The notes beneath the pieces are model-generated. The model ran no database searches and was not told where the DNA came from. It worked only from the letters and a program-made list of their open reading frames with translations. From an uncultured Intestinimonas sp. (GTDB lineage Bacteria; Bacillota; Clostridia; Oscillospirales; Oscillospiraceae): a DNA stretch of 64,000 nt. This document shows positions 1 through 64,000 of the stretch, piece after piece (the first letter of the stretch is position 1; every line of letters begins with the position of its first letter). A program made the translations under genes and the position numbers. The stretch is from the NCBI RefSeq assembly GCF_944387245.1, contig NZ_CALXEE010000002.1, positions 27,719-91,718 of the forward strand, read 5' to 3'.

Positions 1-135
1 AGAAGCGTGCTTTATAAAAAAATAAATAAGTATCAGTTACGGCTGCGTATTGGGATGGACTAGACAGAAAAAATCAGGGGCACAGCAAATCAAGTAGGCA
101 GTTGCAACAAAGAATATGCGTGGCCTATAACAGCG

Positions 136-181
136 GCGGCGAAGAATTGTGCATGGTGCAATTCTTCGCCGCATTTTATTT
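136..181 (+). terminator. Rho-independent terminator of an upstream gene
   Basis: Perfect 14-bp stem (136-149 with 159-172, arm GCGGCGAAGAATTG) followed by ATTTTATTTT. It ends a transcript that enters from outside the window. The remaining bases 1-135 and 182-277 show no gene. Confidence 0.8.
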
Positions 182-277
182 TAAAAAGGGTACATTTCAT
201 TTCGGGGTGGCATAGGTGGTGCCGTATTAAAAATGGTAGGAACATCTGCACGTCAAATGAATCTTAAAATAAAGAAA

Positions 278-318
278 AATTCTCAATATAAAGACAAATA
301 TTCTTTCAAATGAGAATT
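278..318. promoter_or_regulatory. Candidate upstream activator site (inverted repeat)
   Basis: The arms AATTCTCA (278-285) and TGAGAATT (311-318) are exact inverted repeats in AT-rich DNA, 70-110 bp upstream of the -24/-12 promoter at 388. That is the usual place for a sigma-54 activator to bind. The activator for this operon is not adjacent inside the window. The assignment rests on position and symmetry only. Confidence 0.4.
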
Positions 319-387
319 GTAAAGTGAAAATACACAAAAAAACGCTTAAATATTATAAATTGTATCAAAATATAACAATGTGAAATT

Positions 388-403
388 TGGCACACTTGTT
401 GCT
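388..403 (+). promoter_or_regulatory. Sigma-54 (-24/-12) promoter
   Basis: TGGCAC-ACTTG-TTGCT matches the RpoN consensus TGGCAC-N5-TTGCW exactly. Transcription would start near 414, about 60 bases before the first gene of the operon at 476. Three other promoters in the window share this form. Confidence 0.88.
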
Positions 404-475
404 TAAGTTAAATCCAGAGGAAGAGCCACACAACTCTCGACAGGATCACTCAATTTTGAAAGGCAGGTATTTATT

Positions 476-1324
476 ATGTCTAATCTAAGCAACAAGCGCA
501 TCATTACTGTAGCTACAACTGGAGCATGGCCCACCAAGAAGAACAATCCCAATCTGCCGCTCCAACCGCCGGAGATCGTGGAGGAAGTCTATCAGTGCTG
601 GAAGGCGGGTGCCGCGATCGCGCATATTCATGTCCGCGATGAGGCGGGCAACGACTCCATGAAGGTAGAGACCTTCAAGAAGGTCATTGATCTGCTCCAT
701 GACAACCACCCCGACTGTGACATTATTCTAAACTTGACCGCCGCCGGCGGCATTGCTAACTCTGAGGACGACCGGATGGCACCCTTTAAGACGCTGAAGC
801 CGGAAATGGCCAGCTTCGACTGTGGTACCATGAACTGGATGCATATGGGTGTGTTCAACAACAATCCCCCCTTCCTGGAGAAGATGGGGCTCGCCATGCA
901 GGAGGTAGGTGTAAAGCCGGAGATCGAGGTTTTTGACACCGGTATGATTTACGATGCGGCATACTACCTGAAAAAGGGAATTCTCAAGGCCCCCTTACAC
1001 TTCCAGTTCTGCATGGGCTGTGCAGGCGGAATTTCGGCCACTGCTGAGAATCTGCTGTTTATGAAGCGTACGATGGAAGAGGTGGCGCCTGGTTCTACCT
1101 GGAGTGCCTTTGGCGTAGGAAAAGGTTCTATGGAGATCATGTACACTGCCATTGCCGCCGGCGGCAATATTCGCGTGGGCATGGAGGACAACGTAGTGTA
1201 CAAGGCGGGTGTTCTGGCTGAGAGCAACAAACAGCTGATCGAGCGGGCTCGTCGGGTGGTGGAGGAGTACGGCTGCGAGGTGGCCACCCCTGCCGAGGCA
1301 CGTCAGCTCCTGGGGCTGGTCTGA
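476..1324 (+). CDS. Beta-keto acid cleavage enzyme (BKACE/Kce family)
   Basis: This 282-aa protein belongs to the DUF849 family, whose founder Kce condenses 3-keto-5-aminohexanoate with acetyl-CoA to give acetoacetate and a new CoA ester. The zinc-site signature is visible: HIHVRD supplies His50 and His52, and the GMED motif supplies Glu237, as in characterised members. It is first in a sigma-54 operon with a GntP permease and an NAD-dependent 3-hydroxy dehydrogenase. The likely substrate is therefore the beta-keto acid made by that dehydrogenase. No lysine-fermentation genes lie nearby, so a strict Kce role is not supported. Carnitine-type or other 3-hydroxy carboxylates are alternatives. 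An AGGCAG ribosome site precedes the ATG. Confidence 0.85.
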   Translation: MSNLSNKRIITVATTGAWPTKKNNPNLPLQPPEIVEEVYQCWKAGAAIAHIHVRDEAGNDSMKVETFKKVIDLLHDNHPDCDIILNLTAAGGIANSEDDRMAPFKTLKPEMASFDCGTMNWMHMGVFNNNPPFLEKMGLAMQEVGVKPEIEVFDTGMIYDAAYYLKKGILKAPLHFQFCMGCAGGISATAENLLFMKRTMEEVAPGSTWSAFGVGKGSMEIMYTAIAAGGNIRVGMEDNVVYKAGVLAESNKQLIERARRVVEEYGCEVATPAEARQLLGLV

Positions 1325-1366
1325 GTTCGGAAAAGAGAATTGCTAAATATGTGAGGAGGGGTTTCA

Positions 1367-2665
1367 GTGTCATTTGCTCTGGGGTTAGGCGGTATTATCG
1401 TTGCCCTGGTCTTTCTGACTGTTGCGGTCTATAAGGGCTGGAGCATTCTTTACAGCAGCATTATCACAGTCATTATCATCGCCGTTACAAACGGATTAAA
1501 CCTCTATGAGGCGTTATCGGTCAACTATGTCAGCAGCTTTACCTCCTATGCCGCCTCCTATTTCATCCTGTTTTGTGAAGGGGCTATGCTGGGCAAGCTG
1601 TATGATGTCAGCGGTGCCGCCTGGAAAATCGGCAAAACGGTTGTGGAAAGGTGCGGCACCAAATTTGCCTTGGTAGGCTATATCGCCGTGGCCGCCATTC
1701 TGGAGTACGGCGGCATTTCCACCTTCGTCATCTGCTTTGTGTTGCTGCCCCTGGCTAAGCCCATCTTCAAGGAGACTGGTACCCCCTGGTACATGTGGCC
1801 GGCCATCACCATTGTCCCCATTATCGGGCCCGAGCTCATGACACCCGGAGGTCTGCAGACTCACAACATTATTCCCACTCAGATTCTGGGCACCGAGCTT
1901 ACCGCCGCGCCGGTGATGGGCACAGTATTTACAGTCCTCTACTTTGCAGTGTGTGGCATATATATCGTATTTGAGCTGAAACGGGCAAAAAACGTAGAAT
2001 GGAAACGCAATTCTCTGCCGCCGGTCGATCCGTCTGATGCCGGTGCCGAGCGGGACAACCCACCCAATATCATAGCTTCTATCATTCCGATTCTTGTGGG
2101 CGTTCTGCTGATAAATGTTGCAAAGCTTCAGCCTATCTATGGTTTGGGCATCAGCGCCATCCTGGGAATCATTCTCTTCTATCGCAATATTCCAAAGGGC
2201 AGTATGGTGCCTACCCTGAATGAGGGCTTTGCAAACGGTGTCATGCCCCTCATTATGGTCACCGCTGTGGTGGGCATTGCCCAAGTGGTGGCTCAGACCG
2301 ATGCCTTTGTAGTGGTGCGGGATGAGTTGCTTACCTTCAGCAGCACCTCCAAAGTCGCCACCGCTCTCTCCGTCGTGGGCATTACCAACGTGATGGCCCT
2401 TATCTGTGGCTCGGCCTCCGGCGCAATCGCGATGACTCTGGACATGTTCAGTGATGCTTGGCTGGCTGCCGGCCTGGACCCGGAGTGGATCCACCGCATT
2501 GTTACGACGGCCTCCGGCGGCTTTGATACGGTACCCTGGAACTCTTTTGTGGTGCTTATGCTGACCATGAGCAAACTGGATCACAAGAGATCCTACATGC
2601 CCGTCTTCTGGGTCTCCCTGGTGGCTCCAATCCTGATTTCCTTGCTGGGAGTATTCTTTATCTGA
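1367..2665 (+). CDS. GntP-family carboxylate permease
   Basis: A 432-aa very hydrophobic protein with about 12 predicted membrane spans and the GntP-family layout, including conserved glycine-rich segments such as LEYGGISTF and CGSASGA. The family imports gluconate and other organic acids with protons. The start is GTG, seven bases after GAGGAGGGG. It lies 42 bases after the cleavage enzyme and 38 bases before the dehydrogenase, so it should import the substrate of that pathway. Two further GntP-type permeases occur at 45568 and 49411, each in its own sigma-54 operon. Confidence 0.82.
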   Translation: MSFALGLGGIIVALVFLTVAVYKGWSILYSSIITVIIIAVTNGLNLYEALSVNYVSSFTSYAASYFILFCEGAMLGKLYDVSGAAWKIGKTVVERCGTKFALVGYIAVAAILEYGGISTFVICFVLLPLAKPIFKETGTPWYMWPAITIVPIIGPELMTPGGLQTHNIIPTQILGTELTAAPVMGTVFTVLYFAVCGIYIVFELKRAKNVEWKRNSLPPVDPSDAGAERDNPPNIIASIIPILVGVLLINVAKLQPIYGLGISAILGIILFYRNIPKGSMVPTLNEGFANGVMPLIMVTAVVGIAQVVAQTDAFVVVRDELLTFSSTSKVATALSVVGITNVMALICGSASGAIAMTLDMFSDAWLAAGLDPEWIHRIVTTASGGFDTVPWNSFVVLMLTMSKLDHKRSYMPVFWVSLVAPILISLLGVFFI

Positions 2666-2703
2666 TCCCCCAATGAGAACTTGTTTAATAAAGGAGGAAT
2701 ATA

Positions 2704-3651
2704 ATGATGATTCACACTATTACTGTTGTAGGCGCTGGCACGATGGGCCACGGCATTGCCCATACCTTTTCCAGACATGGATATCAAGTCCATCTGTATG
2801 AGCCCTTTGAGGCCGTGCGCACGGCTGCCCCGGATAAAATCCGCACTGAGCTCCAGTTTATGGTGGATGAGGGATACATCACCCCGGCCGATCTGGAGAC
2901 CGGCATAAATAATATTACCATGTTCGATGATCTGGAGGCTGCCGCCAAGGATGCCGACTATGTCATTGAGGCCTGTCCGGAAAAGTTGGAACTTAAACAG
3001 GAGCTCTTTGCTCAGCTGGACAAAATTTGTAAGCCAACCACCATTTTTGCCACCAATACCTCCAGCCTGAAACTTTTCGAGATGATTGCCCAATTACCCG
3101 AGGAGCGCAAAAAACGTTGCATGGTGAGCCACTGGTATAACCCTGCCTACCTGATCCCCATTGCTGAACTCTCCAAGTTCGGAAACATGGATGAGGAGAC
3201 CTTTCAGGAGGTCTATGACCTCTATGTTGCCTGCGAAAAGCAACCTGTCCGGGTGCTTAAGGATATTGCTGGGATGGTAGCCAATCGCATTCTCCATGCC
3301 CAGGCCCGGGAGTGCTTCTATCTGGCCGAGATCGGTGCCGCATCCCCGGAGGATATCGACAAGGCCCTGAAATATGGACCCTGCTTCCGCAATGCTACCA
3401 CTGGCATGTTGGAGGTGGCTGATATGGGAGGACTAGACATATGGCTGGCGACCGAGGACAACATGTTCCCGGTGCTGTGCAATGGAGATAAGGCCTGCTC
3501 CGCCATGAGAGAGTTGGTAGAGGCCGGGCACTTGGGCATTAAGACAGGACAGGGCTTCTTTTCCTATCCCGAGGAGAAACGTACCCGGACTCAGATGGAG
3601 TTTTACAAGCGCCTTATCGTCCAGCTCAAGGCCAGCAAAGCCTACGGCTGA
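2704..3651 (+). CDS. 3-hydroxyacyl dehydrogenase-family NAD oxidoreductase
   Basis: A 315-aa protein with an N-terminal Rossmann fold (GAGTMG at residues 10-15) and the C-terminal 3HCDH helical domain. It oxidises a 3-hydroxy group with NAD. It is longer than typical butyryl-type Hbd (about 282 aa), and the usual acyl-CoA motif HFFNPAPVM is replaced by HWYNPAYLIPIAEL. It is thus closer in length and motif to carnitine- and gulonate-type dehydrogenases that act on free hydroxy acids. AGGAGG lies six bases before the first ATG; a second ATG follows directly. It is last in the operon, and its product would feed the BKACE enzyme. Confidence 0.8.
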   Translation: MMIHTITVVGAGTMGHGIAHTFSRHGYQVHLYEPFEAVRTAAPDKIRTELQFMVDEGYITPADLETGINNITMFDDLEAAAKDADYVIEACPEKLELKQELFAQLDKICKPTTIFATNTSSLKLFEMIAQLPEERKKRCMVSHWYNPAYLIPIAELSKFGNMDEETFQEVYDLYVACEKQPVRVLKDIAGMVANRILHAQARECFYLAEIGAASPEDIDKALKYGPCFRNATTGMLEVADMGGLDIWLATEDNMFPVLCNGDKACSAMRELVEAGHLGIKTGQGFFSYPEEKRTRTQMEFYKRLIVQLKASKAYG

Positions 3652-3671
3652 CCGCGAAAAGAAAAGAAGAC

Positions 3672-3697
3672 AGCCCTGCCGGCTTTCCGGCAGGGCT
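3672..3697. terminator. Bidirectional terminator hairpin
   Basis: Perfect 11-bp stem AGCCCTGCCGG with a CTTT loop between convergent genes. On the minus strand it is followed by a T-rich tail (complement of 3654-3670), so it terminates the M23 gene well. It also follows the hydroxy acid operon on the plus strand. Confidence 0.7.
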
Positions 3698-3723
3698 GCT
3701 TAGCTTGGCCTGTTCCGTTAACT

Positions 3724-3762
3724 AACGGGGGTCACCTGAGCTGTGCTCAGGTGACCCCCGTT
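3724..3762. terminator. Convergent-gene hairpin
   Basis: Perfect 18-bp stem (3724-3741 with 3745-3762, arm AACGGGGGTCACCTGAGC) with a three-base loop, eight bases past the stop of the minus-strand M23 gene. It has no clear U tract and probably acts together with the hairpin at 3672. Confidence 0.6.
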
Positions 3763-3769
3763 ATCAGCG

Positions 3770-5299
3770 TTAATTGAGGTAGGCGGAAGGGTTGACGGCG
3801 GTGCCGTTGATGCGGATCTCGAAGTGGCAGTGGCTGCCGGTGGAGCGACCGGTGGAGCCGGCCTTGGCGATGACCTGGCCCTGATAGACCTTGTCGCCGG
3901 CGGAGACCAGCAGGCTGGAGTTGTGGCCGTAGTAGGTCTGCTCGCCGTTGCCGTGGTCGATGATGACCAGGTAGCCATAGCTGCCCTTGTAGCCGGCGAA
4001 GGTGACGGTGCCGCCGTCGGAGGCCTTCACGCTGGTGCCGTAGGGGACGGCGATGTCCAGGCCGGAGTGGTAGCTGTAGGAGCCGAAGATATACCGGTAG
4101 CCGAACCGGGAGGTGATGGAGCCGTACACCGGCCAGATATAGTTGCCGGTGGGGTACCAGGTGGGACGCTCCTTGGTGCCCACGGCGATGACCTTCTCGG
4201 TGGCCTCACGGACGGTGGTGGAGGAGGTGATATTCCGCTCCCGCTCTACGCCATTGACGTAGGTCACGTCGGCGGTGATGAGGGCCTCGCCGGGGACGCC
4301 CTCGTCCAGGACCTTGGAGTCGCCCTGGTACATGCTGTCGTCCTCCACCTCGCGGACGGGACACTCAATGGCCTCGGTGTAGGTGAGGGAGTCCACCGTC
4401 TCCACGCCCAGGAAGGGGATCTCCTCCTTGATGTTGAGGATCTGACCGATATAGAGCTTGTTGATGTCCACGTCGGGGTTGAGGGCCTCCATCTCGGCCA
4501 TGGTCATGTCGTTGTCGAAGGCCAGGGCCATGAAGGTGTCGCCCTTCTGGACCTCATAGGTGGTCTGGCCGTTGGTGTTGGCGGTGAGGGCGGCCATCAT
4601 GTCGGTCACGTCCTGCTCCACGTCGGAGGGGACGTACTCCCGGGTGATGTGGACGTTCTTGGTGTAGTTCACAGAAATGGTGTTATCGTTGACATAGGGG
4701 GCGGCCAGGTCCTCCAGCAGCTGGTCCAGGGCGGCCCGGTCCTCGGCGGCGCCCACCAGCTGGCCGTCCACGGTGAGGACGTAGCTCTTCATGACCTCGC
4801 CGATCTGATCGAAGAGATAGGTCTCCAGCTCGGCGGAAGGGGTGAGCTCATCCTGCTCCACCAGGGCCGAGGCGTAGGTCACGGTGTGGTCCAGGGTGTA
4901 GTCATAGCCCAGGATCTCACTGGCCCGCTCCGCCACCCGGGCCTCGGCCTGCTCAAAGACGGCCTGGTCCCGGACCACGCCCACGTCGGTACCGTCCACG
5001 GTGACTACATAGGCGGGGGTGTACATGGTGCCCACCACGGCCGCCACGCCGATGACGGCGCTGATGGCCAGGAAGGGCAGCGGCGCCATCTTGGGCTTGC
5101 CGGCGATGGCCGACCAGGCCCGGTGATAGACCCGGGTGCCCTGCCGGTGGAGCACCTGGCTCCTGGCGCCGGCGGCGTCCATGAATTTGGAAAACCGCTC
5201 CTTCAGGCGCTCGGCCCTCTCTTCCCCGGCGGGGACGGAGCCTTTGCGCTGCCGACGGCGCGGCAGTTCTCGCTGTGGTGAATGCAGGATTTCATCCAT
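3770..5299 (-). CDS. M23 peptidoglycan endopeptidase with LysM and G5 domains
   Basis: A 509-aa envelope protein: cytoplasmic basic N-terminus, one membrane span near residues 71-93, a coiled middle region, LysM (YEVQKGDTFMAL onward, about residue 245), a G5 domain, and a C-terminal M23 metallopeptidase. Zinc ligands are intact in HSGLD and HCHFE, so it should cut peptide cross-links in the wall. The start chosen is the ATG at 5299, eight bases after GGAGG; an in-frame ATG 25 codons upstream lacks a ribosome site and would spoil the topology. The LysM-G5-M23 order is common in spore-forming clostridia, where such enzymes act in growth or engulfment. Confidence 0.88.
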   Translation of the reverse strand: MDEILHSPQRELPRRRQRKGSVPAGEERAERLKERFSKFMDAAGARSQVLHRQGTRVYHRAWSAIAGKPKMAPLPFLAISAVIGVAAVVGTMYTPAYVVTVDGTDVGVVRDQAVFEQAEARVAERASEILGYDYTLDHTVTYASALVEQDELTPSAELETYLFDQIGEVMKSYVLTVDGQLVGAAEDRAALDQLLEDLAAPYVNDNTISVNYTKNVHITREYVPSDVEQDVTDMMAALTANTNGQTTYEVQKGDTFMALAFDNDMTMAEMEALNPDVDINKLYIGQILNIKEEIPFLGVETVDSLTYTEAIECPVREVEDDSMYQGDSKVLDEGVPGEALITADVTYVNGVERERNITSSTTVREATEKVIAVGTKERPTWYPTGNYIWPVYGSITSRFGYRYIFGSYSYHSGLDIAVPYGTSVKASDGGTVTFAGYKGSYGYLVIIDHGNGEQTYYGHNSSLLVSAGDKVYQGQVIAKAGSTGRSTGSHCHFEIRINGTAVNPSAYLN

Positions 5300-5640
5300 G
5301 CAGGTGATGCCTCCCTTGCACGATCTACAGAAATTCCGACTGGAATAGTCGGACAAAAATGACAAACCGATCATAAATAATTACAAAAGGTTACAAAGAA
5401 ATGATACACGCTTTCCCCCCCACCGTCAAGTCCTTTTTGGTCGAAGTGGGTCGGGTGGCACAGCACTTTTTAAACAAGAAAAAGTGAATATATCATTGGT
5501 TTACAATGTTATTTGGCATGTTTTGTCGATGTGGGACCTGAAATGGGGGGCTTGTTCCCCCGGCGCCGAGGGAAAATTTCGTGATTTTGCCGTAACAATT
5601 CTGTAACATAACGAGAAAGATCGCCCGCCTTAACTTCCAG
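5300..5640. other. Intergenic region, AT-rich leader of the M23 gene
   Basis: No credible reading frame. It holds the M23 ribosome site (GGAGG near 5310), a small palindrome (CCGAC...GTCGG near 5333-5352) and several TGTAAC-like repeats. No promoter of convincing quality was found. Confidence 0.5.
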
Positions 5641-5695
5641 AAAATAACTAAAAAGGCACTCTCGCCCTTCGGCTTCCACCGGTGGGCGGGAGTGC
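5641..5695 (-). terminator. Rho-independent terminator of the SLH gene
   Basis: A 12-bp stem (5656-5667 with 5684-5695, one G-T pair) is followed on the minus strand by CTTTTTAGTTATTTT. It lies 53 bases past the SLH gene stop. Confidence 0.85.
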
Positions 5696-5748
5696 GCAGA
5701 ATGTCAGGAGACGTTGTTTGACTAAAAATGGTGGAGGTGCCGGCTTTG

Positions 5749-6369
5749 TCAGCCCACGGCAGGGGTCATGAGGCGCTGAAGGATGACGGCCAGCTGGGCC
5801 CGGGTGGCGGCGCCGGCGGGCTCCAGGTTGCCCTCGTCGGTACCGGTGATGAATCCGGCGCCCACGGCGTGGGCCATGCCCTCCTTGGCCCAGGTGTGGA
5901 CGCTGTCCACATCGTTATAGATGTCCAGGACGCCGTTGGCCAGCTCCTGACCGGCGTACTGGCTGTACCGGTAGAGGAAGACGGACAGCTGTTCCCGGGT
6001 GACGATGCTGCCGCCGCCGAAGGTGCCGTCACCCAGGCCGCTGGCCACGCCTGTCTCCTGGGCCCAGGCCACGGCGTCGGCGTAGTAGTACCAGTCCTCC
6101 ACGTCGGGGAAGGTGCTGGGGGCGCTGGGGGCGGGGCTGCCGGAAAGCCGCCAGAGGACGGCCATCACCATGCCCCGGGTCACCTGCTCGTCGGGGGAGA
6201 AGGTGGCGGCGGTGGTGCCGTTCATGATGCCGGCGGCAGAGACCTCGTTCACCGCCTGGGCGTACCAGGCGTCGGAGGCCACATCGGTAAAAGCGGCGGC
6301 GGAGGCGGGCAGGGCGGTGCCGACGGCCAGACCCAGGGCCAGAAGCCACGCGCAGATCGTTCGTTTCAT
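5749..6369 (-). CDS. Secreted protein of three SLH domains
   Basis: A 206-aa protein: signal peptide (MKRTIC, hydrophobic core, cleavage after ALPASA), then three SLH repeats filling the mature chain (AFTDVASDAWYAQAV, FPDVEDWYYYADAV and a third starting near DIYNDV). SLH triplets bind secondary wall polymer. As nothing but SLH is present it could be a small S-layer-associated or wall-organising protein. The ATG at 6369 was chosen because the signal peptide begins there and AGGTG precedes it; the open frame continues upstream without signal-like sequence. Confidence 0.85.
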   Translation of the reverse strand: MKRTICAWLLALGLAVGTALPASAAAFTDVASDAWYAQAVNEVSAAGIMNGTTAATFSPDEQVTRGMVMAVLWRLSGSPAPSAPSTFPDVEDWYYYADAVAWAQETGVASGLGDGTFGGGSIVTREQLSVFLYRYSQYAGQELANGVLDIYNDVDSVHTWAKEGMAHAVGAGFITGTDEGNLEPAGAATRAQLAVILQRLMTPAVG

Positions 6370-6499
6370 CCTTGGAGTCACCTGCTTTTCTCTGTCCCGC
6401 CGGTGAGAGGGGCGGGCATCGTATTTGAGCAGGGTACATTTTATCCTACTTTTGTTTCTAAACTGTGAACAAGGGCGAAAAAAAGAAAAAGGACCCCGG

Positions 6500-6769
6500 T
6501 CAGATGGCCAGGGCCCAGTTGAGGAGGAGGAGAAGGCCGAAGCCCGGGGCGCCCAGGAGGGCCATGACCAGGGCGTTGGCCAGGTTGACCCCCAGGGAGC
6601 AGCCCAGGAGGGCGCCCAGGGGGCTGAAGGCGGCCAGGGCGCCCAGGGAGACCAGGGTGCGCAGGCACAGGCCGCCCAGGCAGCGGATGGGCTCCCGCAG
6701 GAGGAGCAGGGCGCCCACCGCCGTGAGGCCCACCAGCAGCCAAGGCAGGGTGTCACCCAGCATGGCCAT
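6500..6769 (-). CDS. bofA: BofA-family pro-sigma-K processing inhibitor
   Basis: An 89-aa protein with two or three hydrophobic segments and the BofA signature near the C-terminus (GVNLANALVMALLGAPG, residues 60-76). In Bacillus BofA holds the SpoIVFB protease inactive in the outer forespore membrane until late sporulation. It overlaps the yaaL gene by 17 bases. The yaaL-bofA order is the Bacillus one, although recR is not next to it here. This is good evidence for a spore former. A second ATG two codons on (6763) is possible. Confidence 0.85.
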   Translation of the reverse strand: MAMLGDTLPWLLVGLTAVGALLLLREPIRCLGGLCLRTLVSLGALAAFSPLGALLGCSLGVNLANALVMALLGAPGFGLLLLLNWALAI

Positions 6770-7022
6770 CCTCGGTCACCTGCCCTTCCAGGCCCTTGAC
6801 CCGGCGCAGCAGGTAGGCGTACCGGGCCTGGAGGGAATTGATCTCAAAGACGTAGGACTCGATGAGGTCGGGGTCGTCGGTGCCGTTGAAGCCGGCGTAG
6901 GCCTGGTTGATGAGGACGCGGGTGCGGTCCAGGCCCTCCTTCAGGGCCCGGAGCTCCCCCTCCCGTACGCTCTCCCCTTTGCGGCGGAAAAAAAAGACTT
7001 TTTTGCGCTGGGCCTCCACCAT
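6753..7022 (-). CDS. yaaL: YaaL/DUF2508 family protein
   Basis: An 89-aa charged, helical, probably cytoplasmic protein (MVEAQRKKVFFFRRKG, then long helices with YVFEINSLQARYAYLLRRVK). It matches the small DUF2508 family that precedes bofA in Bacillus and clostridia. Function unknown. The ATG at 7022 lies seven bases after AAAGGAGG. It is co-transcribed with bofA (17-base overlap). Confidence 0.78.
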   Translation of the reverse strand: MVEAQRKKVFFFRRKGESVREGELRALKEGLDRTRVLINQAYAGFNGTDDPDLIESYVFEINSLQARYAYLLRRVKGLEGQVTEDGHAG

Positions 7023-7368
7023 GGCAGCGCCTCCTTTCCGGTCGTACCTGTTTTCAGTAGACTCTATGCCTATTCTGGACAAATATGACAGGCTCTATAC
7101 CAGAAAATGGTGTGTATGTTCCGTATGGGCCGGGACATACTAGACTCGGACAGGCCGAAAGGCAGTCCGCTGGACCTGGACAAAGACCTCTCCTTTTAAG
7201 CCGGTGCCGGGTGACGTCACCCTCTGGCGAAAGGCGAAAGGACGGGGCGTTTCCTCCGACGAAGGGGGAGACGGACAGCGGAATTGGACTCTGTGGTCCC
7301 TGTCCCGCAAATCCGGGCCGGTCCGGGTCGGGGCAATGTCCCCGGCCAGACGGACCGGGCACGGTAAA
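7023..7368. other. GC-rich intergenic region without a gene
   Basis: 346 bases between yaaL and the phospholipase terminator. It has several short GC-rich inverted repeats (for example GGGTGACGTCACCC near 7208-7221). I compared it by eye with SRP RNA and common riboswitch cores and recognised none. Confidence 0.4.
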
Positions 7369-7403
7369 AAGGCCCTCCGCCGGGTAATCCGGCGGAGGGC
7401 CTT
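7366..7403 (-). terminator. Rho-independent terminator
   Basis: Perfect 15-bp stem (7369-7383 with 7389-7403) with loop GTAAT, followed on the minus strand by TTTTTACC. It lies 36 bases past the phospholipase C-like gene. Confidence 0.9.
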
Positions 7404-7438
7404 CAGCATACATTTCTATATTTATGGTAGAGCCAACC

Positions 7439-8278
7439 TCAATAGGCGGGGGCGGAGGTGGGGATGCCGTGGAACTCCTCCCGGGGCAGGAGCCCCTTGA
7501 AGTCCCGGTCCAGCCAGGGGTCCAGGGCGGCGCCGGTCTCCACGGCCCGGAAGAGCCGGGCGATCTGATTGGCGGCCTCGGGGACGGTGTCGGCCAGGCG
7601 GCGGGTGAGGAAATCGTTGCTCTTGGCAAACCGGCTGTGGGAGTCGGCAGTGAGAAAGACCCCCCGGAGGGCCCGCAGGGCGGGCAGGGTGCCCACCAGA
7701 CGGTTCACCGGGCGGCTGAGCTTGTGGCCGGAGAGCCGGGCGAAGAGGGCGGTGTCCCGGCACATGGAGCGGTAGCCCTCCTCCACCTGCTCGGGGGAGG
7801 ATTTGACATAGGCCCGGGCGGCGGCGGCAAAGACGGCGGCCTCCGGCGGGGCGGGCAGGTAGGACTTGCCCAGGGAGACCAGCCCCGCCCGCTCCATGAG
7901 GAGCCGGTCGAACTCGGCCTCCATGGCCAGATGGGTCACGGGGCCGGCGGCGGCCTGCTGGTCCACCCACTTGTGGCAGGCGTGGTCCAGGGCCAGGTGG
8001 CACAGGAAGCCGGCGGCATAGCCGGAGGCCATGGGAAGCCCCTCCTCCAGAGCGCCCCGGAGCCGCTCAAAGGCGGGCATGGCGGATTTGGCGTGCATGG
8101 TCATGCCCTCCCGGCGGACGGCGTTGGGCCGCCCCACACGGTAGAAAAAGAGAGGGTCCGGGCCCAGACAGCCCAGGTCGAAGGCGGGCCGCTCCCGCTC
8201 CAGGCGCAGGCGCAGTTCCCGGGGCAGGCGGTCCAGACACTGGGCGCCGAAGGTCAGATGGGCAAAGTAGTTGGGCAT
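7439..8278 (-). CDS. Zinc-dependent phospholipase C-family protein
   Basis: A 279-aa protein of the PF00882 type, common in clostridia. The His/Asp-rich metal residues typical of the fold are visible: MPNYFAHLTFG at the N-terminus, CLGPDPLFF, MTMHAKSAMPAF, and GFLCHLALDHACHKWVD near residue 105. No signal peptide is seen, so it is probably cytoplasmic, unlike secreted alpha-toxin. The substrate is unknown. The ATG at 8278 follows AAGGAGAG by nine bases. The gene stands alone between two terminators. Confidence 0.8.
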   Translation of the reverse strand: MPNYFAHLTFGAQCLDRLPRELRLRLERERPAFDLGCLGPDPLFFYRVGRPNAVRREGMTMHAKSAMPAFERLRGALEEGLPMASGYAAGFLCHLALDHACHKWVDQQAAAGPVTHLAMEAEFDRLLMERAGLVSLGKSYLPAPPEAAVFAAAARAYVKSSPEQVEEGYRSMCRDTALFARLSGHKLSRPVNRLVGTLPALRALRGVFLTADSHSRFAKSNDFLTRRLADTVPEAANQIARLFRAVETGAALDPWLDRDFKGLLPREEFHGIPTSAPAY

Positions 8279-8365
8279 GACCGCTCTCTCCTTTTTTATA
8301 AAACGGGTATCAAGTGGTATTCTACCACCATTTCCGTCCCGGGAAAAGTGGGAAATTTGCCAAAG

Positions 8366-8398
8366 AAAAAAAGCGCCCGGCGAAGGTCCGCCGGACGC
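8366..8398 (-). terminator. Rho-independent terminator
   Basis: A 10-bp stem (8373-8382 with 8389-8398, one mismatch) followed on the minus strand by seven T. It ends the HTH regulator gene. Confidence 0.85.
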
Positions 8399-8432
8399 CG
8401 GGGCTGCAGATCCGGCCGGTCTGGAGGCATTT

Positions 8433-9161
8433 TTACGGCCAGAGGGGCTCATAGGCGCTGGATGTCTTGTCCAGGAAGGAAAAGTCCGCCAGAGGCTGGA
8501 GGTACTCCACACCGTCCTTGACAAAGCCTACAGAGAGGGTGAAGGGGGTGCCGGCCTGCGACTGCTCCAGATTGATGGTGGCGGCATATACGCCGGTGTC
8601 CTGTGCAGACGAAACCCTGTCGGCCTGCGCCCGTTCTGCCCCCACTCCGAGCCCGCTGAGCAGGAAGAACACCTCCAGATCCTCCGCCGGATCATACCGG
8701 GCAATGGTTACCTGAAACTCAACGGCCCGTCCCGCTTTGTTGTCATTGATTACCCAAAAGTCCCAGCCCGCCACCAGCTCCGCGGGGTCCGGTTCCTGTG
8801 CCCTGCTCTGGAGAGCGGCCACCTGTTCCTCCAGGGCGGTCACCCGATCGGCCAGGGAGAGGGTGGTCCCCGCCAGCGCCAGCAGAGCCAGGACCAGCAC
8901 CGCCGCCAGAACGGTCTTCGCCCTGGGACGGTGGGCGGGCAAAGGCTCTCCCGCCGGAGGTGGACCATCCACTTGCAGCAGCTCGTTCAGGCTGAGGCCG
9001 AACAACTTGGAGAGGGCGATGAGCTTGTCGGTGTCGGGCACGGCTCTGTCGGCCTCCCATTTGCTCACCGCCTGACGGGATACCCCCAGCCTGTCCCCCA
9101 ACCCCTCCTGAGAGAGGCCCAGCCTGGTCCTGTGGGCCTGGATACGCTGTCCCAATGTCAT
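8433..9161 (-). CDS. Membrane-anchored Xre-family regulator
   Basis: A 242-aa protein in three parts: an HTH_3 domain at residues 5-60 (LSQEGLGDRLGVSRQAVSKWE is the helix-turn-helix), a proline linker and one membrane span at about 82-103, then a short coiled coil and an external domain of about 120 residues with no family I recognise. The layout suggests an outside signal reaching a DNA-binding domain, or a membrane-tethered repressor. Its own promoter region contains a palindrome (9235-9251). It is flanked by terminators and so is monocistronic. Confidence 0.78.
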   Translation of the reverse strand: MTLGQRIQAHRTRLGLSQEGLGDRLGVSRQAVSKWEADRAVPDTDKLIALSKLFGLSLNELLQVDGPPPAGEPLPAHRPRAKTVLAAVLVLALLALAGTTLSLADRVTALEEQVAALQSRAQEPDPAELVAGWDFWVINDNKAGRAVEFQVTIARYDPAEDLEVFFLLSGLGVGAERAQADRVSSAQDTGVYAATINLEQSQAGTPFTLSVGFVKDGVEYLQPLADFSFLDKTSSAYEPLWP

Positions 9162-9185
9162 AAAGCCACCCCCCTTTCTGCCTCT

Positions 9186-9214
9186 ATCCTACCCGATTTC
9201 TCCTCGGATGGCAA
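9186..9214 (-). promoter_or_regulatory. Sigma-70 promoter of the membrane HTH gene
   Basis: On the minus strand TTGCCA (9214-9209), a 17-base spacer and TAGGAT (9191-9186). The -10 lies about 25 bases before the ATG. Confidence 0.55.
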
Positions 9215-9234
9215 GGCGCGGCCCCTTCCATTCC

Positions 9235-9251
9235 GTCAACCGGCGGTTGAC
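9235..9251. promoter_or_regulatory. 17-bp palindrome, candidate operator
   Basis: GTCAACCG-G-CGGTTGAC is a perfect palindrome 20 bases upstream of the HTH gene -35. Its symmetry and position suit an HTH dimer, perhaps the neighbouring regulator itself. No second copy was noticed in the window. Confidence 0.4.
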
Positions 9252-9290
9252 AGAGGGGCTATGCGGGGCGAAAAGGCCCTTTTCATAAAC

Positions 9291-9320
9291 AAAAAGCGCC
9301 CGGCGAAAATCGCCGAGCGC
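9291..9320 (-). terminator. Rho-independent terminator, probably of the liv operon
   Basis: Stem 9296-9305 with 9311-9320 (one mismatch), followed by TTTTTGTTT on the minus strand. It is almost the same sequence as the terminator at 8366. It lies about 290 bases past livF, with only the hairpin-rich segment between. Confidence 0.75.
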
Positions 9321-9372
9321 TCCAGGTGTCAAAAGCCGATATGCGCTGGACGATGGAGAAAGCCTCGCAGAG

Positions 9373-9490
9373 TTTCGCCGTCCGCAGACGGCGAAATCAA
9401 ATGAAGGCTGTTTTTTCCGGCGACTCGGGCCGCCACCCGGGCAGCATAGCTGCCCGGGCCTACGCTAAAAATGTGCCACCGGCACATTTT
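9373..9490. repeat. Cluster of three perfect hairpins
   Basis: Three successive perfect 10-bp inverted repeats with loops of three or four bases: 9373-9396 (arm TTTCGCCGTC), 9436-9458 (arm CCCGGGCAGC) and 9468-9490 (arm AAAATGTGCC). A further segment to 9606 contains GAGCGCAGCGAGTGCG and a GCAC/GTGC repeat. No coding frame is credible. It resembles a dispersed non-coding repeat element. Confidence 0.5.
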
Positions 9491-9606
9491 CTTAACGCTG
9501 CGGCGTCGGGAAAAACTCTGCTCAACCTGCAAGCGTGCGAGCGCAGCGAGTGCGACGCAGCAGGCTGTAACTCTTTCGAGTACGCACTTGTGCGTGCGAG
9601 AGGCAA

Positions 9607-10314
9607 TCAGCCGCCCAGGTAGGCCTTTTTCACGGCCTCGTCGGCCAGCAGCTCCTTGCCGGGGCCGGTGAGGGTGATGCGGCCGGTCTCCAGCACGTAG
9701 CCCCGGTCGGCCACGGAGAGGGCCATCTGGGCGTTCTGCTCCACCAGGAGGATGGTGGTGCCCGCCTTGTGGAGGCGCTGGATGATCTCAAAAATCTGCT
9801 CCACCAGGATGGGGGCCAGGCCCATGGAGGGCTCGTCCAGCATGAGGAGCTTGGGGTTGGACATGAGGGCGCGGCCCATGGCCAGCATCTGCTGCTCGCC
9901 GCCGGAGAGGGTGCCGGCCACCTGCCGCCGCCGCTCCTTGAGCCGGGGGAACTGCTCGTACACCCGCTCCATATTGGGGGCGATGGTGGAATTGGCCTGG
10001 GTGAAGGCGCCCATCTCCAGGTTCTCCTCCACCGTCATCTGCTGAAAGACCCGGCGCCCCTCGGGCACCTGGGCCAGGCCGTGGGCCACCAGCTTGGAGG
10101 CAGGGACGTTCTGGATGGCCTTGCCCAGAAACTCGATGGAGCCGGTGCGGGAGCGCAGCAGGCCGGAGATGGTCTGGAGGGTGGTGGATTTGCCGGCGCC
10201 GTTGGCGCCGATGAGGGTGACAATCTCCCCCTCGTCCACGTAGAAGGAGATGTCCTTGACGGCGTGGATGGCGCCGTAATAGACGTTGATGTTATCCACT
10301 TGGAGCATGCTCAT
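9607..10314 (-). CDS. livF: Branched-chain amino acid ABC transporter ATPase LivF
   Basis: A 235-aa ABC ATPase. Walker A GANGAGKST, signature LSGGEQQMLAMGRAL and Walker B LLMLDEPSMGLAP are intact. Length and the typical GMEMGAFT-like region (ENLEMGAFTQAN) fit LivF, one of two ATPases that drive high-affinity uptake of Leu/Ile/Val or related compounds. It starts four bases after livG ends and is last in a five-gene operon. Confidence 0.93.
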   Translation of the reverse strand: MSMLQVDNINVYYGAIHAVKDISFYVDEGEIVTLIGANGAGKSTTLQTISGLLRSRTGSIEFLGKAIQNVPASKLVAHGLAQVPEGRRVFQQMTVEENLEMGAFTQANSTIAPNMERVYEQFPRLKERRRQVAGTLSGGEQQMLAMGRALMSNPKLLMLDEPSMGLAPILVEQIFEIIQRLHKAGTTILLVEQNAQMALSVADRGYVLETGRITLTGPGKELLADEAVKKAYLGG

Positions 10315-10318
10315 GGCG

Positions 10319-11162
<844 letters not shown>

Positions 11163-11170
<8 letters not shown>

Positions 11171-12257
11171 GGCCCTGGCCTCCTTTCGCCTTGGCATCGG
11201 CCTTGGCCATGGCCCGCTCGCGGAGCCACTCCTGGAACCGGCCCTTCAGATCCCGGAAGAAGGGACTGTTGGTGGCCAGCATGACCAGGATGAGGACGAT
11301 GGCGTAGATGAGCATGCGGTAGTCATAGAAGTCGCGCAGGAGCTCGGGCAGCACGTAGAGGAGGGCGGCGGCGATGATGGAGCCCCGGATGTTGCCCAGG
11401 CCGCCCAGCACCACAAAGACCAGAATGAGGATGGAGGTGTTGAAGTCGAACTTCTTGGCGGCCAGAGAGGAGTAGTTCATGGCGTAGAGGGCGCCGGCGG
11501 CGCCGGCCAGCACGGCGGAGGTGACGAAGGCGGTGAGCTTGTACTTAGTGGCGCCGATGCCCACGCTCTCGGCGGCAATGCGGTTGTCCCGCAGGGCCAT
11601 GATGGCCCGGCCGGAGCGGCTGTTCACCAGGTTGAGGACCACGGTGAGGGCGATGAGCACCAGGATAAAGCCGGCGGTGAAGGTGGAGAGCTTCACGTTG
11701 GTGGTGACGCCCATGGGCCCCTTGAGGATGGCCTTTCCGCCCTCGGCCAGATTGAGGGCCATCTCATTCTGAGTGGAGAAGTGGAGGCCGTTTTCATCCA
11801 CACCGATGTAGAGGATGTTGATGATGTTCTTGATGATCTCGCCGAAGGCCAGGGTGACGATGGCCAGGTAGTCGCCCCGGAGACGGAGGACGGGGACGCC
11901 CACGATGGTGCCGGCGATACCGGCCAGGATGGCGCCGATGACCATGGCCACCAGCAGCCGGACGGGGCCGGAGGGGATGGCGGACTGGAGGGAGAGGTTG
12001 GCCACCACGCCGGAGAAGGCGCCCACGCTCATGAAGCCGGCGTGGCCTAGGCTGAGCTCGCCGGAGATGCCCACCACCAGGTTGAGGGAGATGGCCATGG
12101 TGACGTAGGCGCAGATGGGCACCAGCTGGCCCTGGAGGGAGGGGGAGAGCATGCCGCCTGCGTTGAGGAGCTGGAGCACCACGAAGGCGATGATGACCAT
12201 GGCATATGTAATGGTGTTGTTGACCAGCCGCTTGCGGCCGGGAGCGATCGTTTTCAT
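11163..12257 (-). CDS. livM: Branched-chain amino acid ABC transporter permease LivM
   Basis: A 364-aa integral membrane protein of the LivM type, with about eight to ten spans and the family segment ELSLGHAGFMSVGAF, which is the conserved cytoplasmic loop region. It forms the channel with LivH. The ATG at 12257 (MKTIAPGRK) follows GAGGTGG; upstream in-frame ATGs extend into livH and are not supported. Confidence 0.92.
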
Positions 12258-12267
12258 AGGGACCACC

Positions 12268-13146
12268 TCACACTTTCTCCCGCACGACCTTGCCGAGAAG
12301 GCCGGTGGGCTTGACCAGCAGCACCACGATGAGCACGGCAAAGACCACCGCGTCGGAGATGTTGGTGTTGAAGGCCTTGGCGAAGATCTCGATGATGCCC
12401 AGCAGGATGCCGCCCAGCATGGCCCCGGGGATGGAGCCGATGCCGCCGAAGACGGCGGCGGTGAAGGCCTTGATGCCGGGGAGGGAGCCGGTGGTGGGCA
12501 TGAGGGAGGGGTAGGTGGAGCACAGCAGCACGCCGGCGATGGCGGCCAGGGCGGAGCCGATGGCGAAGGTCATGGAGATGGTGCGGTCCACGTCGATGCC
12601 CATAAGCTGGGCGGCGGCCTTATCCTCGGAGCAGGCCCGCATGGCCTTGCCCATCTTGGTGCGGCCGGTGAACCAGGTGAGGGCCAGCATGATGACCACG
12701 CAGGCCAGCACGGTGACGATGGCCACGTGGGTGATGGTGAGCTGGCCGCCGAAGAGCTTCACCGAGCCGGTGCCCACCACGGAGGTAAACACCTTGGGGT
12801 CGGACTTCCACAGCAGCAGGGCGGAGTTCTGGAGGAAGTAGCTCACACCGATGGCGGTGATGAGGACGGCCAGGGAGGGGGCCTGCCGCAGGGGCTTGTA
12901 GGCCAGGCGCTCGATGACCATGCCCAGCACGGTGCACACCACCATGGCCAGCAGCACGCCCACCAGGGGGGGCAGGCCGAACTGGCCGGTGGCGAAGAAA
13001 CAGACGTAGGCGCCCACCATGATAACGTCGCCGTGGGCGAAGTTGAGCATCTTGGCGATGCCGTAGACCATGGTGTAGCCCAGGGCGATGATGGCGTAGA
13101 CGCTGCCCAGGCTGATGCCGTTGATGAGGTTATTGAGGATGCTCAT
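12268..13146 (-). CDS. livH: Branched-chain amino acid ABC transporter permease LivH
   Basis: A 292-aa membrane permease with the LivH start (NGISLGSVYAIIALGYTMVYG) and the family motif MLNFAHGDVIMVGAY. It pairs with LivM, whose gene begins ten bases downstream. A terminator hairpin and a long imperfect palindrome separate it from livK, so livHMGF are probably expressed at a lower level than the binding protein. Confidence 0.93.
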   Translation of the reverse strand: MSILNNLINGISLGSVYAIIALGYTMVYGIAKMLNFAHGDVIMVGAYVCFFATGQFGLPPLVGVLLAMVVCTVLGMVIERLAYKPLRQAPSLAVLITAIGVSYFLQNSALLLWKSDPKVFTSVVGTGSVKLFGGQLTITHVAIVTVLACVVIMLALTWFTGRTKMGKAMRACSEDKAAAQLMGIDVDRTISMTFAIGSALAAIAGVLLCSTYPSLMPTTGSLPGIKAFTAAVFGGIGSIPGAMLGGILLGIIEIFAKAFNTNISDAVVFAVLIVVLLVKPTGLLGKVVREKV

Positions 13147-13182
13147 ATCGGGTCACCTCTTTCTTTCTCTCTCGGGGAATGG

Positions 13183-13238
13183 CTGTATGGCAGGCACATC
13201 CGCGGCCGGCGTGGGCTGCGGATGTGCCCGCCATACAG
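13183..13238. repeat. Long hairpin between livH and livK
   Basis: Two 21-base arms (13183-13203 and 13218-13238) pair at 20 of 21 positions around a 14-base loop. There is no U tract, so it is not a simple terminator. It may stabilise the livK message end or belong to a REP-like family. Confidence 0.6.
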
Positions 13239-13267
13239 GCGGGTAGGGCCGTGAGGCCCGAAACGGG

Positions 13268-13302
13268 GAAAAAGGGCTGCCGGCGCAGGCCGGCAGCCCT
13301 TT
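13268..13302 (-). terminator. Intra-operon terminator/attenuator after livK
   Basis: Perfect 14-bp stem (13271-13284 with 13289-13302, arm AAAGGGCTGCCGGC) with loop GCAG and TTTTT on the minus strand. It lies 24 bases past livK and would reduce read-through into livHMGF. Confidence 0.85.
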
Positions 13303-13325
13303 CTTCAGGGCCGTTGGAAAGGTCC

Positions 13326-14543
13326 TTACTGGGTGACGTAGACGCCGCCCTCGACCTTGACCACGACGGGGGCCTTGGAGACCTCGCCGCTGGTGGACCA
13401 GGTCATGCCGGTGCCGGTCAGGCCGTCCACGCTGAAGTCGGCGGAGGTGAACTGGGCGATCAGGGCCTCGCAGATGTCCTGGGCGCTCATGTCGGCGGTG
13501 ATGCCGGCGGCCTGGCAGGCCTCGTAGATGGCGTACATGCAGTCGTAGCCGTCAGCGGCGAACTGGTTGGGGATGCCGCCGTAGGCCTCCTGGTACTCGG
13601 TGACGAAGGTGACGGTGCGCTCATCCTCGCCCCAGGCGTTGAAGGGGGTCATGAGCATCAGGCCCTCGGCCAGGGAGGTGTCGAAGCCCTCCAGGTCCAG
13701 GATGCCGTCCATGCCGTCGCAGCCGAAGAAGACGGGCTCAAAGCTCAGGGTCTTGGCCTGGTTCAGGATGAGAGAGGTGGGGGTGTAGTAAATGGGCAGG
13801 AACACCAGATCGGCGCCGGCGTTCTGAGCCTGGGCCAGCTGCACGGTGAAATCGGCGTTGGTGTCGTCGGGGAAGGTGGTGACAGAGACGATCTCCAGGC
13901 CGATCTCGTCAGCGGTGGCCTGGAAGGCGTTGTAGATACCGGTGGAGTAGGCGTCGCCATTGTTATAGATGACGGCTACCTTGCTGCCCAGATTGTTGTC
14001 CTTGATGTAGTTGGCGGCGGTGATACCCTGGTTGGGGTCGGTGAAGCAAATCTGGAAGACGTTGTCCTTGCCGGCGGTGACATCAGTGGAGGAGGCGGAG
14101 GGGGTCAGCTGGAAGTAGCGGGCGGCGTTGGTCTCGGCGGCCACGGCCACGCAGGGGGTGGTGGTGGTGCAGCCGTAGATGATCTGAGCGCCGTCGCCGA
14201 TGAGGGCGTTGTAGGCGTTGACGGCCTTCTCGGCGTCGCCCTCGTCGTCCTGGAAGTCCAGCTCGAACTGGAGGCCGCCCAGGGCGTTGATCTCGTTCAC
14301 GGCCACCTCGGCGCCCTGCTTGGTGGCAAGGCCGTACACGGCGGCGGAGCCGGTCAGGGGGCCGATGCCGCCGATCTTGATGACGCCGGAAGCGGAGCCG
14401 GAGCCGGTCTCAGCGGGAGTGGTCTCGGCGGAGCCGGTCTCGGTGGGAGCGGGAGTGCTGCTGGTACCGCCGCCGCAGCCAGCCAGCAGGCTGAGGCCCA
14501 GCGCGCCAGCCAGAGCAAGAGACAAAGCGCGATTCATTTTCAT
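13326..14543 (-). CDS. livK: Branched-chain amino acid ABC transporter binding lipoprotein LivK
   Basis: A 405-aa periplasmic-binding-protein type I (Leu/Ile/Val-binding) lipoprotein. The lipobox LLAGC places the lipidated Cys at 23; a Ser/Thr/Pro/Glu linker (about 27-50) precedes the two-lobed binding domain starting near IKIGGIGPLTGSAAVYG. It captures substrate outside the cell for LivHMGF. The ATG lies eight bases after AGGAGG. It has its own consensus promoter and is followed by a terminator, as usual for the most abundant component. Specificity (Leu/Ile/Val, or another amide or amino acid) cannot be read from the sequence. Confidence 0.92.
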   Translation of the reverse strand: MKMNRALSLALAGALGLSLLAGCGGGTSSTPAPTETGSAETTPAETGSGSASGVIKIGGIGPLTGSAAVYGLATKQGAEVAVNEINALGGLQFELDFQDDEGDAEKAVNAYNALIGDGAQIIYGCTTTTPCVAVAAETNAARYFQLTPSASSTDVTAGKDNVFQICFTDPNQGITAANYIKDNNLGSKVAVIYNNGDAYSTGIYNAFQATADEIGLEIVSVTTFPDDTNADFTVQLAQAQNAGADLVFLPIYYTPTSLILNQAKTLSFEPVFFGCDGMDGILDLEGFDTSLAEGLMLMTPFNAWGEDERTVTFVTEYQEAYGGIPNQFAADGYDCMYAIYEACQAAGITADMSAQDICEALIAQFTSADFSVDGLTGTGMTWSTSGEVSKAPVVVKVEGGVYVTQ

Positions 14544-14564
14544 TGTAAAAACCTCCTTTAGGTT

Positions 14565-14602
14565 GTTGACAATTATAAGCCTGCGCCCTGTAAATTGTCA
14601 AC
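14565..14602 (-). promoter_or_regulatory. livK promoter inside a perfect inverted repeat
   Basis: On the minus strand TTGACA (14601-14596), 18 bases, TATAAT (14577-14572). The same bases form the inverted repeat GTTGACAATT (14565-14574) and AATTGTCAAC (14593-14602), so each arm covers one promoter element. A bound dimer would block RNA polymerase. Confidence 0.75.
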
Positions 14603-14669
14603 CGTCGTTTTGACCAACCGGGTGGGGGAAATATGTCCGAATTATGAACAAAAGACACAATGTCCGCCC

Positions 14670-15404
14670 TTAGAGGAATCCACCGTCCACCCCGATGACC
14701 TGTCCGGTGACAAAGGACGCCTCCGGGGAGGCCAGAAAGAGGAGGGTGTTGGCCACGTCCTGGGGGGTGCCCAGCCGGCCAAGGGGGGTCTCCCCTGCCA
14801 GATCCTCCAGGGCCTCGGGGCCCAGATGGGCGTTCATTTCGGTGTCGATGACCCCCGGGGCCACACAGTTCACGGTGATGCCGGAGGGGCCAAGCTCCTT
14901 GGCCAGAGCCTGCGTGAGACCGATGACGCCGGCCTTGGCGGCGGAATAGGCCGCCTCGCAGGAGGCCCCCGACCGGCCCCACATGGAGGAGACGGTGAGG
15001 ATTCGCCCGGTTTTCCGGGAGACCATGTGGCGGTAGACCGCCCGGCAGCAGTAAAAGACGCCGTCCAGGTCGGCCCCCATCAGTGTCCGCCAATCCCGGT
15101 CGCTCATGTCGCACAGCAGACCGGTCCAGGCGCGGCCGGCGTTACATATCAGAATGTCAAGTTGACAAAAATTATCCAACACATTGTCAACCATTGCCCG
15201 GACCTGCTCCGGGTCGGAGACGTCGGCCCGGACGGCCATGGCGGTGTGCCCGGCGGCGGTGAGCTGGGCGGTGAGGGCCAGGGCCTCGGCCTCGGAGGTG
15301 TGGTAGTGGACAGCCACGGCGTAGCCGGCGGCGGCAAAGGCCCGGGCGGCGGCGGCGCCGATGCCCCGGCTGGCGCCGGTGATGAGGACGGTCTTTTGCT
15401 CCAT
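14670..15404 (-). CDS. SDR-family 3-oxoacyl reductase (FabG-like)
   Basis: A 244-aa classical short-chain dehydrogenase: cofactor motif TGASRGIG (9-16), ICNAG, the catalytic Ser in TVSSMWG, the YSAAK active site and the C-terminal IGVDGGFL. It is NAD(P)H-dependent, and FabG-like by length and end sequence. It sits alone among carbohydrate and transport genes, 39 bases past the KdgK-like gene on the same strand, so it may be a hydroxy-acid or sugar-acid reductase rather than the fatty-acid FabG. AAAGGAG precedes the ATG. Confidence 0.85.
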   Translation of the reverse strand: MEQKTVLITGASRGIGAAAARAFAAAGYAVAVHYHTSEAEALALTAQLTAAGHTAMAVRADVSDPEQVRAMVDNVLDNFCQLDILICNAGRAWTGLLCDMSDRDWRTLMGADLDGVFYCCRAVYRHMVSRKTGRILTVSSMWGRSGASCEAAYSAAKAGVIGLTQALAKELGPSGITVNCVAPGVIDTEMNAHLGPEALEDLAGETPLGRLGTPQDVANTLLFLASPEASFVTGQVIGVDGGFL

Positions 15405-15443
15405 ATGGGGCTCCTTTCTTCCGGGCCCGGGCGGCGGCCCGGG

Positions 15444-16532
15444 TCACCGTCTGATATCGTAGTTCATGTTCATGAGGTTGAGGATGGCGTTGGCGTCGTC
15501 GGTGATGTTGGCGTCGCCGTGGATGGTGTGCTTGATGGCGCTGCTGGCCACGGCGAAGTTCACCATGTCCATGGGCCGGAAGTCGTGCATCATGGCGTAG
15601 ATAAGGCCGCTGGCGAAGGCGTCTCCCCCGCCCACCCGGTCCAGGATGTTGAAGGTGAAGAGCTTGCTCTCAAAGGTGTGCCCCTCGTACCACAGGAAGG
15701 CCTTCAGGCTGTTCTCGCTGCCGGAGTAGGCGTAGCGCACGTGGCGGGCGATGCACTTGAGGTTGGGGTAGCGGCGGATGAAGGCCTGGAAGATCTCGTC
15801 CTGCTCCTCGTAGCTGGGCTGGAGGGGGACCCCGTCCTTCCAGTCTCCCCTGCTGTGGTCGGCCTCATCCTTCCAGAGGTGGTAGGGCTCGATGCCCAGG
15901 AGGACGTCCACATAGGGCAGGCACTGGGTGCAGAAGTCCCGGGCCTCCTCCCAGCTCCAGAGGGTGGAGCGGAAGTTGCCGTCGAAGCTGACGGTGAGGC
16001 CCAGCTCCCTGGCCACCTTGAGGCAGTCCATGGTGAGCTGGCGGCAGTTGGGGGCCAGAGCGGGGGTGATGCCGCTGAGGTGGAGCCAGTCGAAGCCCTC
16101 CAGCAGGGCGCGGAGGTCCACCTGGGAGAAGTCGTACTCGGTGATGGCGCTGTGCTTGCGGTCATAGGTGACCTTGCTGGGGCGGATGCCGTAGCCGGTT
16201 TCCAGGTAGTAGGTGCCCAGGCGGTGGGTGGGGGTCTCCTCCGGGGTGGAGAGGATGATGGGGGTGCAGTGGACGTCGTTGCTGCGGAGCATGCGGATGG
16301 CGCTCTTGCCCAGGCTGTTGTTGGGCACCACGCTGAAGAAGGTGGCGTCCACGCCCAGGTTGGCCAGGGCCAGGGCAATGTTGGCCTCGCTGCCGCCGTA
16401 GCTGGCCTCGAAGCTGGTGGCCATGCGGATCTTCTCATAGTCCGGCGGGGTGAGCCGGAGCATGATCTCGCCGATGGTGATGAATTTCTGGGGACTGATG
16501 CTGTCTTTGAGCAGGGGATTGAAATGTTCCAT
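15444..16532 (-). CDS. PfkB-family sugar kinase, KdgK-like
   Basis: A 362-aa ribokinase-fold kinase. The N-terminal GGSEANIALALANLG and C-terminal DRVGGGDAFASG motifs are diagnostic of PfkB kinases; the Asp in the latter is the catalytic base. IGEIMLRLTPP and FDGNFRSTLW resemble 2-keto-3-deoxygluconate kinases. It would phosphorylate KDG from hexuronate or sugar-acid breakdown. It probably forms an operon with the SDR downstream (39-base gap). AAGGAGG precedes the ATG. Confidence 0.82.
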   Translation of the reverse strand: MEHFNPLLKDSISPQKFITIGEIMLRLTPPDYEKIRMATSFEASYGGSEANIALALANLGVDATFFSVVPNNSLGKSAIRMLRSNDVHCTPIILSTPEETPTHRLGTYYLETGYGIRPSKVTYDRKHSAITEYDFSQVDLRALLEGFDWLHLSGITPALAPNCRQLTMDCLKVARELGLTVSFDGNFRSTLWSWEEARDFCTQCLPYVDVLLGIEPYHLWKDEADHSRGDWKDGVPLQPSYEEQDEIFQAFIRRYPNLKCIARHVRYAYSGSENSLKAFLWYEGHTFESKLFTFNILDRVGGGDAFASGLIYAMMHDFRPMDMVNFAVASSAIKHTIHGDANITDDANAILNLMNMNYDIRR

Positions 16533-16573
16533 GGGAGCCTCCTTGGGTCACGGCGGTCAGCCGCCGCTGGTAT

Positions 16574-16607
16574 GGTACATTGTACCGGTTGACTGGCAAA
16601 AATGCAA
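16574..16607 (-). promoter_or_regulatory. kdgK-like gene promoter overlapping a palindrome
   Basis: On the minus strand TTGCAT (16607-16602), 17 bases, TACAAT (16584-16579). The -10 lies within the perfect palindrome GGTACATTGTACC (16574-16586), a likely repressor site. Confidence 0.6.
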
Positions 16608-16650
16608 CGGCCATCCGGGTTCTGACGGACACGGCGTCGGATGGCAGAGA

Positions 16651-16691
16651 AAAAGCGCGGCCCCGGCGACGGGTCGCCGGAGCCGCGCTTT
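16651..16691 (-). terminator. Rho-independent terminator of the SLH/M60 operon
   Basis: 19-bp stem (16652-16670 with 16673-16691, one mismatch) with a two-base loop; TTTTTCTC follows on the minus strand. It lies 12 bases after the SLH gene. Confidence 0.88.
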
Positions 16692-16703
16692 GCGGTGTGG
16701 AGA

Positions 16704-18086
16704 TCAGTTCTGCGCCATCTGGCAAAAGCGCATGAGGATGGTGGCCACCTGGGCCCGGGTGGCGGAGCCGCGGGGGACCAGGGTGTGGGCGCTGACGCCG
16801 GTGATGAGCCCCCGGTCCACCGCCCAGCCCATGGGTGCGGCGGCGTAGGCCGAGACCAGGCCGGCGTCGGTATAGCCGCTCAGGTCGGCCTGTCCGGCGG
16901 TGCTCTGTCCGGCGAAACCGGCGTAGCGGTACAGGATGGCGGCCATCTGCTCCCGGGTGATGGGGTCGCTGGGGCCGAAGCGGCCGTCGCCGTAGCCGGT
17001 GACGATGCCGTTGGCGCTGGCCCAGGCCACGCCGCTTGCGAACCAGTCGCCGCCGGATACGTCGGTGAAGGCGGCGGCGCCGGAGACGGCGGGGCTGCCC
17101 GCCAGGCGGTACAGGATGGTGACCAGCATGGCCCGGTTGGTGGTGAGGTCCGGGGAGAACTGGTTCAGGGCGGTGCCGCTCATGAGACCCTGCCGGTAGA
17201 CGTAGGCCACCGCCTGGGCGTACCAGTCGCCGGACGCCACGTCGGTGAAGGGCAAGGGCCCCTCCCCTTCTGTCTGGCTCTTCGGGGTGAAGGCGGCGGA
17301 GACGGTGACCTTGGCGGCGGGCATGGTAAAGGTGTAGGTCCCGTCCTTCTGCTTGGAGAGGGAGAGGGACTTGCCGGCGGCGGTGACGGCGGTCACCTTC
17401 TGGAGCACATAGCCCTGGTCGGGTACGGCAGTGAGGGTGACGGTCCTGCCGCTGGCGGCCTGGGAGCGGCTGGCGGTGAGGGTGCCTCCTGTGGGCCGGT
17501 CCACCTGGATGGACCACAGGGCCTCCCCGTCGCTGCCGGAGCCGCCGCTGGTCTGGCTGCCGGAGCCGCCGCTGGTCTGGCCGCCGGAGCCGCTGCCGGT
17601 GCCGTCCGAAGCGCCGCCGCCGGAGTTACCGCTGTCGGAAGGGCCGGCGTCCAGTTCTCCGCTGTTGCTCCCCAGCAGCTTGCTGTTGGAAAAACCGGTC
17701 ACGGAAAAGGAGGCGCCGGGGGTGGAGAGGGTGCCCAGGGTGAGGCTGCCATTGTCGGTGAGGGTGCCGGTGCGGAGGGTCACGTAGACCGTGACCCGGT
17801 CCCCCTCCTGCCGGTGTGTGGCGTGGACGCCGGGCAGGGCGGCCAGGGAGCCGTCCAGGGCAAAGTCATAGCTGGGGCTGGACTGGGAGAGGGTGAAGGT
17901 GACCTGGAGGCTCTGGCAGTCCTCAGGCACACCGGTGAAGCCCACCGCCTGGCTGGTGGCCTCCTGGCCGGAGGTCACCAGGGACAGTCCGCCGGAGACA
18001 GCCGACGCCCAGGGGGTGAGGGCTGCGGCCGCCATGGCCAGGGCCAGCAGGATGGAGAGGAAGGAAGTTCTGCGGGGCATGGTCAT
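16704..18086 (-). CDS. SLH-anchored surface protein with cohesin-like N-terminal domain
   Basis: A 460-aa secreted protein: signal peptide (to about residue 28), a beta-rich domain of about 125 residues, a Gly/Ser linker with (Q)TSGGSGS repeats, a bacterial-repeat domain (GGTLTASRSQAASGRTVTLTAVPDQGY), then three C-terminal SLH repeats for wall binding. The N-terminal beta domain ends with a strand pattern (DRVTVYVTLRTGTLTDNGSLTLG) like cohesins, and the gene upstream encodes a dockerin. The ATG at 18086 overlaps that gene's TGA (ATGA), showing translational coupling. A Met two codons on has better ribosome-site spacing. The cohesin call is an inference. Confidence 0.78.
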   Translation of the reverse strand: MTMPRRTSFLSILLALAMAAAALTPWASAVSGGLSLVTSGQEATSQAVGFTGVPEDCQSLQVTFTLSQSSPSYDFALDGSLAALPGVHATHRQEGDRVTVYVTLRTGTLTDNGSLTLGTLSTPGASFSVTGFSNSKLLGSNSGELDAGPSDSGNSGGGASDGTGSGSGGQTSGGSGSQTSGGSGSDGEALWSIQVDRPTGGTLTASRSQAASGRTVTLTAVPDQGYVLQKVTAVTAAGKSLSLSKQKDGTYTFTMPAAKVTVSAAFTPKSQTEGEGPLPFTDVASGDWYAQAVAYVYRQGLMSGTALNQFSPDLTTNRAMLVTILYRLAGSPAVSGAAAFTDVSGGDWFASGVAWASANGIVTGYGDGRFGPSDPITREQMAAILYRYAGFAGQSTAGQADLSGYTDAGLVSAYAAAPMGWAVDRGLITGVSAHTLVPRGSATRAQVATILMRFCQMAQN

Positions 18087-21000
18087 GCGTCCTCCTGACT
18101 GTTGTCGCTCTTGAGCTCGATGTAGGGCAGGGAGCCCGGGTCCTGGGCGGTGCCTTCCCCGCCGTCGGGGAAGGGCAGCCACAGGGTTCGGCTGGTGAGC
18201 CGCTTGCTGCTGGTGTCGCCGGGCACGTCGGTGCGGTAGAAGTTGATGCGGATCTCCAGGGGGTAGTTGTCGGTGACGCCGCTCTGGGCGTTGAGGGCCT
18301 TTTCGGCCTCCAGATCGGGCACGAAGAGGAGGAAGCCGTCGCTGGTGTCGCTGACCGCCCCGTCGGCGGGGATCTCGGCCAGGAGCAGGCCGTAGCCGTT
18401 CATGGGCCGGGTGACGGTGGTGACGCTGCCGGCCTCGGCGGTGGTGTTATAGACCGCCTCCACCTCCACGTAGTTGTAGCGGGGGTCGCCCCGGTAGGTG
18501 CCCAGAATGACCAGGGTGCCGGCCTCGATGACCTCGCCGTCGTTGTAGTGGTAGTCGCCGGACAGGATGCCCACGGCGGCGCCGTCGTAGAAGTCCACCC
18601 GGTCGCCGGGGTAATCCAGCAGCTCCACGTGGGCCTCCTCCGGGATGCCGGAAAGCTCCAGCACGGCGGCGTCGTAGGTCCAGATGCGGGTGTCGGAGGG
18701 ATCTGCCCCCGGCTTGGTAAAGTAGGCCGTCACCGTGTCGCCGGACAGGGCGCCCTCCTTGACGTCAGTCCAGTCCTCCGCCTGGGCGTCGGCCTTCATC
18801 TTCACGGTATAATGGCCGCTGAGGTCGCCGCCGGTGACCTTGATGCCGGTGACGGGGACGGCGCCGCCCTTCATGGTGATGGTGACGGTCTCGCCGGACC
18901 GCTTCAGGTCGTAGAGGGCGGGATCGATGGTCTTGTCGTAGGCCACCCGGACCTCGTCGGCCTCCGCCTCGCTGCCCAGGTTGCCCAGCTGGTCCAGGGG
19001 CACCACGGAGTAGGTGTAGGTCAGGTTGTTGGCGGCGCCCAGGTCGTCCACGTAGACGTTCTCGGTGGTAAAGCCGATGGCGGCGCCGTTGCGGCGGATC
19101 TCGTAGCCCAGGATCTTGTCCCGGTCGGTGTGGGTGATGGTCAGGGTCACCTGGGAGCCCTCCACGGCGGCGGCGACGGCGGCCTCACCGCGGGCGGCGC
19201 TGCCGCTCTCCAGGCGGTAATTCCGGGCGGCGTCATTGAGGTACCAGATGGCCCGCTCCTCGGCGGGGTGGTCGTCCAGGATGGCCTTTACGGCGGGGCT
19301 GAGGGTCATGCCCCAGCGGGTAAAGAAAGCGGTGAGGTCCCGGTCGGCTACTTGAGCGGCAATGAGGGCAAAGCGCTCGTCGTAGCCGTAGCCGCTGTAT
19401 GCGCCGGACTTCCACAGCCGGAAGAACTGGTTGTAGAAGGCCATGGGCTCCTCTGCCCCGTCGTAGGCCAGGTGGAGCTGCCAGTACATGCCCAGTTGGA
19501 CAAAGACGTTGTTGGCGGTGCCGGGACGGCCCTGGGCCACCTTGTTAAAAATGTCCGCCCAGCGGCCGTCGGCGGTGAGCCGGGTGGAAAGGGTCATGGC
19601 CTCCCCGTCCCAGGCCTGGGCGGCCAGGGAATAGAGGTTGTTGGTACACTCGGCCTTGCCCAGCTTGTCCATGTTGTGGCCGATCTCGTGGGCGATGCCC
19701 CAGCCGAAGAGGCCGTTTTCCGCCGCTCCGGCGGTCTGGGCGGCGGGCTTGCCCTGGACCAGGGCGGCGGTAGAGCCGTACTCCACGCCGATGTGTTCCC
19801 CGGCGGCGTACATGAAGGCGCCGGCGAACATGCGCATGTAACGGATGTTCTGTCGGGTGGTCATGGGATAGCGGTAGGTCTCCAGGTCGGCGTCGGCGTC
19901 GATGATGCCCTGGACCTGGTTAACCACGAAGAGCTCCTCCTCCCAGGCCAGCACGTTCTGGTACATGGTCTCCACCATGGACTCCTCATCGCCGCCCACC
20001 CCCTTCAGTCCGGCGAGGACCTGGTCGGCGGGCAGGGACAGGAGGATGCTGGGGGTGGCGATCTCGGTGGCGTTGCGGACGTCGGTGGTGAGGGCGGCGC
20101 CGGTGAGGCCGGAGACGTAGGTCTCCAGGGCCTGGACATAGGCCCGGATGGCGTCCTTGCGGGCGCTCTCGCCCATGTCGTACCAGCCGGACAGCTCCAG
20201 CACCGGCATCTGCCAGACGTTGGCGGCGTTGCGGATCTGGATCTCAATGTCCTCGGGCCGGACCCCGGCGTAGGTCAGGTAGAGCACGCCGCCCCGGGTG
20301 TCCTTCAGGGAGCCGATCTCGGGCACAGTGATGTAGTTGCGGCCGTTTTTCAGCTCGATGGGGCTGCCCTTCCACACGCCGGACTCGCCGTAGAACTGGG
20401 TGGGCACCACATAGACGGGCTGATCGCCGGGCAGGTCGGCGTAGATGGCCACGGTGGCGCCCGCCCTGGCGGTGACGCCCAGGGGCTGGAGGGCGCTGGC
20501 GGTCTGACCGGCGGACTTGTCCCCGGCGGCGGAGGCCGAGCGGCTCTGGAAGTCGTTCTTCACCAGGGCCAGGGCGTTGTCCTTGCGCTCCAGCAGGGCC
20601 TGGGCCAGGTCCAGCTCGTCCTTCAGCCGGGTGCGGTCCAGGTAGAAGCTGCTCAGGACGCTCAGCCGCTCCCGCAGGGCGGTGATGTCGCCCTGCTCAA
20701 CAGCGCCGTTGAGGGCGGTGAAGGAGCCGTTTGCGAAGAGGGCGGCGATGTCGTCGCTGAGGGTGTTGCTCTTATAGAAGGCGATCTCGGAGATGCTCAC
20801 CCGGGCGCCGCCGCCCTCCACCTCGTTGAGGGCGATGGTGAGGCTGTGGACGCCCTTGAGTTCGGGGAAGGCCAGGGCCACGTAGCTACCGTCGATGAGA
20901 CCGCTGGCCGGGAGGGCCTCGGCGGTGTAGAGCACCTCGCCCTCCTGGTCTCTGGCCGTCACGTTAAAGGTCTTGATGCACTTTTTGTGCTTGGCGTCCA

Positions 21001-22921
21001 GATAGGGTACCACCAGCACATAGTTCATGTCATAGGAGCCGTCAAAGGTGTAGGTGATGTTGCTGGAGGTCCAGTAGTCCCGGGCCACCCAGTAGGTGTT
21101 GGGGTCGCCGTCGGTGAGGTGGGTGGTGACGTCAAAGTTGGGGCACAGGCTCTTATTTACGTTGGAGGGGACCTCCATGACGATGGAGGTGACGGAGCCC
21201 TTGTCAATGCGCCCGTCGGCGGGCAGCTCCGGCATGTCGAAGGCCTCCTTTTTGGGGGTGCCCAGGGCCACGGCGGAGAGGGGCCCCACGCCCCGGAGGT
21301 TGCCCGCCTTCACCGCCACCTCGTACTCGGTGCCGTTGGTGAGACCGGTAATTACGGTGCCGGTGGAGGCGATGTCGCCGCCCCAGCGCCGGAAGTCGCT
21401 CTCCCCTTTTGCCCGGTAGAACACCTGGTAGTAGGTAGCGTCCTTGGTGGAGCCCCAGGTCAGGCGCAGGGCAGTGTCGGCGCCCTCCACCAGAAGGTTG
21501 GAGGGGGCGCCGGGGGCGTTGGCGGGGACGGGCACGGCGGAGATCACCGCCGAGGGGGTGCCGCTCCAGCCGTCGCTGACGGCGGTCACCTGGAAGTAGT
21601 AGGTCTTGTTGTTGGTGAGGCCGGAGAGGGTGGCCTTGTTGGTGCTCACCGACAGGCTCTGGCCCAGGCTGTTCCGGTCCTGGCCGTAGGAGACGGTGTA
21701 GCCGGTGACGTTCTTCACGCTGTCCCACACCAGCTTTACCTCCCCGTCGCCGGTGGCGGCGGACAGGCCCTTCACCTGGGTGTCGGCCTGGATGGCGTCG
21801 GAGACGCTGTCCTTGAGAAACTGGATCTGGGTCACGGCGGCAAACTCCGGGGTCCCGCCGGTCTGACCCTCCACCTTGGTGACGGTGATGGTGACCTTGG
21901 TCACGGCCACCTTCTTGCCCAGGTTGATGGAGATGACGCTCTGGCCGGCGGTGCGGCCGGTGGCGTGGACTCCGCTGGGGGCGGAGATGTTGAAGGGGAC
22001 GGTCATGGTGCCGCCGCCCTCCAGCTCCACCAGCGCGGAGCCCGCCTGGATGGCTCCGTCGGAGACGGGGGTGGTGATGGTGATCTCGCTCATCTCGGTG
22101 GGTGTCTCCAGGGCGATGGGGAGAGAGAGCTCACTTTTGCCCTGGGCGGGGGCCAGAGTGACGGTGCTCCCGCCGGTGAAGAGGTCGTCGGCGGTGCCGC
22201 CGGTAAAGGTCACGGCCCCCTCCTCCACGGTGGTGCGCACGATGGCGGCGGTGGAGAGAATCTGGGGATCGCCCTCCAGGCCCACCATCTTATTGATATA
22301 GGAGAGGTCGGTGACATCCACCACTCCGTCGCCGTTAAGGTCGTAGGTGTCCAGGTCGCCGGTTTTTCCCAGCTGGGCGTCCATGGCGTCCCGGTCGGCG
22401 GTGGTGACGGCGCCGTCGCCGTCCACGTCGCCCAGGGCAAAGCTGCCGTTGCCGGTGCTCAGGAGCACGTGCTGGGAATAGTTCTCCAGTTCCACCGGGG
22501 TGGTGCAGGTGGTGTAGCCCCGGCCGGAGAGGGACAGGTTGTAGTCCCCGGTGGGCAGGCCGTCCAGGGTCACCTGATAGTAACCGATGCGGCGCTCGGT
22601 GGTGAGGGGGACGCCGTGGATGTTCTGTGCCTCCACCGAGACAGCCAGGCCGTCGGTGCCTTGGGAGGTGCCGTCGGCCAGGGAGACCGTGACGGCCTTG
22701 CCGCTGCCGGTCAGGGTCAGCCGGAGGTCCCGGGCGGACACCTCGTCGGCCTGCTGGGGCAGGTCAAAGCGGACGGTGAGGGCGATGGAGCCTGTGGCGG
22801 CATCCGACGCCGGCCCCACCCCGGCCGCGGCGGCGGGGTATCCTATCGTACAGAAAGAGCCAGTCAGGGCCAGGCTCAAAAGCCCGGAAACGGCTCTGCG
22901 AAGGCGGTTCGATCTGCTCAT
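18083..22921 (-). CDS. Giant secreted M60-like metallopeptidase with dockerin, FN3 and discoidin-like domains
   Basis: A 1612-aa secreted protein. In order: signal peptide, beta domain (40-155), type I dockerin (about 161-215, two calcium loops DVDGDGAVTTAD and DLNGDGVVDVTD), beta domain, two fibronectin III domains (about 384-460 and 470-557), an F5/8C-like carbohydrate-binding region (about 575-705), and an M60 gluzincin with HEIGHN at 1078-1083 and Glu1091 (HExxH-x8-E intact). Ig-like and other beta modules follow. M60 enzymes cut mucin-type glycoproteins, so a host mucin target is likely. The ATG at 22921 begins the signal peptide. It is co-transcribed with the SLH gene. Confidence 0.88.
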   Translation of the reverse strand: MSRSNRLRRAVSGLLSLALTGSFCTIGYPAAAAGVGPASDAATGSIALTVRFDLPQQADEVSARDLRLTLTGSGKAVTVSLADGTSQGTDGLAVSVEAQNIHGVPLTTERRIGYYQVTLDGLPTGDYNLSLSGRGYTTCTTPVELENYSQHVLLSTGNGSFALGDVDGDGAVTTADRDAMDAQLGKTGDLDTYDLNGDGVVDVTDLSYINKMVGLEGDPQILSTAAIVRTTVEEGAVTFTGGTADDLFTGGSTVTLAPAQGKSELSLPIALETPTEMSEITITTPVSDGAIQAGSALVELEGGGTMTVPFNISAPSGVHATGRTAGQSVISINLGKKVAVTKVTITVTKVEGQTGGTPEFAAVTQIQFLKDSVSDAIQADTQVKGLSAATGDGEVKLVWDSVKNVTGYTVSYGQDRNSLGQSLSVSTNKATLSGLTNNKTYYFQVTAVSDGWSGTPSAVISAVPVPANAPGAPSNLLVEGADTALRLTWGSTKDATYYQVFYRAKGESDFRRWGGDIASTGTVITGLTNGTEYEVAVKAGNLRGVGPLSAVALGTPKKEAFDMPELPADGRIDKGSVTSIVMEVPSNVNKSLCPNFDVTTHLTDGDPNTYWVARDYWTSSNITYTFDGSYDMNYVLVVPYLDAKHKKCIKTFNVTARDQEGEVLYTAEALPASGLIDGSYVALAFPELKGVHSLTIALNEVEGGGARVSISEIAFYKSNTLSDDIAALFANGSFTALNGAVEQGDITALRERLSVLSSFYLDRTRLKDELDLAQALLERKDNALALVKNDFQSRSASAAGDKSAGQTASALQPLGVTARAGATVAIYADLPGDQPVYVVPTQFYGESGVWKGSPIELKNGRNYITVPEIGSLKDTRGGVLYLTYAGVRPEDIEIQIRNAANVWQMPVLELSGWYDMGESARKDAIRAYVQALETYVSGLTGAALTTDVRNATEIATPSILLSLPADQVLAGLKGVGGDEESMVETMYQNVLAWEEELFVVNQVQGIIDADADLETYRYPMTTRQNIRYMRMFAGAFMYAAGEHIGVEYGSTAALVQGKPAAQTAGAAENGLFGWGIAHEIGHNMDKLGKAECTNNLYSLAAQAWDGEAMTLSTRLTADGRWADIFNKVAQGRPGTANNVFVQLGMYWQLHLAYDGAEEPMAFYNQFFRLWKSGAYSGYGYDERFALIAAQVADRDLTAFFTRWGMTLSPAVKAILDDHPAEERAIWYLNDAARNYRLESGSAARGEAAVAAAVEGSQVTLTITHTDRDKILGYEIRRNGAAIGFTTENVYVDDLGAANNLTYTYSVVPLDQLGNLGSEAEADEVRVAYDKTIDPALYDLKRSGETVTITMKGGAVPVTGIKVTGGDLSGHYTVKMKADAQAEDWTDVKEGALSGDTVTAYFTKPGADPSDTRIWTYDAAVLELSGIPEEAHVELLDYPGDRVDFYDGAAVGILSGDYHYNDGEVIEAGTLVILGTYRGDPRYNYVEVEAVYNTTAEAGSVTTVTRPMNGYGLLLAEIPADGAVSDTSDGFLLFVPDLEAEKALNAQSGVTDNYPLEIRINFYRTDVPGDTSSKRLTSRTLWLPFPDGGEGTAQDPGSLPYIELKSDNSQEDA

Positions 22922-22987
22922 CTCTTTTCTTTCTCCTATCACGGTGTTGTCCCGGGCCGGTGAGACCCGGCCCTGGGCAGCCTCGTG

Positions 22988-23017
22988 ATTATAGCGAATC
23001 CCCGCCCCAAAATACAA
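22988..23017 (-). promoter_or_regulatory. Sigma-70 promoter of the M60-SLH operon
   Basis: On the minus strand TTGTAT (23017-23012), 18 bases, TATAAT (22993-22988), about 65 bases before the ATG. The rest of the divergent region 22922-23238 shows no gene. Confidence 0.65.
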
Positions 23018-23238
23018 CCAAAAAACGGTTACAAAATATTTTCATGAAATACGTAAGAATTATTTTTTGTGACTGTCTACTTCTGGTGAAAACCCTACAA
23101 ATTTACTATGTTTCTTTTGCCGGGGGCGGAGATGCCTGGTCCACAGGCGCGGACCGAACATGAGGCCGGACCGGGCGTCATATAGTGGAACTGTGCAAGA
23201 CACCCCGTTGGGGGGGAACCAATAAGGAGGCGTATGGA

Positions 23239-23762
23239 ATGAAATTATACCTGATCCGGCGGCGGGTCTTTACGGTGGGGCTGTGTCTGCTGGCAGCGGC
23301 GGGCATGCTCTACGTGGTGAACCACCCGGCCATCGTGGGGGCGTCGGCCACCACCCGGCAGCTGCCCATCTACTGTGTGGCCCGGGACCAGAAGGTGGCC
23401 TCTCTCACCTTTGATGCCGCCTGGGGCAACGAGGACACCCAGCAGCTCATCGACATTCTGGGAAAGTACGACGTAAAGGCCACCTTTTTTGTGGTGGGCG
23501 AGTGGGTGGACAAATACCCCGAGTCGGTGAAGGCTCTCTCCGACGCGGGGCACGAGGTCATGGACCACTCCAACACCCACCCCCACATGTCCCAGCTCAG
23601 CCGGGAGGAGATTCAAGCCGACGTCGCCGCCTGTGCCGACAAGATCGAGACTGTCACCGGGGTCCGGCCCACCCTCTTCCGGCCGCCCTACGGCGAGTAC
23701 GACGACAAGGTCATCACCGCCGTCCGGGCCCTGGGCATTGAGCCCATCCAGTGGGACGTGGA
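23239..23762 (+). pseudogene. Polysaccharide deacetylase (PdaB-like), 5' part, interrupted
   Basis: The first 175 residues of a membrane-anchored NodB-fold deacetylase. MKLYLIRRR and one span are followed by motif 1 in the PdaB form (LTFDAAWGNED), motif 2 (HSNTHPHM) and motif 3 (RPPYGEYD). The frame runs into the element after TGGGACGTGGA and ends at 23952 with 62 foreign residues. Motif 4 is cut (WDVD/SLDW) and the motif 5 His lies 24 kb away, so the truncated product should be inactive. The ATG follows AAGGAGG by eight bases. Joined to 47815-48076 it gives an uninterrupted 261-aa protein. PdaB-type deacetylases act in spore formation. Confidence 0.9.
23752..23762. repeat. Left attachment-site repeat (attL core)
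   Basis: TGGGACGTGGA, identical to 47804-47814. It encodes W-D-V-D of deacetylase motif 4. The sequence upstream is host deacetylase and downstream is element. Confidence 0.85.
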
Positions 23763-23955
23763 TGGTTCCCAAACAGCTTCAAGCCATTCATCCATCTTGA
23801 CCTGTGGGTTTTTGGATACCCTTCCAATGACGGCGCCGGAGCCTCCCTTTATGGCGGCATGGATCATAAAACGTCCTGCTGCGGACAATGTTTTGAGGGG
23901 GGGAGGACTATACGCACAGCATCATTTGCGCTCTGAGGCTCCGGGTGTATAATGA

Positions 23956-24393
23956 AGACAACACTGCATCCGGAGCGCCACCGTCATCTCCGCCACCCTT
24001 AGCAATGGCACGACTATTTCCAAGACCATCACTGTCACCGACGTCCTGGCCGATACGGTCATCAACCTGCCCCAGTTCCCCTGCACGGTGGAGCTTCGCA
24101 ATTCCTCCGGCGACCGGCTCTACCAGGGCACCATTACCGAAGGCCGGTATGATCTCCGGGACGGACTGCGGTTCTATCTGAAGGGCACGGTGGACGAGAT
24201 CACGCCCTCCGCCGCCTCCACCAACGCGCTGAGTTTCCAGATCACCGATGACGCCACCGGTGAGGTGGTGGACTACGGCGTGCCGGATATCTCCGGCCAG
24301 CTCGGGTCCTTTACCTACACCCCCTCCGGTTATAGCCCGGACGGCTACGGCCCGTTCAGCAAGGGTCGCAGCTATACCGTCACCTTCCAGTAA
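23956..24393 (+). pseudogene. 3' remnant of a surface-type beta-rich protein
   Basis: This is an open frame of 145 codons with no start at its left end (a stop at 23953-23955 comes first; the first ATG is at 24088). The translation (SATLSNGTTISKTITVTD, FPCTVELRNSSGDRLYQG, ending GRSYTVTFQ) looks like the end of an extracellular beta-sandwich protein. It was probably carried over from an earlier location of the element. No family is named. Confidence 0.55.
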
Positions 24394-24891
24394 CCGCCCC
24401 CGCAAAGGCCGGGGTCCCACCGGAAGTAACGCAGTCCATGCCGCCGCACTGCCGAAACGGCTTAGACATGCTGTAAAATAAGCGCATAAAAACGAGCGAG
24501 ATTTGGAGCCTGAAAGAGGTTCCAAACCTCGCCGTTTACTTTATGCTTCATTTGTGCGTGCAAAGGGAAAGCGGGGCCGATGATCTCAGCCGGGACGTCT
24601 GAGGTCGGGAGCGCTTTGCCAAGGTCTCCGAAATGCCCATATTTGAAGGCCCCGGGGCCTTCTGCTTTTCGATAGAGACGTCGACGATCATGACCGGCCA
24701 GCTGCACTTCCGGGTCAGGGCCGGAGCAGCGGCAGGATACCGCCATCCCCAGGGTACTCGCTGAGACGCCTTCTCTATCCCGTCCACCCGACCTGGACTC
24801 CGGTTGTCAGATTTGTCAGCCCATCTGAAGCTCATATCCACGCGGCATTCCACATAGAATACTTCCAACGTACTCGTTCAAAGAGAAAGGG
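24394..24891. other. Element left end, no recognisable gene
   Basis: About 500 bases between the surface-protein remnant and the small ORF at 24892. Short frames exist on both strands (for example MPIFEGPGAFCFSIETSTIM from 24633 on plus), but none has a ribosome site or a known family. Probably decayed sequence. Confidence 0.4.
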
Positions 24892-25005
24892 ATGAATGAC
24901 ATGAGAATTGTGCATCGGCATCCGCAGCAAACCGATGATATCCAGCGATCTCAAGTCCTGGCCAGGCTTTACCTGACCTGTGTCTCGCTTCTAAAAAAGC
25001 GCTAG
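24892..25005 (+). CDS. Small hypothetical protein before the recombinase
   Basis: A 37-codon frame (MNDMRIVHRHPQQ, ending LYLTCVSLLKKR) starting just after AGAAAGGG and ending 69 bases before the recombinase TTG. It is basic and contains no recognised domain. A recombination directionality factor could sit here, but nothing in the sequence proves it is even translated. Confidence 0.3.
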   Translation: MNDMRIVHRHPQQTDDIQRSQVLARLYLTCVSLLKKR

Positions 25006-25073
25006 CGTATGTGGCCATGACCATAGCCGGCGTGCAGCAAAGCCGCTTATGCAGAAGAAAGGAGGTGTCCGAC

Positions 25074-26531
25074 TTGGACGCAATCTATGCCCGGCAGTCT
25101 GTGGATAAGGCGGACAGCCTTTCCATTCAGGGCCAAATCGACCTGTGCCGGCAGCAGGCTGGCGATGACTGCAAAATCTATCAGGACAAGGGTTTCTCCG
25201 GCAAAAACACCAACCGCCCGTCCTTTCAGAAAATGATGGAGGATGTGGAGGGGGGACTGATCCGGAAAATCATTGTCTACCGCCTGGACCGCTTCTCCCG
25301 CTCCATTGCCGATTTCGGACGGCTGTGGGAGATCCTAAAGGCACATCAGGTGGAGTTTGTCTCCATGAACGAGACCTTCGATACCGCTACACCCATGGGC
25401 CGGGCCATGCTCAATATCATCATGGTCTTTGCCCAACTGGAGCGGGAGACCACAGCCGAGCGGGTACGGGACAACTATTATCAGCGGGCCAAACTGGGCT
25501 CCTGGCCGGGCGGTCCCCCACCCTATGGTTTTGCTATCGGGAAACTGCCGGGAACCGACGGGATGCTGGTCCCTACGCTGCTCCCCGATGACCATGCCCC
25601 AGTGGTGGAGCGTATCTTTCGGAGCTACGACCGTTCCGAGAGTACCCTGGGCAGTGTGGCCCGTGAACTGAACGCGGATGGTATCCCGGCTCCCAGACGG
25701 GTTACCTGGGACAACGTATCCCTGTCCCGCATCCTACACAGCCCCTTATATGTTATGGCGGACGAGGACATCTACCTTTATTATCAGGGAAAGGGGCTGA
25801 ACTTTGCCAACCGTCTGGAAGAGTTTGACGGCCTGCATGCCGGTATGATCGTTGGGAAACGGGACCGGAGCGCCGGGAAGTATCAGGACCTCAGGGACCA
25901 GCATTTCTCCCTGGCCAATCACTACGGTCTCCTTCCCTCAGAGCTGTGGCTCCGGTGCCAGTATAAGCTGGACCGTAACCGGCAGCTGGGAGGGGCGGGC
26001 AGGGGCAAACACACCTGGCTGACGGGATTGTTGAAATGCGCCAAATGCGGGTACAGTGTCAAGGTAAACCGGGACAAAGACAAATACTACCTTGTGTGCA
26101 GCGGACGGTCCAATCTGGGGCTGTGTGATGCGTCTATCCGTGTGGATCTCCGGGCGCTGGAGCACTCTGTGGAACAGGAACTGGAGCAGCTGCTGGCCCA
26201 GTGCCCTGAGGTGGAGCGTGACACCGGGGAGGACCGGGAGACGGCACAGGCCCTGGCGGAGATTGACCGGAAGATCGAACACCTGATGTCGGCGCTGGCC
26301 GAGGGCAGCGAACTGACTATGTCTTACATAAACCGCACCATTGAAAAGCTGGAACAACAGCGCACCCGGCTGCTGGAAAAGGAGGACAGGCTGCATCGGT
26401 ATCCAAAGCAGCTGCCGGGCCGCCTGAGATTCGGACCGCTGGACTTTGAGCAGAAAAAGCTGGTGGCGGCACAGTTCATCCGGGAGATCCAGATGTCCGG
26501 GGAGACGGCGGAAGTGATCTGGAATATATGA
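25074..26531 (+). CDS. Large serine recombinase (integrase of the element)
   Basis: A 485-aa serine integrase. The resolvase catalytic domain is at 1-150, with Ser9 in YARQS as nucleophile and the conserved YRLDRFSRS and GRAMLNIIMVFAQLERE. The recombinase domain follows (about 165-285), then a zinc ribbon (CAKCG...YYLVCSG...GLC), a coiled coil (about 385-445) and a C-terminal tail. All parts are intact, so integration and perhaps excision should be possible. The start is TTG at 25074, eight bases after AAAGGAGG; an upstream in-frame ATG lacks a ribosome site. Its own att sites are inferred to be the 11-bp repeats at 23752 and 47804. Confidence 0.92.
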   Translation: MDAIYARQSVDKADSLSIQGQIDLCRQQAGDDCKIYQDKGFSGKNTNRPSFQKMMEDVEGGLIRKIIVYRLDRFSRSIADFGRLWEILKAHQVEFVSMNETFDTATPMGRAMLNIIMVFAQLERETTAERVRDNYYQRAKLGSWPGGPPPYGFAIGKLPGTDGMLVPTLLPDDHAPVVERIFRSYDRSESTLGSVARELNADGIPAPRRVTWDNVSLSRILHSPLYVMADEDIYLYYQGKGLNFANRLEEFDGLHAGMIVGKRDRSAGKYQDLRDQHFSLANHYGLLPSELWLRCQYKLDRNRQLGGAGRGKHTWLTGLLKCAKCGYSVKVNRDKDKYYLVCSGRSNLGLCDASIRVDLRALEHSVEQELEQLLAQCPEVERDTGEDRETAQALAEIDRKIEHLMSALAEGSELTMSYINRTIEKLEQQRTRLLEKEDRLHRYPKQLPGRLRFGPLDFEQKKLVAAQFIREIQMSGETAEVIWNI

Positions 26532-26533
26532 GA

Positions 26534-26551
26534 GCATGGCGTATGCCATGC
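26534..26551 (+). terminator. Weak hairpin after the recombinase
   Basis: GCATGGC-GTAT-GCCATGC, with flanking AGAG/CTCT that extends pairing, just past the recombinase stop. There is no good U tract. Confidence 0.4.
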
Positions 26552-26980
26552 CTCTGTATTCCGGGTCACTTTTTCCTTTCTATAGACAGTTGGTGAGTAG
26601 ATTATTCCCTTTATGTGTCAAGGAGCGAAGTACTGGCGTTTCTCGCTGCACAAACGCTGGAGAGACGCCGTGGAATTGGAGCAGCCCTGTGGGAGCAATG
26701 CCCTTTTGAACAATTTCCCCCATGCTGGAACAATCTCTTTCCAGTACCGTTTTGAATAAGATGGAGATCCGGACGCGGTGTGTCGCTGAAGTACAGATTG
26801 GCTCAATAATGAGACGAATCACAAGAGAAAACTGGGAATATTTAATAAATTTCGGCAAATAAAAGGCGCTAAAAAGGGACACTTTGACCATATGGCTCAT
26901 TTGCGAGTCTGATGCGGCTTGAATGTGGGCCGAAAATTTGATTTCCCATTTTAAGGAAAATAATAAAATTAAAATTGGTT
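26552..26980. other. Non-coding stretch between recombinase and module 1
   Basis: About 430 bases that become increasingly AT-rich. No frame with a ribosome site or recognisable product on either strand. It leads into the sigma-54 promoter region of module 1. Confidence 0.45.
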
Positions 26981-26998
26981 AATATTTTGGAAAATATT
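26981..26998. promoter_or_regulatory. Palindrome upstream of the module 1 promoter
   Basis: AATATTTT-GG-AAAATATT is a perfect 8+8 inverted repeat 46 bases upstream of the -24 element. It may bind the activator encoded at 34174 or only bend the DNA. AT-richness makes chance symmetry more likely. Confidence 0.3.
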
Positions 26999-27044
26999 TA
27001 TAATAATTTGCCATTTTTAAAGCGAAAAAATTCAAGTCAAAAAA

Positions 27045-27060
27045 TGGCACATGGGTTGCT
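27045..27060 (+). promoter_or_regulatory. Sigma-54 promoter of module 1
   Basis: TGGCAC-ATGGG-TTGCT matches the -24/-12 consensus, about 70 bases before the first gene (27131). It is expected to be activated by the enhancer-binding protein encoded at 34174. Confidence 0.9.
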
Positions 27061-27130
27061 TTATTTAGGGACAGGCATGCCTGGCTAAAAGATGAATTTG
27101 TATTGTGTAAGAAAGAGAAAGGTGGCATTT

Positions 27131-28273
27131 ATGAATCAAAATGAAAAAGTGTCATGGGGGACAATCCTGAGCGTATCGTCTGTGGCATTTGGCATCCATG
27201 TAGGTGGAGGCTTTGCCACTGGTAACCAGACGGTGACCTATTTTGTCAAGTATGGCTGGTGGGCCGCCGTGCTTCCCTTCGTCGCAATGCTCATTTTAAA
27301 TCTGGTCTTTCGTTCCGCACTGATCAACGCGCAGATCAATAAATCCGGCAACTACCGTGAGTGGGCTGATGGTGCTTTTGCACCCTTAAGCATGGTGTTC
27401 GGTACCATTTTTGAGATATGCTTTGTCATCATTACCTTGATCGCGGTGGCAACCTCCATTGCAGGAGCCGGATCTCTGCTAGAGACCTACGGGATTCCCT
27501 ATAATGTCGGTATTTTGCTCACCAGTATTCTGTTCCTTGTCCTGACCATTTTTGGAAAGGAACTGGTGGCAAAGGCATCTTCCTTTATGACCATCTGCAT
27601 CGTAATCTGCATGCTGATGCTCTGCTATGTGGGCCTGACCATGGATGGCGGTGATTTGAGCGGCGCAGTCAGTCCCTCCAACAACCCCATCGGATTCCTC
27701 CCCGCGGTGTGGAGCATGCTCCAATATGTGGGCTATCAGTCTTATACCGGCGCCACCATTTCGCCCTATGCCGCCACCCTGAAAAATAAGCATAACATCA
27801 ACAAAATGGTAATTGTCAACTTTATCCTCAACAGTGCCATGCTGGGTCTGTCCACCTTCACTTTGATGGCGTGGTCTGGAAAAGTAATGGACAGCACCCT
27901 CCCCATTCTGGAGATCGCCACCATGAGCGGTGTCGGGATTCTGCGCTATGCTTACACTATCGTTTTGTTCATGGCGTTTGTCTCCACCGGTGTGGGTTGT
28001 ACCTTTGGCTGTGTGACTCGATTTGAGGGCAAGGTGCTCAAGAATCTTGGCATGCTTCCCCGTCGTACCATTATCTCCTTTGTGGCCATTGCCCTGGCCA
28101 TGGGTATGAGTACGTTCGGCCTGACCGCGCTGGTAATGCAGGGCTACGGCAAGCTTGGTATCGTTGGTATCGTCATTATGATTATTCCTTGCCTGACCTT
28201 TATTTGGGCGCGCAATGTGAAGGGTGTTCCCACCCGCAAGGAGGCAATGGAAGAGCCCGGGCAGAAAAACTGA
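27131..28273 (+). CDS. YkvI-like membrane transporter
   Basis: A 380-aa integral membrane protein with about ten to eleven spans. It belongs to the YkvI/APC-like group (VSWGTILSVSSVAFGIHVGGGFATGNQ at the N-terminus is the usual discontinuous first helix with glycine-rich unwinding). It is first in the module 1 operon and so probably imports the acid or amino acid processed by the enzymes behind it. The ATG at 27131 follows AAGGTGG; an ATG 13 codons upstream has no ribosome site. Substrate unknown. Confidence 0.75.
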   Translation: MNQNEKVSWGTILSVSSVAFGIHVGGGFATGNQTVTYFVKYGWWAAVLPFVAMLILNLVFRSALINAQINKSGNYREWADGAFAPLSMVFGTIFEICFVIITLIAVATSIAGAGSLLETYGIPYNVGILLTSILFLVLTIFGKELVAKASSFMTICIVICMLMLCYVGLTMDGGDLSGAVSPSNNPIGFLPAVWSMLQYVGYQSYTGATISPYAATLKNKHNINKMVIVNFILNSAMLGLSTFTLMAWSGKVMDSTLPILEIATMSGVGILRYAYTIVLFMAFVSTGVGCTFGCVTRFEGKVLKNLGMLPRRTIISFVAIALAMGMSTFGLTALVMQGYGKLGIVGIVIMIIPCLTFIWARNVKGVPTRKEAMEEPGQKN

Positions 28274-28340
28274 ACAAGCAAACAGCAGGGCCTGGTAACA
28301 GGCACTTTCCAAATTGATGATTCAAGGGAGGAAATATCAA

Positions 28341-29471
28341 ATGATCATTCCACAAGATGTGCAAGACCTGCGGGACCTGGTTCGCCAGTTTGTAGATCAT
28401 GAGATCATTCCGTATGTCGCCGAGTATGACCGCTCCGGCGAGATGCCTACAGAGCTTTATGACAAGTGTATCGAACTGGGGCTGAACGCCGCATATATGC
28501 CTGCGAAGTATGGTGGGCCCGAACTGAGCAAACTGGCTTTTGCCGTTTTGCAGGAGGAACTGGCCAGAGGTGACATTGGCATCTCTACCACCATGGGCGC
28601 TACCTGCCTGGCCTCCCTCCCTGTGATGCTGGGTGGTACTGAGGAGCAGAAGGATCTCTGGTGGAATATCGTTGCGGAGAAGCACTTCGCGGCGTTTTGC
28701 CTGACTGAGCCCAATGCTGGATCTGATGCCGCCGGTATGCGCACCACCGCGGAGCGTGACGGGGATGACTACATCATCAACGGTACAAAGTGCTTTATCT
28801 CTAACGGCGGCCTGGCAGGTGTATATTCCGTCCTGGCTACCGTGGACCGCTCCAAAGGGCATAAGGGCCTGACCGCCTTTATCGTGGAACGGGACCGCCC
28901 CGGCGTTTCCGTGGGTAAGGAAGAGGACAAGATGGGCATGCGCCTTTCCAACACCACAGAAGTTATTTTTGACAACGTGCGCATTCCTGCCTCCAACCGC
29001 ATTGGCCCCGAGGGCGGCGGTTTCAAGGTTATCATGCAGACCCTGGACTATTCCCGCCCCGGCGTGGGCGCTCAGGGCGTGGGCATCGCCCAGCGGGCTT
29101 TGGAGGAGGCCGTGAAGTATGCCAAGCAGCGCAAACAGTTTGACCGGCCGATCGCCAGCTTCCAGGCGATTCAGTTCATGTTGGCCGACATGGCCATCGA
29201 GGTGGAGACGGCTCGTCAGATGGCCTATCATGTAGCCGACCTGATTGATCACGGAGCGACCGACTTTACCTATGAAGCCTGCATTGCCAAGACCCGGGGC
29301 GGTGATGCGGCCATGAAGGTAGCTGTGGATGCCGTGCAGGTGCTGGGCGGCTACGGCTATATGCGTGAGTACCCCGTGGAGAAGCTGATGAGAGATGCGA
29401 AGATCATCCAGATCTATGAAGGCACAAACCAGATTCAGCGGTCGGTGATTGCGGGGAAATTGCTGAAATAA
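28341..29471 (+). CDS. Acyl-CoA dehydrogenase / enoyl-CoA reductase 1
   Basis: A 376-aa acyl-CoA dehydrogenase with the FAD-binding motifs CLTEPNAGSDA and KCFISNG and the catalytic base Glu360 in YEGTNQIQR. Next to a 2-hydroxyacyl-CoA dehydratase it probably runs in reverse, reducing the enoyl-CoA formed by dehydration, as AcdA/AcdB-type enzymes do in clostridial Stickland reduction. No etfAB genes lie in the element, so electrons must come from host ETF. The ATG at 28341 follows GGGAGG by nine bases. It is 18 bases from the dehydratase gene and about 55% identical by eye to the second copy at 41556. Confidence 0.9.
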   Translation: MIIPQDVQDLRDLVRQFVDHEIIPYVAEYDRSGEMPTELYDKCIELGLNAAYMPAKYGGPELSKLAFAVLQEELARGDIGISTTMGATCLASLPVMLGGTEEQKDLWWNIVAEKHFAAFCLTEPNAGSDAAGMRTTAERDGDDYIINGTKCFISNGGLAGVYSVLATVDRSKGHKGLTAFIVERDRPGVSVGKEEDKMGMRLSNTTEVIFDNVRIPASNRIGPEGGGFKVIMQTLDYSRPGVGAQGVGIAQRALEEAVKYAKQRKQFDRPIASFQAIQFMLADMAIEVETARQMAYHVADLIDHGATDFTYEACIAKTRGGDAAMKVAVDAVQVLGGYGYMREYPVEKLMRDAKIIQIYEGTNQIQRSVIAGKLLK

Positions 29472-29489
29472 AAGGAAGGAGACTCCATT

Positions 29490-30710
29490 ATGGCGGAAAA
29501 TGTGCAAAAAACTGCGCCGTCCTCCAGGGAAATGCTGGGGTATTATCTCAACAAGAGCTATCAGGATGCCATAGAGGGAAAGGCCCGGGGGGAGCTGGTC
29601 TGCTGGGCAAGTTCGATCGCTCCTTGTGAGTTTTGTGAGACGATGGGCATACATATGCTCTATCCCGAAAATCATGCCGCTGCCATTGCCGCCAAGCACG
29701 GCGCGGAGGAAATGATCGAGCATGCAGAGAGCATGGGATATTCGGTTGACAATTGCTCTTATGCACGCATCAATCTGGCCTATATGGATATCCAAAAATG
29801 CGTTGCGGAGAATATGCCCCTGCCTGATTTTGTCCTGGTGTGCAATAACATCTGTGAGACGCTGATCAAGTGGTATGAGAACATTGCCTATCAGCTAAAG
29901 GTGCCCATCATTATGATTGATGTGCCGTACAACTATGAATACGAGCCATCTGAGTGGGCCATTGATTACATCGCCGCACAGTTTGAGCACGCCATTGAGC
30001 AGATGGAAGAGATCACCGGAAAGAAGTTTGACTATAACAAATATCGTGAGGTCATGCAGATTGCCGCGGAGAGCTCTTACTGGTGGACAAAGGCCATGGG
30101 GATGGCCGCTGCCAAGCCCAGCCCGCTGAACGGTTTTGATATCTTCAACTATATGGCGCTCATCGTGTGCATGCGTGGAAAGACCGGCTGCCGTGACACC
30201 TTTAAAAAATTGGCCGAGGAGCTGGAGGAGAAGATCCAGAAGGGTGAGCCCGCCTTCAAGGAGGGTGAAAAGTACCGCATCATGTGGGACGGCATTGCCT
30301 GCTGGCCTTATCTGAGCCACAACTACAAGGCCATGCGTGCATTGGGGATGAACATGACCGGTTCCACCTATCCCAGAGGATGGAAGCTGGACTATGACAA
30401 GGATGATATCCGCAGCATGGCCCGCGCCTACACCAGCGTCGGAAACAATCTGTCACTGGAAGCGCAAATCGATCTGAAAACCGAAGTCGTAAGGACTTAT
30501 AACTGCCAGGGTGTGACATACCATCTCAACCGCAGCTGCAAATGTATGGACTTCCTGTTCCATGAGATGCAGACCGAGGTGGCGCGCCGGACGGATACGC
30601 CCTACATCACCTTTGATGGAGATCAATCCGACCCCCGGAATTTCTCCAAGGCTCAGTTTGAGACGCGGGTGCAGGGCCTGGCTGAAATGATGGAGCAGCG
30701 CAAGTCGTAA
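29490..30710 (+). CDS. 2-hydroxyacyl-CoA dehydratase, larger subunit (HgdA/HadB type)
   Basis: A 406-aa subunit of the oxygen-sensitive [4Fe-4S] dehydratase that removes water from (R)-2-hydroxyacyl-CoA by a ketyl radical mechanism. Visible features include the Cys-rich N-terminal segment CWASSIAPCEFCETMG, CNNICETL, and a C-terminal SCKCMDF region that supplies cluster cysteines. It is immediately followed by the partner subunit (18 bases) and the activator. Substrates of relatives are lactoyl-, 2-hydroxyglutaryl-, 2-hydroxyisocaproyl- and phenyllactyl-CoA; the sequence alone does not choose. Confidence 0.9.
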   Translation: MAENVQKTAPSSREMLGYYLNKSYQDAIEGKARGELVCWASSIAPCEFCETMGIHMLYPENHAAAIAAKHGAEEMIEHAESMGYSVDNCSYARINLAYMDIQKCVAENMPLPDFVLVCNNICETLIKWYENIAYQLKVPIIMIDVPYNYEYEPSEWAIDYIAAQFEHAIEQMEEITGKKFDYNKYREVMQIAAESSYWWTKAMGMAAAKPSPLNGFDIFNYMALIVCMRGKTGCRDTFKKLAEELEEKIQKGEPAFKEGEKYRIMWDGIACWPYLSHNYKAMRALGMNMTGSTYPRGWKLDYDKDDIRSMARAYTSVGNNLSLEAQIDLKTEVVRTYNCQGVTYHLNRSCKCMDFLFHEMQTEVARRTDTPYITFDGDQSDPRNFSKAQFETRVQGLAEMMEQRKS

Positions 30711-30728
30711 GGGAAGGGAGAGGCTAGT

Positions 30729-31850
30729 ATGTCAAAGATGCAGAGCATCCTGGAAAAGCTGGCGATCAATCCTGTCCAGGCTGTTGAAGATTACAAGAAG
30801 AAAACAGGAAAAGGCGCCGTGGGATGCATTGCACCCTACACGCCGGAGGAGATCATACACGCTGCCGGTATGCTCCCCATTGGTCTGTGGGGTGGGCAGG
30901 TAGAGCTCAACAAGGTGCGGGCCGTGCTTCCGGCCTTTGCCTGCTCCATTATGCAGTCGATTAAGGAACTGGAGCTTTCGGGCAGCTACGATATCCTAAC
31001 CGCCGTGCTGTGTCCCTCGTCCTGTGATACGCTCAAGGCCATTGGACAGAAGTGGACACGGAAAGACGTGCCCATGATCCAGTTCGTGCATCCTCACAAC
31101 CGGAAACTGCCCGCGGCCAGGACATTCCTCGCCAAAGAGTATCAACACGTGAGGGAGCGTTTGGAAAATGTGATCGGGGAGCCCATTCCCGATGAGGCCA
31201 TTGTTCAGAGTATTCAGGTGTACAACGAGCATCGGGCCGTTATGCGCGAGTTTGCCCGGGCAGCGGGTGCACATCCCGACCTGATCGATCCTAAGACCAG
31301 ACATCTGGTATTCAAGAGTGCATTCTTTATGCGGAAGGAAGAGCACACCGCTCTGGTGCGTGAGCTGACCGCCCTGCTTGACGAAGCTCCGGTCAAACCG
31401 TGGGATGGGCCGAAGATCATACTTTCCGGTATCATGGCTGAGCCGGACAGTATTCTGGATGTGATGAAGGAGCTGCATATTGCCGTTGTCGCGGACGATC
31501 TGGCTCAGGAGAGCCGTCAGAACCGGGTGGACGTCCCGGAGGACGGCACTGTAATGGAGCGGCTGGCCGAACAGTGGCAGAACATGTACGGCTGTTCCCT
31601 GGCATATGAGCATGAGAAGACCAGAGTCCCCATGCTGGTAGATATGGTCAAAAAGAATCAGGCGGACGCTGTCGTGGTGGCAATGATGAAATTCTGCGAT
31701 CCTGAGGAGTTTGACTATCCCATGATCAAACAGACCATGGAAAAGGAGAACATCCCGCTGCTCCAGGTGGAGATAGACCAGCAGATGCAGTCTGTGGAGC
31801 AGTTCAGAACGAGAATGCAGAGCTTTGTGGAAATGCTCAGGCACGAATAA
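30729..31850 (+). CDS. 2-hydroxyacyl-CoA dehydratase, smaller subunit (HgdB/HadC type)
   Basis: A 373-aa partner of the preceding protein and a member of the same family, with GCIAPYTPEEIIHAAGMLPIGLWG near the N-terminus, PSSCDTL and a late MKFCDPEEFDYPMIK that provide the second cluster's ligands. The heterodimer needs one-electron activation by the ATPase encoded next. Genes are close (18 and 33 bases) and in the usual HadB-HadC order, though the activator here follows rather than precedes them. Confidence 0.9.
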   Translation: MSKMQSILEKLAINPVQAVEDYKKKTGKGAVGCIAPYTPEEIIHAAGMLPIGLWGGQVELNKVRAVLPAFACSIMQSIKELELSGSYDILTAVLCPSSCDTLKAIGQKWTRKDVPMIQFVHPHNRKLPAARTFLAKEYQHVRERLENVIGEPIPDEAIVQSIQVYNEHRAVMREFARAAGAHPDLIDPKTRHLVFKSAFFMRKEEHTALVRELTALLDEAPVKPWDGPKIILSGIMAEPDSILDVMKELHIAVVADDLAQESRQNRVDVPEDGTVMERLAEQWQNMYGCSLAYEHEKTRVPMLVDMVKKNQADAVVVAMMKFCDPEEFDYPMIKQTMEKENIPLLQVEIDQQMQSVEQFRTRMQSFVEMLRHE

Positions 31851-31883
31851 GAAAAGAAGCGCCGGAAAAGTGCGGAAAGGCGG

Positions 31884-32675
31884 ATGAACGTGTATACCAT
31901 TGGAATAGATATTGGCTCGGCTTCCAGCAAAGTGGTAATTCTTAAAGACGGGAGCAGTATCGAGGCGTGGTCTGTCATACAGACTGGAACCGGCAGCAGG
32001 GGGCCGGAGAAGGCCATGGAACAGGCACTGGCTCAGGCCGGCATTCATCTGGAGGATGCTGCCGGGATCGTGGCTACAGGTTATGGACGCATGAATTCCG
32101 CCTACACCGACAAACAGTTCAGCGAGATCAGCTGTCATGCAAAAGGGATTGCGCATCTGCTCCCCAATGCCCGGACAATCATCGACATTGGTGGACAGGA
32201 TGCCAAAGCCATCCGTCTGGATGACCGGGGCATGGTGCAGCAGTTTGCCATGAATGACAAATGTGCTGCTGGCACAGGCCGCTTTCTTGAGGTAATGGCC
32301 CGGGTCATGGAAACCTCCCTGTCTGAGCTGCAGGAATGGGACAATAAAGCCCGTACGGTCGCTCATGTTAGCAGTACATGTACCGTCTTTGCTGAGTCGG
32401 AAGTAATCTCTCTGCTGTCCGCCGGAACGCCAAAAGCTGACATCATTGCCGGCGTACATAAATCTGTGGCGAGCAAAGCTGGTAGTCTGGTGCTGCGCAT
32501 TGGTCTACAGGAAGACGTCGTTATGAGCGGAGGGGTTGCACAAAATCGCGGTGTGGTCAAGGCAATGGAGGCTGAGCTGAAGGTGCCAGTTCAGGTGGCG
32601 CCCAACCCGCAAATTGTCGGGGCTTTGGGAGCGGCCCTATTCGCTTATGAGGCACAGATGAAAAAACAGAAATAG
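31884..32675 (+). CDS. 2-hydroxyacyl-CoA dehydratase activator ATPase (HadI/HgdC type)
   Basis: A 263-aa ASKHA-fold ATPase. The ATP loop GIDIGSASSK starts at residue 7, and the two cluster cysteines are in NDKCAAGTGRF and SSTCTVFAESE; a single [4Fe-4S] bridges the homodimer. It injects one electron into the dehydratase with ATP hydrolysis. Length (about 260) and motifs match HgdC/HadI. Its presence makes the dehydratase module self-sufficient apart from reduced ferredoxin or flavodoxin. Confidence 0.92.
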   Translation: MNVYTIGIDIGSASSKVVILKDGSSIEAWSVIQTGTGSRGPEKAMEQALAQAGIHLEDAAGIVATGYGRMNSAYTDKQFSEISCHAKGIAHLLPNARTIIDIGGQDAKAIRLDDRGMVQQFAMNDKCAAGTGRFLEVMARVMETSLSELQEWDNKARTVAHVSSTCTVFAESEVISLLSAGTPKADIIAGVHKSVASKAGSLVLRIGLQEDVVMSGGVAQNRGVVKAMEAELKVPVQVAPNPQIVGALGAALFAYEAQMKKQK

Positions 32676-32689
32676 AAAGGTGAGTACAT

Positions 32690-34051
32690 ATGAGCCGTTG
32701 GTCTAGTATGTATCAGGAAAAGCTGAAGACCGCCGATGAGGTGGCCAGCTGGATAAAAGATGGCGATCATGTAGAGTTTTCTCCCTTCGTAACTGTTCCG
32801 TGGGACCTAGATGCGGCATTGGCCAAAAGAAAGGACGAACTCCACAAGGTGTTCATCCGCTGCTCAACGCTTACCTGGGTTCCTGAGGTGTTCAAAGTGG
32901 ACCCGCAGGGCGAGACCTTCCTGATGTGTGACGGGTCGTTCAGCGGCGTTACCCGGAAAATGAAGAGCCAAGGTGAGATCTATATTAACCCCTGCCTTTA
33001 CCACGAGGCTCCCATGCTCTATACCCGTGGCGTTCTGCACAACGAGTATCTGTTCCTGGCGGCTACGCCCATGGATGAAAACGGTTTCTTCAACCTGAGT
33101 ACATCGGCCTCCTCCCAGGTGGATATGGCACGGGCCCGCAGTGGGCCCCAAAAGAACCTGAAAGTGATCCTCGAGATCAATGAAGCCCTGCCCGTGGTGC
33201 AGGGAGACAACTATTTCCACATCTCCGAAATCGACGCGGTGGTGGAGAGTTCTCAGGCTCGCAAGCCGACAGCCATCGGAAAGGTTGAGCCTACTGAGAT
33301 CGACGCCAAAATCGCTCAGTACATCATGAACGAAATGGTCGATGGGGCCTGTCTGCAACTGGGCATCGGCGGTATGCCCAATCTGGTCGGTAAGATGATT
33401 GCCGACAGCGATCTGAAGGATCTGGGCTGCCACAGCGAGATGTTTGTCGATGCGTATATGGATCTGTTCAACGCCGGCAAGCTGACCAACGCCCGCAAGC
33501 AGCTGGATGTGGGGAAGAGCGTGTTTACCTTTGCCATGGGTTCGGCTGAGTTGTATGATTTTATCAACAATAACCCCAGCATGCGCTGCATGCCGGTTTC
33601 TTACACCAATGATCCCAGTGTCATTGCCAAGAACGACCGCGTGTACTCTATCTGCTCCTGCTTGGCGGTGGATCTTTTCGGCAATGTGTCCTCTGAATCG
33701 GTAGGGTATAAGCAAATTTCCGGCACGGGCGGTCAGTGGGATTACCACTATGCATCCTTCCACTCCAAGGGGGGCAAGGGATTCTTGTGTATGCCCTCTT
33801 CCAAAGTGACAAAGGATGGCAAGCGGGTTTCCAACATCGTGGTGAGTCACACGCCCGGAACCCAGATCACAGTGTCCGGAAACACCACAAACTATGTGGT
33901 GACGGAGTACGGCATTGTCAATCTGAAGGGCCTTACTACCTGGGAAAAGGTTGAGGCGCTGGTGAGTATCGCACACCCCGATTTTCGGGATGAACTGTTC
34001 AAGGCTGCGGAAGCCGGGCGTATTTGGCGGGCACAGAATAAAATCATTTAA
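32690..34051 (+). CDS. Acetyl-CoA hydrolase/transferase-family CoA-transferase
   Basis: A 453-aa class I CoA-transferase of the 4-hydroxybutyrate/butyrate:acetate group. The C-terminal half has the active-site region SSESVGYKQISGTGGQWDY, with Glu as the CoA acceptor, and GIGGMPN in the middle. It would load CoA onto the hydroxy acid for dehydration, taking it from acetyl-CoA or the end-product acyl-CoA. Related reductive pathways (FldA, HadA) use class III transferases, so this pairing is unusual. It is last in the operon and followed by a strong terminator. Confidence 0.86.
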   Translation: MSRWSSMYQEKLKTADEVASWIKDGDHVEFSPFVTVPWDLDAALAKRKDELHKVFIRCSTLTWVPEVFKVDPQGETFLMCDGSFSGVTRKMKSQGEIYINPCLYHEAPMLYTRGVLHNEYLFLAATPMDENGFFNLSTSASSQVDMARARSGPQKNLKVILEINEALPVVQGDNYFHISEIDAVVESSQARKPTAIGKVEPTEIDAKIAQYIMNEMVDGACLQLGIGGMPNLVGKMIADSDLKDLGCHSEMFVDAYMDLFNAGKLTNARKQLDVGKSVFTFAMGSAELYDFINNNPSMRCMPVSYTNDPSVIAKNDRVYSICSCLAVDLFGNVSSESVGYKQISGTGGQWDYHYASFHSKGGKGFLCMPSSKVTKDGKRVSNIVVSHTPGTQITVSGNTTNYVVTEYGIVNLKGLTTWEKVEALVSIAHPDFRDELFKAAEAGRIWRAQNKII

Positions 34052-34061
34052 TGGTCTTAAG

Positions 34062-34098
34062 GGATGGGGTGACACCAGCTACGCCCCATCCTTTTTTT
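34062..34098 (+). terminator. Rho-independent terminator of the module 1 operon
   Basis: Stem GGATGGGG/CCCCATCC (34062-34069, 34084-34091) followed by T7. Confidence 0.88.
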
Positions 34099-34113
34099 AC
34101 CTGCGCCGGGTAC

Positions 34114-34143
34114 TTGCCATCTTTGGTTTGGCTTTAGTATACT
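34114..34143 (+). promoter_or_regulatory. Sigma-70 promoter of the first activator gene
   Basis: TTGCCA, 18 bases, TATACT, ending 30 bases before the ATG at 34174. Confidence 0.65.
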
Positions 34144-34173
34144 GGAGACAAACCTTCGGAAAGGGGAGGCAAC

Positions 34174-35586
34174 ATGCGGGAGAGATTAGAACTGCAAGAT
34201 TTTAAGGCGCTCGTTGACAATGCCGACAACGGATATATGATCGCGGATGGAAAAGGACTCATTCTGTATACTAACCGCGCTTATCTGCGCGCAGTCTCCC
34301 AAATCGAGAGTATGGTCGGCCATTATATGAGTGAATTCATTGAAGACGGTTCCATCAAACAATCCTGTCTCCTGATGGCAATAGAGCAAAAGCGGAAGGT
34401 GTCAATGGTCACGGTGACGCACGGAGTCAGCGGGGAAAAAACAGCGTATGTCTCATCTACTCCGTATCTGGATGAGAATGGAGATGTCTATAAAGTCATT
34501 ACACAGGCCCGGGATCAAACTGAACTGACGGAACTGAAGGAGCAGGTGCGACTGCTGGAAAACCAGATGAACAAAAGCATGTTCCAGGGAGGGGACAAGC
34601 CCGACTATGGCCCTGGCGTTGTAGTTATGAGCAAAAAAATGCGGGGGGTCATGGAGTTGGCTGATAAAGTCAAGGATGTCAATTCCACCATTTTGCTGCT
34701 GGGAGAATCCGGGGTCGGAAAAGAAGTCGTCGCTCAGTACATCAGAAACAACAGTATATTCAAGGACAAACCCTTCATTGCGGTAAACTGCAGCGCCTTT
34801 TCGGAACAATTGCTGGAGAGCGAATTGTTCGGATATGTGGGAGGCAGCTTTACCGGTGCAAACAAGGAGGGGAAAAAGGGACTTTTTGAAGCGGCAGAGG
34901 ATGGAATTTTATTTTTGGATGAAATCGGCGAGATCTCACCACGGATCCAGGTAGAGCTGCTGCGTACCCTGGAGGATAAGTCCATCTGCCGAGTGGGTGA
35001 TTATCAGCGCATTCCCATCCATGCCAGAATTATCTCAGCGACCAACAAGGATTTAAAGCAAATGGTGCAGGAAAAGAAGTTCCGTGAAGATCTGTACTAT
35101 CGACTCAATGTGATCTCCATTTCCATTCCGCCGCTGCGCCAGAGAACGGATGACATTTTCCCGCTGCTGTTATTCTATCTGCACAAATATAACCAGATGT
35201 ATGATACAGACAAACGGTTTACCAAAGCGGCAATTCAACGGCTTCGGCGATACAATTGGCCCGGAAACATTCGAGAACTGAAGAATCTGGTAGAGCGCCT
35301 GGTCGTGACCAGCGGAGGAGATTTGATTCGCGAATCGGATTTGCTTCCATTGAGACTGGAGCAGAACGCCTCGGAAGTGGATGTTGGAGAAAACGCGATG
35401 TCGCTTCAGTTCGATCAACTTGTCCCCTTGGACTATGCGGTGGAAGAGGTTGAAAAACAACTTTTACTGATGGCAAAGAAGAAATACGTATCCAGCAGGA
35501 AGATGGCACAGCATCTGAAAGTGAGCAGAGCTACCGTCTGCCGAAAGTTAAAGAAGTACAATATTTCATTGGAAAAGGATGAATAA
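34174..35586 (+). CDS. Sigma-54 activator 1 (PAS-AAA-HTH), GSFTGA variant
   Basis: A 470-aa bacterial enhancer-binding protein: N-terminal PAS sensor (LVDNADNGYMIADGKGLILYTNRAY, residues 10-115), AAA+ domain with Walker A GESGVGKE (176-183) and Walker B LFLDEIGE, and a C-terminal Fis-type HTH (SSRKMAQHLKVSRATVCRKLKKY). The sigma-54 contact loop reads GSFTGA (224-229) instead of GAFTGA. It should activate the promoter at 27045, sensing a ligand or CoA ester through PAS. It heads a likely operon with the MFS and flavoenzyme genes (gaps of 18 and 21 bases). Confidence 0.9.
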   Translation: MRERLELQDFKALVDNADNGYMIADGKGLILYTNRAYLRAVSQIESMVGHYMSEFIEDGSIKQSCLLMAIEQKRKVSMVTVTHGVSGEKTAYVSSTPYLDENGDVYKVITQARDQTELTELKEQVRLLENQMNKSMFQGGDKPDYGPGVVVMSKKMRGVMELADKVKDVNSTILLLGESGVGKEVVAQYIRNNSIFKDKPFIAVNCSAFSEQLLESELFGYVGGSFTGANKEGKKGLFEAAEDGILFLDEIGEISPRIQVELLRTLEDKSICRVGDYQRIPIHARIISATNKDLKQMVQEKKFREDLYYRLNVISISIPPLRQRTDDIFPLLLFYLHKYNQMYDTDKRFTKAAIQRLRRYNWPGNIRELKNLVERLVVTSGGDLIRESDLLPLRLEQNASEVDVGENAMSLQFDQLVPLDYAVEEVEKQLLLMAKKKYVSSRKMAQHLKVSRATVCRKLKKYNISLEKDE

Positions 35587-35604
35587 AATTATTTGAGGTG
35601 AAAA

Positions 35605-36819
35605 ATGGGGTTTGAACGCAGGAGATGGATCTATCTTTTTTCAGGCATGCTGATTGAACTTTGCGCGGGACTTCCATACAGTTGGAGCGTGTTCCAGAAT
35701 CTCCTGGCCGAAAAATATCAATGGAGCACGGCGGGAACGGCCGGAGCCTATTCTTTTTCCAGTATCTGTATGATCGCCTTTTCGCTGCTGGCTGCGACGC
35801 CACTCATGAACAGGATCGGGTTGAGTCGTTTCCTTGCGCTTGGAGGCTTGATATACGCTGCAGGAACTGTGGGTTGCGGCTTGATTCAAGGGTCTTTGGC
35901 GGAACTTTATCTATACTATGGTGTATGTATCGGAGTTGGAACAGCGATTCTTTACCCCACGCTGACATCCTATGCTGTTCGGCTGTTCCCGGACAGGCCG
36001 GGACTGGCCAGCGGGGTGATGGTAGGCGGCTATGGCTGCGGTCCGTTCGTGATCGCTCCGCTGCTTGCCAAGGTCCATGGAATCACGGGAGATATATCAA
36101 AGGCATTCCTGCCCCTGGGAGCATTGTTCGCGATTGTGATTCTCCCCCTCAGCCTGCTGCTTCGCGAGCCTCCGGAAGGGTGGGGGAATGGGGTTCACGA
36201 CCAGGGTGAAAATGAACAGGCTCAAAACAGCAAAACGGGTATTGCTGGAAAGGAAATCCTGAGACATGGACTTTTTTATCTGGTCTATGTGACCTTTGCA
36301 CTGGCCATTACCAACGGCACGATGTTGGTTACCCAGGCCTCGCCCATTCTGCGGGATCGTTTCCACATAAGCGTGGCGGCGTCGGCCAATATCGTGGGTG
36401 GGATTTCCATCTCGAATACCGTAGGGAGACTTCTGTGGGGGGGAATTTCAGACCGAATCGGACTTGGCAGAAGCACAGTCATGATTCATGTTGCTATGCT
36501 GGTTGGATTTGGACTGCTTCTGGTCGGGGACCTATGGCTGAGTATAGGCGCAATGCTTCTCTGTGTATTCTGCTTCGGCGGAGCCTCGACTCTGCTGGCC
36601 CCCTGTACAGCGCAAGCCTTTGGGCCGGACCAACTCAAGCAAAACTATCCCATCATGTTTTCTGTTTTTGGCCTGGCAGGGATTCTGGGCCCTGTGGTAT
36701 GTACCAACCTGGGACATGGAAGCGCGTTCCTGGCTGGAACCGCAGCGGCCGCAGGGGGTGTCGCGGTTAGCGTTATGTACCATAAAGTAAAGGTACGGAT
36801 GGATACAGAGGCGTGTTAG
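35605..36819 (+). CDS. MFS transporter of the oxalate/formate antiporter (OFA) type
   Basis: A 404-aa protein with 12 predicted spans. The N-terminal LCAGLPYSWSVFQNLLAEKYQWS is typical of the OFA family, and later GGISDRIGLGRS is the MFS loop motif. Such carriers exchange small carboxylates. It lies between the sigma-54 activator and the flavoenzyme, so it may export the reduced acid or import its precursor by product exchange. GAGGTG precedes the ATG. Confidence 0.82.
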   Translation: MGFERRRWIYLFSGMLIELCAGLPYSWSVFQNLLAEKYQWSTAGTAGAYSFSSICMIAFSLLAATPLMNRIGLSRFLALGGLIYAAGTVGCGLIQGSLAELYLYYGVCIGVGTAILYPTLTSYAVRLFPDRPGLASGVMVGGYGCGPFVIAPLLAKVHGITGDISKAFLPLGALFAIVILPLSLLLREPPEGWGNGVHDQGENEQAQNSKTGIAGKEILRHGLFYLVYVTFALAITNGTMLVTQASPILRDRFHISVAASANIVGGISISNTVGRLLWGGISDRIGLGRSTVMIHVAMLVGFGLLLVGDLWLSIGAMLLCVFCFGGASTLLAPCTAQAFGPDQLKQNYPIMFSVFGLAGILGPVVCTNLGHGSAFLAGTAAAAGGVAVSVMYHKVKVRMDTEAC

Positions 36820-36840
36820 ATGGTTGACAGGAGGGATACC

Positions 36841-38852
36841 ATGACATATGAGCGGCTATTTTCTCCATTAAAAGTCGGAGGTCTTACATTAAAAAATCGG
36901 GTTATTATGCCGGCGCTGCATCATCTATATACGCCGGAGGGGTATGCAACTGCGCGACTCAAGGAATATTATTGGCGTAGGGCAGAGGGGGGGCCTGCAC
37001 TTGTTGTTGTTGGCGGATGTAAATTTGATGACTACGGCGCCTCTCCGGCCATGCTTGATCTGAGCGATGATAAATTTATCCCGGGATACAGGGAATTTAC
37101 AGACGGTATGCACCAGCGGGATACGCTGGTAGGTGTACAGCTGTATCATGCGGGCGCATACACCAAGCGTGAGTGGATCGGGGGAAAGGAGGCACTTGCA
37201 CCTTCGGCTGTATTTTCTAAGTTCAGCAAGGAAATGCCGCGGGAAATGACACAGGAGGACATCAGAACGGTCATCCAACGGGAAGTGGAAGCCGCCTTGC
37301 GGGCCAGGGATGCCGGTTTCGACCTGGTGGAAGTCTTGGGATCTGCAGGGTATTTGATCAGTCAGTTCCTCTCCCCCATCAAGAATCTGCGTACCGACGA
37401 GTATGGCGGAAGTTGGGAAAAGAGGCTTCGCTTTCCAAGGGAGCTGGTGACGGCGCTGAGAGAGGCGCTGGGGCCCGATTTTACCCTCTGCATGCGCATA
37501 GCAGGCAATGATTTTGTGCCTGACTCCAACGACAATGATGTGGCGGTGGAATTCTGCAAAGAGATGGAGAAATGTGGAATCGATCTTTTTAATGTCACCG
37601 GAGGATGGCATGAGACGAGGGTACCTCAACTTCCTGGAGAACTGCCGCGCGGGGGGTTTTATTACCTAGCGGCTGCAATTAAGGACGCGGTCACTGTGCC
37701 TGTGGCGGCCAGCAATCGAATCAACGATCCTGCTGTAGCAGAGAAGTTTTTGGCGCTGGACATCAGTGATCTGGTATGCGTGGGACGGGGAATGCTGGCG
37801 GATCCGGACTGGGTAAACAAGGCACGGCGGGGCAGAGCGGGTCAGATCCGGCACTGTGTCGCCTGTAATCAGGGGTGTCTGGCCCGAACATTTTTTGGCA
37901 AGCCGATTGAGTGCCTGGTCAATGCAGAATGCGGACGAGAAGCAGAGTTCAGAGGAATCCCGCCGGTTCCGGCAAAAAAATTCTGGTGGTAGGCGGTGGA
38001 CCGGCCGGCTGCGAGTTTGCCCTACGGGCCAAACAGAGAGGACATTACGTCACGCTTTGGGAAAAGGAGTCACGTTTGGGAGGGCAAATATATATGGCCT
38101 CCACCCCGCCTGGGAAAAATGAGTTTAAAACACTCATCGAATTCTATCAGACGATGCTGGCAGAAACGGGTGTGGAAGTGATGCTGGGAAAGAAAGCTAC
38201 GGTATCGGAGATTTCCAGCGGAGGATTTGACGAGGTCGTGGTCGCCACCGGAATGAAGCCCCGTTTGATGCCGGTCCCGAATGACGGTACGGCGAAGGTA
38301 ACCACTGCATATGACATATTAGAAGGGAATGAAATTGCCGGACGGCGTGTGCTGGTCGTGGGTGGCGGTTCTGTTGGCTGTGAGACCGCACAGTATCTGG
38401 CCAATGAGGGGGCTGCAGATGCGCAAGAGGTGTTTTTCTTGCTCCGCCATGCGGCGGAAAAGGTGGAAAAGGTTATGAACCTGATGAATAACAGTCGCCG
38501 CATGGTCACGATTGCCGACATTATGGCAGTCGGGACAGGCTTTGAAGCGGGTACAGGCTGGCCGGTGATGAAAGACCTGAACCGTCTTCATGTGGATCAG
38601 CGGCCATTCCATGTTTTGGAACGGATAGAGAACGGTGCAGCCGTTTTAAAGAACCTGAAAGACGGGGGAACCGATAGCGCCATCCCCTGCGATACCGTTG
38701 TTCTTGCGGTAGGAGCAGACTCCGAGCGGACACTGGCAGAGGAATTGCAGGAATGTGGATTGCCAGTACATACCATCGGGGACGCAAAAAATGTCGGGAG
38801 AATCATGGATGCTATCCGTCAGGCCGCAGAGCTGGCCAAACAGATTTGCTGA
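36841..38852 (+). pseudogene. Enoate reductase/2,4-dienoyl-CoA reductase-type flavoenzyme with a frame break
   Basis: Two overlapping frames together encode one enzyme. The first (36841-37992) has the FMN TIM-barrel and the [4Fe-4S] motif C-x2-C-x3-C-x11-C (HCVACNQGC...ECLVN). The second continues with the NAD(P)/FAD domain (ILVVGGGPAGCEFA onward). The switch falls at A7 (37974-37980): one extra A, or a -1 ribosome slip at A-AAA-AAA, joins them into 670 aa, the normal family length. Members reduce C=C bonds of enoates such as cinnamate, or of dienoyl-CoA. It is a pseudogene, a programmed frameshift or a sequencing indel. The ATG at 36841 follows AGGAGGG. Confidence 0.85.
37974..37980 (+). other. 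A7 slippery site at the flavoenzyme frame break
   Basis: The run lies in phase as A-AAA-AAA relative to the upstream frame, the canonical heptamer for -1 slippage. The next codon after the slip is ATT, giving AKKILVVGGGP. The zero frame stops at TAG 10 bases later. Confidence 0.6.
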
Positions 38853-39037
38853 CAGCGGGATAAATGCTTCTGATCATCCTGCCTCATCATAAGGCTGGCC
38901 GCTTATGCGGAGCAAGATAGGATAATCGTAAGTCTTTAATAAATAGGCCTCCCTTTCAGAGCCCTTAAAGCCGTGTGCGGCGGAGGTTACAGTGAGTTTA
39001 GGCCAATCGAACAGGCAGATGAATATGCAGCCGGTTG

Positions 39038-39073
39038 GATGAAGGCCCCGGGGATTTCCCCGGGGCCTTCATC
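39038..39073 (+). terminator. Strong hairpin after the flavoenzyme gene
   Basis: Perfect 16-bp stem (arm GATGAAGGCCCCGGGG) with loop ATTT, 185 bases past the flavoenzyme stop. The U tract is short. It marks the end of module 1. Confidence 0.65.
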
Positions 39074-39123
39074 CTGTTATGGCACGGGTGATTGCCCTGA
39101 CAAAACGGCAAGCACCTGCGTTA

Positions 39124-39798
39124 GATGCGTGAGCGAATCACCGGAAATCACCAGTATCTGGAAGAACGGCGCTTCTCATTGTTTGCACACGACGAGTTGA
39201 TCCCATCCGATTTGCGGCTCAAATGCCAGTATAAACTGGACACAAATCAGCAGATGAAAACATGGGCAAGGGAAAACACACCTGGCTTTCTGGACGGTTG
39301 AAATGTGCCTGCTGTGGATACGGCGTCAAGGTCAACCGTGACAAAGAGGAATACTACCTGGTGTGCAGCGGCCGTTCTAATCTAAGGGTGTATCATTCAT
39401 CCATCCAGATAGATCTGCGAGCACTGGAGGCCTCCGTGGAGGCAGAATTGGAGCGGCTTTTGGCGGAATGCGCGGACGTAAGGGAGCAGCCGGAAGACGA
39501 TCAGCAAAAAGCGGCGGCCCTAGCTGAAATTGATCGGAAGATTAAACGTCTTATATCCGCCCCGGCAGAAAGCAATGATCTGTCGATGGGCTATATCAAC
39601 CGCACCATTGCAAAACTGGAGAGCCAACGGCAGGTCCTGCTGGCGCAGCAGGCCAGACAGTGCGGCAGTCCCCCTGCAAAATTAAAGCATTTGAAATTTG
39701 ACCACTGGAGTTTGAGCAGGAAAATCTGCAGCTATACCAGATACACAGGATTGGGGTTGGTACAGATAGAAGGGATACAATCCAGCTTCTGTATATAA
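39124..39798 (+). pseudogene. Remnant of a second large serine recombinase
   Basis: This is the C-terminal third of a recombinase closely related to the intact one at 25074. MRERITGNHQYLEERRFSLF to CQYKLD matches the end of its recombinase domain. After a frameshift near 39262, GKGKHTWLSGRLKCACCGYGVKVNRD to the coiled coil matches its zinc ribbon (third and fourth cysteines altered: the GLC of the intact protein is VYH here). A further frameshift near 39700 scrambles the tail (PLEFEQENLQ is in another frame). The catalytic domain is absent. It sits exactly between the two cargo modules. Confidence 0.85.
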
Positions 39799-39837
39799 AA
39801 GACGCCCTGCATACAGTTTTTGACCTAAAGTTGTGTC

Positions 39838-39866
39838 TTGGCATGGTGTATGGTATATGATATAAC
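39838..39866 (+). promoter_or_regulatory. Sigma-70 promoter of the second activator gene
   Basis: TTGGCA, 17 bases, TATAAC, about 115 bases before the ATG at 39983. Confidence 0.5.
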
Positions 39867-39982
39867 AACAGATGAGCGAATCATCGTTTATGGCAGCCCC
39901 TGATCTGATGCTAAAAGGGTACACTGCATTGTTGACAGCCGAATCAACACCTGCATGGAGGTAGAAAGAAAGGGAGTTACAC

Positions 39983-41374
39983 ATGGATACTACCTTTGAA
40001 AAGTTTTTTGTTTCAGATCTGCTGAGGGATATCCCTCTGGAGGAGGTCATGGTAGAAGCTTCTGACAGCGTGATGATTACCAACGGAGACGGTGTCATCT
40101 GTGGGATCGGGCATACGATGCTGGAGAACCTCGGAGCAACACCCCAAGAGATCCTGGGATATACGGTGGATGACTTGGTCGCGCAGGGGTACTATGACCG
40201 CTCTGTGATTCGGGAGTGTATCAACAAACGCAAAACTGTCAGCGGCTTGCTGAAGGACCGCTTTGATCACAATCTGTTTTCTACGGCAAAACCTATTTTC
40301 AGCGAAAATGGCCATATCCGTTTTGTGGTTACCAACACACGCGGCGGCCATGTCCTGGATCAATATCTCAAGGAGTTACAGGAAAGCCGGAACAAATATC
40401 AGGGCATTACGGATTATCTGCGCACACGCACCAAAAAGTGTGGAATTGTTGCCCAGAGCTCTGAGATGGTACATCTGATGTCATTGTGCAAGCGGATTGC
40501 TGCCACCGATGGAACTGTGCTTTTAACGGGCGAAAGCGGAACCGGAAAAGAAGTATGTGCTACCTATATTTATGAGAACAGCCGGCGGGTACAGGAGACC
40601 TTTCTGCCGATTAATTGCAGTGCTATTCCTGCTGATCTGGTGGAATCCGAACTATTTGGATATGAGAAAGGTGCATTTACCGGCGCGGATACAAAGGGGC
40701 GGACCGGCCTTTTGGAAGTGGCCAATCATGGGACGGTTTTCCTGGATGAGGTGGGAGAGCTTCCCCTGCATGTGCAGCCAAAACTTCTGCGTTTTTTGGA
40801 GACTGGAGAGATCAAACGTGTAGGCGGGAGCAAATACATCTCATCCGATGTGCGCATCATCGCTGCCACAAATCGGGACTTGAAAAAACTTGTGGCACAG
40901 CATAAATTCCGCGAGGACCTCTATTACCGCCTGAATGTGGTCCCTCTTCATATCGCGCCGCTCCGTGATCGGAGAGAGGATATCCTGCCGCTGGCAGAAT
41001 TTTTTCTGAGCCGGTTCAATCGAAAGTATGAAAAGCAGGTAACTTTCCCACAAAAGGTGCAAGATTGGATGATGAGCTATGCCTGGCCAGGCAATGTCCG
41101 TGAGTTGAGGAATTTTGTGGAGCGTACGGTGATTACCGGCGTGGAGGAGGATCCAGTGCCGTTGCCTGAGCTGGGGCAGGCTGATGAAAGGCCGGAACAG
41201 TCGGATGAGATTCAGGAGTTGCTCCCGCTCCATCAGGCAGTAAAGGAATTTGAGACGGCATATATTCAAAAGGCTGTCCGCGCTTCCAACGGCAATATGA
41301 CCCAGGCGGCAAAGCTGCTGTGTGTCCACAGGAGCCAACTGTACCGGAAACTTTCCGAACACCAGGCGGAATAG
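39983..41374 (+). CDS. Sigma-54 activator 2 (PAS-AAA-HTH)
   Basis: A 463-aa enhancer-binding protein. The PAS-like sensor is in residues 20-125 (MVEASDSVMITNGDGVICGIG), the AAA+ domain has GESGTGKE near 184 and the sigma-54 loop GAFTGA at 230-235, and the C-terminal Fis HTH ends NMTQAAKLLCVHRSQLYRKL. It is 180 bases upstream of the -24/-12 promoter of module 2 on the same strand and is its obvious activator. A terminator-like repeat separates the two transcription units. GAAAGGGAG precedes the ATG. Confidence 0.92.
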   Translation: MDTTFEKFFVSDLLRDIPLEEVMVEASDSVMITNGDGVICGIGHTMLENLGATPQEILGYTVDDLVAQGYYDRSVIRECINKRKTVSGLLKDRFDHNLFSTAKPIFSENGHIRFVVTNTRGGHVLDQYLKELQESRNKYQGITDYLRTRTKKCGIVAQSSEMVHLMSLCKRIAATDGTVLLTGESGTGKEVCATYIYENSRRVQETFLPINCSAIPADLVESELFGYEKGAFTGADTKGRTGLLEVANHGTVFLDEVGELPLHVQPKLLRFLETGEIKRVGGSKYISSDVRIIAATNRDLKKLVAQHKFREDLYYRLNVVPLHIAPLRDRREDILPLAEFFLSRFNRKYEKQVTFPQKVQDWMMSYAWPGNVRELRNFVERTVITGVEEDPVPLPELGQADERPEQSDEIQELLPLHQAVKEFETAYIQKAVRASNGNMTQAAKLLCVHRSQLYRKLSEHQAE

Positions 41375-41403
41375 AGCAGATCACAATATGTAGCAAAAAT
41401 AAG

Positions 41404-41454
41404 ACGTCGCATATTTACAACAATAAGTTTGTTGCAAATATGCGACGTTTTTTG
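41404..41454 (+). terminator. Terminator hairpin, possibly also an activator site
   Basis: Perfect 13-base arms ACGTCGCATATTT (41404-41416) and AAATATGCGACGT (41436-41448), with further pairing inside and T6 after the second arm. It ends activator gene 2 and lies 40-85 bases upstream of the module 2 promoter, where an activator could also bind. Confidence 0.8.
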
Positions 41455-41488
41455 CTGCAATTCCTGGTTTTACAAGGGGTTGCAGTGT

Positions 41489-41504
41489 TGGCACTGCGTT
41501 TGCA
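41489..41504 (+). promoter_or_regulatory. Sigma-54 promoter of module 2
   Basis: TGGCAC-TGCGT-TTGCA matches the -24/-12 consensus; the start codon follows 52 bases later. Confidence 0.9.
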
Positions 41505-41555
41505 TATAGATAAGGCCGTAAAGTTCCCAACCGACAGGAAGGAGTGTATTACACC

Positions 41556-42710
41556 ATGGAACAATTTCATAAACACATTCTGACCAGTGAGCAGCAGGAC
41601 CTTCAGGCCTTTGCGCGAGACTTCGCTACGAAGGAGGTCGCCCCCGTCGTTGCGGAGTGTGACCGGAAGGGCGAGTTCCCACTGGAGGTTTTCCACAAAT
41701 TCTGTGATGTTGGCTTCAATACGATGTTCCTGCCTGAGGCTTATGGCGGACAGGGCCTGGGGGCCATGGATATGGTGGTAGTCTACGAGGAGTTTGCCAA
41801 AGTGGACGCCGGCTTTATCTGCAGCGCAAGTACGGGAGAATTCGGAATTGAGCCCATTCTGGTGGCCGGCACTGAAGAGCAGAAGAAGTATTACATGGAT
41901 TTTATCCTGCAGGGCGGCCTGGGCGCGTTTGCCCTGACTGAGCCGAATGCCGGTTCTGATGCCGCCGCTACAAAGACCACTGCGGTTCGTGACGGCGATG
42001 ACTACATTATCAATGGACGTAAGTGCTTTATTACCAGCGGGCCGGTGGCCAATGTTTACAGTGTCTTTGCTTCCACGGACCCCAGCATGGGTGCAAAGGG
42101 GATCAGCTGCTTCATTGTGGAGCGTGATCGTCCGGGCGTTTCTGTGGGTAAGGACGAGGACAAGATGGGCATGCGGCTTTCTTGTACGTCGGACGTAATT
42201 TTTGAAGATGTACGTATTCCCGCCAAGAACCTGGTGGGCGCAGAAGGAAAGGGATTCGGCCTGGCCATGAAGTGCCTGGACCGCAGCCGGGGCGTGAACT
42301 CCTATGGTGCCCTGGGTATTGCCCAGCGTGCGCTGGATGAGGCGGTAGCCTATGCCAAACAGCGGAAAACCTTTGGAAAGCCCATTATCAAGCATCAGGG
42401 TGTGCAATTCCTGTTGGCCGACATGGAAGTGGATGTGACCACTGCCAGGGCGCTGCTTTGGCAGTGTGCCCAGATGGTCGATAAGGGTATTTTTGATACG
42501 AAACTCGGATCTGTGACCAAGACCTTCCTCAGCGAAATGGCCATGCGGGTCACCACCAACGCTGTGCAGGTCCTGGGCGGCTACGGCTACAGCCGCGAGT
42601 ATCCGGTGGAGAAGTTGATGAGAGATGCCAAGCTCTGGGCCATTTTTGAAGGCACCAACCAGATTCAGCGAATGGTCATCTCGGGCTGCCTGGCACAGCA
42701 GGGGGGCTGA
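41556..42710 (+). CDS. Acyl-CoA dehydrogenase 2
   Basis: A 384-aa acyl-CoA dehydrogenase: ALTEPNAGSDA, KCFITSG, and catalytic Glu365 in FEGTNQIQR. It is a paralogue of the enzyme at 28341. Here it is followed by two hydratases and a CoA-transferase, which fits oxidation of an acyl-CoA to enoyl-CoA followed by hydration. The direction cannot be proved from sequence, and there is no ETF in the element. ATG 41556 was chosen; an in-frame GTG four codons earlier would lie within the ribosome site. The stop overlaps the next start by one base. Confidence 0.9.
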   Translation: MEQFHKHILTSEQQDLQAFARDFATKEVAPVVAECDRKGEFPLEVFHKFCDVGFNTMFLPEAYGGQGLGAMDMVVVYEEFAKVDAGFICSASTGEFGIEPILVAGTEEQKKYYMDFILQGGLGAFALTEPNAGSDAAATKTTAVRDGDDYIINGRKCFITSGPVANVYSVFASTDPSMGAKGISCFIVERDRPGVSVGKDEDKMGMRLSCTSDVIFEDVRIPAKNLVGAEGKGFGLAMKCLDRSRGVNSYGALGIAQRALDEAVAYAKQRKTFGKPIIKHQGVQFLLADMEVDVTTARALLWQCAQMVDKGIFDTKLGSVTKTFLSEMAMRVTTNAVQVLGGYGYSREYPVEKLMRDAKLWAIFEGTNQIQRMVISGCLAQQGG

Positions 42711-43498
42711 TGAGATTGGAGTACGAAAATATCCTTTACGAAGTGAAAGACCAGGTGGCGGTCATTACACTCAATCGCCCGAAGGCATGGAATGCCCTTT
42801 GCAGTGAACTTAACCAAGAACTGGAGGATGCGATCCATCGGGCTGATTCCGATCCTGGTGTTCGTGTTCTGATTATCACCGGCGGAAAAAAGGTGTTTGC
42901 CGCGGGTGCCGATGTCAAGCAGATGGCCGACGCTACGCCAATGGATGCGGCCAGAACCGCAGAGCAGGGACAGCGAATCAACGAGCTGATAGAATCCATC
43001 GGATTACCCGTCATTGCGGCACTGGACGGCCTGGCCCTAGGCGGGGGCTGCGAACTGGCCATGTCCTGTGATTTCCGTGTGGCAGGAAAGAGCGCAGCAT
43101 TCGGTCAACCAGAGGTAGGCTTGGGCATTCTTCCGGGAGCCGGAGGAACGCAGCGCCTGGCGCTTCTGGCGGGTCCGGGGATCGCCCGGGAGATGGTACT
43201 GCTGGGCCGGCAGCTGACTGCGGAAGAAGCTCTGACCTGTGGACTGGTGACACGGCTGGCGGAGGCTGGCCAAGCGCTGGAAGAGGCCCTGTCTCTGGCC
43301 GAGACGCTGGTCCGTAAGCCGGCATATGCCTTGGCGCAGGCAAAACACGCCATTGTGGCGGGGCAAAATTTTGGTGTTGGCTACGGAAAGCTGTTTGAGC
43401 GGCAATGCTTCTCCCTGACCTTTGCCAACCCCGATCAGACAGAGGGGATGCATGCTTTCTTGGAGCGGCGTCACCCCGAATTTGAAAATCGGCGCTGA
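42710..43498 (+). CDS. Enoyl-CoA hydratase (crotonase family)
   Basis: A 262-aa crotonase. The oxyanion-hole segments AAGADVKQM and ALGGGCELAMSCDF and both catalytic glutamates are present: Glu in GGGCE and Glu in GQPEVGLGILPGAGG. A true (S)-specific hydratase is therefore likely, rather than an isomerase or hydrolase. The ATG overlaps the dehydrogenase stop (TGATG), so translation is coupled. Confidence 0.9.
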   Translation: MRLEYENILYEVKDQVAVITLNRPKAWNALCSELNQELEDAIHRADSDPGVRVLIITGGKKVFAAGADVKQMADATPMDAARTAEQGQRINELIESIGLPVIAALDGLALGGGCELAMSCDFRVAGKSAAFGQPEVGLGILPGAGGTQRLALLAGPGIAREMVLLGRQLTAEEALTCGLVTRLAEAGQALEEALSLAETLVRKPAYALAQAKHAIVAGQNFGVGYGKLFERQCFSLTFANPDQTEGMHAFLERRHPEFENRR

Positions 43499-43533
43499 GC
43501 CGGGATGTTCTTCATGACAAGGAGGCGTATAGT

Positions 43534-45099
43534 ATGAAACTCATTCCCTCTTCACAGGTTGGGGAACTGATCAAAGATAGCTCCAGTATTCTGCTCACGG
43601 GAATCACCCTGGGTGGATATGCCGAGGAAGCCTTCATGAAAATCGAAGAGCATTTTCTGGAGACTGGGCACCCCAGAGATCTGACACTTTACTGGCAGGC
43701 ATCCGTGGGCGATATGAATACCAAGGGATTGAGTCATGTCTGCCATGAGGGACTGCTCACTAAGGGCGTGGGCGGCCACATCAATGGCTGCGGCAAGGTA
43801 ATGACGGAGTTCTGCAGGGACAACAAAGCCGCTATCTACAACTGGCCTCAGGGCGTATGTGTTGCGATGATGCACGCCATCGCGGCCAAGACCCCGGGTG
43901 TTATCACGAAGATCGGCCTGAAAACATTTATGGACCCCCGCTATGGAGGCGGCCGCATGAATGCGGCGGCCACTGAGGACCTTATCGAGCTGGTGAACCT
44001 GAACGGCGAGGAATGGCTGCTCTACAAGGCCCCCAAACGGATCGACGTGGCCATTATCCGAGGTACAGTGGCCGATGAGCACGGCAACATCTCCATGACC
44101 AAAGAGGGCTACAAGCTGGGGCAGCTGGCTGCGGCCGAAGCCGCCCGCGCCACCGGAGGCATTGTAATCTGCCAGGTGGAGCGCATTGTCAAGGCTGGGA
44201 CCCTCAATCCCCGCCTCGTGGAGGTGCCCGGCGTGCTGGTGGATTATGTATATGTGGCCGATCCGGAGTACCACTGGCAGACGGCTGCTTCCCGGTTTAA
44301 CCCGGTGTTTTCCGGCGACTGCAAGGTTCCCCTGGAGAGTATCCCCCCTGTTAAATTTGACGTCAAAAAGGTGATGGCACGTCGGGCCGCCATGGAGCTC
44401 CGGGAGGGGTATATCGTAAATCTGGGCATTGGCACCCCCGAGTATATCAGCGCGGTCGCCAGTGAAGAGGGCTGCTCGGATCTCTTTACCCTGAGTACAG
44501 AGGCGGGAAACATCGGCGGCGTGCCCACGGTGGGAAACGACTTCGGCTGCTGCTGGAACGGCGAGGCCATGATTGAAACCGCCGGGATCTTTGACATGTA
44601 CGATGGCGGCAGTCTGGACGCGGGCTGCCTGGGCTTCCTGGAAGTAGGCCCCAACGGCGATCTGAACTCCAGCAAAAAGGAAGGCCTGGGGATCGGTGTC
44701 GGCGGGTTCATGAACATCGCGGGCGGCGCCAAACATGTGGTGTTCATCAGCTCCTTTACGGCCGGAAAGCCGGAGTATCAGCTGGGCAACGGCAAGCTGC
44801 GCATTGTCCGGGATGGCAGCAAGAAAAAATTCATTCAGAATATCGCGCAGATTTCTTTTAGCGCCGAGGTGGCTTTGGATCAGGGCAAAGACATCACCTA
44901 TGTGACCGAGCGGGCTGTCTTCAAGCTTACCCGCGAGGGACTGCTACTCACGGAGATCGCCCCCGGCGTGGACCTTCAGAAGGACATCCTGGACCAGATG
45001 GAATTTACACCTATTGTGGACAAGAATCTGAAGGAGATGCCGTCTGAGATTTTCCAGGAGCAATGGGGCGGACTGCGTGCCTACATGACAAAGGAGTGA
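43534..45099 (+). CDS. Class I CoA-transferase (acetate/propionate CoA-transferase type)
   Basis: A 521-aa fused alpha-beta CoA-transferase like YdiF and propionate CoA-transferase. The N-terminal half has GITLGGYAEE and GGHINGCG; the C-terminal half has the active-site Glu in TLSTEAGNIGGVP. It activates the incoming carboxylate with CoA taken from acetyl-CoA or the product. It belongs to a different subfamily from the transferase of module 1. AAGGAGG precedes the ATG; the next gene starts six bases after the stop. Confidence 0.88.
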   Translation: MKLIPSSQVGELIKDSSSILLTGITLGGYAEEAFMKIEEHFLETGHPRDLTLYWQASVGDMNTKGLSHVCHEGLLTKGVGGHINGCGKVMTEFCRDNKAAIYNWPQGVCVAMMHAIAAKTPGVITKIGLKTFMDPRYGGGRMNAAATEDLIELVNLNGEEWLLYKAPKRIDVAIIRGTVADEHGNISMTKEGYKLGQLAAAEAARATGGIVICQVERIVKAGTLNPRLVEVPGVLVDYVYVADPEYHWQTAASRFNPVFSGDCKVPLESIPPVKFDVKKVMARRAAMELREGYIVNLGIGTPEYISAVASEEGCSDLFTLSTEAGNIGGVPTVGNDFGCCWNGEAMIETAGIFDMYDGGSLDAGCLGFLEVGPNGDLNSSKKEGLGIGVGGFMNIAGGAKHVVFISSFTAGKPEYQLGNGKLRIVRDGSKKKFIQNIAQISFSAEVALDQGKDITYVTERAVFKLTREGLLLTEIAPGVDLQKDILDQMEFTPIVDKNLKEMPSEIFQEQWGGLRAYMTKE

Positions 45100-45105
45100 T
45101 GAGAA

Positions 45106-45537
45106 ATGCCCATTGAGTTCAAATCCTTTGACAGCTTTCACATCGGTGACAAGGCATCACAATCCAAGACGGTCACAGAGGCGGATGTGGTGTTGTTTTC
45201 CGGCCTGACAGGTGATTTTAATCCAATTCATCTGGACGCAGAGTACGCAAAAAAGTCCTTCTTTGGTACCCGCCTGGTGCAGGGGATGTTTGTTGCCAGC
45301 CTGATTGGAGCCGTTGCGGCGCCGCTCTGCGGCAGCGCCTCCATCAATATGGGACAGACCTTTACCTTCCCGGCACCGGCGCGCATTGGGGATACGCTGA
45401 CCGCGACCATCGAGGTCATCGAAAAAGTGGAAGAAAAGCATGATCTCATTCTGAAGCTGACCGTAACCCGCCAGGATGGTGTGGTTGTCCTGGATGGCAC
45501 TAATACTGTTAAGATCATGGACAAAAAGAAAAAATAA
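45106..45537 (+). CDS. MaoC-like (R)-specific enoyl-CoA hydratase
   Basis: A 143-aa single hot-dog protein. The hydratase-2 motif GDFNPIHLDAEYAKKSFFGTRLVQGM carries the Asp/His dyad. It hydrates trans-enoyl-CoA to the (R)-3-hydroxyacyl-CoA, or the reverse. With the (S)-specific crotonase in the same operon it could convert one 3-hydroxyacyl stereoisomer to the other through the enoyl-CoA. Alternatively the two act on different substrates. Confidence 0.88.
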   Translation: MPIEFKSFDSFHIGDKASQSKTVTEADVVLFSGLTGDFNPIHLDAEYAKKSFFGTRLVQGMFVASLIGAVAAPLCGSASINMGQTFTFPAPARIGDTLTATIEVIEKVEEKHDLILKLTVTRQDGVVVLDGTNTVKIMDKKKK

Positions 45538-45567
45538 TCTCAGAGATTTCGAGGAGGAGATTCACCG

Positions 45568-46905
45568 ATGCAAGTGATCAGCTTGATTTGTATTTTGATC
45601 GCATTGGCTGCCATGATGTACTTCGGTTACCGTGGAACTCCCATCGTCCTTGTTGCTCCTTTGTGTGGTATCTTTGTCTGTTTGACCAGCGGCATTGACC
45701 TTGCAGAAGGCATGGGCACTGTCTATCTGGGCGGATTCGGCAACTGGGTTGGCAGTTACTTCTTTACCCTGTTCACAGGCGCCATTTTCGGCTGCGTGAT
45801 GACGGATAGCGGAGCTGCCCGCTCCATTGGACTAACTCTGAGCAGTCTGGCCCTAAAGTTCAAGGGACATGAAAAAATCGCGGCGCTCTGGTGCATTCCG
45901 CTCCTGTCTTTTGTGCTCAGCTATGGCGGCATCAGCGTATTCGTGGCCTTCTTTACCGTGATCGCCATCGCAAAAGAACTCTTTGAAAAAATGGACATTC
46001 CCTGGCGTCTCTACGGTGTGGGTTCTCTGGGTGTCTCCGCCCTGGCCCTCACCATGGCCCCCGGCTCTCCCTCGGTCAACAACAACATTGCCAGCAACTA
46101 CCTGGGTACGACCGCTATGGCTGCCCCGGTCCTCTCACTGCTTGCCATGCTCATCGCCATCATTCTGGGACACATCTATTTCTCTTGGGAACTGGGAAAT
46201 GTACGCCGCAAGGATGAGCACTTCCTGCCCACTGGCGCTGAGATCGCCAAGGTCGATCTGCTGAGCAACGCGGGTGCTACGGGTGAATTCAAGGAGATGA
46301 ATATTTTCGTCGCCCTGATCCCCTCCATCGTCCTGATTGTCCTGCTCAACCTGGTTCACCTCCCCGTATATATTGCCTCCTTTGTAGCCATCCTGGTGGC
46401 CTATGTCCTGTTCTGGAACCGTTTGCATACCAAGGTGGCCACCGCCCAGAGAGGCGCTGTACAGGCAATCACCTCCGCCTGCACTGTGGCCCTCGTGGTG
46501 GGCTTCGGCTCCGTGGTGTCTGCGACCACCGGCTATCAGGTCATTCTGAACGCGCTGGCAATGATCCCCGACAACCTGGGCTATTTCCAGGTCATCATTG
46601 CCGTCAACCTGGCCGCTGGCGTAACAGGTTCTTCCAGCGGCGGCCTGAGCATCGCGCTGGATTCCATGAGCGATCGTTTCCTCAATGTCCTTCACCTGGA
46701 CCCCGCCGCGGTACACCGCATTGCCTGCATCAGCTCCGGCGGCCTGGATTCTCTCCCCTGCAATGGTACTGTGCTGAACGAACTGGCCATGGCGAAGCTG
46801 ACGCCCCGTGTCGGCTACCGCCCCATGTTTGTCCTGACCGTCATCACGCCCATCATCACCGCCTGCATCGTCGGACTGGTGGCCACATTGGTAGGGGGTA
46901 TGTAA
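45568..46905 (+). CDS. GntP-family carboxylate permease of module 2
   Basis: A 445-aa protein with about 12 spans and GntP-family features (LSYGGISVFVAFFTVIAIAKELF, MAPGSPSVNNNIAS, GSSSGGLSIALDSM). It is a relative of the permeases at 1367 and 49411. It probably imports the acid degraded by module 2. GAGGAGG lies ahead of the ATG. Confidence 0.85.
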   Translation: MQVISLICILIALAAMMYFGYRGTPIVLVAPLCGIFVCLTSGIDLAEGMGTVYLGGFGNWVGSYFFTLFTGAIFGCVMTDSGAARSIGLTLSSLALKFKGHEKIAALWCIPLLSFVLSYGGISVFVAFFTVIAIAKELFEKMDIPWRLYGVGSLGVSALALTMAPGSPSVNNNIASNYLGTTAMAAPVLSLLAMLIAIILGHIYFSWELGNVRRKDEHFLPTGAEIAKVDLLSNAGATGEFKEMNIFVALIPSIVLIVLLNLVHLPVYIASFVAILVAYVLFWNRLHTKVATAQRGAVQAITSACTVALVVGFGSVVSATTGYQVILNALAMIPDNLGYFQVIIAVNLAAGVTGSSSGGLSIALDSMSDRFLNVLHLDPAAVHRIACISSGGLDSLPCNGTVLNELAMAKLTPRVGYRPMFVLTVITPIITACIVGLVATLVGGM

Positions 46906-46909
46906 CTTC

Positions 46910-47587
46910 ATGAATCAAGAGAGGAAAGGGGGATCGTCTCTCTTCCTTCGATGTGTGCTCTGCCTGATTGGCATGTTTCTATACGCGTGCGGCGTTATAC
47001 TCACCAAGAATTGCGACCTGGGCATTTCTCCTATTACCAGTGTCGCCTACGCGATGTCGCTGATCAGCGGCATCTCCCTTGGCTGGTGTACCTCGCTGTT
47101 CAACATCGCTCTGTTTATTCTCCAGAAGGCCCTGCTGAGATCCCGGTATACATGGCGGACGCTGCTGTCTCAGGCTGTCATGAGTATTCTCTTCAGCATT
47201 TTTATCGACAGCGCCGGAATCCTGTTGGGTAACATATGCCCGAGTGCTTACGCAAGCCGTATATTGCTCTTTGTTTTCGGGTGCTTTGTACTGGCCGCCG
47301 GCATGAACCTTATTCTCCACGCAAAATTTGTTGTTCTCCCTGCAGAGGGCGCAGTGACAGCCATTCAGAACAAAAGCGGTCTCTCGTTTGGTACCACAAA
47401 AATCGCCTTTGATGCAGTCATGGTTTTTCTGACGATTGTACTCACCATCGTATTCTTGCATCAGATAAAGGGCATCCGGGAAGGAACGATTTTGGCAGTC
47501 ATACTGATTGGGAATTTCTCCCGTCTGTTTACGAGAAAGGGGAAGCTCGCAAAATCAACCTCCCCATCAGAGCTGTTAGAAGAGTGA
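46910..47587 (+). CDS. YczE/DUF6198-type membrane protein
   Basis: A 225-aa membrane protein with about six spans. The N-terminal LIGMFLYACGVILTKNCDLGISPITSVAYAMS matches the conserved start of the YczE/YitT-like group. Function is not established for the family. It begins four bases after the GntP stop, so it belongs to the module 2 operon and may help transport. Confidence 0.72.
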   Translation: MNQERKGGSSLFLRCVLCLIGMFLYACGVILTKNCDLGISPITSVAYAMSLISGISLGWCTSLFNIALFILQKALLRSRYTWRTLLSQAVMSILFSIFIDSAGILLGNICPSAYASRILLFVFGCFVLAAGMNLILHAKFVVLPAEGAVTAIQNKSGLSFGTTKIAFDAVMVFLTIVLTIVFLHQIKGIREGTILAVILIGNFSRLFTRKGKLAKSTSPSELLEE

Positions 47588-47671
47588 TAAAACAGAGAGC
47601 AAACCCCTTGCTGTAGAGGAAGAAAGACATTCGATCCGGAAGATCAGAATTTCTGCAGAGCCCATAAGCTG

Positions 47672-47709
47672 ACAGATGGCTCCGGTTCACATAGACCGGG
47701 GCCATCTGT
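47672..47709 (+). terminator. Hairpin at the right end of the element
   Basis: A 15-bp stem with one mismatch (47672-47686 with 47695-47709, arm ACAGATGGCTCCGGT), 85 bases after module 2. It shields the interrupted deacetylase from read-through. Confidence 0.7.
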
Positions 47710-47803
47710 TATGTCAGGATAGAAAGACTGTGTGGAACGGCTATGTAGACAGGATGTTCAGAGCTGATCTCTTGTGCCTCTATCCCAGCGGCTTGAACCT
47801 GTT

Positions 47804-47814
47804 TGGGACGTGGA
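47804..47814. repeat. Right attachment-site repeat (attR core)
   Basis: TGGGACGTGGA, identical to 23752-23762. The sequence to the right continues the deacetylase; to the left is element sequence. Confidence 0.85.
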
Positions 47815-48076
47815 CAGTCTGGACTGGAAGGACCTGTCGGCAAGCGAGATCACCCAGCGGGTCACCTCCAAGGTGCAGCCGGGGTCCATCATCCTCTTCC
47901 ACAATGCCGCCCTACACACCCCGGAAGCCCTGCCCGGTATCATCGAGGCCCTGTTAAAGGACGGCTACACCCTGGTGCCGGTGTCGGAGCTCATCCTCCC
48001 CGGGACCTATAACACCGATTACACCATCGACCACACCGGACGGCAGATGCCCTGCTCCCCTGCTGCGGAGGGATAA
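47815..48076 (+). pseudogene. Polysaccharide deacetylase (PdaB-like), 3' part, interrupted
   Basis: The C-terminal 86 codons of the deacetylase whose first 175 residues lie at 23239. They hold the rest of motif 4 (SLDWKDLS) and motif 5 (SIILFHNA, with the catalytic-site His), then LLKDGYTLVPVSELI, the usual end of NodB domains. It has no start or ribosome site of its own. After exact removal of 24,052 bases it is in frame with the 5' part. Confidence 0.92.
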
Positions 48077-48100
48077 ATAATATTAAGGTAGGACACATAC

Positions 48101-48145
48101 AGACAGCCGCCCCGGCACTCGGACCGAGTGCCGGGGCGGCTGTCT
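48101..48145. terminator. Bidirectional terminator
   Basis: Perfect 20-bp stem (48101-48120 with 48126-48145) between the deacetylase 3' part and the convergent metallohydrolase gene. Confidence 0.8.
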
Positions 48146-48188
48146 GTTATTTGCCTGCGCACAAATGGGTATGGCTGGCTGTATCAGT

Positions 48189-49334
48189 TTAGATGAGCGC
48201 AAAGTCGGCCTGACAGAAGGCGAATTCACCGTCGCTGATGACCATCTGGGGAATAAACAGCTTGTCTGTTTCAAAGGGCGTGCCGTCAAAGTCCAGGTGG
48301 CGGACTTTCTTGTCGATCACCTTGAAGATGGAGATGTCTGCGTAGGCCCCGGGGGCCAGAGTTCCGATCTTGCCCTCCATACCCATCAGCCGGGCGGGGG
48401 TGGAGGTAACTGTGGCCAGCGCCTGATCCAGCGGCATGCCCAGCTGGAGGTATTTGGTGACAATGAACATGAGGTTTTTGGTGTAGGGGGAGAAGTTGTA
48501 TTTGTCGCTCAGCCAGTCGCTGGAGACCACATCGGGCCAGAACCCCTGGGAGACAGCCTCCTTGCAGGTGTTGATATTAAAGTTCATTTTGCCGTTGGCC
48601 GCGTCAAAAATGACACCGCGGGCCCTGGCGTCCAGCATGGACTGTTTTACTTTGCCTGTGGCCTTGTCAAAGATGTTGTCGATGCCCACATTCTGATACA
48701 CATGGCAGTAGATATCTCCCGGGCGCAGGCGGCTCACGATCTCGTCCAGGGGCACCAGGGGCCGGCTCACGTGTACGCATACGCCGATGCCCAACTCCTC
48801 GGCCAGTTCCATGGTGTAGTCCATGGCCGCCATGTTGACAGCGACACCCTCACTCATCCGGATCTTGAGGCCTAGGATATTGTCCCGGTATTTTTCCACC
48901 AACCGGCGGATGGCCTGGGGACGGAATTCGGGCACGTCGAACTTTTCAATGATATTGTAGTCCGTCTGACCGGAGCCGTACATATTGAGATAGCTTCTGA
49001 TACGGACCTGGCTGGGGACCACTGTACTGGAGAAAAATGCCTCAAAGTTGGAGCAGCCGGCGGTACCGGCATCCACAGTGGCGGTCACGCCGGTGGCCAG
49101 CAGATAGTCCGGGCGGACGCTTACGCCGCTGCCCGCGCGAAACACATGGGTGTGAAAGTCGATCAAACCCGGAAATACATAACAGCCAGAGGCGTCCACG
49201 GTCCGGAGCGCCTCATATTCCATCGGCATGTCCACGATCTTGTTGCTGACAATGGCGATGTCCGCGATCCCGTCCAGGCCGCGGGCCGGGTCCACAACAT
49301 GGCCGTTTTTGATGACGCAATCCAGTTTGGTCAT
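48189..49334 (-). CDS. Amidohydrolase/deacetylase-family metallohydrolase
   Basis: A 381-aa amidohydrolase-superfamily enzyme with the metal motif GLIDFHTHVF near residue 60, a typical N-terminal beta domain (VIKNGHVVDPARG) and C-terminal GTLAPGAYADISIF. It resembles the EF0837/Atu3266 group, some of which hydrolyse acylated alpha-hydroxy acids or N-acyl amino acids. It is last in an operon after a GntP permease and an IlvD/Edd dehydratase, so it probably frees a hydroxy or sugar acid from an acyl or amide conjugate. The ATG at 49334 follows AAGGAAG. Confidence 0.82.
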   Translation of the reverse strand: MTKLDCVIKNGHVVDPARGLDGIADIAIVSNKIVDMPMEYEALRTVDASGCYVFPGLIDFHTHVFRAGSGVSVRPDYLLATGVTATVDAGTAGCSNFEAFFSSTVVPSQVRIRSYLNMYGSGQTDYNIIEKFDVPEFRPQAIRRLVEKYRDNILGLKIRMSEGVAVNMAAMDYTMELAEELGIGVCVHVSRPLVPLDEIVSRLRPGDIYCHVYQNVGIDNIFDKATGKVKQSMLDARARGVIFDAANGKMNFNINTCKEAVSQGFWPDVVSSDWLSDKYNFSPYTKNLMFIVTKYLQLGMPLDQALATVTSTPARLMGMEGKIGTLAPGAYADISIFKVIDKKVRHLDFDGTPFETDKLFIPQMVISDGEFAFCQADFALI

Positions 49335-49410
49335 GAAGATCTTCCTTTCCAAATGGGATTCTCCCGGGCTCCGGGCAACAGACATGCTGCGGAGCCCGGG
49401 AGAAAATCAA

Positions 49411-50724
49411 TCAGCACAGGCCCAGAGAGTACAGAAGCGTACCAAGCCAGAATGCGAGGATGGGGATGATGCACTGGGAGACAAAGGTGTACTTGTAGGT
49501 GTTCTTCATCTCGGTTTTGGCCACGGAGTTGGCCAGCACCACGCCGGAGGCGTGAGGCATGGCGTCCAGACCGGCGGAAGCCGCGCAGCACAGACGGTGC
49601 AGGATCTGGGGGTTGATGCCGGTGGAGAGCATGTAGTCGCCCAGAGTGTTCAGGAAGATGTTCAGGCCGCCGGAGGAGGAGCCGGTGATCATGCAGATCA
49701 CGTTGATGGAGAAGAAGGCCATCAGGATGGGGTTCATCTGGAGGCTCAGCAGCCAGTCCACACAGGACTGGAAGGCGGGAGAGGCCTGCACCACGCCGCC
49801 GAAGCCCATAATCATGGAGGTGACCATCAGGGCGTTGAGACCGCTGTTCATGCCGGCGCCCATGGCGTCACGGATCTTCAGACGGTCGTGGAAGAGGATG
49901 AGGGCGAGGACGATGGCCAGGACCATGCCCAGGACCACGGCATAGTTGGAGACGGAGACCAGCTGCATGAAGATGAAGATGGACCCGATGAGCACGATGA
50001 TGGGCAGGAAGGAGGCCAGAGGGCTGGGGAGGTTCTTCACGGCCTCAGCGTCGTTGAGATCGATGATGTGGTCGTCGGGACCGGCCACAAAGTGCTCGCC
50101 CTTCGCCGCGCAGCGCTTGGCGGCCCAGGTGTAGAACGCGTAGTCCATCACAAAGATGGCCACGGAGGTGATGGTGCCGATGACGGGAGCGGCGTAGATG
50201 GTGGTGCCGAAGGTCTCAGTTGGGATCATGTTCTGCACCGCGGGCACGCCGGGGGCAAAGCTCATGGTGATGGTGGCAGGGATGGCCAGCAGCAGGCCGG
50301 GGAAGATGGATTTGGGCAGATCGGCCTCTTTAAAGAGGGCCATGCAGATGGGATACATGGTAAAGGCGATGATGAACACGCCGATGCCGCCATAGGAGAG
50401 GACCAGAGTGGTGAGCAGCACGATCAGAATGACCCGCTTCTTGCCGACGGCCCGGACAATGGCATTGGCGATGGAGACGGAGGCGCCGCTGTCCTCCATG
50501 ATCTTGCCAAAAATGGCGCCCAGGGTGAACATCAGGAACCAGGTGCCGGCGAAGTCTTTAAAAGAGACGGCAAAGCTTTCCGCGAAGGCGGGCCAGATGT
50601 CCATGCCGCTGGTCAGAACAATGACCAGAGAGGAAATGAGGGCCACAACGCCCATGTGCCAGCCCTTGAAGATGAGAAAGATAAGCAGGGCCAGCGCTAC
50701 TACGATACCGATGATACCCAACAT
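49411..50724 (-). CDS. GntP-family permease (sugar-acid operon)
   Basis: A 437-aa, about 12-span GntP relative (LSYGGIGVFIIAFTMYPICMALF, MSFAPGVPAVQNMIPTETFG, GSSSGGLNIFLNTLGD). It sits between the dehydratase and the metallohydrolase and is thus the likely importer of their substrate. The gap to the dehydratase is 15 bases. AAGGAGGAG precedes the ATG. Confidence 0.86.
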   Translation of the reverse strand: MLGIIGIVVALALLIFLIFKGWHMGVVALISSLVIVLTSGMDIWPAFAESFAVSFKDFAGTWFLMFTLGAIFGKIMEDSGASVSIANAIVRAVGKKRVILIVLLTTLVLSYGGIGVFIIAFTMYPICMALFKEADLPKSIFPGLLLAIPATITMSFAPGVPAVQNMIPTETFGTTIYAAPVIGTITSVAIFVMDYAFYTWAAKRCAAKGEHFVAGPDDHIIDLNDAEAVKNLPSPLASFLPIIVLIGSIFIFMQLVSVSNYAVVLGMVLAIVLALILFHDRLKIRDAMGAGMNSGLNALMVTSMIMGFGGVVQASPAFQSCVDWLLSLQMNPILMAFFSINVICMITGSSSGGLNIFLNTLGDYMLSTGINPQILHRLCCAASAGLDAMPHASGVVLANSVAKTEMKNTYKYTFVSQCIIPILAFWLGTLLYSLGLC

Positions 50725-50739
50725 AATGTCTCCTCCTTT

Positions 50740-52437
50740 TTATTTCTTGTCGATCCGGTCAAAATCCACGGCGAGCTGGGCACCCTCCCAGACGCTGCCC
50801 ACCAGATTGCTGTATCGGGTGAGGTATTTGCCGTGGCCCTGGGTGGGCTTGGGCGTCCACTGGGCCCGACGCCGTGCGAACTCCTCTTCGGAGACATCTA
50901 CGGAGATCTCGCGGCTGTTGATGTCGATGTGGATCATGTCGCCGTCCTTCAGCAGGCCGATGGGGCCGCCCACCGCGGCTTCCGGAGAGATGTGGCCGAC
51001 ACACGGGCCGCGGGTGGCGCCGGAGAAGCGGCCGTCGGTGATGAGGGCGGTGGAGTCCGAGAGACCCAGGCCCACCAGGGTGGTCATGGCCGCATGCATC
51101 TCCCGCATGCCGGGGCCGCCCTTGGGGCCCTCGTAGCGGATGACCACCACATCGCCCTTTTTGAGCTGGTTGTGCTGCATGGCCTCGATGGCCTCTTCCT
51201 GGGAATCGAAGATTCGGGCCGGACCGGTGTGGACCCGCATCTGCTCGCACACGGCGCTCTGCTTGCAGACCGCGCCCTCCGGCGCCAGATTGCCCTTCAA
51301 AATGGCGATGCTGCCCTGCTCGTGCAGGGGATGCTCCGGTGTGGTGATGACGTCGGAATACTCCGAATGGTTGTGGACCGGGTAGTCGCCGATGGGGATG
51401 CCGTTGACGGTCATGGCCGTCATATCCAGGAACTTCTCCCCCAGGGTCTGGATGACGGCCGGTACACCGCCCGCCTCATCAAACTGGAGCATGGAGTACT
51501 TTCCGGAAGGCTTCACATTGACCAGGTGGGGGGTGGTGCGGCTGGCCTGCTCAAAGTCCTCGGGGGTGATCTTGTATCCGAATTCCGCCGCGATGGCCGG
51601 GATGTGGAGGCAGGTGTTGGTGGAGCCGCCGATGGCCATGTTGACGCGCAGCATGTTTTTGAAGTTGTTTTCCTTGATGATGTCTCTGGGACGAAGGCCC
51701 TCCTTCACCTGCCTTACCACAGTGATACCGGAGAGCTTGGCCTCCCGCAGCTTGCGGGAGTATACGGCGTGGGTGGTGGCGGCGCCGGGCACCGTCAGAC
51801 CCAGGGCCTCTGCCAGGCAGGACATGGTGTTGGCTGTGCCCAGCATGGAGCAGCCGCCGGCGGAGGGGCAGATGGCCTCCTCCATCTCCTTGAGCTCGGA
51901 TTCACTCATGCCGCCGGCGGTGATCTGGGCGCTGGCCTCCCGGATCTGGTGGATGGCCAGCTCCTGGCCCCGGTACTTGCCGGGCAGCATTGGACCGCCG
52001 GGCACGATCACACAGGGGATGTTCAGACGGCCGGCCGCCATCATGGCCGCCGGTACGATCTTGTCACAGGTGGCGATGATGACCATGCCGTCGAGCTGCT
52101 GTGCCTCCACCGTCAGCTCAATGGAGTCCACGATGACGTCCCGGCTGGGCAGCACGCTGCACATGCCCACATTGCCCTGGGTGATGCCGTCGCAGATGGC
52201 GGTGGTGTTGAACTCAAAGGGGATGCCGCCCTCCCGGATGACGCCCTCCTTGACCGCCTGGGCCACGGAGCGCAGATGGATGTGTCCGGGGTTCATCTCG
52301 TTGAATGTGTTGACAACGCCGATGAAGGGGCGGTCCAGCTCGTCCTCCAGGAGCCCTACACATTTCAGGTGGGCGCGGTTTCCCGCGTGTTCCGGGCCCT
52401 CCACCACAACCCGGCTTCGATAAGGTTTGTCGTTCAT
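50740..52437 (-). CDS. IlvD/Edd-family dehydratase, probably a sugar-acid dehydratase
   Basis: A 565-aa Fe-S dehydratase with the family's cysteine motifs ([29 protein letters not shown]) and C-terminal [20 protein letters not shown]. Biosynthetic IlvD makes branched-chain keto acids, but here it is next to a GntP permease and a metallohydrolase under sigma-54, without ilv genes. Catabolic removal of water from an aldonate or related 2,3-dihydroxy acid is more likely. The ATG at 52437 follows GGGAGG; a frame 16 codons longer has no ribosome site. Confidence 0.85.
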
Positions 52438-52516
52438 GTTTCCTCCCTCGATTCCGTTTGCTTTGTTTGGAATGGTCACCGGCACATTGTCGTAACCGGG
52501 TGACGCCCTCTATCAG

Positions 52517-52532
52517 AGCAAAACGCATGCCA
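52517..52532 (-). promoter_or_regulatory. Sigma-54 promoter of the dehydratase operon
   Basis: On the minus strand TGGCAT-GCGTT-TTGCT; one base from the -24 consensus and a perfect -12. The ATG lies 80 bases downstream. Confidence 0.85.
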
Positions 52533-52613
52533 AATTTCTTGCCGCTGGGGAATTTGACATGAAAAGGGAGCGCGCCTCCTGCATTTGTCCCGATTCTCCC
52601 AACAAATCAGGCC

Positions 52614-52657
52614 AAAAAAACAGGCTGCCCACATGCGGCCGAGGCATGGGGGCAGCC
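52614..52657 (-). terminator. Rho-independent terminator of activator 3
   Basis: A 14-bp stem (52623-52636 with 52644-52657, one mismatch) followed on the minus strand by T7. Confidence 0.8.
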
Positions 52658-52663
52658 GGAGAC

Positions 52664-52685
52664 AAATGTTTCGAATTAAACATTT
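52664..52685. promoter_or_regulatory. Candidate upstream activator site
   Basis: AAATGTTT-CGAATT-AAACATTT is a perfect 8+8 inverted repeat about 130 bases upstream of the -24 element, the classic distance for an enhancer. A CGAAACGAAACGTTTTGCG segment follows. Confidence 0.5.
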
Positions 52686-52721
52686 TGTTTTCAACGAAAC
52701 GAAACGTTTTGCGCCGGAATC

Positions 52722-54677
52722 TTACTTTTCATTTATCTGAAGGGCTTTCATTTTCTTCCACAGCGTCGAGCGGCTGATGCCCAGCAGTGAGGCGGCCGCT
52801 TCCCGCCGGTATCCGCAGCGCTCCAAGGCGTGACGGATTCGCTGCGCCTCACTATCGGCGGCGGGCGGGGTGGTAGCCGTGCCGCCGCTGGGCTCCGGAA
52901 GCGACGCGGAGGCGTCCGGCGCCGTACCCACACCGGCGTCGCCCAGCACCTCCGCCAGGGCGCGGGCACCGATGTGACGCTGTCGGCAGGTCACCACAGT
53001 CCGCAGGCAGATATTCTTCAGCTGTCGGATGTTCCCGTGCCAGTGAATCTGCTCCAAGAGGGCGCAGGCGTCCTCGGTGAGCTGCATGGCGCCGGCGCCG
53101 GGCTGATAGTGAGCGGCGTAGGCGTCAATGAAGTGCTGGGCCAAGATGGGGATGTCCCCGGAGCGCTCATTGAGGGAGGGCAGCTGGACCCGCAGCACAT
53201 CCAGCCGGTAGTATAGGTCCTCGCGGAACCGGCCTTCTTTTACGTATTGAAACAGGTTTTTATTGGTGGCGGCAATGACCCGGATGTCGATGGGGATGAT
53301 GCGGTTGTCCCCCAGGCGCATGATCTCACGCTCCTGCAGCACCCGCAGCAGCTTGCACTGCAACGCGGTGCTGATCTCGGCCACCTCATCCAGGAAGATG
53401 GTGCCGCCGTGGGCCTGCTCAAATAGCCCGGTTTTTCCGCCCTTGGAGGCGCCGGTAAAGGCGCCCTCCACATAGCCGAAGAGCTCGCTCTCCAGGAGAT
53501 TTTCATGGAGCGCGGCGCAGTTGATGGCCACAAAGGGCTGATTTCGCCGGTCGCTCTGGTTGTGGATGCTCTGGGCAAAGAGCTCCTTTCCGGTGCCGGA
53601 CGGGCCGGTGATCAGCACGTCCAGGTCGGTGCCGGCATACTGCTTGGCCAGCGCAATGACCCGGCGGAGCTGGGGACTGCCGCCCAGAATGTCGGTGAAG
53701 GTATGCTTGGCCTCATATCCGTGGGCGTGAAGCTGTTTCCGGATGCTCTTTTCCATCTGCTGCAGCCGGGTGACATCCTGAAAAGTGATGATGTAACCCC
53801 ATACACACCCCTTGTTTTCCAGCCTGGATTTGCTCACCGCCAGCTTCAGCGGGCCGTAGGGCACCAGGGTGTTTTCACAGGTGCGGGCGCTCAGGAGCAG
53901 CTCCTGGAAGGGGCCGGCCGGAATGCAGGCGGCGGCAGATTTTCCCTCGTCGGAGGGGCACAGGCCCAGGGTGGAGCAGGCCGTATGGTTAAAGGACATC
54001 AGACTGCCGTCTACCCCGATCTCCAGAATGCCCTCGTAGGTGTAGTCAAAGATGGTGCGCAGACGCAGGGATTTGCGCTGTTCGATCATCTGGACCTGCA
54101 CCATTTTTTTGGCCTCGGTGTAGGCCTGCCAGAGGGCCTCCTTCCCCGTGCGGAGCAGGGCGCAGGGAAGCCCCCGGCGCTGGGCGTAGGCGCAGGTCTC
54201 CACGCCGCCCAACAGGGCCTCGCAGCCGTCGTCAAGGGCCTCGTCCACCGCGGAAGCCCAGTCCGAGTCAGAGTGCCGCTCATAGCAGCGCACCCGCATG
54301 CCCACGATCTCGGCCAGTTCCTCGGCGCCGTAGAGCATATTATGGGCGCCGACGATGGCGATGAGCTTGTCCCCCACTTGGCGCCGGAGCTGCTCCATAC
54401 TGCGGACAAGATCGTTCCCGGCCACCGGGATCTCCACCAGGGGCGGCTGCTGAAACTGCCGCCGGAACAGCTCTGCCGTGATTCCCCGAGAGATTACCAC
54501 GTCATAGGTGCCAATCACCTCGGGATCAAACTGACTCCCCGGGGTGACCACCTCCTCCAGTACATACTCCTCTGTAACGGTTTCGAAGTCGTGCTGGAAC
54601 TGATTGTGCTCGGCAAAGGTTTCGAAGGCTGCCTCAAAAAATCCTTTTTGTGGAAATAAAAGGGCGATGCGTACCAT
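52722..54677 (-). CDS. Sigma-54 activator 3 with PrpR-type sensor domain
   Basis: A 651-aa enhancer-binding protein. The N-terminal PrpR_N ligand domain (DVVISRGITAELFRRQ and PLVEIPVAGNDLVRS, residues 1-190) is followed by a PAS domain (about 205-320), AAA+ (GPSGTGKE; GAFTGA at 405-410; IFLDEVAE) and a Fis HTH at the C-terminus. PrpR_N proteins sense small carboxylates or their metabolites. The gene lies directly upstream of the dehydratase operon, which it should activate. The ATG at 54677 follows GGAGGGGGAG. Confidence 0.92.
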   Translation of the reverse strand: MVRIALLFPQKGFFEAAFETFAEHNQFQHDFETVTEEYVLEEVVTPGSQFDPEVIGTYDVVISRGITAELFRRQFQQPPLVEIPVAGNDLVRSMEQLRRQVGDKLIAIVGAHNMLYGAEELAEIVGMRVRCYERHSDSDWASAVDEALDDGCEALLGGVETCAYAQRRGLPCALLRTGKEALWQAYTEAKKMVQVQMIEQRKSLRLRTIFDYTYEGILEIGVDGSLMSFNHTACSTLGLCPSDEGKSAAACIPAGPFQELLLSARTCENTLVPYGPLKLAVSKSRLENKGCVWGYIITFQDVTRLQQMEKSIRKQLHAHGYEAKHTFTDILGGSPQLRRVIALAKQYAGTDLDVLITGPSGTGKELFAQSIHNQSDRRNQPFVAINCAALHENLLESELFGYVEGAFTGASKGGKTGLFEQAHGGTIFLDEVAEISTALQCKLLRVLQEREIMRLGDNRIIPIDIRVIAATNKNLFQYVKEGRFREDLYYRLDVLRVQLPSLNERSGDIPILAQHFIDAYAAHYQPGAGAMQLTEDACALLEQIHWHGNIRQLKNICLRTVVTCRQRHIGARALAEVLGDAGVGTAPDASASLPEPSGGTATTPPAADSEAQRIRHALERCGYRREAAASLLGISRSTLWKKMKALQINEK

Positions 54678-54720
54678 CTGAACTCCCCCTCCGCGGGCAT
54701 AGCTAAAAAAGTTTTGTACT

Positions 54721-54750
54721 ATCATACCACGATGTTTTTTCCCCACGCAA
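54721..54750 (-). promoter_or_regulatory. Promoter of activator 3
   Basis: On the minus strand TTGCGT (54750-54745), 18 bases, TATGAT (54726-54721). Only about 15 bases separate it from the divergent IclR promoter. Confidence 0.5.
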
Positions 54751-54764
54751 GGTCAAATTGGGAC

Positions 54765-54793
54765 TTGACAACCATTCCCATGGCTCCTATAAT
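54765..54793 (+). promoter_or_regulatory. Consensus sigma-70 promoter of the IclR gene
   Basis: TTGACA, 17 bases, TATAAT: a perfect consensus promoter, 59 bases before the TTG start. Confidence 0.9.
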
Positions 54794-54851
54794 GCAGCCA
54801 CAATATATGAAATTGAATTTCAAAGAATGAAATAAAAAGGGGGACACAGCG

Positions 54852-55640
54852 TTGAAGCCCAAGGATTCTGCCCAGGCGGGCAGCCCGAACCAGAGCGTGG
54901 CAAAGGCCCTGCAGATCCTGCGCGTTTTTACCCAGCAGACGCCCCGTCTGCGCCTGAAGGACATCAGCCAGCGCACCGGGATCAACCAGGCCACGGCCAG
55001 CCGTCTCCTGGCCACCATGCGGGAACAGGGGTTCATCCTCCAGGAGGACGGCTATTACTGCCTGGGCTGGCAGGAGGTGCTGCGGATGGAGGGAGTGGTG
55101 CTCCAGTCCATGTCGCTGCGGCGGCTGAGCATGCCCTATCTGGAGCAGCTGGCCCTGTTGCTGCGCAAAAATGTAAACCTGGCGGTGCTGGACGGGACAG
55201 AAGTGGTCTATCTGTGCCGGGCCGAGGGGGAGGAGGGCTCCCGTGGCTATTACCACGCGGGTATGCGCCGTCCCGCCCACTGTACCGCGTTGGGCAAGGT
55301 GCTCCTGTGCGCCACCCCGGAACAGGCCGCGCCCATGTTTGAGGGGGCGGGTCCCAGGCGCTTTACCTTTTCCACCATCACAGACCGGGAGACCTATCTG
55401 GCGGAGCTGGAAAAGACGGCCCTGCAGGGCTACGGCACCGACATGGAGGAGTGCATCCACGGGTACAACTGTGTGGCCGTCCCCATTCTGGGGCTGGACG
55501 GCGGCGTGCGCGCCGCCATCAGCGTCAGCGGGGCCTCCAACGAGTTCGGCCTGGATGAGATGCAGCGGCTGCTCCCCCACCTGCGCAACACGGCGCAGAA
55601 GATCCTCCTCCAGCTCGGCAGTGGGGAGAATGGCGCGTAG
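54852..55640 (+). CDS. IclR-family transcriptional regulator
   Basis: A 262-aa protein with an N-terminal winged HTH (ALQILRVFTQQTPRLRLKDISQRTGINQATASRLLATMREQGFI, residues 20-65) and a C-terminal IclR effector domain (about 85-255; GYGTDMEECIHGYNCVAVPILG is typical). It starts with TTG after AGGGGGA. It is divergent from the PrpR-type activator and upstream of the lyase-dehydrogenase genes, whose local repressor or activator it is likely to be. Confidence 0.9.
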   Translation: MKPKDSAQAGSPNQSVAKALQILRVFTQQTPRLRLKDISQRTGINQATASRLLATMREQGFILQEDGYYCLGWQEVLRMEGVVLQSMSLRRLSMPYLEQLALLLRKNVNLAVLDGTEVVYLCRAEGEEGSRGYYHAGMRRPAHCTALGKVLLCATPEQAAPMFEGAGPRRFTFSTITDRETYLAELEKTALQGYGTDMEECIHGYNCVAVPILGLDGGVRAAISVSGASNEFGLDEMQRLLPHLRNTAQKILLQLGSGENGA

Positions 55641-55711
55641 GCGCCGGTACAACGGATGAGTTCTCGGTATAGCTTAATATAGCTTCAATTATGCTTAGGA
55701 GGTTCGAAATT

Positions 55712-56602
55712 ATGGCGGTAAAAGGGATTATTCCGGCGCTGGTCACGCCCATCGACGAGGATGAGCGCGTCAACGAAAAGGCCCTGCGGCATCTGCTGGA
55801 CTACACGGTGGACAACGGGTGCCACGGCGTCTTTATTCTCAGCAGCACAGGGGAATTTTACGGTCTGCGCGAGGAAGAGAAGCGGCGGGCCATTGAGATC
55901 ACCGTGGACCACATCCACGGCAGAGTGCCCGTCATGGCGGGCGCTTACGGGATCGGCACCAGGGAGGCCATCCGCATGGTGGCCATGGCCAAGGAGGCCG
56001 GGGCCGACCTGGTGAGCGTGCTCACCCCCATGATGATTACCCCCAACGATGAGGAGATCTATCAGCATTACCGGGCCATCGCGGAGTCCACGGACCTGCC
56101 TGTGACCCTCTACAACAACCCCGACCGCACCCATGTGAACATTTCCGCCAAGGTGGTGGAGCGGCTGGCGGCGATTCCCAATGTGGCCGCGGTGAAGGAC
56201 AGCAGCGGCGATCTGGGCCTGATGATGGACTATATCCGCCGCACCGCGGACATGGACTTCGACGTCCTGTGCGGCCGGGATATGCTGATCTTCGCCAACC
56301 TCACCCACGGCGGCAGCGGCAGCGTGGCCGCCACCGCCAACGTGGCCCCCGCCCTTCTGGTGGACCTCTACAACAAGGTCCAGCAGGGGGACTGGCAGGG
56401 CGCCCTGGCCGACCAGTACAAGCTGGCGCCCTTCCGCCTCTCCTTCGGCATGGCCAGCTGGCCGGCGGTGACCAAGGACGCCCTGAACCTCATGGGCTTC
56501 GAGGTGGGCCAGCCTGTGGCCCCCATCACCGGCTGCAAGCCGGAAAAGCTGGAGGTCCTGCGGGGCCTGCTGGAGGACCTGGGCGTCCTGGGTCAGAAAT
56601 AA
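55712..56602 (+). CDS. DapA-family lyase/synthase
   Basis: A 296-aa class I aldolase fold. The Schiff-base Lys162 (AAVKDSSGD), Tyr134 (TLYNNP) and the STGE motif (45-48) are all present. The family includes DapA, KDG and keto-deoxy sugar-acid aldolases and N-acetylneuraminate lyase. Context (IclR regulator, IlvD/Edd dehydratase, two alcohol dehydrogenases) favours cleavage of a 2-keto-3-deoxy acid to pyruvate and an aldehyde, rather than lysine synthesis. The ATG at 55712 follows AGGAGG by nine bases. Confidence 0.85.
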   Translation: MAVKGIIPALVTPIDEDERVNEKALRHLLDYTVDNGCHGVFILSSTGEFYGLREEEKRRAIEITVDHIHGRVPVMAGAYGIGTREAIRMVAMAKEAGADLVSVLTPMMITPNDEEIYQHYRAIAESTDLPVTLYNNPDRTHVNISAKVVERLAAIPNVAAVKDSSGDLGLMMDYIRRTADMDFDVLCGRDMLIFANLTHGGSGSVAATANVAPALLVDLYNKVQQGDWQGALADQYKLAPFRLSFGMASWPAVTKDALNLMGFEVGQPVAPITGCKPEKLEVLRGLLEDLGVLGQK

Positions 56603-56690
56603 GTTTAGACGGCGTCAGAAGAAGAGGCTCCCGGATCTATGCAGGACGGGAGTCCGGGATCAGATGATATGAGAAAGGAACGGGATAACC

Positions 56691-57857
56691 ATGGCGAATA
56701 TTTTTACCATTCCGAACCGCATCGTAGCCGGTGAAGGCGCACTGCGGCTGGCCGGTGCGGAGCTCCCCGCGTTCGGAAAGAAGGCGCTCATCGTAACGGA
56801 CCCTATGATGGTCAAGCTGGGCAATACCGACAAGGTGACTGGTATGCTGGACTCCATGGGGATTGAGCACGCGATCTATGATGGCATCACCGGCGAGCCC
56901 AACCACGAGATGATCGACCGCGGCGTAGCGGTCTATCAGGAGAGCGGGTGCGACTTCCTCATGGCCATCGGCGGCGGCAGCCCCATCGACTCCATGAAGG
57001 CCATCGCGGCGGTGGTGGCCAACGGCGGCAGCATCTGCGACTATGTGGGAAAGACCCTGGTCAACCCCATGCCGCCCACCTGCGCCATCCCCACCACGGC
57101 TGGCACCGGCAGTGAGGCCACCAGCGTCACCATCATCACCAACCTGCACACCCAGGTCAAAATGATGATTAAGGACCCCGCCCTGATGGTGCGTATGGCC
57201 ATCGTGGACCCCCAGTTCACCATGACGGCGCCCCCGTCGGTGACGGCCTCCACCGGTGTGGACGCCCTGTGCCACGCCGTGGAAGCCTATACCAGCACCA
57301 AGGCCTTCTCCATGTCGGACATGTTTGCCCTCAGCGCCGTGAAGCGGATTTTTGGCAACCTGTACCGGGCCTACGAGTGCGGCTCCGACGGAAAGGCCCG
57401 GGAGGAGATGGCCATTGCCTCACTGGAGGCCGGTATCGCCTTCTCCAACGCGTCGGTCACCATCGTCCATGGCATGAGCCGCCCCATCGGCGCTCTCTTC
57501 CATGTGGCCCACGGCCTTTCCAACGCTATGCTGCTGGACACCTGCCTCCGCTTTGCCCTGCCCGGCGCGCCCGAGCGTTTCTGTGACCTGGCCAAGGCCA
57601 TCGGCGTCTACCAGGATGGGATGAGCGACGAGGAGGGCGCGGCCGCCTTTGCGGCGGCGGTCAGTGAGCTGCTGCACAAGCTGAAGATTCCCACCCCGGC
57701 CGAATACGGCCTGGACCGGACCGCCTTTTTTGACGCCATTGACAAGATGGCCGAGGATGCCATGGCCAGCGGCAGCCCCTCCAATACCCGCCGGACACCC
57801 ACGGTGGAGGATCTTAAGGTCCTCTATCGCGCCCTCTGGGACGAGACCAGCTGCTGA
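56691..57857 (+). CDS. Iron-containing (group III) alcohol dehydrogenase
   Basis: A 388-aa protein. The NAD motif GGGSPIDSMKA (residues 93-103), TAGTGSEAT, and the metal region VDALCHAVEAY with HGMSRPIGALFHVAHG supply the Asp and three His ligands. It reduces an aldehyde or semialdehyde with NAD(P)H. It follows the lyase (88-base gap) and so could reduce the aldehyde released by it. Specificity (lactaldehyde, glycolaldehyde, succinic or other semialdehyde) is open. Confidence 0.9.
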   Translation: MANIFTIPNRIVAGEGALRLAGAELPAFGKKALIVTDPMMVKLGNTDKVTGMLDSMGIEHAIYDGITGEPNHEMIDRGVAVYQESGCDFLMAIGGGSPIDSMKAIAAVVANGGSICDYVGKTLVNPMPPTCAIPTTAGTGSEATSVTIITNLHTQVKMMIKDPALMVRMAIVDPQFTMTAPPSVTASTGVDALCHAVEAYTSTKAFSMSDMFALSAVKRIFGNLYRAYECGSDGKAREEMAIASLEAGIAFSNASVTIVHGMSRPIGALFHVAHGLSNAMLLDTCLRFALPGAPERFCDLAKAIGVYQDGMSDEEGAAAFAAAVSELLHKLKIPTPAEYGLDRTAFFDAIDKMAEDAMASGSPSNTRRTPTVEDLKVLYRALWDETSC

Positions 57858-57872
57858 AAGGGGAAACAGACG

Positions 57873-58733
57873 GTGAAAAAAGTTGGATTTGTAGGCGTGG
57901 GCGTGATGGGACATGGTATGGTCCGGAATCTGATGTCCCACGGCTTTGAGGTGACCATCTACACCCGTACCAAGGAAAAGGTGGCGGATCTGCTGGGCGA
58001 GGGAGTCCGGTGGGCCGACAGCCCCGCCGCCTGTGCCAGGTCCTCTGAGGCCGTCATCACTATGGTGGGCTATCCCAAGGATGTGGAGGACGTGTACTTT
58101 GGCGAAAACGGCATTCTGGATGCCATGGCGCCGGGGGGCTACGTCATCGACATGACCACCACCAGCCCCCAGCTCAGCAAGCGGATCGCCGACCGGGCCC
58201 GGGAACAGGGGCTGCACGCCCTGGACGCGCCGGTGAGCGGCGGGGATACCGGCGCGAAAAACGGCACCCTTGCCATCATGGTGGGTGGGGAGCGGGCCGA
58301 TTTTGAAGCCTGCCTGCCCCTCTTTGAGGCCATGGGCAGCAACATCCGCTACGAGGGTCCGGCGGGATTTGGCCAGCATACCAAAATGGCCAACCAGATC
58401 GCCCTGGCAGGGGTGATGGCCGGCCTGGCCGAGGCCCTGACCTACGCCCAAAAACACGGTCTGGACCTCCAGACCCTGCTGGACACCATCAGCACCGGCG
58501 CGGCGGGCAGCTGGCAGATGAGCAATACCGCCCCCAGGATTCTGGCTCAGGACTTTGCCCCTGGATTCTTTGTCAAGCACTTCATCAAGGATCTCTCCAT
58601 TGCGGAGGAGGAGAGCCGCGCAGTTCAGACCGACCTTCCTGTCACGAACCAGGTGCTGGCCATGTATCAGGACCTGGCCGACCGTGGGATGGGAGATCTG
58701 GGCACCCAGGCCCTGATCCGGTACTTTGAATGA
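57873..58733 (+). CDS. Beta-hydroxyacid dehydrogenase (GarR/HIBADH family)
   Basis: A 286-aa NAD(P)-dependent enzyme: GVGVMGHGMVRNL cofactor motif at the N-terminus, the substrate motif DAPVSGGDTGAKNGTL and the catalytic Lys in GFGQHTKMANQI. Relatives reduce tartronate semialdehyde or oxidise 3-hydroxyisobutyrate or 4-hydroxybutyrate. It starts with GTG after AAAGGGGAA, 15 bases past the alcohol dehydrogenase, and ends the operon. Two different aldehyde or semialdehyde reductases in one operon suggest a two-branch product pathway. Confidence 0.88.
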   Translation: MKKVGFVGVGVMGHGMVRNLMSHGFEVTIYTRTKEKVADLLGEGVRWADSPAACARSSEAVITMVGYPKDVEDVYFGENGILDAMAPGGYVIDMTTTSPQLSKRIADRAREQGLHALDAPVSGGDTGAKNGTLAIMVGGERADFEACLPLFEAMGSNIRYEGPAGFGQHTKMANQIALAGVMAGLAEALTYAQKHGLDLQTLLDTISTGAAGSWQMSNTAPRILAQDFAPGFFVKHFIKDLSIAEEESRAVQTDLPVTNQVLAMYQDLADRGMGDLGTQALIRYFE

Positions 58734-58807
58734 GGTACCGTAAAGAGGTCCCTCGCTTTGTGCCGGTGTGAGCGTGACGCTGCTGTCGGCGAACAAGAGA
58801 TACAAAG

Positions 58808-58847
58808 GGCCGGGGCGGCCGCCTTGACATAGGCGGCCGCCCCGGCC
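58808..58847 (+). terminator. Rho-independent terminator
   Basis: Perfect 16-bp stem (58808-58823 with 58832-58847, arm GGCCGGGGCGGCCGCC) and GTTTATT after it. Confidence 0.82.
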
Positions 58848-58985
58848 GTTTATTCGCTTGCGCCTTTCTCGCTGTGATTATGTATCGTACTAAATTATAT
58901 ATATATATATATTCACGTATTCCTCTCTGTATAGTGCAGCGGAGAATAAATACATGACGAGGCTATATTTTATGTATTTTTATAC
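58848..58985. other. AT-rich intergenic segment with a TA repeat
   Basis: Includes a run of about nine TA dinucleotides near 58895-58912. There is no gene. The base composition contrasts sharply with the GC-rich genes on both sides and may act as an upstream promoter (UP) or insulating region for the M14 gene. Confidence 0.4.
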
Positions 58986-59015
58986 TTGACGCCCCCCGGG
59001 ACTTGGTGGTATCAT
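58986..59015 (+). promoter_or_regulatory. Sigma-70 promoter of the M14 gene
   Basis: TTGACG, 18 bases, TATCAT, about 60 bases before the ATG, with AT-rich DNA upstream. Confidence 0.7.
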
Positions 59016-59073
59016 TCATAAATAATATTCCAAGTATGTAAATATTATTCATACGGTATTCAAAGGAAAGAGA

Positions 59074-62000
59074 ATGGTGATGAGCATGAAGAAACAACTG
59101 TCCCTTGGGCGGCTGCTGTCACTGGTGACGGCACTTGCCCTCCTGCTGTCTCTGTGCGTGTTCCCCGCATCCGCCGCAGAGAGCACCGCAGCCCCCGCGG
59201 CCTCATTTGAGAACACCACGGGCGACAATGGTGAGAACATGATCTCTCTGACCAACAAGCGGACCTTCAAGGCCAGCATCCCGGTGGATATGACCCTGGA
59301 GGAGGCTCAGGCCGCCGCCGAGACGGTGGTCTGGTCTCTGGACCGCGACGAGACCCAGACCTATGTGGATGAGACCCTTTACCCCAACCAGTCCCAGGGC
59401 GGCGCTCTGGATACCTGGATGTGCAAGGACGGGGAGACCCCCTTCTTCTCCGACATCGTGACCGCTGCTGAGACCGTGGACGATCAGGTCTGCCTGACCG
59501 TCACCTTCTCCAACACCGGCTACTTCGGTGAGGACCTCAGCACCCCCCACGTCAACGGCGGCTACTACCTGGACGTGTGCGGCTGGTTCAATCTGACCGC
59601 CACCGGCGCCGACGGCACCGTGCTGGGCGCCGTGGAGGGCATCAAGGTCACCCCCTATGACAGCTTCCACACCATGGCCGAGCTGTACAGCCAGATCGAT
59701 GAGATCGTGGACTATGCCGCCGACAACACCGACCTCTATGTGGAGCGCTTCTCTATGGGTTCCAGCCAGGGCGACAACGGCATGGAGAGCCTGGACATGC
59801 CCTACCTGATCGTGGCCAAGGACAAGAGCGTCCTGGACAAGTGGCAGAGCATCAAGGCCCAGGCCGAGAGCGACCCCTCCGGGCTCATCGAGAAGATCGA
59901 GAACGGCACCCTGGGCGACTACCAGGTTCCCGTCCTCTACTCCAACGTCCACGCCAATGAGGTGGCCGCCGCCGACGGCGTGCTGACCTTCGCCTGGATG
60001 CTGGTGGAGACCGCCGCCTCCGAGGCCGGCACCATCGACTACGACAAGCTCACCGGCTTCACCGCCGAGGGCGAGGCCGAGCTGGCCGCCCAGATGGGCC
60101 CCGTGGGCCAGGAGGGCTCCGTGGCCGTGCCCGACCTGGTGGCTGACACCGCCACCTATCTGGGCTACATCAAGGGCCAGAACGCCGACGGCACCACCGC
60201 CACCAACTCCACCGTGGTGGACCTGGAGAAGTACTACACCGTGGAGACCGAGACCGTGAACATGGACGAGCTCCTGGACGATGTGTTCTTCATCATCGTG
60301 CCCGAGGAGAACGTGGAGGGCCGCACCTATGTGACCCGTACCTCCTCCGGCGGCTTCGACCTGAACCGGGACAACTCTTTCCAGACCCAGGCCGAGACCC
60401 AGAACATGACCCGGCTCATCGCCGAGTGGAACCCCGTGAGCTTCACCGAGTTCCATGGCCGTGTCTCCGCCTTCCAGTGCGAGCCCTGCGATCCCCCTCA
60501 CGAGCCCAACTTTGAGTACGACCTGCTGGCCGAGCACCTGATGGCCGGCGGCGAGGCCCTGGGCATTGCCGCCGTGGCCAACAACGACGGCCACAACAGC
60601 TATGTGATCCCCCAGCGTGACTACCTCACCTACACCGGTGAGAAGACCGCCGACGGTGAGGACCAGACCCAGTGGCTGGACCCCTGGGACGACATGTCCA
60701 CCAGCTACACCCCCCAGTACGCCATGCTCCACGGCACCGTGGCCTACACGGTGGAGGTCCCCGCCTATGACGAGTTCATGGTGCAGGGCGTGGCCTACGG
60801 CCAGCTGGGCCAGTCCGACTACATCGCCGCCAACAAGGACAGCTACCTCCTGGCCCAGACCAAGATCTTTGAGCGCGGCGTGACCAACGCCAACTCCGAC
60901 GCCTATGACCTGGTGGGCCAGTGGTTCTGCGACCAGTACGACGTGGAGGGCGCCGAGTCCGACCTCTTCCGCCCCGAGTATGACGGCGAGGGCCAGAACG
61001 GCAACTTCTACCCCGAGTGCTACATCATCCCCATGGACGGCGCCAACCAGTCCAACCTGCAGGACGCCGCCGACATGATGGTGTACCTGACCCGCAACGG
61101 CGTGAAGGTCAACCTCACCGAGAAGGCCTTCACCTATGACGGCGTGGAGTATCCCGCCGGCACCCTGATTGTCTCCATGTACCAGGCCAAGCGGAGCGTG
61201 GCCAACGGCGTCCTCTATGACGGCACCGTCATCACCGAGTGGCCCGTCCTCTACTCCGAGGGCATCACCGCCTTCGACAAGACCCGCGGCTTCGACATGG
61301 TGGTGTGCGCCGAGCCCGCCGCCTATGAGACCATCGCCGCCGCCTGCGGCGACGCCATGGACTACGAGGACACCCTGGCCTACGTGGACACCCTCAACTC
61401 TTCCTTCACCGGCGTGGAGAACGCCCGGGTGGTGCTGATGAATTCCTCCGAGGACTCCACCGCCGCCGTCAACGCCCTGCTGAAGGCCGGCAAGGCCGTC
61501 TCCCTCATCACCGAGGGCGAGTACAAGGGCAGCTTCCTGTGCTCCTACGCCGACTGGCAGAGCGTGGCCGATGACTACCTGATCTCCGGCGTCGGCGTGG
61601 AGGAGGCTCCCGCCGCCCAGGTCATCGCCAAGGCCCCCGCCATCTACATCTCCGGCAAGCCCGCCGATAACGACTCCGGCTTCGTCAAGACCACCCTGGT
61701 CAGCGGCGCCTACGAGTACAACTACGACCGCCAGGCCATGGAGATGCTGGGCTTCACCGTCACCGACGACGCCTCCCAGGCCGACCTCATCATCGGCGCC
61801 GCCGCCCTGGACGACCAGGCCCTGGCCGCCGTCAAGAGCGGCACCCCCTACATCGGCTACGGCTATGACGCCATGCAGTCCGCCACCGGTCTCTTCGCCG
61901 AGGGCGAGTTGGTGTGGGAGTGCGTCAGCGACAACGCCATGGACGCCCTGGCCTATGTGACCTACCCCACCGACAGCCTCATCACCGCCAGCTATGTCTC

Positions 62001-62820
62001 CGAGGGCGACGACATCCTCTACGGCTACGGCGCCGGCTACTTTGCCGCCATCCCCGAGGGCGCCCAGGTGCTGGTGCAGCTGGACGGCTCCAAGGAGCTG
62101 ATGGAGGGCTTCCTCCCCTCCAACGGCGAGCACTACGCCGACTTCCTGGACGACTCCATCCAGGCCATCGCCTATGAGGGCGCCGGTCTGGATGTGGTCC
62201 TCTTCGCCAACACCCTCACCAACAAGGTCCACCAGCGGGATGAGTTCAACTTCGTCTCCAACGCCGCCTTCGTGAGCGTCATGGACGGCGAGGCCGCCGC
62301 TCCCGTGGAGACCACCGGCTTCACCGACGTGGCCGCCGACGCCTGGTATGCCGACGCCGTGGCCTCCGTCACCGAGCTGGGCCTCATGAACGGCACCAGC
62401 GAGACCACCTTCGCCCCCGCCATGGACACCAGCCGCGGCATGCTGGTCACCATCCTGGCCCGCTGCGCCGGCACTGACACCACCGTCAGCGACGTCTGGT
62501 ACGCCGACGGCCAGGCCTGGGCCGTGGCCAACGGCGTGTCCGACGGCACCAACATGGAGGGTACCCTGACCCGCGAGCAGCTGGTCACCATGCTGTGGCG
62601 CTACGCCGGCAGCCCCGCCGCCGAGGGCGACCTGGCCGCCTATCCCGACGGCGCTTCTGTGAGCAGCTGGGCCGCCGACGCCGTGGCCTGGGCCGTGGAG
62701 AGCGGCCTCCTCACCGGCAGCGACACCGGCGCCCTGAATCCCCAGGGCAACGCCTCCCGCGCCGAGCTGGCCACCCTGATGGTCCGCGCCAGCGCCCTGC
62801 TCACCGCCGACGCGGAGTAA
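59074..62820 (+). CDS. SLH-anchored M14 zinc carboxypeptidase, giant secreted protein
   Basis: A 1248-aa surface enzyme. After a signal peptide (MKKQLSLGRLLSL to ASA) and a beta domain, an M14 fold has zinc ligands His293 and Glu296 (VHANE), the DLNRD motif (429-433), His461 (TEFHGR) and a probable catalytic Glu561 (YTVEVP). A long middle region of unknown fold follows, then three SLH repeats from about residue 1081 to the end. It trims C-terminal residues from peptides at the cell surface. Codons end almost always in C or G, more so than its neighbours, which suggests very high expression. The ATG at 59074 was used; 59080 and 59086 are also possible. Confidence 0.88.
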   Translation: MVMSMKKQLSLGRLLSLVTALALLLSLCVFPASAAESTAAPAASFENTTGDNGENMISLTNKRTFKASIPVDMTLEEAQAAAETVVWSLDRDETQTYVDETLYPNQSQGGALDTWMCKDGETPFFSDIVTAAETVDDQVCLTVTFSNTGYFGEDLSTPHVNGGYYLDVCGWFNLTATGADGTVLGAVEGIKVTPYDSFHTMAELYSQIDEIVDYAADNTDLYVERFSMGSSQGDNGMESLDMPYLIVAKDKSVLDKWQSIKAQAESDPSGLIEKIENGTLGDYQVPVLYSNVHANEVAAADGVLTFAWMLVETAASEAGTIDYDKLTGFTAEGEAELAAQMGPVGQEGSVAVPDLVADTATYLGYIKGQNADGTTATNSTVVDLEKYYTVETETVNMDELLDDVFFIIVPEENVEGRTYVTRTSSGGFDLNRDNSFQTQAETQNMTRLIAEWNPVSFTEFHGRVSAFQCEPCDPPHEPNFEYDLLAEHLMAGGEALGIAAVANNDGHNSYVIPQRDYLTYTGEKTADGEDQTQWLDPWDDMSTSYTPQYAMLHGTVAYTVEVPAYDEFMVQGVAYGQLGQSDYIAANKDSYLLAQTKIFERGVTNANSDAYDLVGQWFCDQYDVEGAESDLFRPEYDGEGQNGNFYPECYIIPMDGANQSNLQDAADMMVYLTRNGVKVNLTEKAFTYDGVEYPAGTLIVSMYQAKRSVANGVLYDGTVITEWPVLYSEGITAFDKTRGFDMVVCAEPAAYETIAAACGDAMDYEDTLAYVDTLNSSFTGVENARVVLMNSSEDSTAAVNALLKAGKAVSLITEGEYKGSFLCSYADWQSVADDYLISGVGVEEAPAAQVIAKAPAIYISGKPADNDSGFVKTTLVSGAYEYNYDRQAMEMLGFTVTDDASQADLIIGAAALDDQALAAVKSGTPYIGYGYDAMQSATGLFAEGELVWECVSDNAMDALAYVTYPTDSLITASYVSEGDDILYGYGAGYFAAIPEGAQVLVQLDGSKELMEGFLPSNGEHYADFLDDSIQAIAYEGAGLDVVLFANTLTNKVHQRDEFNFVSNAAFVSVMDGEAAAPVETTGFTDVAADAWYADAVASVTELGLMNGTSETTFAPAMDTSRGMLVTILARCAGTDTTVSDVWYADGQAWAVANGVSDGTNMEGTLTREQLVTMLWRYAGSPAAEGDLAAYPDGASVSSWAADAVAWAVESGLLTGSDTGALNPQGNASRAELATLMVRASALLTADAE

Positions 62821-62839
62821 TACCGTCTCTTATCCTGGA

Positions 62840-62876
62840 AAAAGGCCCGGGACAGCAGCGCTGTCCCGGGCCTTTT
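62840..62876 (+). terminator. Rho-independent terminator of the M14 gene
   Basis: Perfect 17-bp stem (62840-62856 with 62860-62876, arm AAAAGGCCCGGGACAGC), which itself ends in TTTT. Confidence 0.88.
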
Positions 62877-62991
62877 GGCTCCGCCCGGCGGACTTGACAC
62901 CTCTTATGGCATTGACTACAATGAGAGCAACCAAAGAGACCGTCCCGCCGGGCAGCGGCGGGGGCGGATACAGACAAGGAGGTTTTTGTGT

Positions 62992-63888
62992 ATGGAGATC
63001 CGCAGCAAAACCGTCATCTATGCCATGTCCCCGGACAATCCCCCCGCCGCCCGGGCGAAGAGCGGGGCCACGGTGTGCTTTGAGACCATCGACTGCTTTG
63101 GCGGGCAGATCACCAGCCTGGAGCGGCGGCTGGGCGGCCTGGACTGGGACAACATCAACCCGGCCACAGGGCCCCTCTATGTGGAGGAGGCCCGGCCCGG
63201 CGACGTATTAAAAGTGGAGATTCTGGACATCGCCCTGGCCGACCACGGGGTCATGACCGACGCCCCCAACGAGGGGGTCATCGGGGCCGCCCTCACCGAG
63301 GAATCCACCAAGCTCATCCCCGTCCGGGACGGCCGGGTGGTCTTTAACGACAAGCTCTCCTTCCCCGTCCGGCCCATGATCGGCGTCATCGGCACCGCTC
63401 CGGCGGCGGGGGCCGTTCCCACCGGCACTCCCGGCCCCCACGGCGGGAATATGGACTGCAAGCGCATCGGCCCCGGGGGCACCCTCTACCTGCCCGTGGC
63501 GGTGGAGGGGGCTCTCCTGGCCATGGGAGACCTCCACGCCGTCATGGGGGACGGCGAGGTGGTGGTGTGCGGCGTGGAGATCGCCGGGCGGGTCACCGTC
63601 CGGGTGACGGTGCTCCACGACTGCCCCCTGCCCACCCCCTTCCTCACCACGGAGACGGCCTTCATGACCATCTCCTCCGCGGACACCCTGGAGATCGCCG
63701 CCTCCAACGCCACCCTGCGCATGCGGGAGGTCCTCATCCATCAGGTGGGCATGGAGGAGCACGAGGCCGGCATGCTGCTGAGCGTGGCGGGGGACGTGCG
63801 GATCTGCCAGATGGTGGACCCCCAGGTGACCTGCCGCATGGAGGTGCCCCTGGCCGTGGCCTCGGCCTACGGCTATGCCTTCCCCTGA
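62992..63888 (+). CDS. Acetamidase/formamidase-family hydrolase
   Basis: A 298-aa protein of the FmdA/AmdA family. It has the family's characteristic segments ARPGDVLKVEILDI, HGGNMDCKRIGPGGTLYLPV and LLAMGDLHAVMGDGEV. It hydrolyses short amides such as formamide or acetamide to ammonia and the acid in known members; the real substrate here is unknown. The ATG at 62992 follows AAGGAGG by nine bases; the longer open frame upstream begins inside the preceding terminator. It stands alone between two terminators. Confidence 0.88.
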   Translation: MEIRSKTVIYAMSPDNPPAARAKSGATVCFETIDCFGGQITSLERRLGGLDWDNINPATGPLYVEEARPGDVLKVEILDIALADHGVMTDAPNEGVIGAALTEESTKLIPVRDGRVVFNDKLSFPVRPMIGVIGTAPAAGAVPTGTPGPHGGNMDCKRIGPGGTLYLPVAVEGALLAMGDLHAVMGDGEVVVCGVEIAGRVTVRVTVLHDCPLPTPFLTTETAFMTISSADTLEIAASNATLRMREVLIHQVGMEEHEAGMLLSVAGDVRICQMVDPQVTCRMEVPLAVASAYGYAFP

Positions 63889-63899
63889 AATAAAAAACA

Positions 63900-63924
63900 G
63901 CCCGATCCCTCTATGGGATCGGGC
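63900..63924 (+). terminator. Terminator of the formamidase-family gene
   Basis: Perfect 10-bp stem GCCCGATCCC with loop TCTAT, 12 bases past the stop. The A-rich left flank gives a good U tract on the minus strand, so it may work in both directions. Confidence 0.7.
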
Positions 63925-63935
63925 CCAGTCTGTCG

Positions 63936-63974
63936 AGAAACCCGGCATATGCGTCAAGCATAAGCCGGGTTTCT
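63936..63974. terminator. Second hairpin near the window end
   Basis: An 11-bp perfect stem (AGAAACCCGGC, 63936-63946 with 63964-63974) with a 17-base loop. It probably belongs to a gene beyond the window. Confidence 0.5.
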
Positions 63975-64000
63975 TGTGTATAGCTGCCAAAGAAGGATAA

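Follow-up and report, generated by a model that had tools for sequence, protein, structure and literature searches.

A 24-kb recombinase-driven element with metabolic cargo interrupts a PdaB-like deacetylase gene and may be excised during sporulation

Why do the two halves of one deacetylase gene lie 24 kb apart, and can the gene still serve its host? The window, by which we mean the whole 64,000-nucleotide stretch of DNA analyzed here, comes from a draft genome (82% complete, 136 contigs) and holds a 24,052-bp insertion that interrupts a gene for a PdaB-like polysaccharide deacetylase:

23239 to 23762, plus strand: 5' half of the deacetylase gene, ending within QWDVD, at the GA of its second Asp codon (from the joined frame and orthologues)
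47804 to 48076, plus strand: 3' half of the deacetylase gene, in frame to its own stop

Exact copies of TGGGACGTGGA stand at both junctions (23752 to 23762 and 47804 to 47814) and nowhere else in the window, where 0.06 copies were expected by chance and two copies occurred in 1 of 100 shuffles. Excision in silico, that is, joining the flanks, rebuilds the reading frame exactly as a single open frame running PIQWDVD-SLDWKDL across the joint, with 260 residues after the Met. Two relatives, G009 (91% identical) and G004 (79%), carry the gene uninterrupted and read CCATCCAGTGGGACGTGGACAGCCTGGACTGG at the insertion point; the halves therefore belong to one gene, and an origin from two different paralogues is ruled out. 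The preliminary description of this DNA had proposed the split gene and the repeated junction sequence and had suggested looking for an empty site in relatives, and in each respect it was right. Between 24 and 48 kb, six successive 4-kb bins have a G+C content of 51 to 55%, against 65% and 60% in the bins on either side; the first 4 kb of the window, outside the element, also has 52%.

Near the left end lies a large serine recombinase (LSR), here LSR1, and the element ends can be resolved into attachment sites:

23737 to 23786, plus strand: attL, made up of the attB left half, the core at 23752 to 23762, and the attP right arm TCCCAAACAGCTTCAAGCC (23767 to 23785)
25074 to 26531, plus strand: LSR1, probably starting at a TTG, in a frame open from 25011; Pfam PF00239, PF07508, and PF13408; phrog_95 integrase
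47790 to 47829, plus strand: attR, made up of the attP left arm GGCTTGAACCTGTTTGGGA (47790 to 47808), the core at 47804 to 47814, and the attB right half

LSR1 is intact, as had been claimed, with resolvase, recombinase, and zinc-ribbon domains matched by Pfam, and its residues Y9, R11, and S13 are invariant across 24 aligned family members. By sequence it matches structures of YokA, which we take to be SprA. An identity with a known phage or plasmid integrase was rejected: 2 phage and 7 plasmid records matched, with E values up to 1e-40 and 28 to 38% identity. The combined element ends yield a palindromic attP, predicted to span 48 bp and centered on the GA of the TGGGACGTGGA core, as expected for an LSR. 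Among 27 elements with both ends, the palindrome centered on this dinucleotide gave a mean of 15.8 of 24 matches versus 6.2 for random pairs; the lowest was 11 of 24, and the element in the window reached 18 of 24. Taken together, uninterrupted sites in relatives, an attP that reads as a palindrome, and dozens of genomes broken at the same place strongly support an LSR-driven integrative element, with its ends, as first proposed, defined to the base.

The element carries metabolic and nonphage cargo, as far as it was scanned:

27045 to 27060, plus strand: sigma-54 -24/-12 box (exact match) ahead of module 1, ending 31 nt before the listed start of the ORF at 27092
27092 to 38852, plus strand: cargo module 1, from profile matches
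39128 to 39702, plus strand: decayed second LSR of the same family as LSR1, between the modules, frameshifted, matching LSR1 residues 267 to 461
39983 to 47587, plus strand: cargo module 2, from profile matches
41489 to 41504, plus strand: sigma-54 -24/-12 box (exact match) ahead of the acyl-CoA dehydrogenase gene of module 2, ending 39 nt before the listed start of the ORF at 41544

Module 1 encodes an acyl-CoA dehydrogenase, a HadB/HadC-like 2-hydroxyacyl-CoA dehydratase with an activase, a CoA-transferase, a sigma-54 activator, an MFS transporter, a BaiCD/OYE-like reductase, and an ORF with no Pfam match that looks like a membrane protein by eye. Module 2 encodes a sigma-54 activator, an acyl-CoA dehydrogenase, an enoyl-CoA hydratase, a CoA-transferase, a MaoC hydratase, a GntP-like permease, and a YczE/DUF6198 membrane protein. 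Two complete sigma-54 catabolic modules had been described. Two modules with sigma-54 boxes and activators are indeed present, but the BaiCD/OYE-like gene of module 1 is split across two frames (36820 to 37992 and 37911 to 38852), so that both cannot be called complete. A third exact box lies at 388, outside the element, and boxes with at most one mismatch numbered 6 versus 2.97 expected. Among the 19 element ORFs scanned, none matched a phage structural family in Pfam and none matched a relaxase or transfer gene in Pfam or NCBIfam, in agreement with the initial view that the interior holds neither phage nor conjugation genes; the element classes as neither a prophage nor an integrative and conjugative element. 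One more ORF, read antisense, gave no Pfam match.

The second LSR remnant lacks residues 1 to 266, and the left 1.1 kb of the element contains a coding-looking fragment with no match in the window or in loci L037 to L317 as searched. Tandem integration with internal att sites was rejected, as the only arm-like sequences inside the elements (at 42353 in the window and at several places in G244) have 5 mismatches and no att context; G244 was dropped as an att-stacked tandem on the same grounds. The second LSR remnant is therefore better read as a fusion or an internal cargo exchange. Nor is the cargo common to relatives, with only scattered matches of 26 to 48% in 8 loci; it differs between elements at the same docking site.

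The preliminary description overlooked that the deacetylase gene is a recurrent docking site for a whole LSR family. LSR1 relatives (E ≤1e-110) were found in 33 of 400 family genomes, and besides the host, 31 of the 32 LSR-bearing genomes have the same gene broken at the same codon (26 with both halves, 5 with one). Genome records supplied 80 LSR loci, partly the same as those of the 33 genomes; a half-gene with this break adjoins 46 of them, and the other 34 showed no half within the flank examined. Among the 46 is Anaerovorax odorimutans DSM 5092, whose two halves are separated by about 5.2 kb that includes the LSR. The element appears to be one of a widespread family in related bacteria. 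Distances between LSRs track those between the pdaB genes only loosely (Spearman 0.46, 351 pairs), so that insertions are often replaced and some may be young; vertical inheritance of the element in general has no more than this loose support, and we assumed it for G121 and G244 alone.

The best NCBIfam match of the target is the sporulation protein spore_ybaN_pdaB, at 210.8 bits against a curated cutoff of 237.4 that was passed by no control genome, B. subtilis included. For B. subtilis, a table of sporulation genes includes pdaB and assigns it to the sigma-E regulon (PMC4703394, in the part consulted), and SpoIIID binds upstream of ybaN (PMC517825, likewise). By analogy with B. subtilis pdaB, the target would be a mother-cell gene. 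SpoIVA scored above its cutoff in 47 of 51 genomes, a panel containing 32 LSR bearers, and the genome of the window has both SpoIVA and GPR genes; sigK gave no match in this 82%-complete draft.

We consider it probable that the 24-kb block is a nonphage, LSR-driven sporulation gene-intervening element, a "pdaB cassette," that is excised in the mother cell. LSR1 would have inserted a circular molecule into a conserved attB within the deacetylase gene, with the crossover at the GA of TGGGACGTGGA, a step supported by the empty site, the palindromic attP, and the exact frame. In the sporulating mother cell, a sigma-E-type promoter would switch on a short ORF together with LSR1, and the short protein would act as a directionality factor. 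The element would then leave as a circle and pdaB would be rebuilt, the inserted copy staying in the spore; between sporulation events, the site may serve as a docking place for exchangeable metabolic or surface-protein cargo. As far as its sequence can tell, the block appears built for exact self-excision that restores the gene.

The candidate control region lies immediately before LSR1:

24832 to 24860, plus strand: putative sigma-E-like promoter, TCATATC-n14-CATAGAAT, ending 31 nt before the short ORF
24892 to 25005, plus strand: 37-residue ORF just upstream of LSR1, candidate recombination directionality factor (RDF)

The promoter was recognized by what we take to be the sigma-E consensus. 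In 24 of 28 family genomes and in 4 of 27 further loci, the LSR is closely preceded by a similar short ORF, identified by eye without a formal control set; it is missing in the other 4 family genomes and not clear in the other 23 loci, which are mostly more distant. The 37-residue ORF has no PHROG match. The motif CATANNNT occurs 12 to 50 nt before the short ORF in 18 of 28 genomes versus 15 of 249 control ORFs, a distance range chosen after a first look at the upstream sequences, and this CATA box is absent in the remaining 10 family genomes. The promoter upstream of the host's own pdaB scores weakly (9 of 14). The short ORF and the LSR appear to share one promoter.

The main alternative is an ordinary LSR element that has its attB in pdaB by chance: the gene would be inactivated and dispensable, and the halves would be intact only because elements arrived recently and turn over fast. 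In favor of this alternative, conserved motifs are common places for LSR attB sites, genera exchange LSR lineages internally, and in one bearer outside the 33 genomes, L135, the 5' half is damaged by a gap and a frame change. Against it, the aligned halves contain no stop in any of the 33 genomes with an interrupted gene, of which 29 yielded the 5' half and 31 the 3' half. G121 and G244 share about 14.4 kb of element at 89 to 93% identity, with an LSR dS of 0.46, close to the pdaB dS of 0.43 to 0.56; in this pair with one inherited element, pdaB shows 5 nonsynonymous versus 65 synonymous changes (dN/dS 0.011 to 0.014), which points to strong purifying selection on the interrupted gene. A second pair, G306 and G371, gave a pdaB dN/dS of 0.25 to 0.34, and pairs with saturated dS were left uninterpreted. 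The sigma-E-like box that precedes the short ORF and LSR also speaks against a chance target, as does the finding that some of these genomes have split sigK-like and spoIVA genes, while neither gpr nor gyrB was seen split by an element in the genomes examined. We regard the chance target as unlikely. Less likely still is random or stress-induced excision in some cells, a polymorphism resembling active lysogeny in which selection on the excised cells keeps pdaB intact with no sporulation control; yin of C. botulinum was found excised at all time points (PMC10747680, in the part consulted), but the CATA-box promoter before the short ORF points to timed expression. An assembly artifact or chance joining of paralogues, which the draft state of the genome might invite, is refuted for the element family, and made highly unlikely here, by the empty-site orthologues, the palindromic attP, and the recurrence of this structure in many other assemblies, including one of only 2 contigs (G319).

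Beyond mother-cell excision of this element, we tentatively entertain, at somewhat below even chances, a wider reading in which pdaB is the landing site of Clostridia-wide, largely nonviral metabolic cassettes that cost the host little by virtue of their own mother-cell-timed excision operon (sigma-E promoter, RDF of about 40 residues, LSR). Sporulation genes would then be safe harbors for the exchange of catabolic and surface-protein modules among gut bacteria, and several mother-cell genes (pdaB at two sites, spoIVA, and sigK) would be interrupted in parallel, in some cases within a single genome. Known targets of such intervening elements, in the sections of the literature consulted, are sigK, spsM, spoVFB, spoVR, gerE, and yabG; the open-access literature searched named no element in pdaB and offered no nonphage metabolic cassettes in the target gene. 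The island had been thought undescribed, which within that literature holds at most for the target gene and the cargo, the element type having a precedent in gin (PMC5595907, as far as consulted). To these targets the present analysis adds a gene in which dozens of elements have docked across Clostridia, together with a candidate directionality-factor family. It links developmental gene splitting to the way metabolic gene clusters move among gut anaerobes, makes the idea of mother-cell genes as safe harbors for mobile DNA testable, and provides further LSR/att pairs whose core is defined.

Among known systems, the SCC cassettes of staphylococci are serine-recombinase cassettes with exchangeable cargo at one chromosomal site, and in the pdaB element the second recombinase remnant suggests fusion. 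They differ in target, no internal att arm was found in the pdaB element, and LSR1 scores only 63 to 111 bits against the CcrA, CcrB, and CcrC profiles, far below their cutoffs of 700 to 900. SCC cassettes are also named in PMC5595907, in the sections consulted. If the target is, like B. subtilis PdaB, a sigma-E mother-cell gene, the element resembles skin, SPβ, and especially gin. The SPβ prophage in spsM (PMC4191935, consulted in part) shares an LSR and a small RDF, SprA and SprB, but is an active prophage, whereas no phage structural genes were found in the pdaB element. The sigK skin elements of B. subtilis and Clostridioides difficile are likewise LSR elements in a mother-cell gene, and the C. 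difficile one has a small directionality factor, CD1234, made in the mother cell only (PMC5025042, in the part consulted); skin is prophage-like, with another gene and LSR lineage, whereas the pdaB short ORF and LSR appear to share a promoter. The yin element in yabG of Clostridium botulinum also occupies a conserved Clostridia sporulation gene but is prophage-like and, in the sections of PMC10747680 consulted, described as unique to one strain, in contrast to pdaB elements across many genera. Finally, gin of Bacillus cereus ATCC10987 has three recombinase genes, sits in gerE rather than pdaB and in Bacilli, goes without mention of metabolic cargo in the sections consulted, and has had its excision demonstrated in vivo and in vitro, whereas the pdaB element is known from sequence alone. 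Even so, gin is a nonphage, LSR-driven element of similar size (28.6 kb) in a mother-cell sporulation gene, and its short shared core ends at the 3' side in a dinucleotide that is the predicted cleavage site at the inverted-repeat center (PMC5595907, as far as consulted), much as the GA stands at the center of the attP palindrome here.

The 24-kb element that splits the PdaB-like polysaccharide deacetylase gene (pdaB) is likely a sporulation-timed gene-intervening element, and on its sequence features it is as good as certain to be an integrative element of the large serine recombinase (LSR) type. The window contains two copies of the core word TGGGACGTGGA, at 23752 and 47804, where 0.06 would be expected, and fusing the flanks at this word gives a single PdaB-like deacetylase reading. 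The preliminary description had taken the two far-apart halves to be one gene with the same word at both junctions, and both points held; the comparison with relatives that it proposed found the same gene unbroken, with CCATCCAGTGGGACGTGGACAGCCTGGACTGG at the site, in two related genomes (G009 and G004). The G+C content is 51 to 55% over 24 to 48 kb, compared to 65% and 60% in neighbouring 4-kb windows; the initial 4 kb of the window is likewise low (52%).

Relatives of the element's recombinase, LSR1 (E up to 1e-110), were found in 33 of 400 family-wide genomes, the host among them, with one per genome. The 32 other bearers had both deacetylase halves in 26 cases and one half in 5, with the break at codon 174 of the query, and G291, whose LSR is the most distant (41%), has an intact gene. 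Inspection of 30 junctions gave 28 5' halves, all ending directly after TGG-RAY-GTN-GA, one 3' half, and the intact gene of G291. Among 80 LSR loci of genome records (LSR identity down to 35%, at most 10 kb of flank examined, and overlapping the family set, e.g., L130 is G007 and L159 is G024), 46 had a half with the same break and 34 had none; the half or break was less clear by eye in L174 and L197. Among the cultured bearers, Anaerovorax odorimutans DSM 5092 has both halves, a 5' half was found in Anaerotignum lactatifermentans An390, and a 3' half was found in Clostridium sp. D33t1. In a further set of 80 LSR loci, these on viral contigs, three (L211, L215, and L221) have a 3' half after the LSR, and some members of the family may therefore be prophages. 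The same gene is also broken at a second site, around codons 58 to 69 (SLTFDAAWGNEDT), in L038 (G008), L040 (G007), L041/L042 (G003), and L047 (G005); a different LSR, about 24 to 26% identical to LSR1, is nearby in G008, G007, and G003, and some genomes, e.g., G007 and G244, have both sites occupied. The order in G080:C6 is odd for a simple insertion, with the 3' half 42 kb upstream of the 5' half and the LSR 47 kb downstream, which suggests rearrangement or misassembly.

At the right end (attR), GGCTTGAACCTGTTTGGGA precedes and overlaps the core, and at the left end (attL), TCCCAAACAGCTTCAAGCC follows it; joined, the two arms form an inverted repeat of 48 bp, whose centre is the GA at the end of the core. 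In all 27 elements with both ends, the window's included, the predicted site of the circular element (attP) forms a palindrome around this GA, matching on average at 15.8 of 24 positions versus 6.2 for random pairs. At least 12 matches were seen in 25 of the 27, a level that 1.1% of random pairs reach, and the remaining two had 11. The empty site (attB) has a partial dyad about this GA. The description of the attachment site of gin, a non-phage LSR element in gerE of Bacillus cereus, agrees with such a centre (PMC5595907).

Directly upstream of the LSR is a short ORF (34 to 53 residues) that follows the pattern M-x-I-x-H-x-H-P...R...L...C...L; one subgroup lacks the HP portion. In the window, this region reads as follows.

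24832-24860: match to the sigma-E-like consensus, TCATATC-n14-CATAGAAT
24892-25005: short ORF

In a survey of 55 loci, with the ORF picked by eye and no formal control, it was present in 24 of the 28 family genomes (missing from G007, G276, G317, and G221) and in 4 of the 27 additional loci; the remaining 23, mostly with distant LSRs, had no such ORF or other short ORFs, Flavonifractor sp. An92 (LSR identity, 62%) being among those without a clear one. The motif CATANNNT, ending 12 to 50 nt before the short ORF (a range fixed after inspecting these upstream regions), was found in 18 of 28 cases versus 15 of 249 control ORFs (any ATG ORF 200 residues or longer, not confirmed as a gene) and 3.0% of shuffles. 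Sigma-E is a mother-cell factor. A 14-point score built, like the match at 24832-24860, on the sigma-E consensus reached at least 11 in 11 of 28 short-ORF upstream regions versus 3.1% of shuffles. Of 46 pdaB genes, 52% have an upstream region that attains this score, versus 8.5% of shuffles; the region upstream of the host's own pdaB does not attain it. The LSR and short ORF would form an operon for recombination, its promoter resembling those of the mother cell, and the short ORF, judged by its position and size, is the natural candidate for the recombination directionality factor (RDF).

The element's cargo falls into two modules. Module 1, with a HadB/HadC-like dehydratase, an activase, an acyl-CoA dehydrogenase, and a CoA-transferase, looks like a reductive 2-hydroxyacyl-CoA pathway, and module 2, which has a GntP-type permease, looks like one for the use of short-chain acyl-CoA. 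Their sigma-54 character, noted in the preliminary description, was confirmed by an activator in each and exact boxes before 27092 and 41544. Between the modules lies a decayed second LSR, pointing to an origin by fusion of two elements. Further features were observed in and beside the element.

23965-24390: near attL, coding-looking 142-residue fragment, unmatched in the rest of the window and in the loci searched
36820-38852: BaiCD/bilirubin-reductase-like gene in two frames, by mutation or sequencing error
52722-54746, minus strand: sigma-54-type activator ORF outside the element, adjoining dehydratase-, aldolase-, and dehydrogenase-like ORFs (all named by eye)

In G006 (L044), the LSR is 90% identical to LSR1 and attR lies within about 130 bp of its end, so there is no comparable cargo between them. 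The shortest element seen, in G316, is about 3.3 kb. Annotation of 22 ORFs from other relatives gave the following cargo; four cargo ORFs of G371 had no match at 1e-8.

G121: molybdenum-hydroxylase-type protein and purine-type permease
G189: TRAP transporter and molybdopterin oxidoreductase
G319 and G364: giant S-layer phosphoesterases
G024: Sel1-repeat and Schlafen-type proteins

Of the NCBIfam families, the sporulation protein PdaB (TIGR02764) matches the interrupted gene best, 46 bits over the next one. Its score of 210.8 is under the curated cut-off of 237.4, which is uninformative because none of the control genomes, not even that of B. subtilis, passes; the one weaker paralogue in the host genome scores 144.6 bits. 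A table in PMC4703394 places B. subtilis spoVIE (pdaB) among sporulation genes under the label sigma-E regulon, and PMC517825 gives SpoIIID binding upstream of spoIVA and of ybaN, which we equate with pdaB via the name of TIGR02764.

The interrupted gene appears to be under selection. Across 33 interrupted genomes (the host, 31 bearers with broken pdaB, and G006), 29 yielded the 5' half and 31 the 3' half, with no stop codons in the aligned codons; some 5' halves start at codon 50 to 61 because of the second break. Single stops listed in some pdaB pieces of the genome searches were taken as lying beyond the break or gene end, and in L135, which is not one of the 33, the 5' half shows a gap and a frame change. 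Two congeneric species, G121 and G244, have about 14.4 kb of the element in common at 89 to 93% identity, and their dS values (LSR, 0.46; pdaB, 0.56 for the 5' half and 0.43 for the 3' half) are as expected under joint inheritance of element and gene. Over 251 codons, their pdaB differs by 5 nonsynonymous versus 65 synonymous changes, where about three quarters nonsynonymous is the neutral expectation (binomial P about 1e-34). Judged by these codons, pdaB of this pair must be functional in some genome state, and excision would be the simplest route. Further pairs with unsaturated dS gave dN/dS of 0.01 to 0.34 (maximum, G306/G371), their LSRs not being clearly co-inherited, and LSR and pdaB identities correlate at only 0.46, which counts against long residence of the element in general.

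Other genes were examined in 51 genomes (32 bearers, with the host and without G291, and 19 relatives), a panel enriched for bearers, so that its split-gene figures are contrasts and not rates. SpoIVA had a match in 49 of 51 (47 over the cut-off), and in three genomes its gene is in pieces that share a contig, 31 kb apart in G121, 42 kb in G276, and 252 kb in G364; in G003 the pieces are on two contigs. The split is at about codon 403 in G121 and G276 and about codon 147 in G364 (L312 to L317), and serine-recombinase-like ORFs of 560 to 645 residues, judged by eye, adjoin the breaks in these three. SigK (E up to 1e-25) had a match in 47 of 51, none over the cut-off, and no match in the host; most genomes gave two matches, one of them full-length and perhaps sigE. 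Complementary sigK-like pieces broken near codon 105 to 121 lie on one contig, 7 to 15 kb apart, in G007:C4, G239:C45, G033:C19, and G034:C51, alike to the skin element in sigK; G282, G276, and G032 have such pieces over two contigs, and six more genomes have a lone piece. The spore protease GPR, a forespore protein, had a match in 43 genomes (8 without) and is split by an element in none; in G371 it is in two pieces about 95 bp apart. GyrB matched in all 51 (44 over the cut-off, the other 7 with partial or paralogue matches only), and no genome was seen to have complementary pieces lying apart on one contig. The published remark that almost all such intervening elements reside in mother-cell genes fits this picture (PMC6957869).

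The preliminary description considered an element of this kind undescribed. The open-access literature searched gave no description of an element in pdaB; within that scope, the novelty stands for pdaB as a target with dozens of docked elements, for the metabolic cargo, and for the conserved short ORF. The last is, by position and size, a candidate counterpart of CD1234, the RDF of C. difficile skin (PMC5025042). The broader claim gives way to gin, the nearest precedent of the pdaB element.
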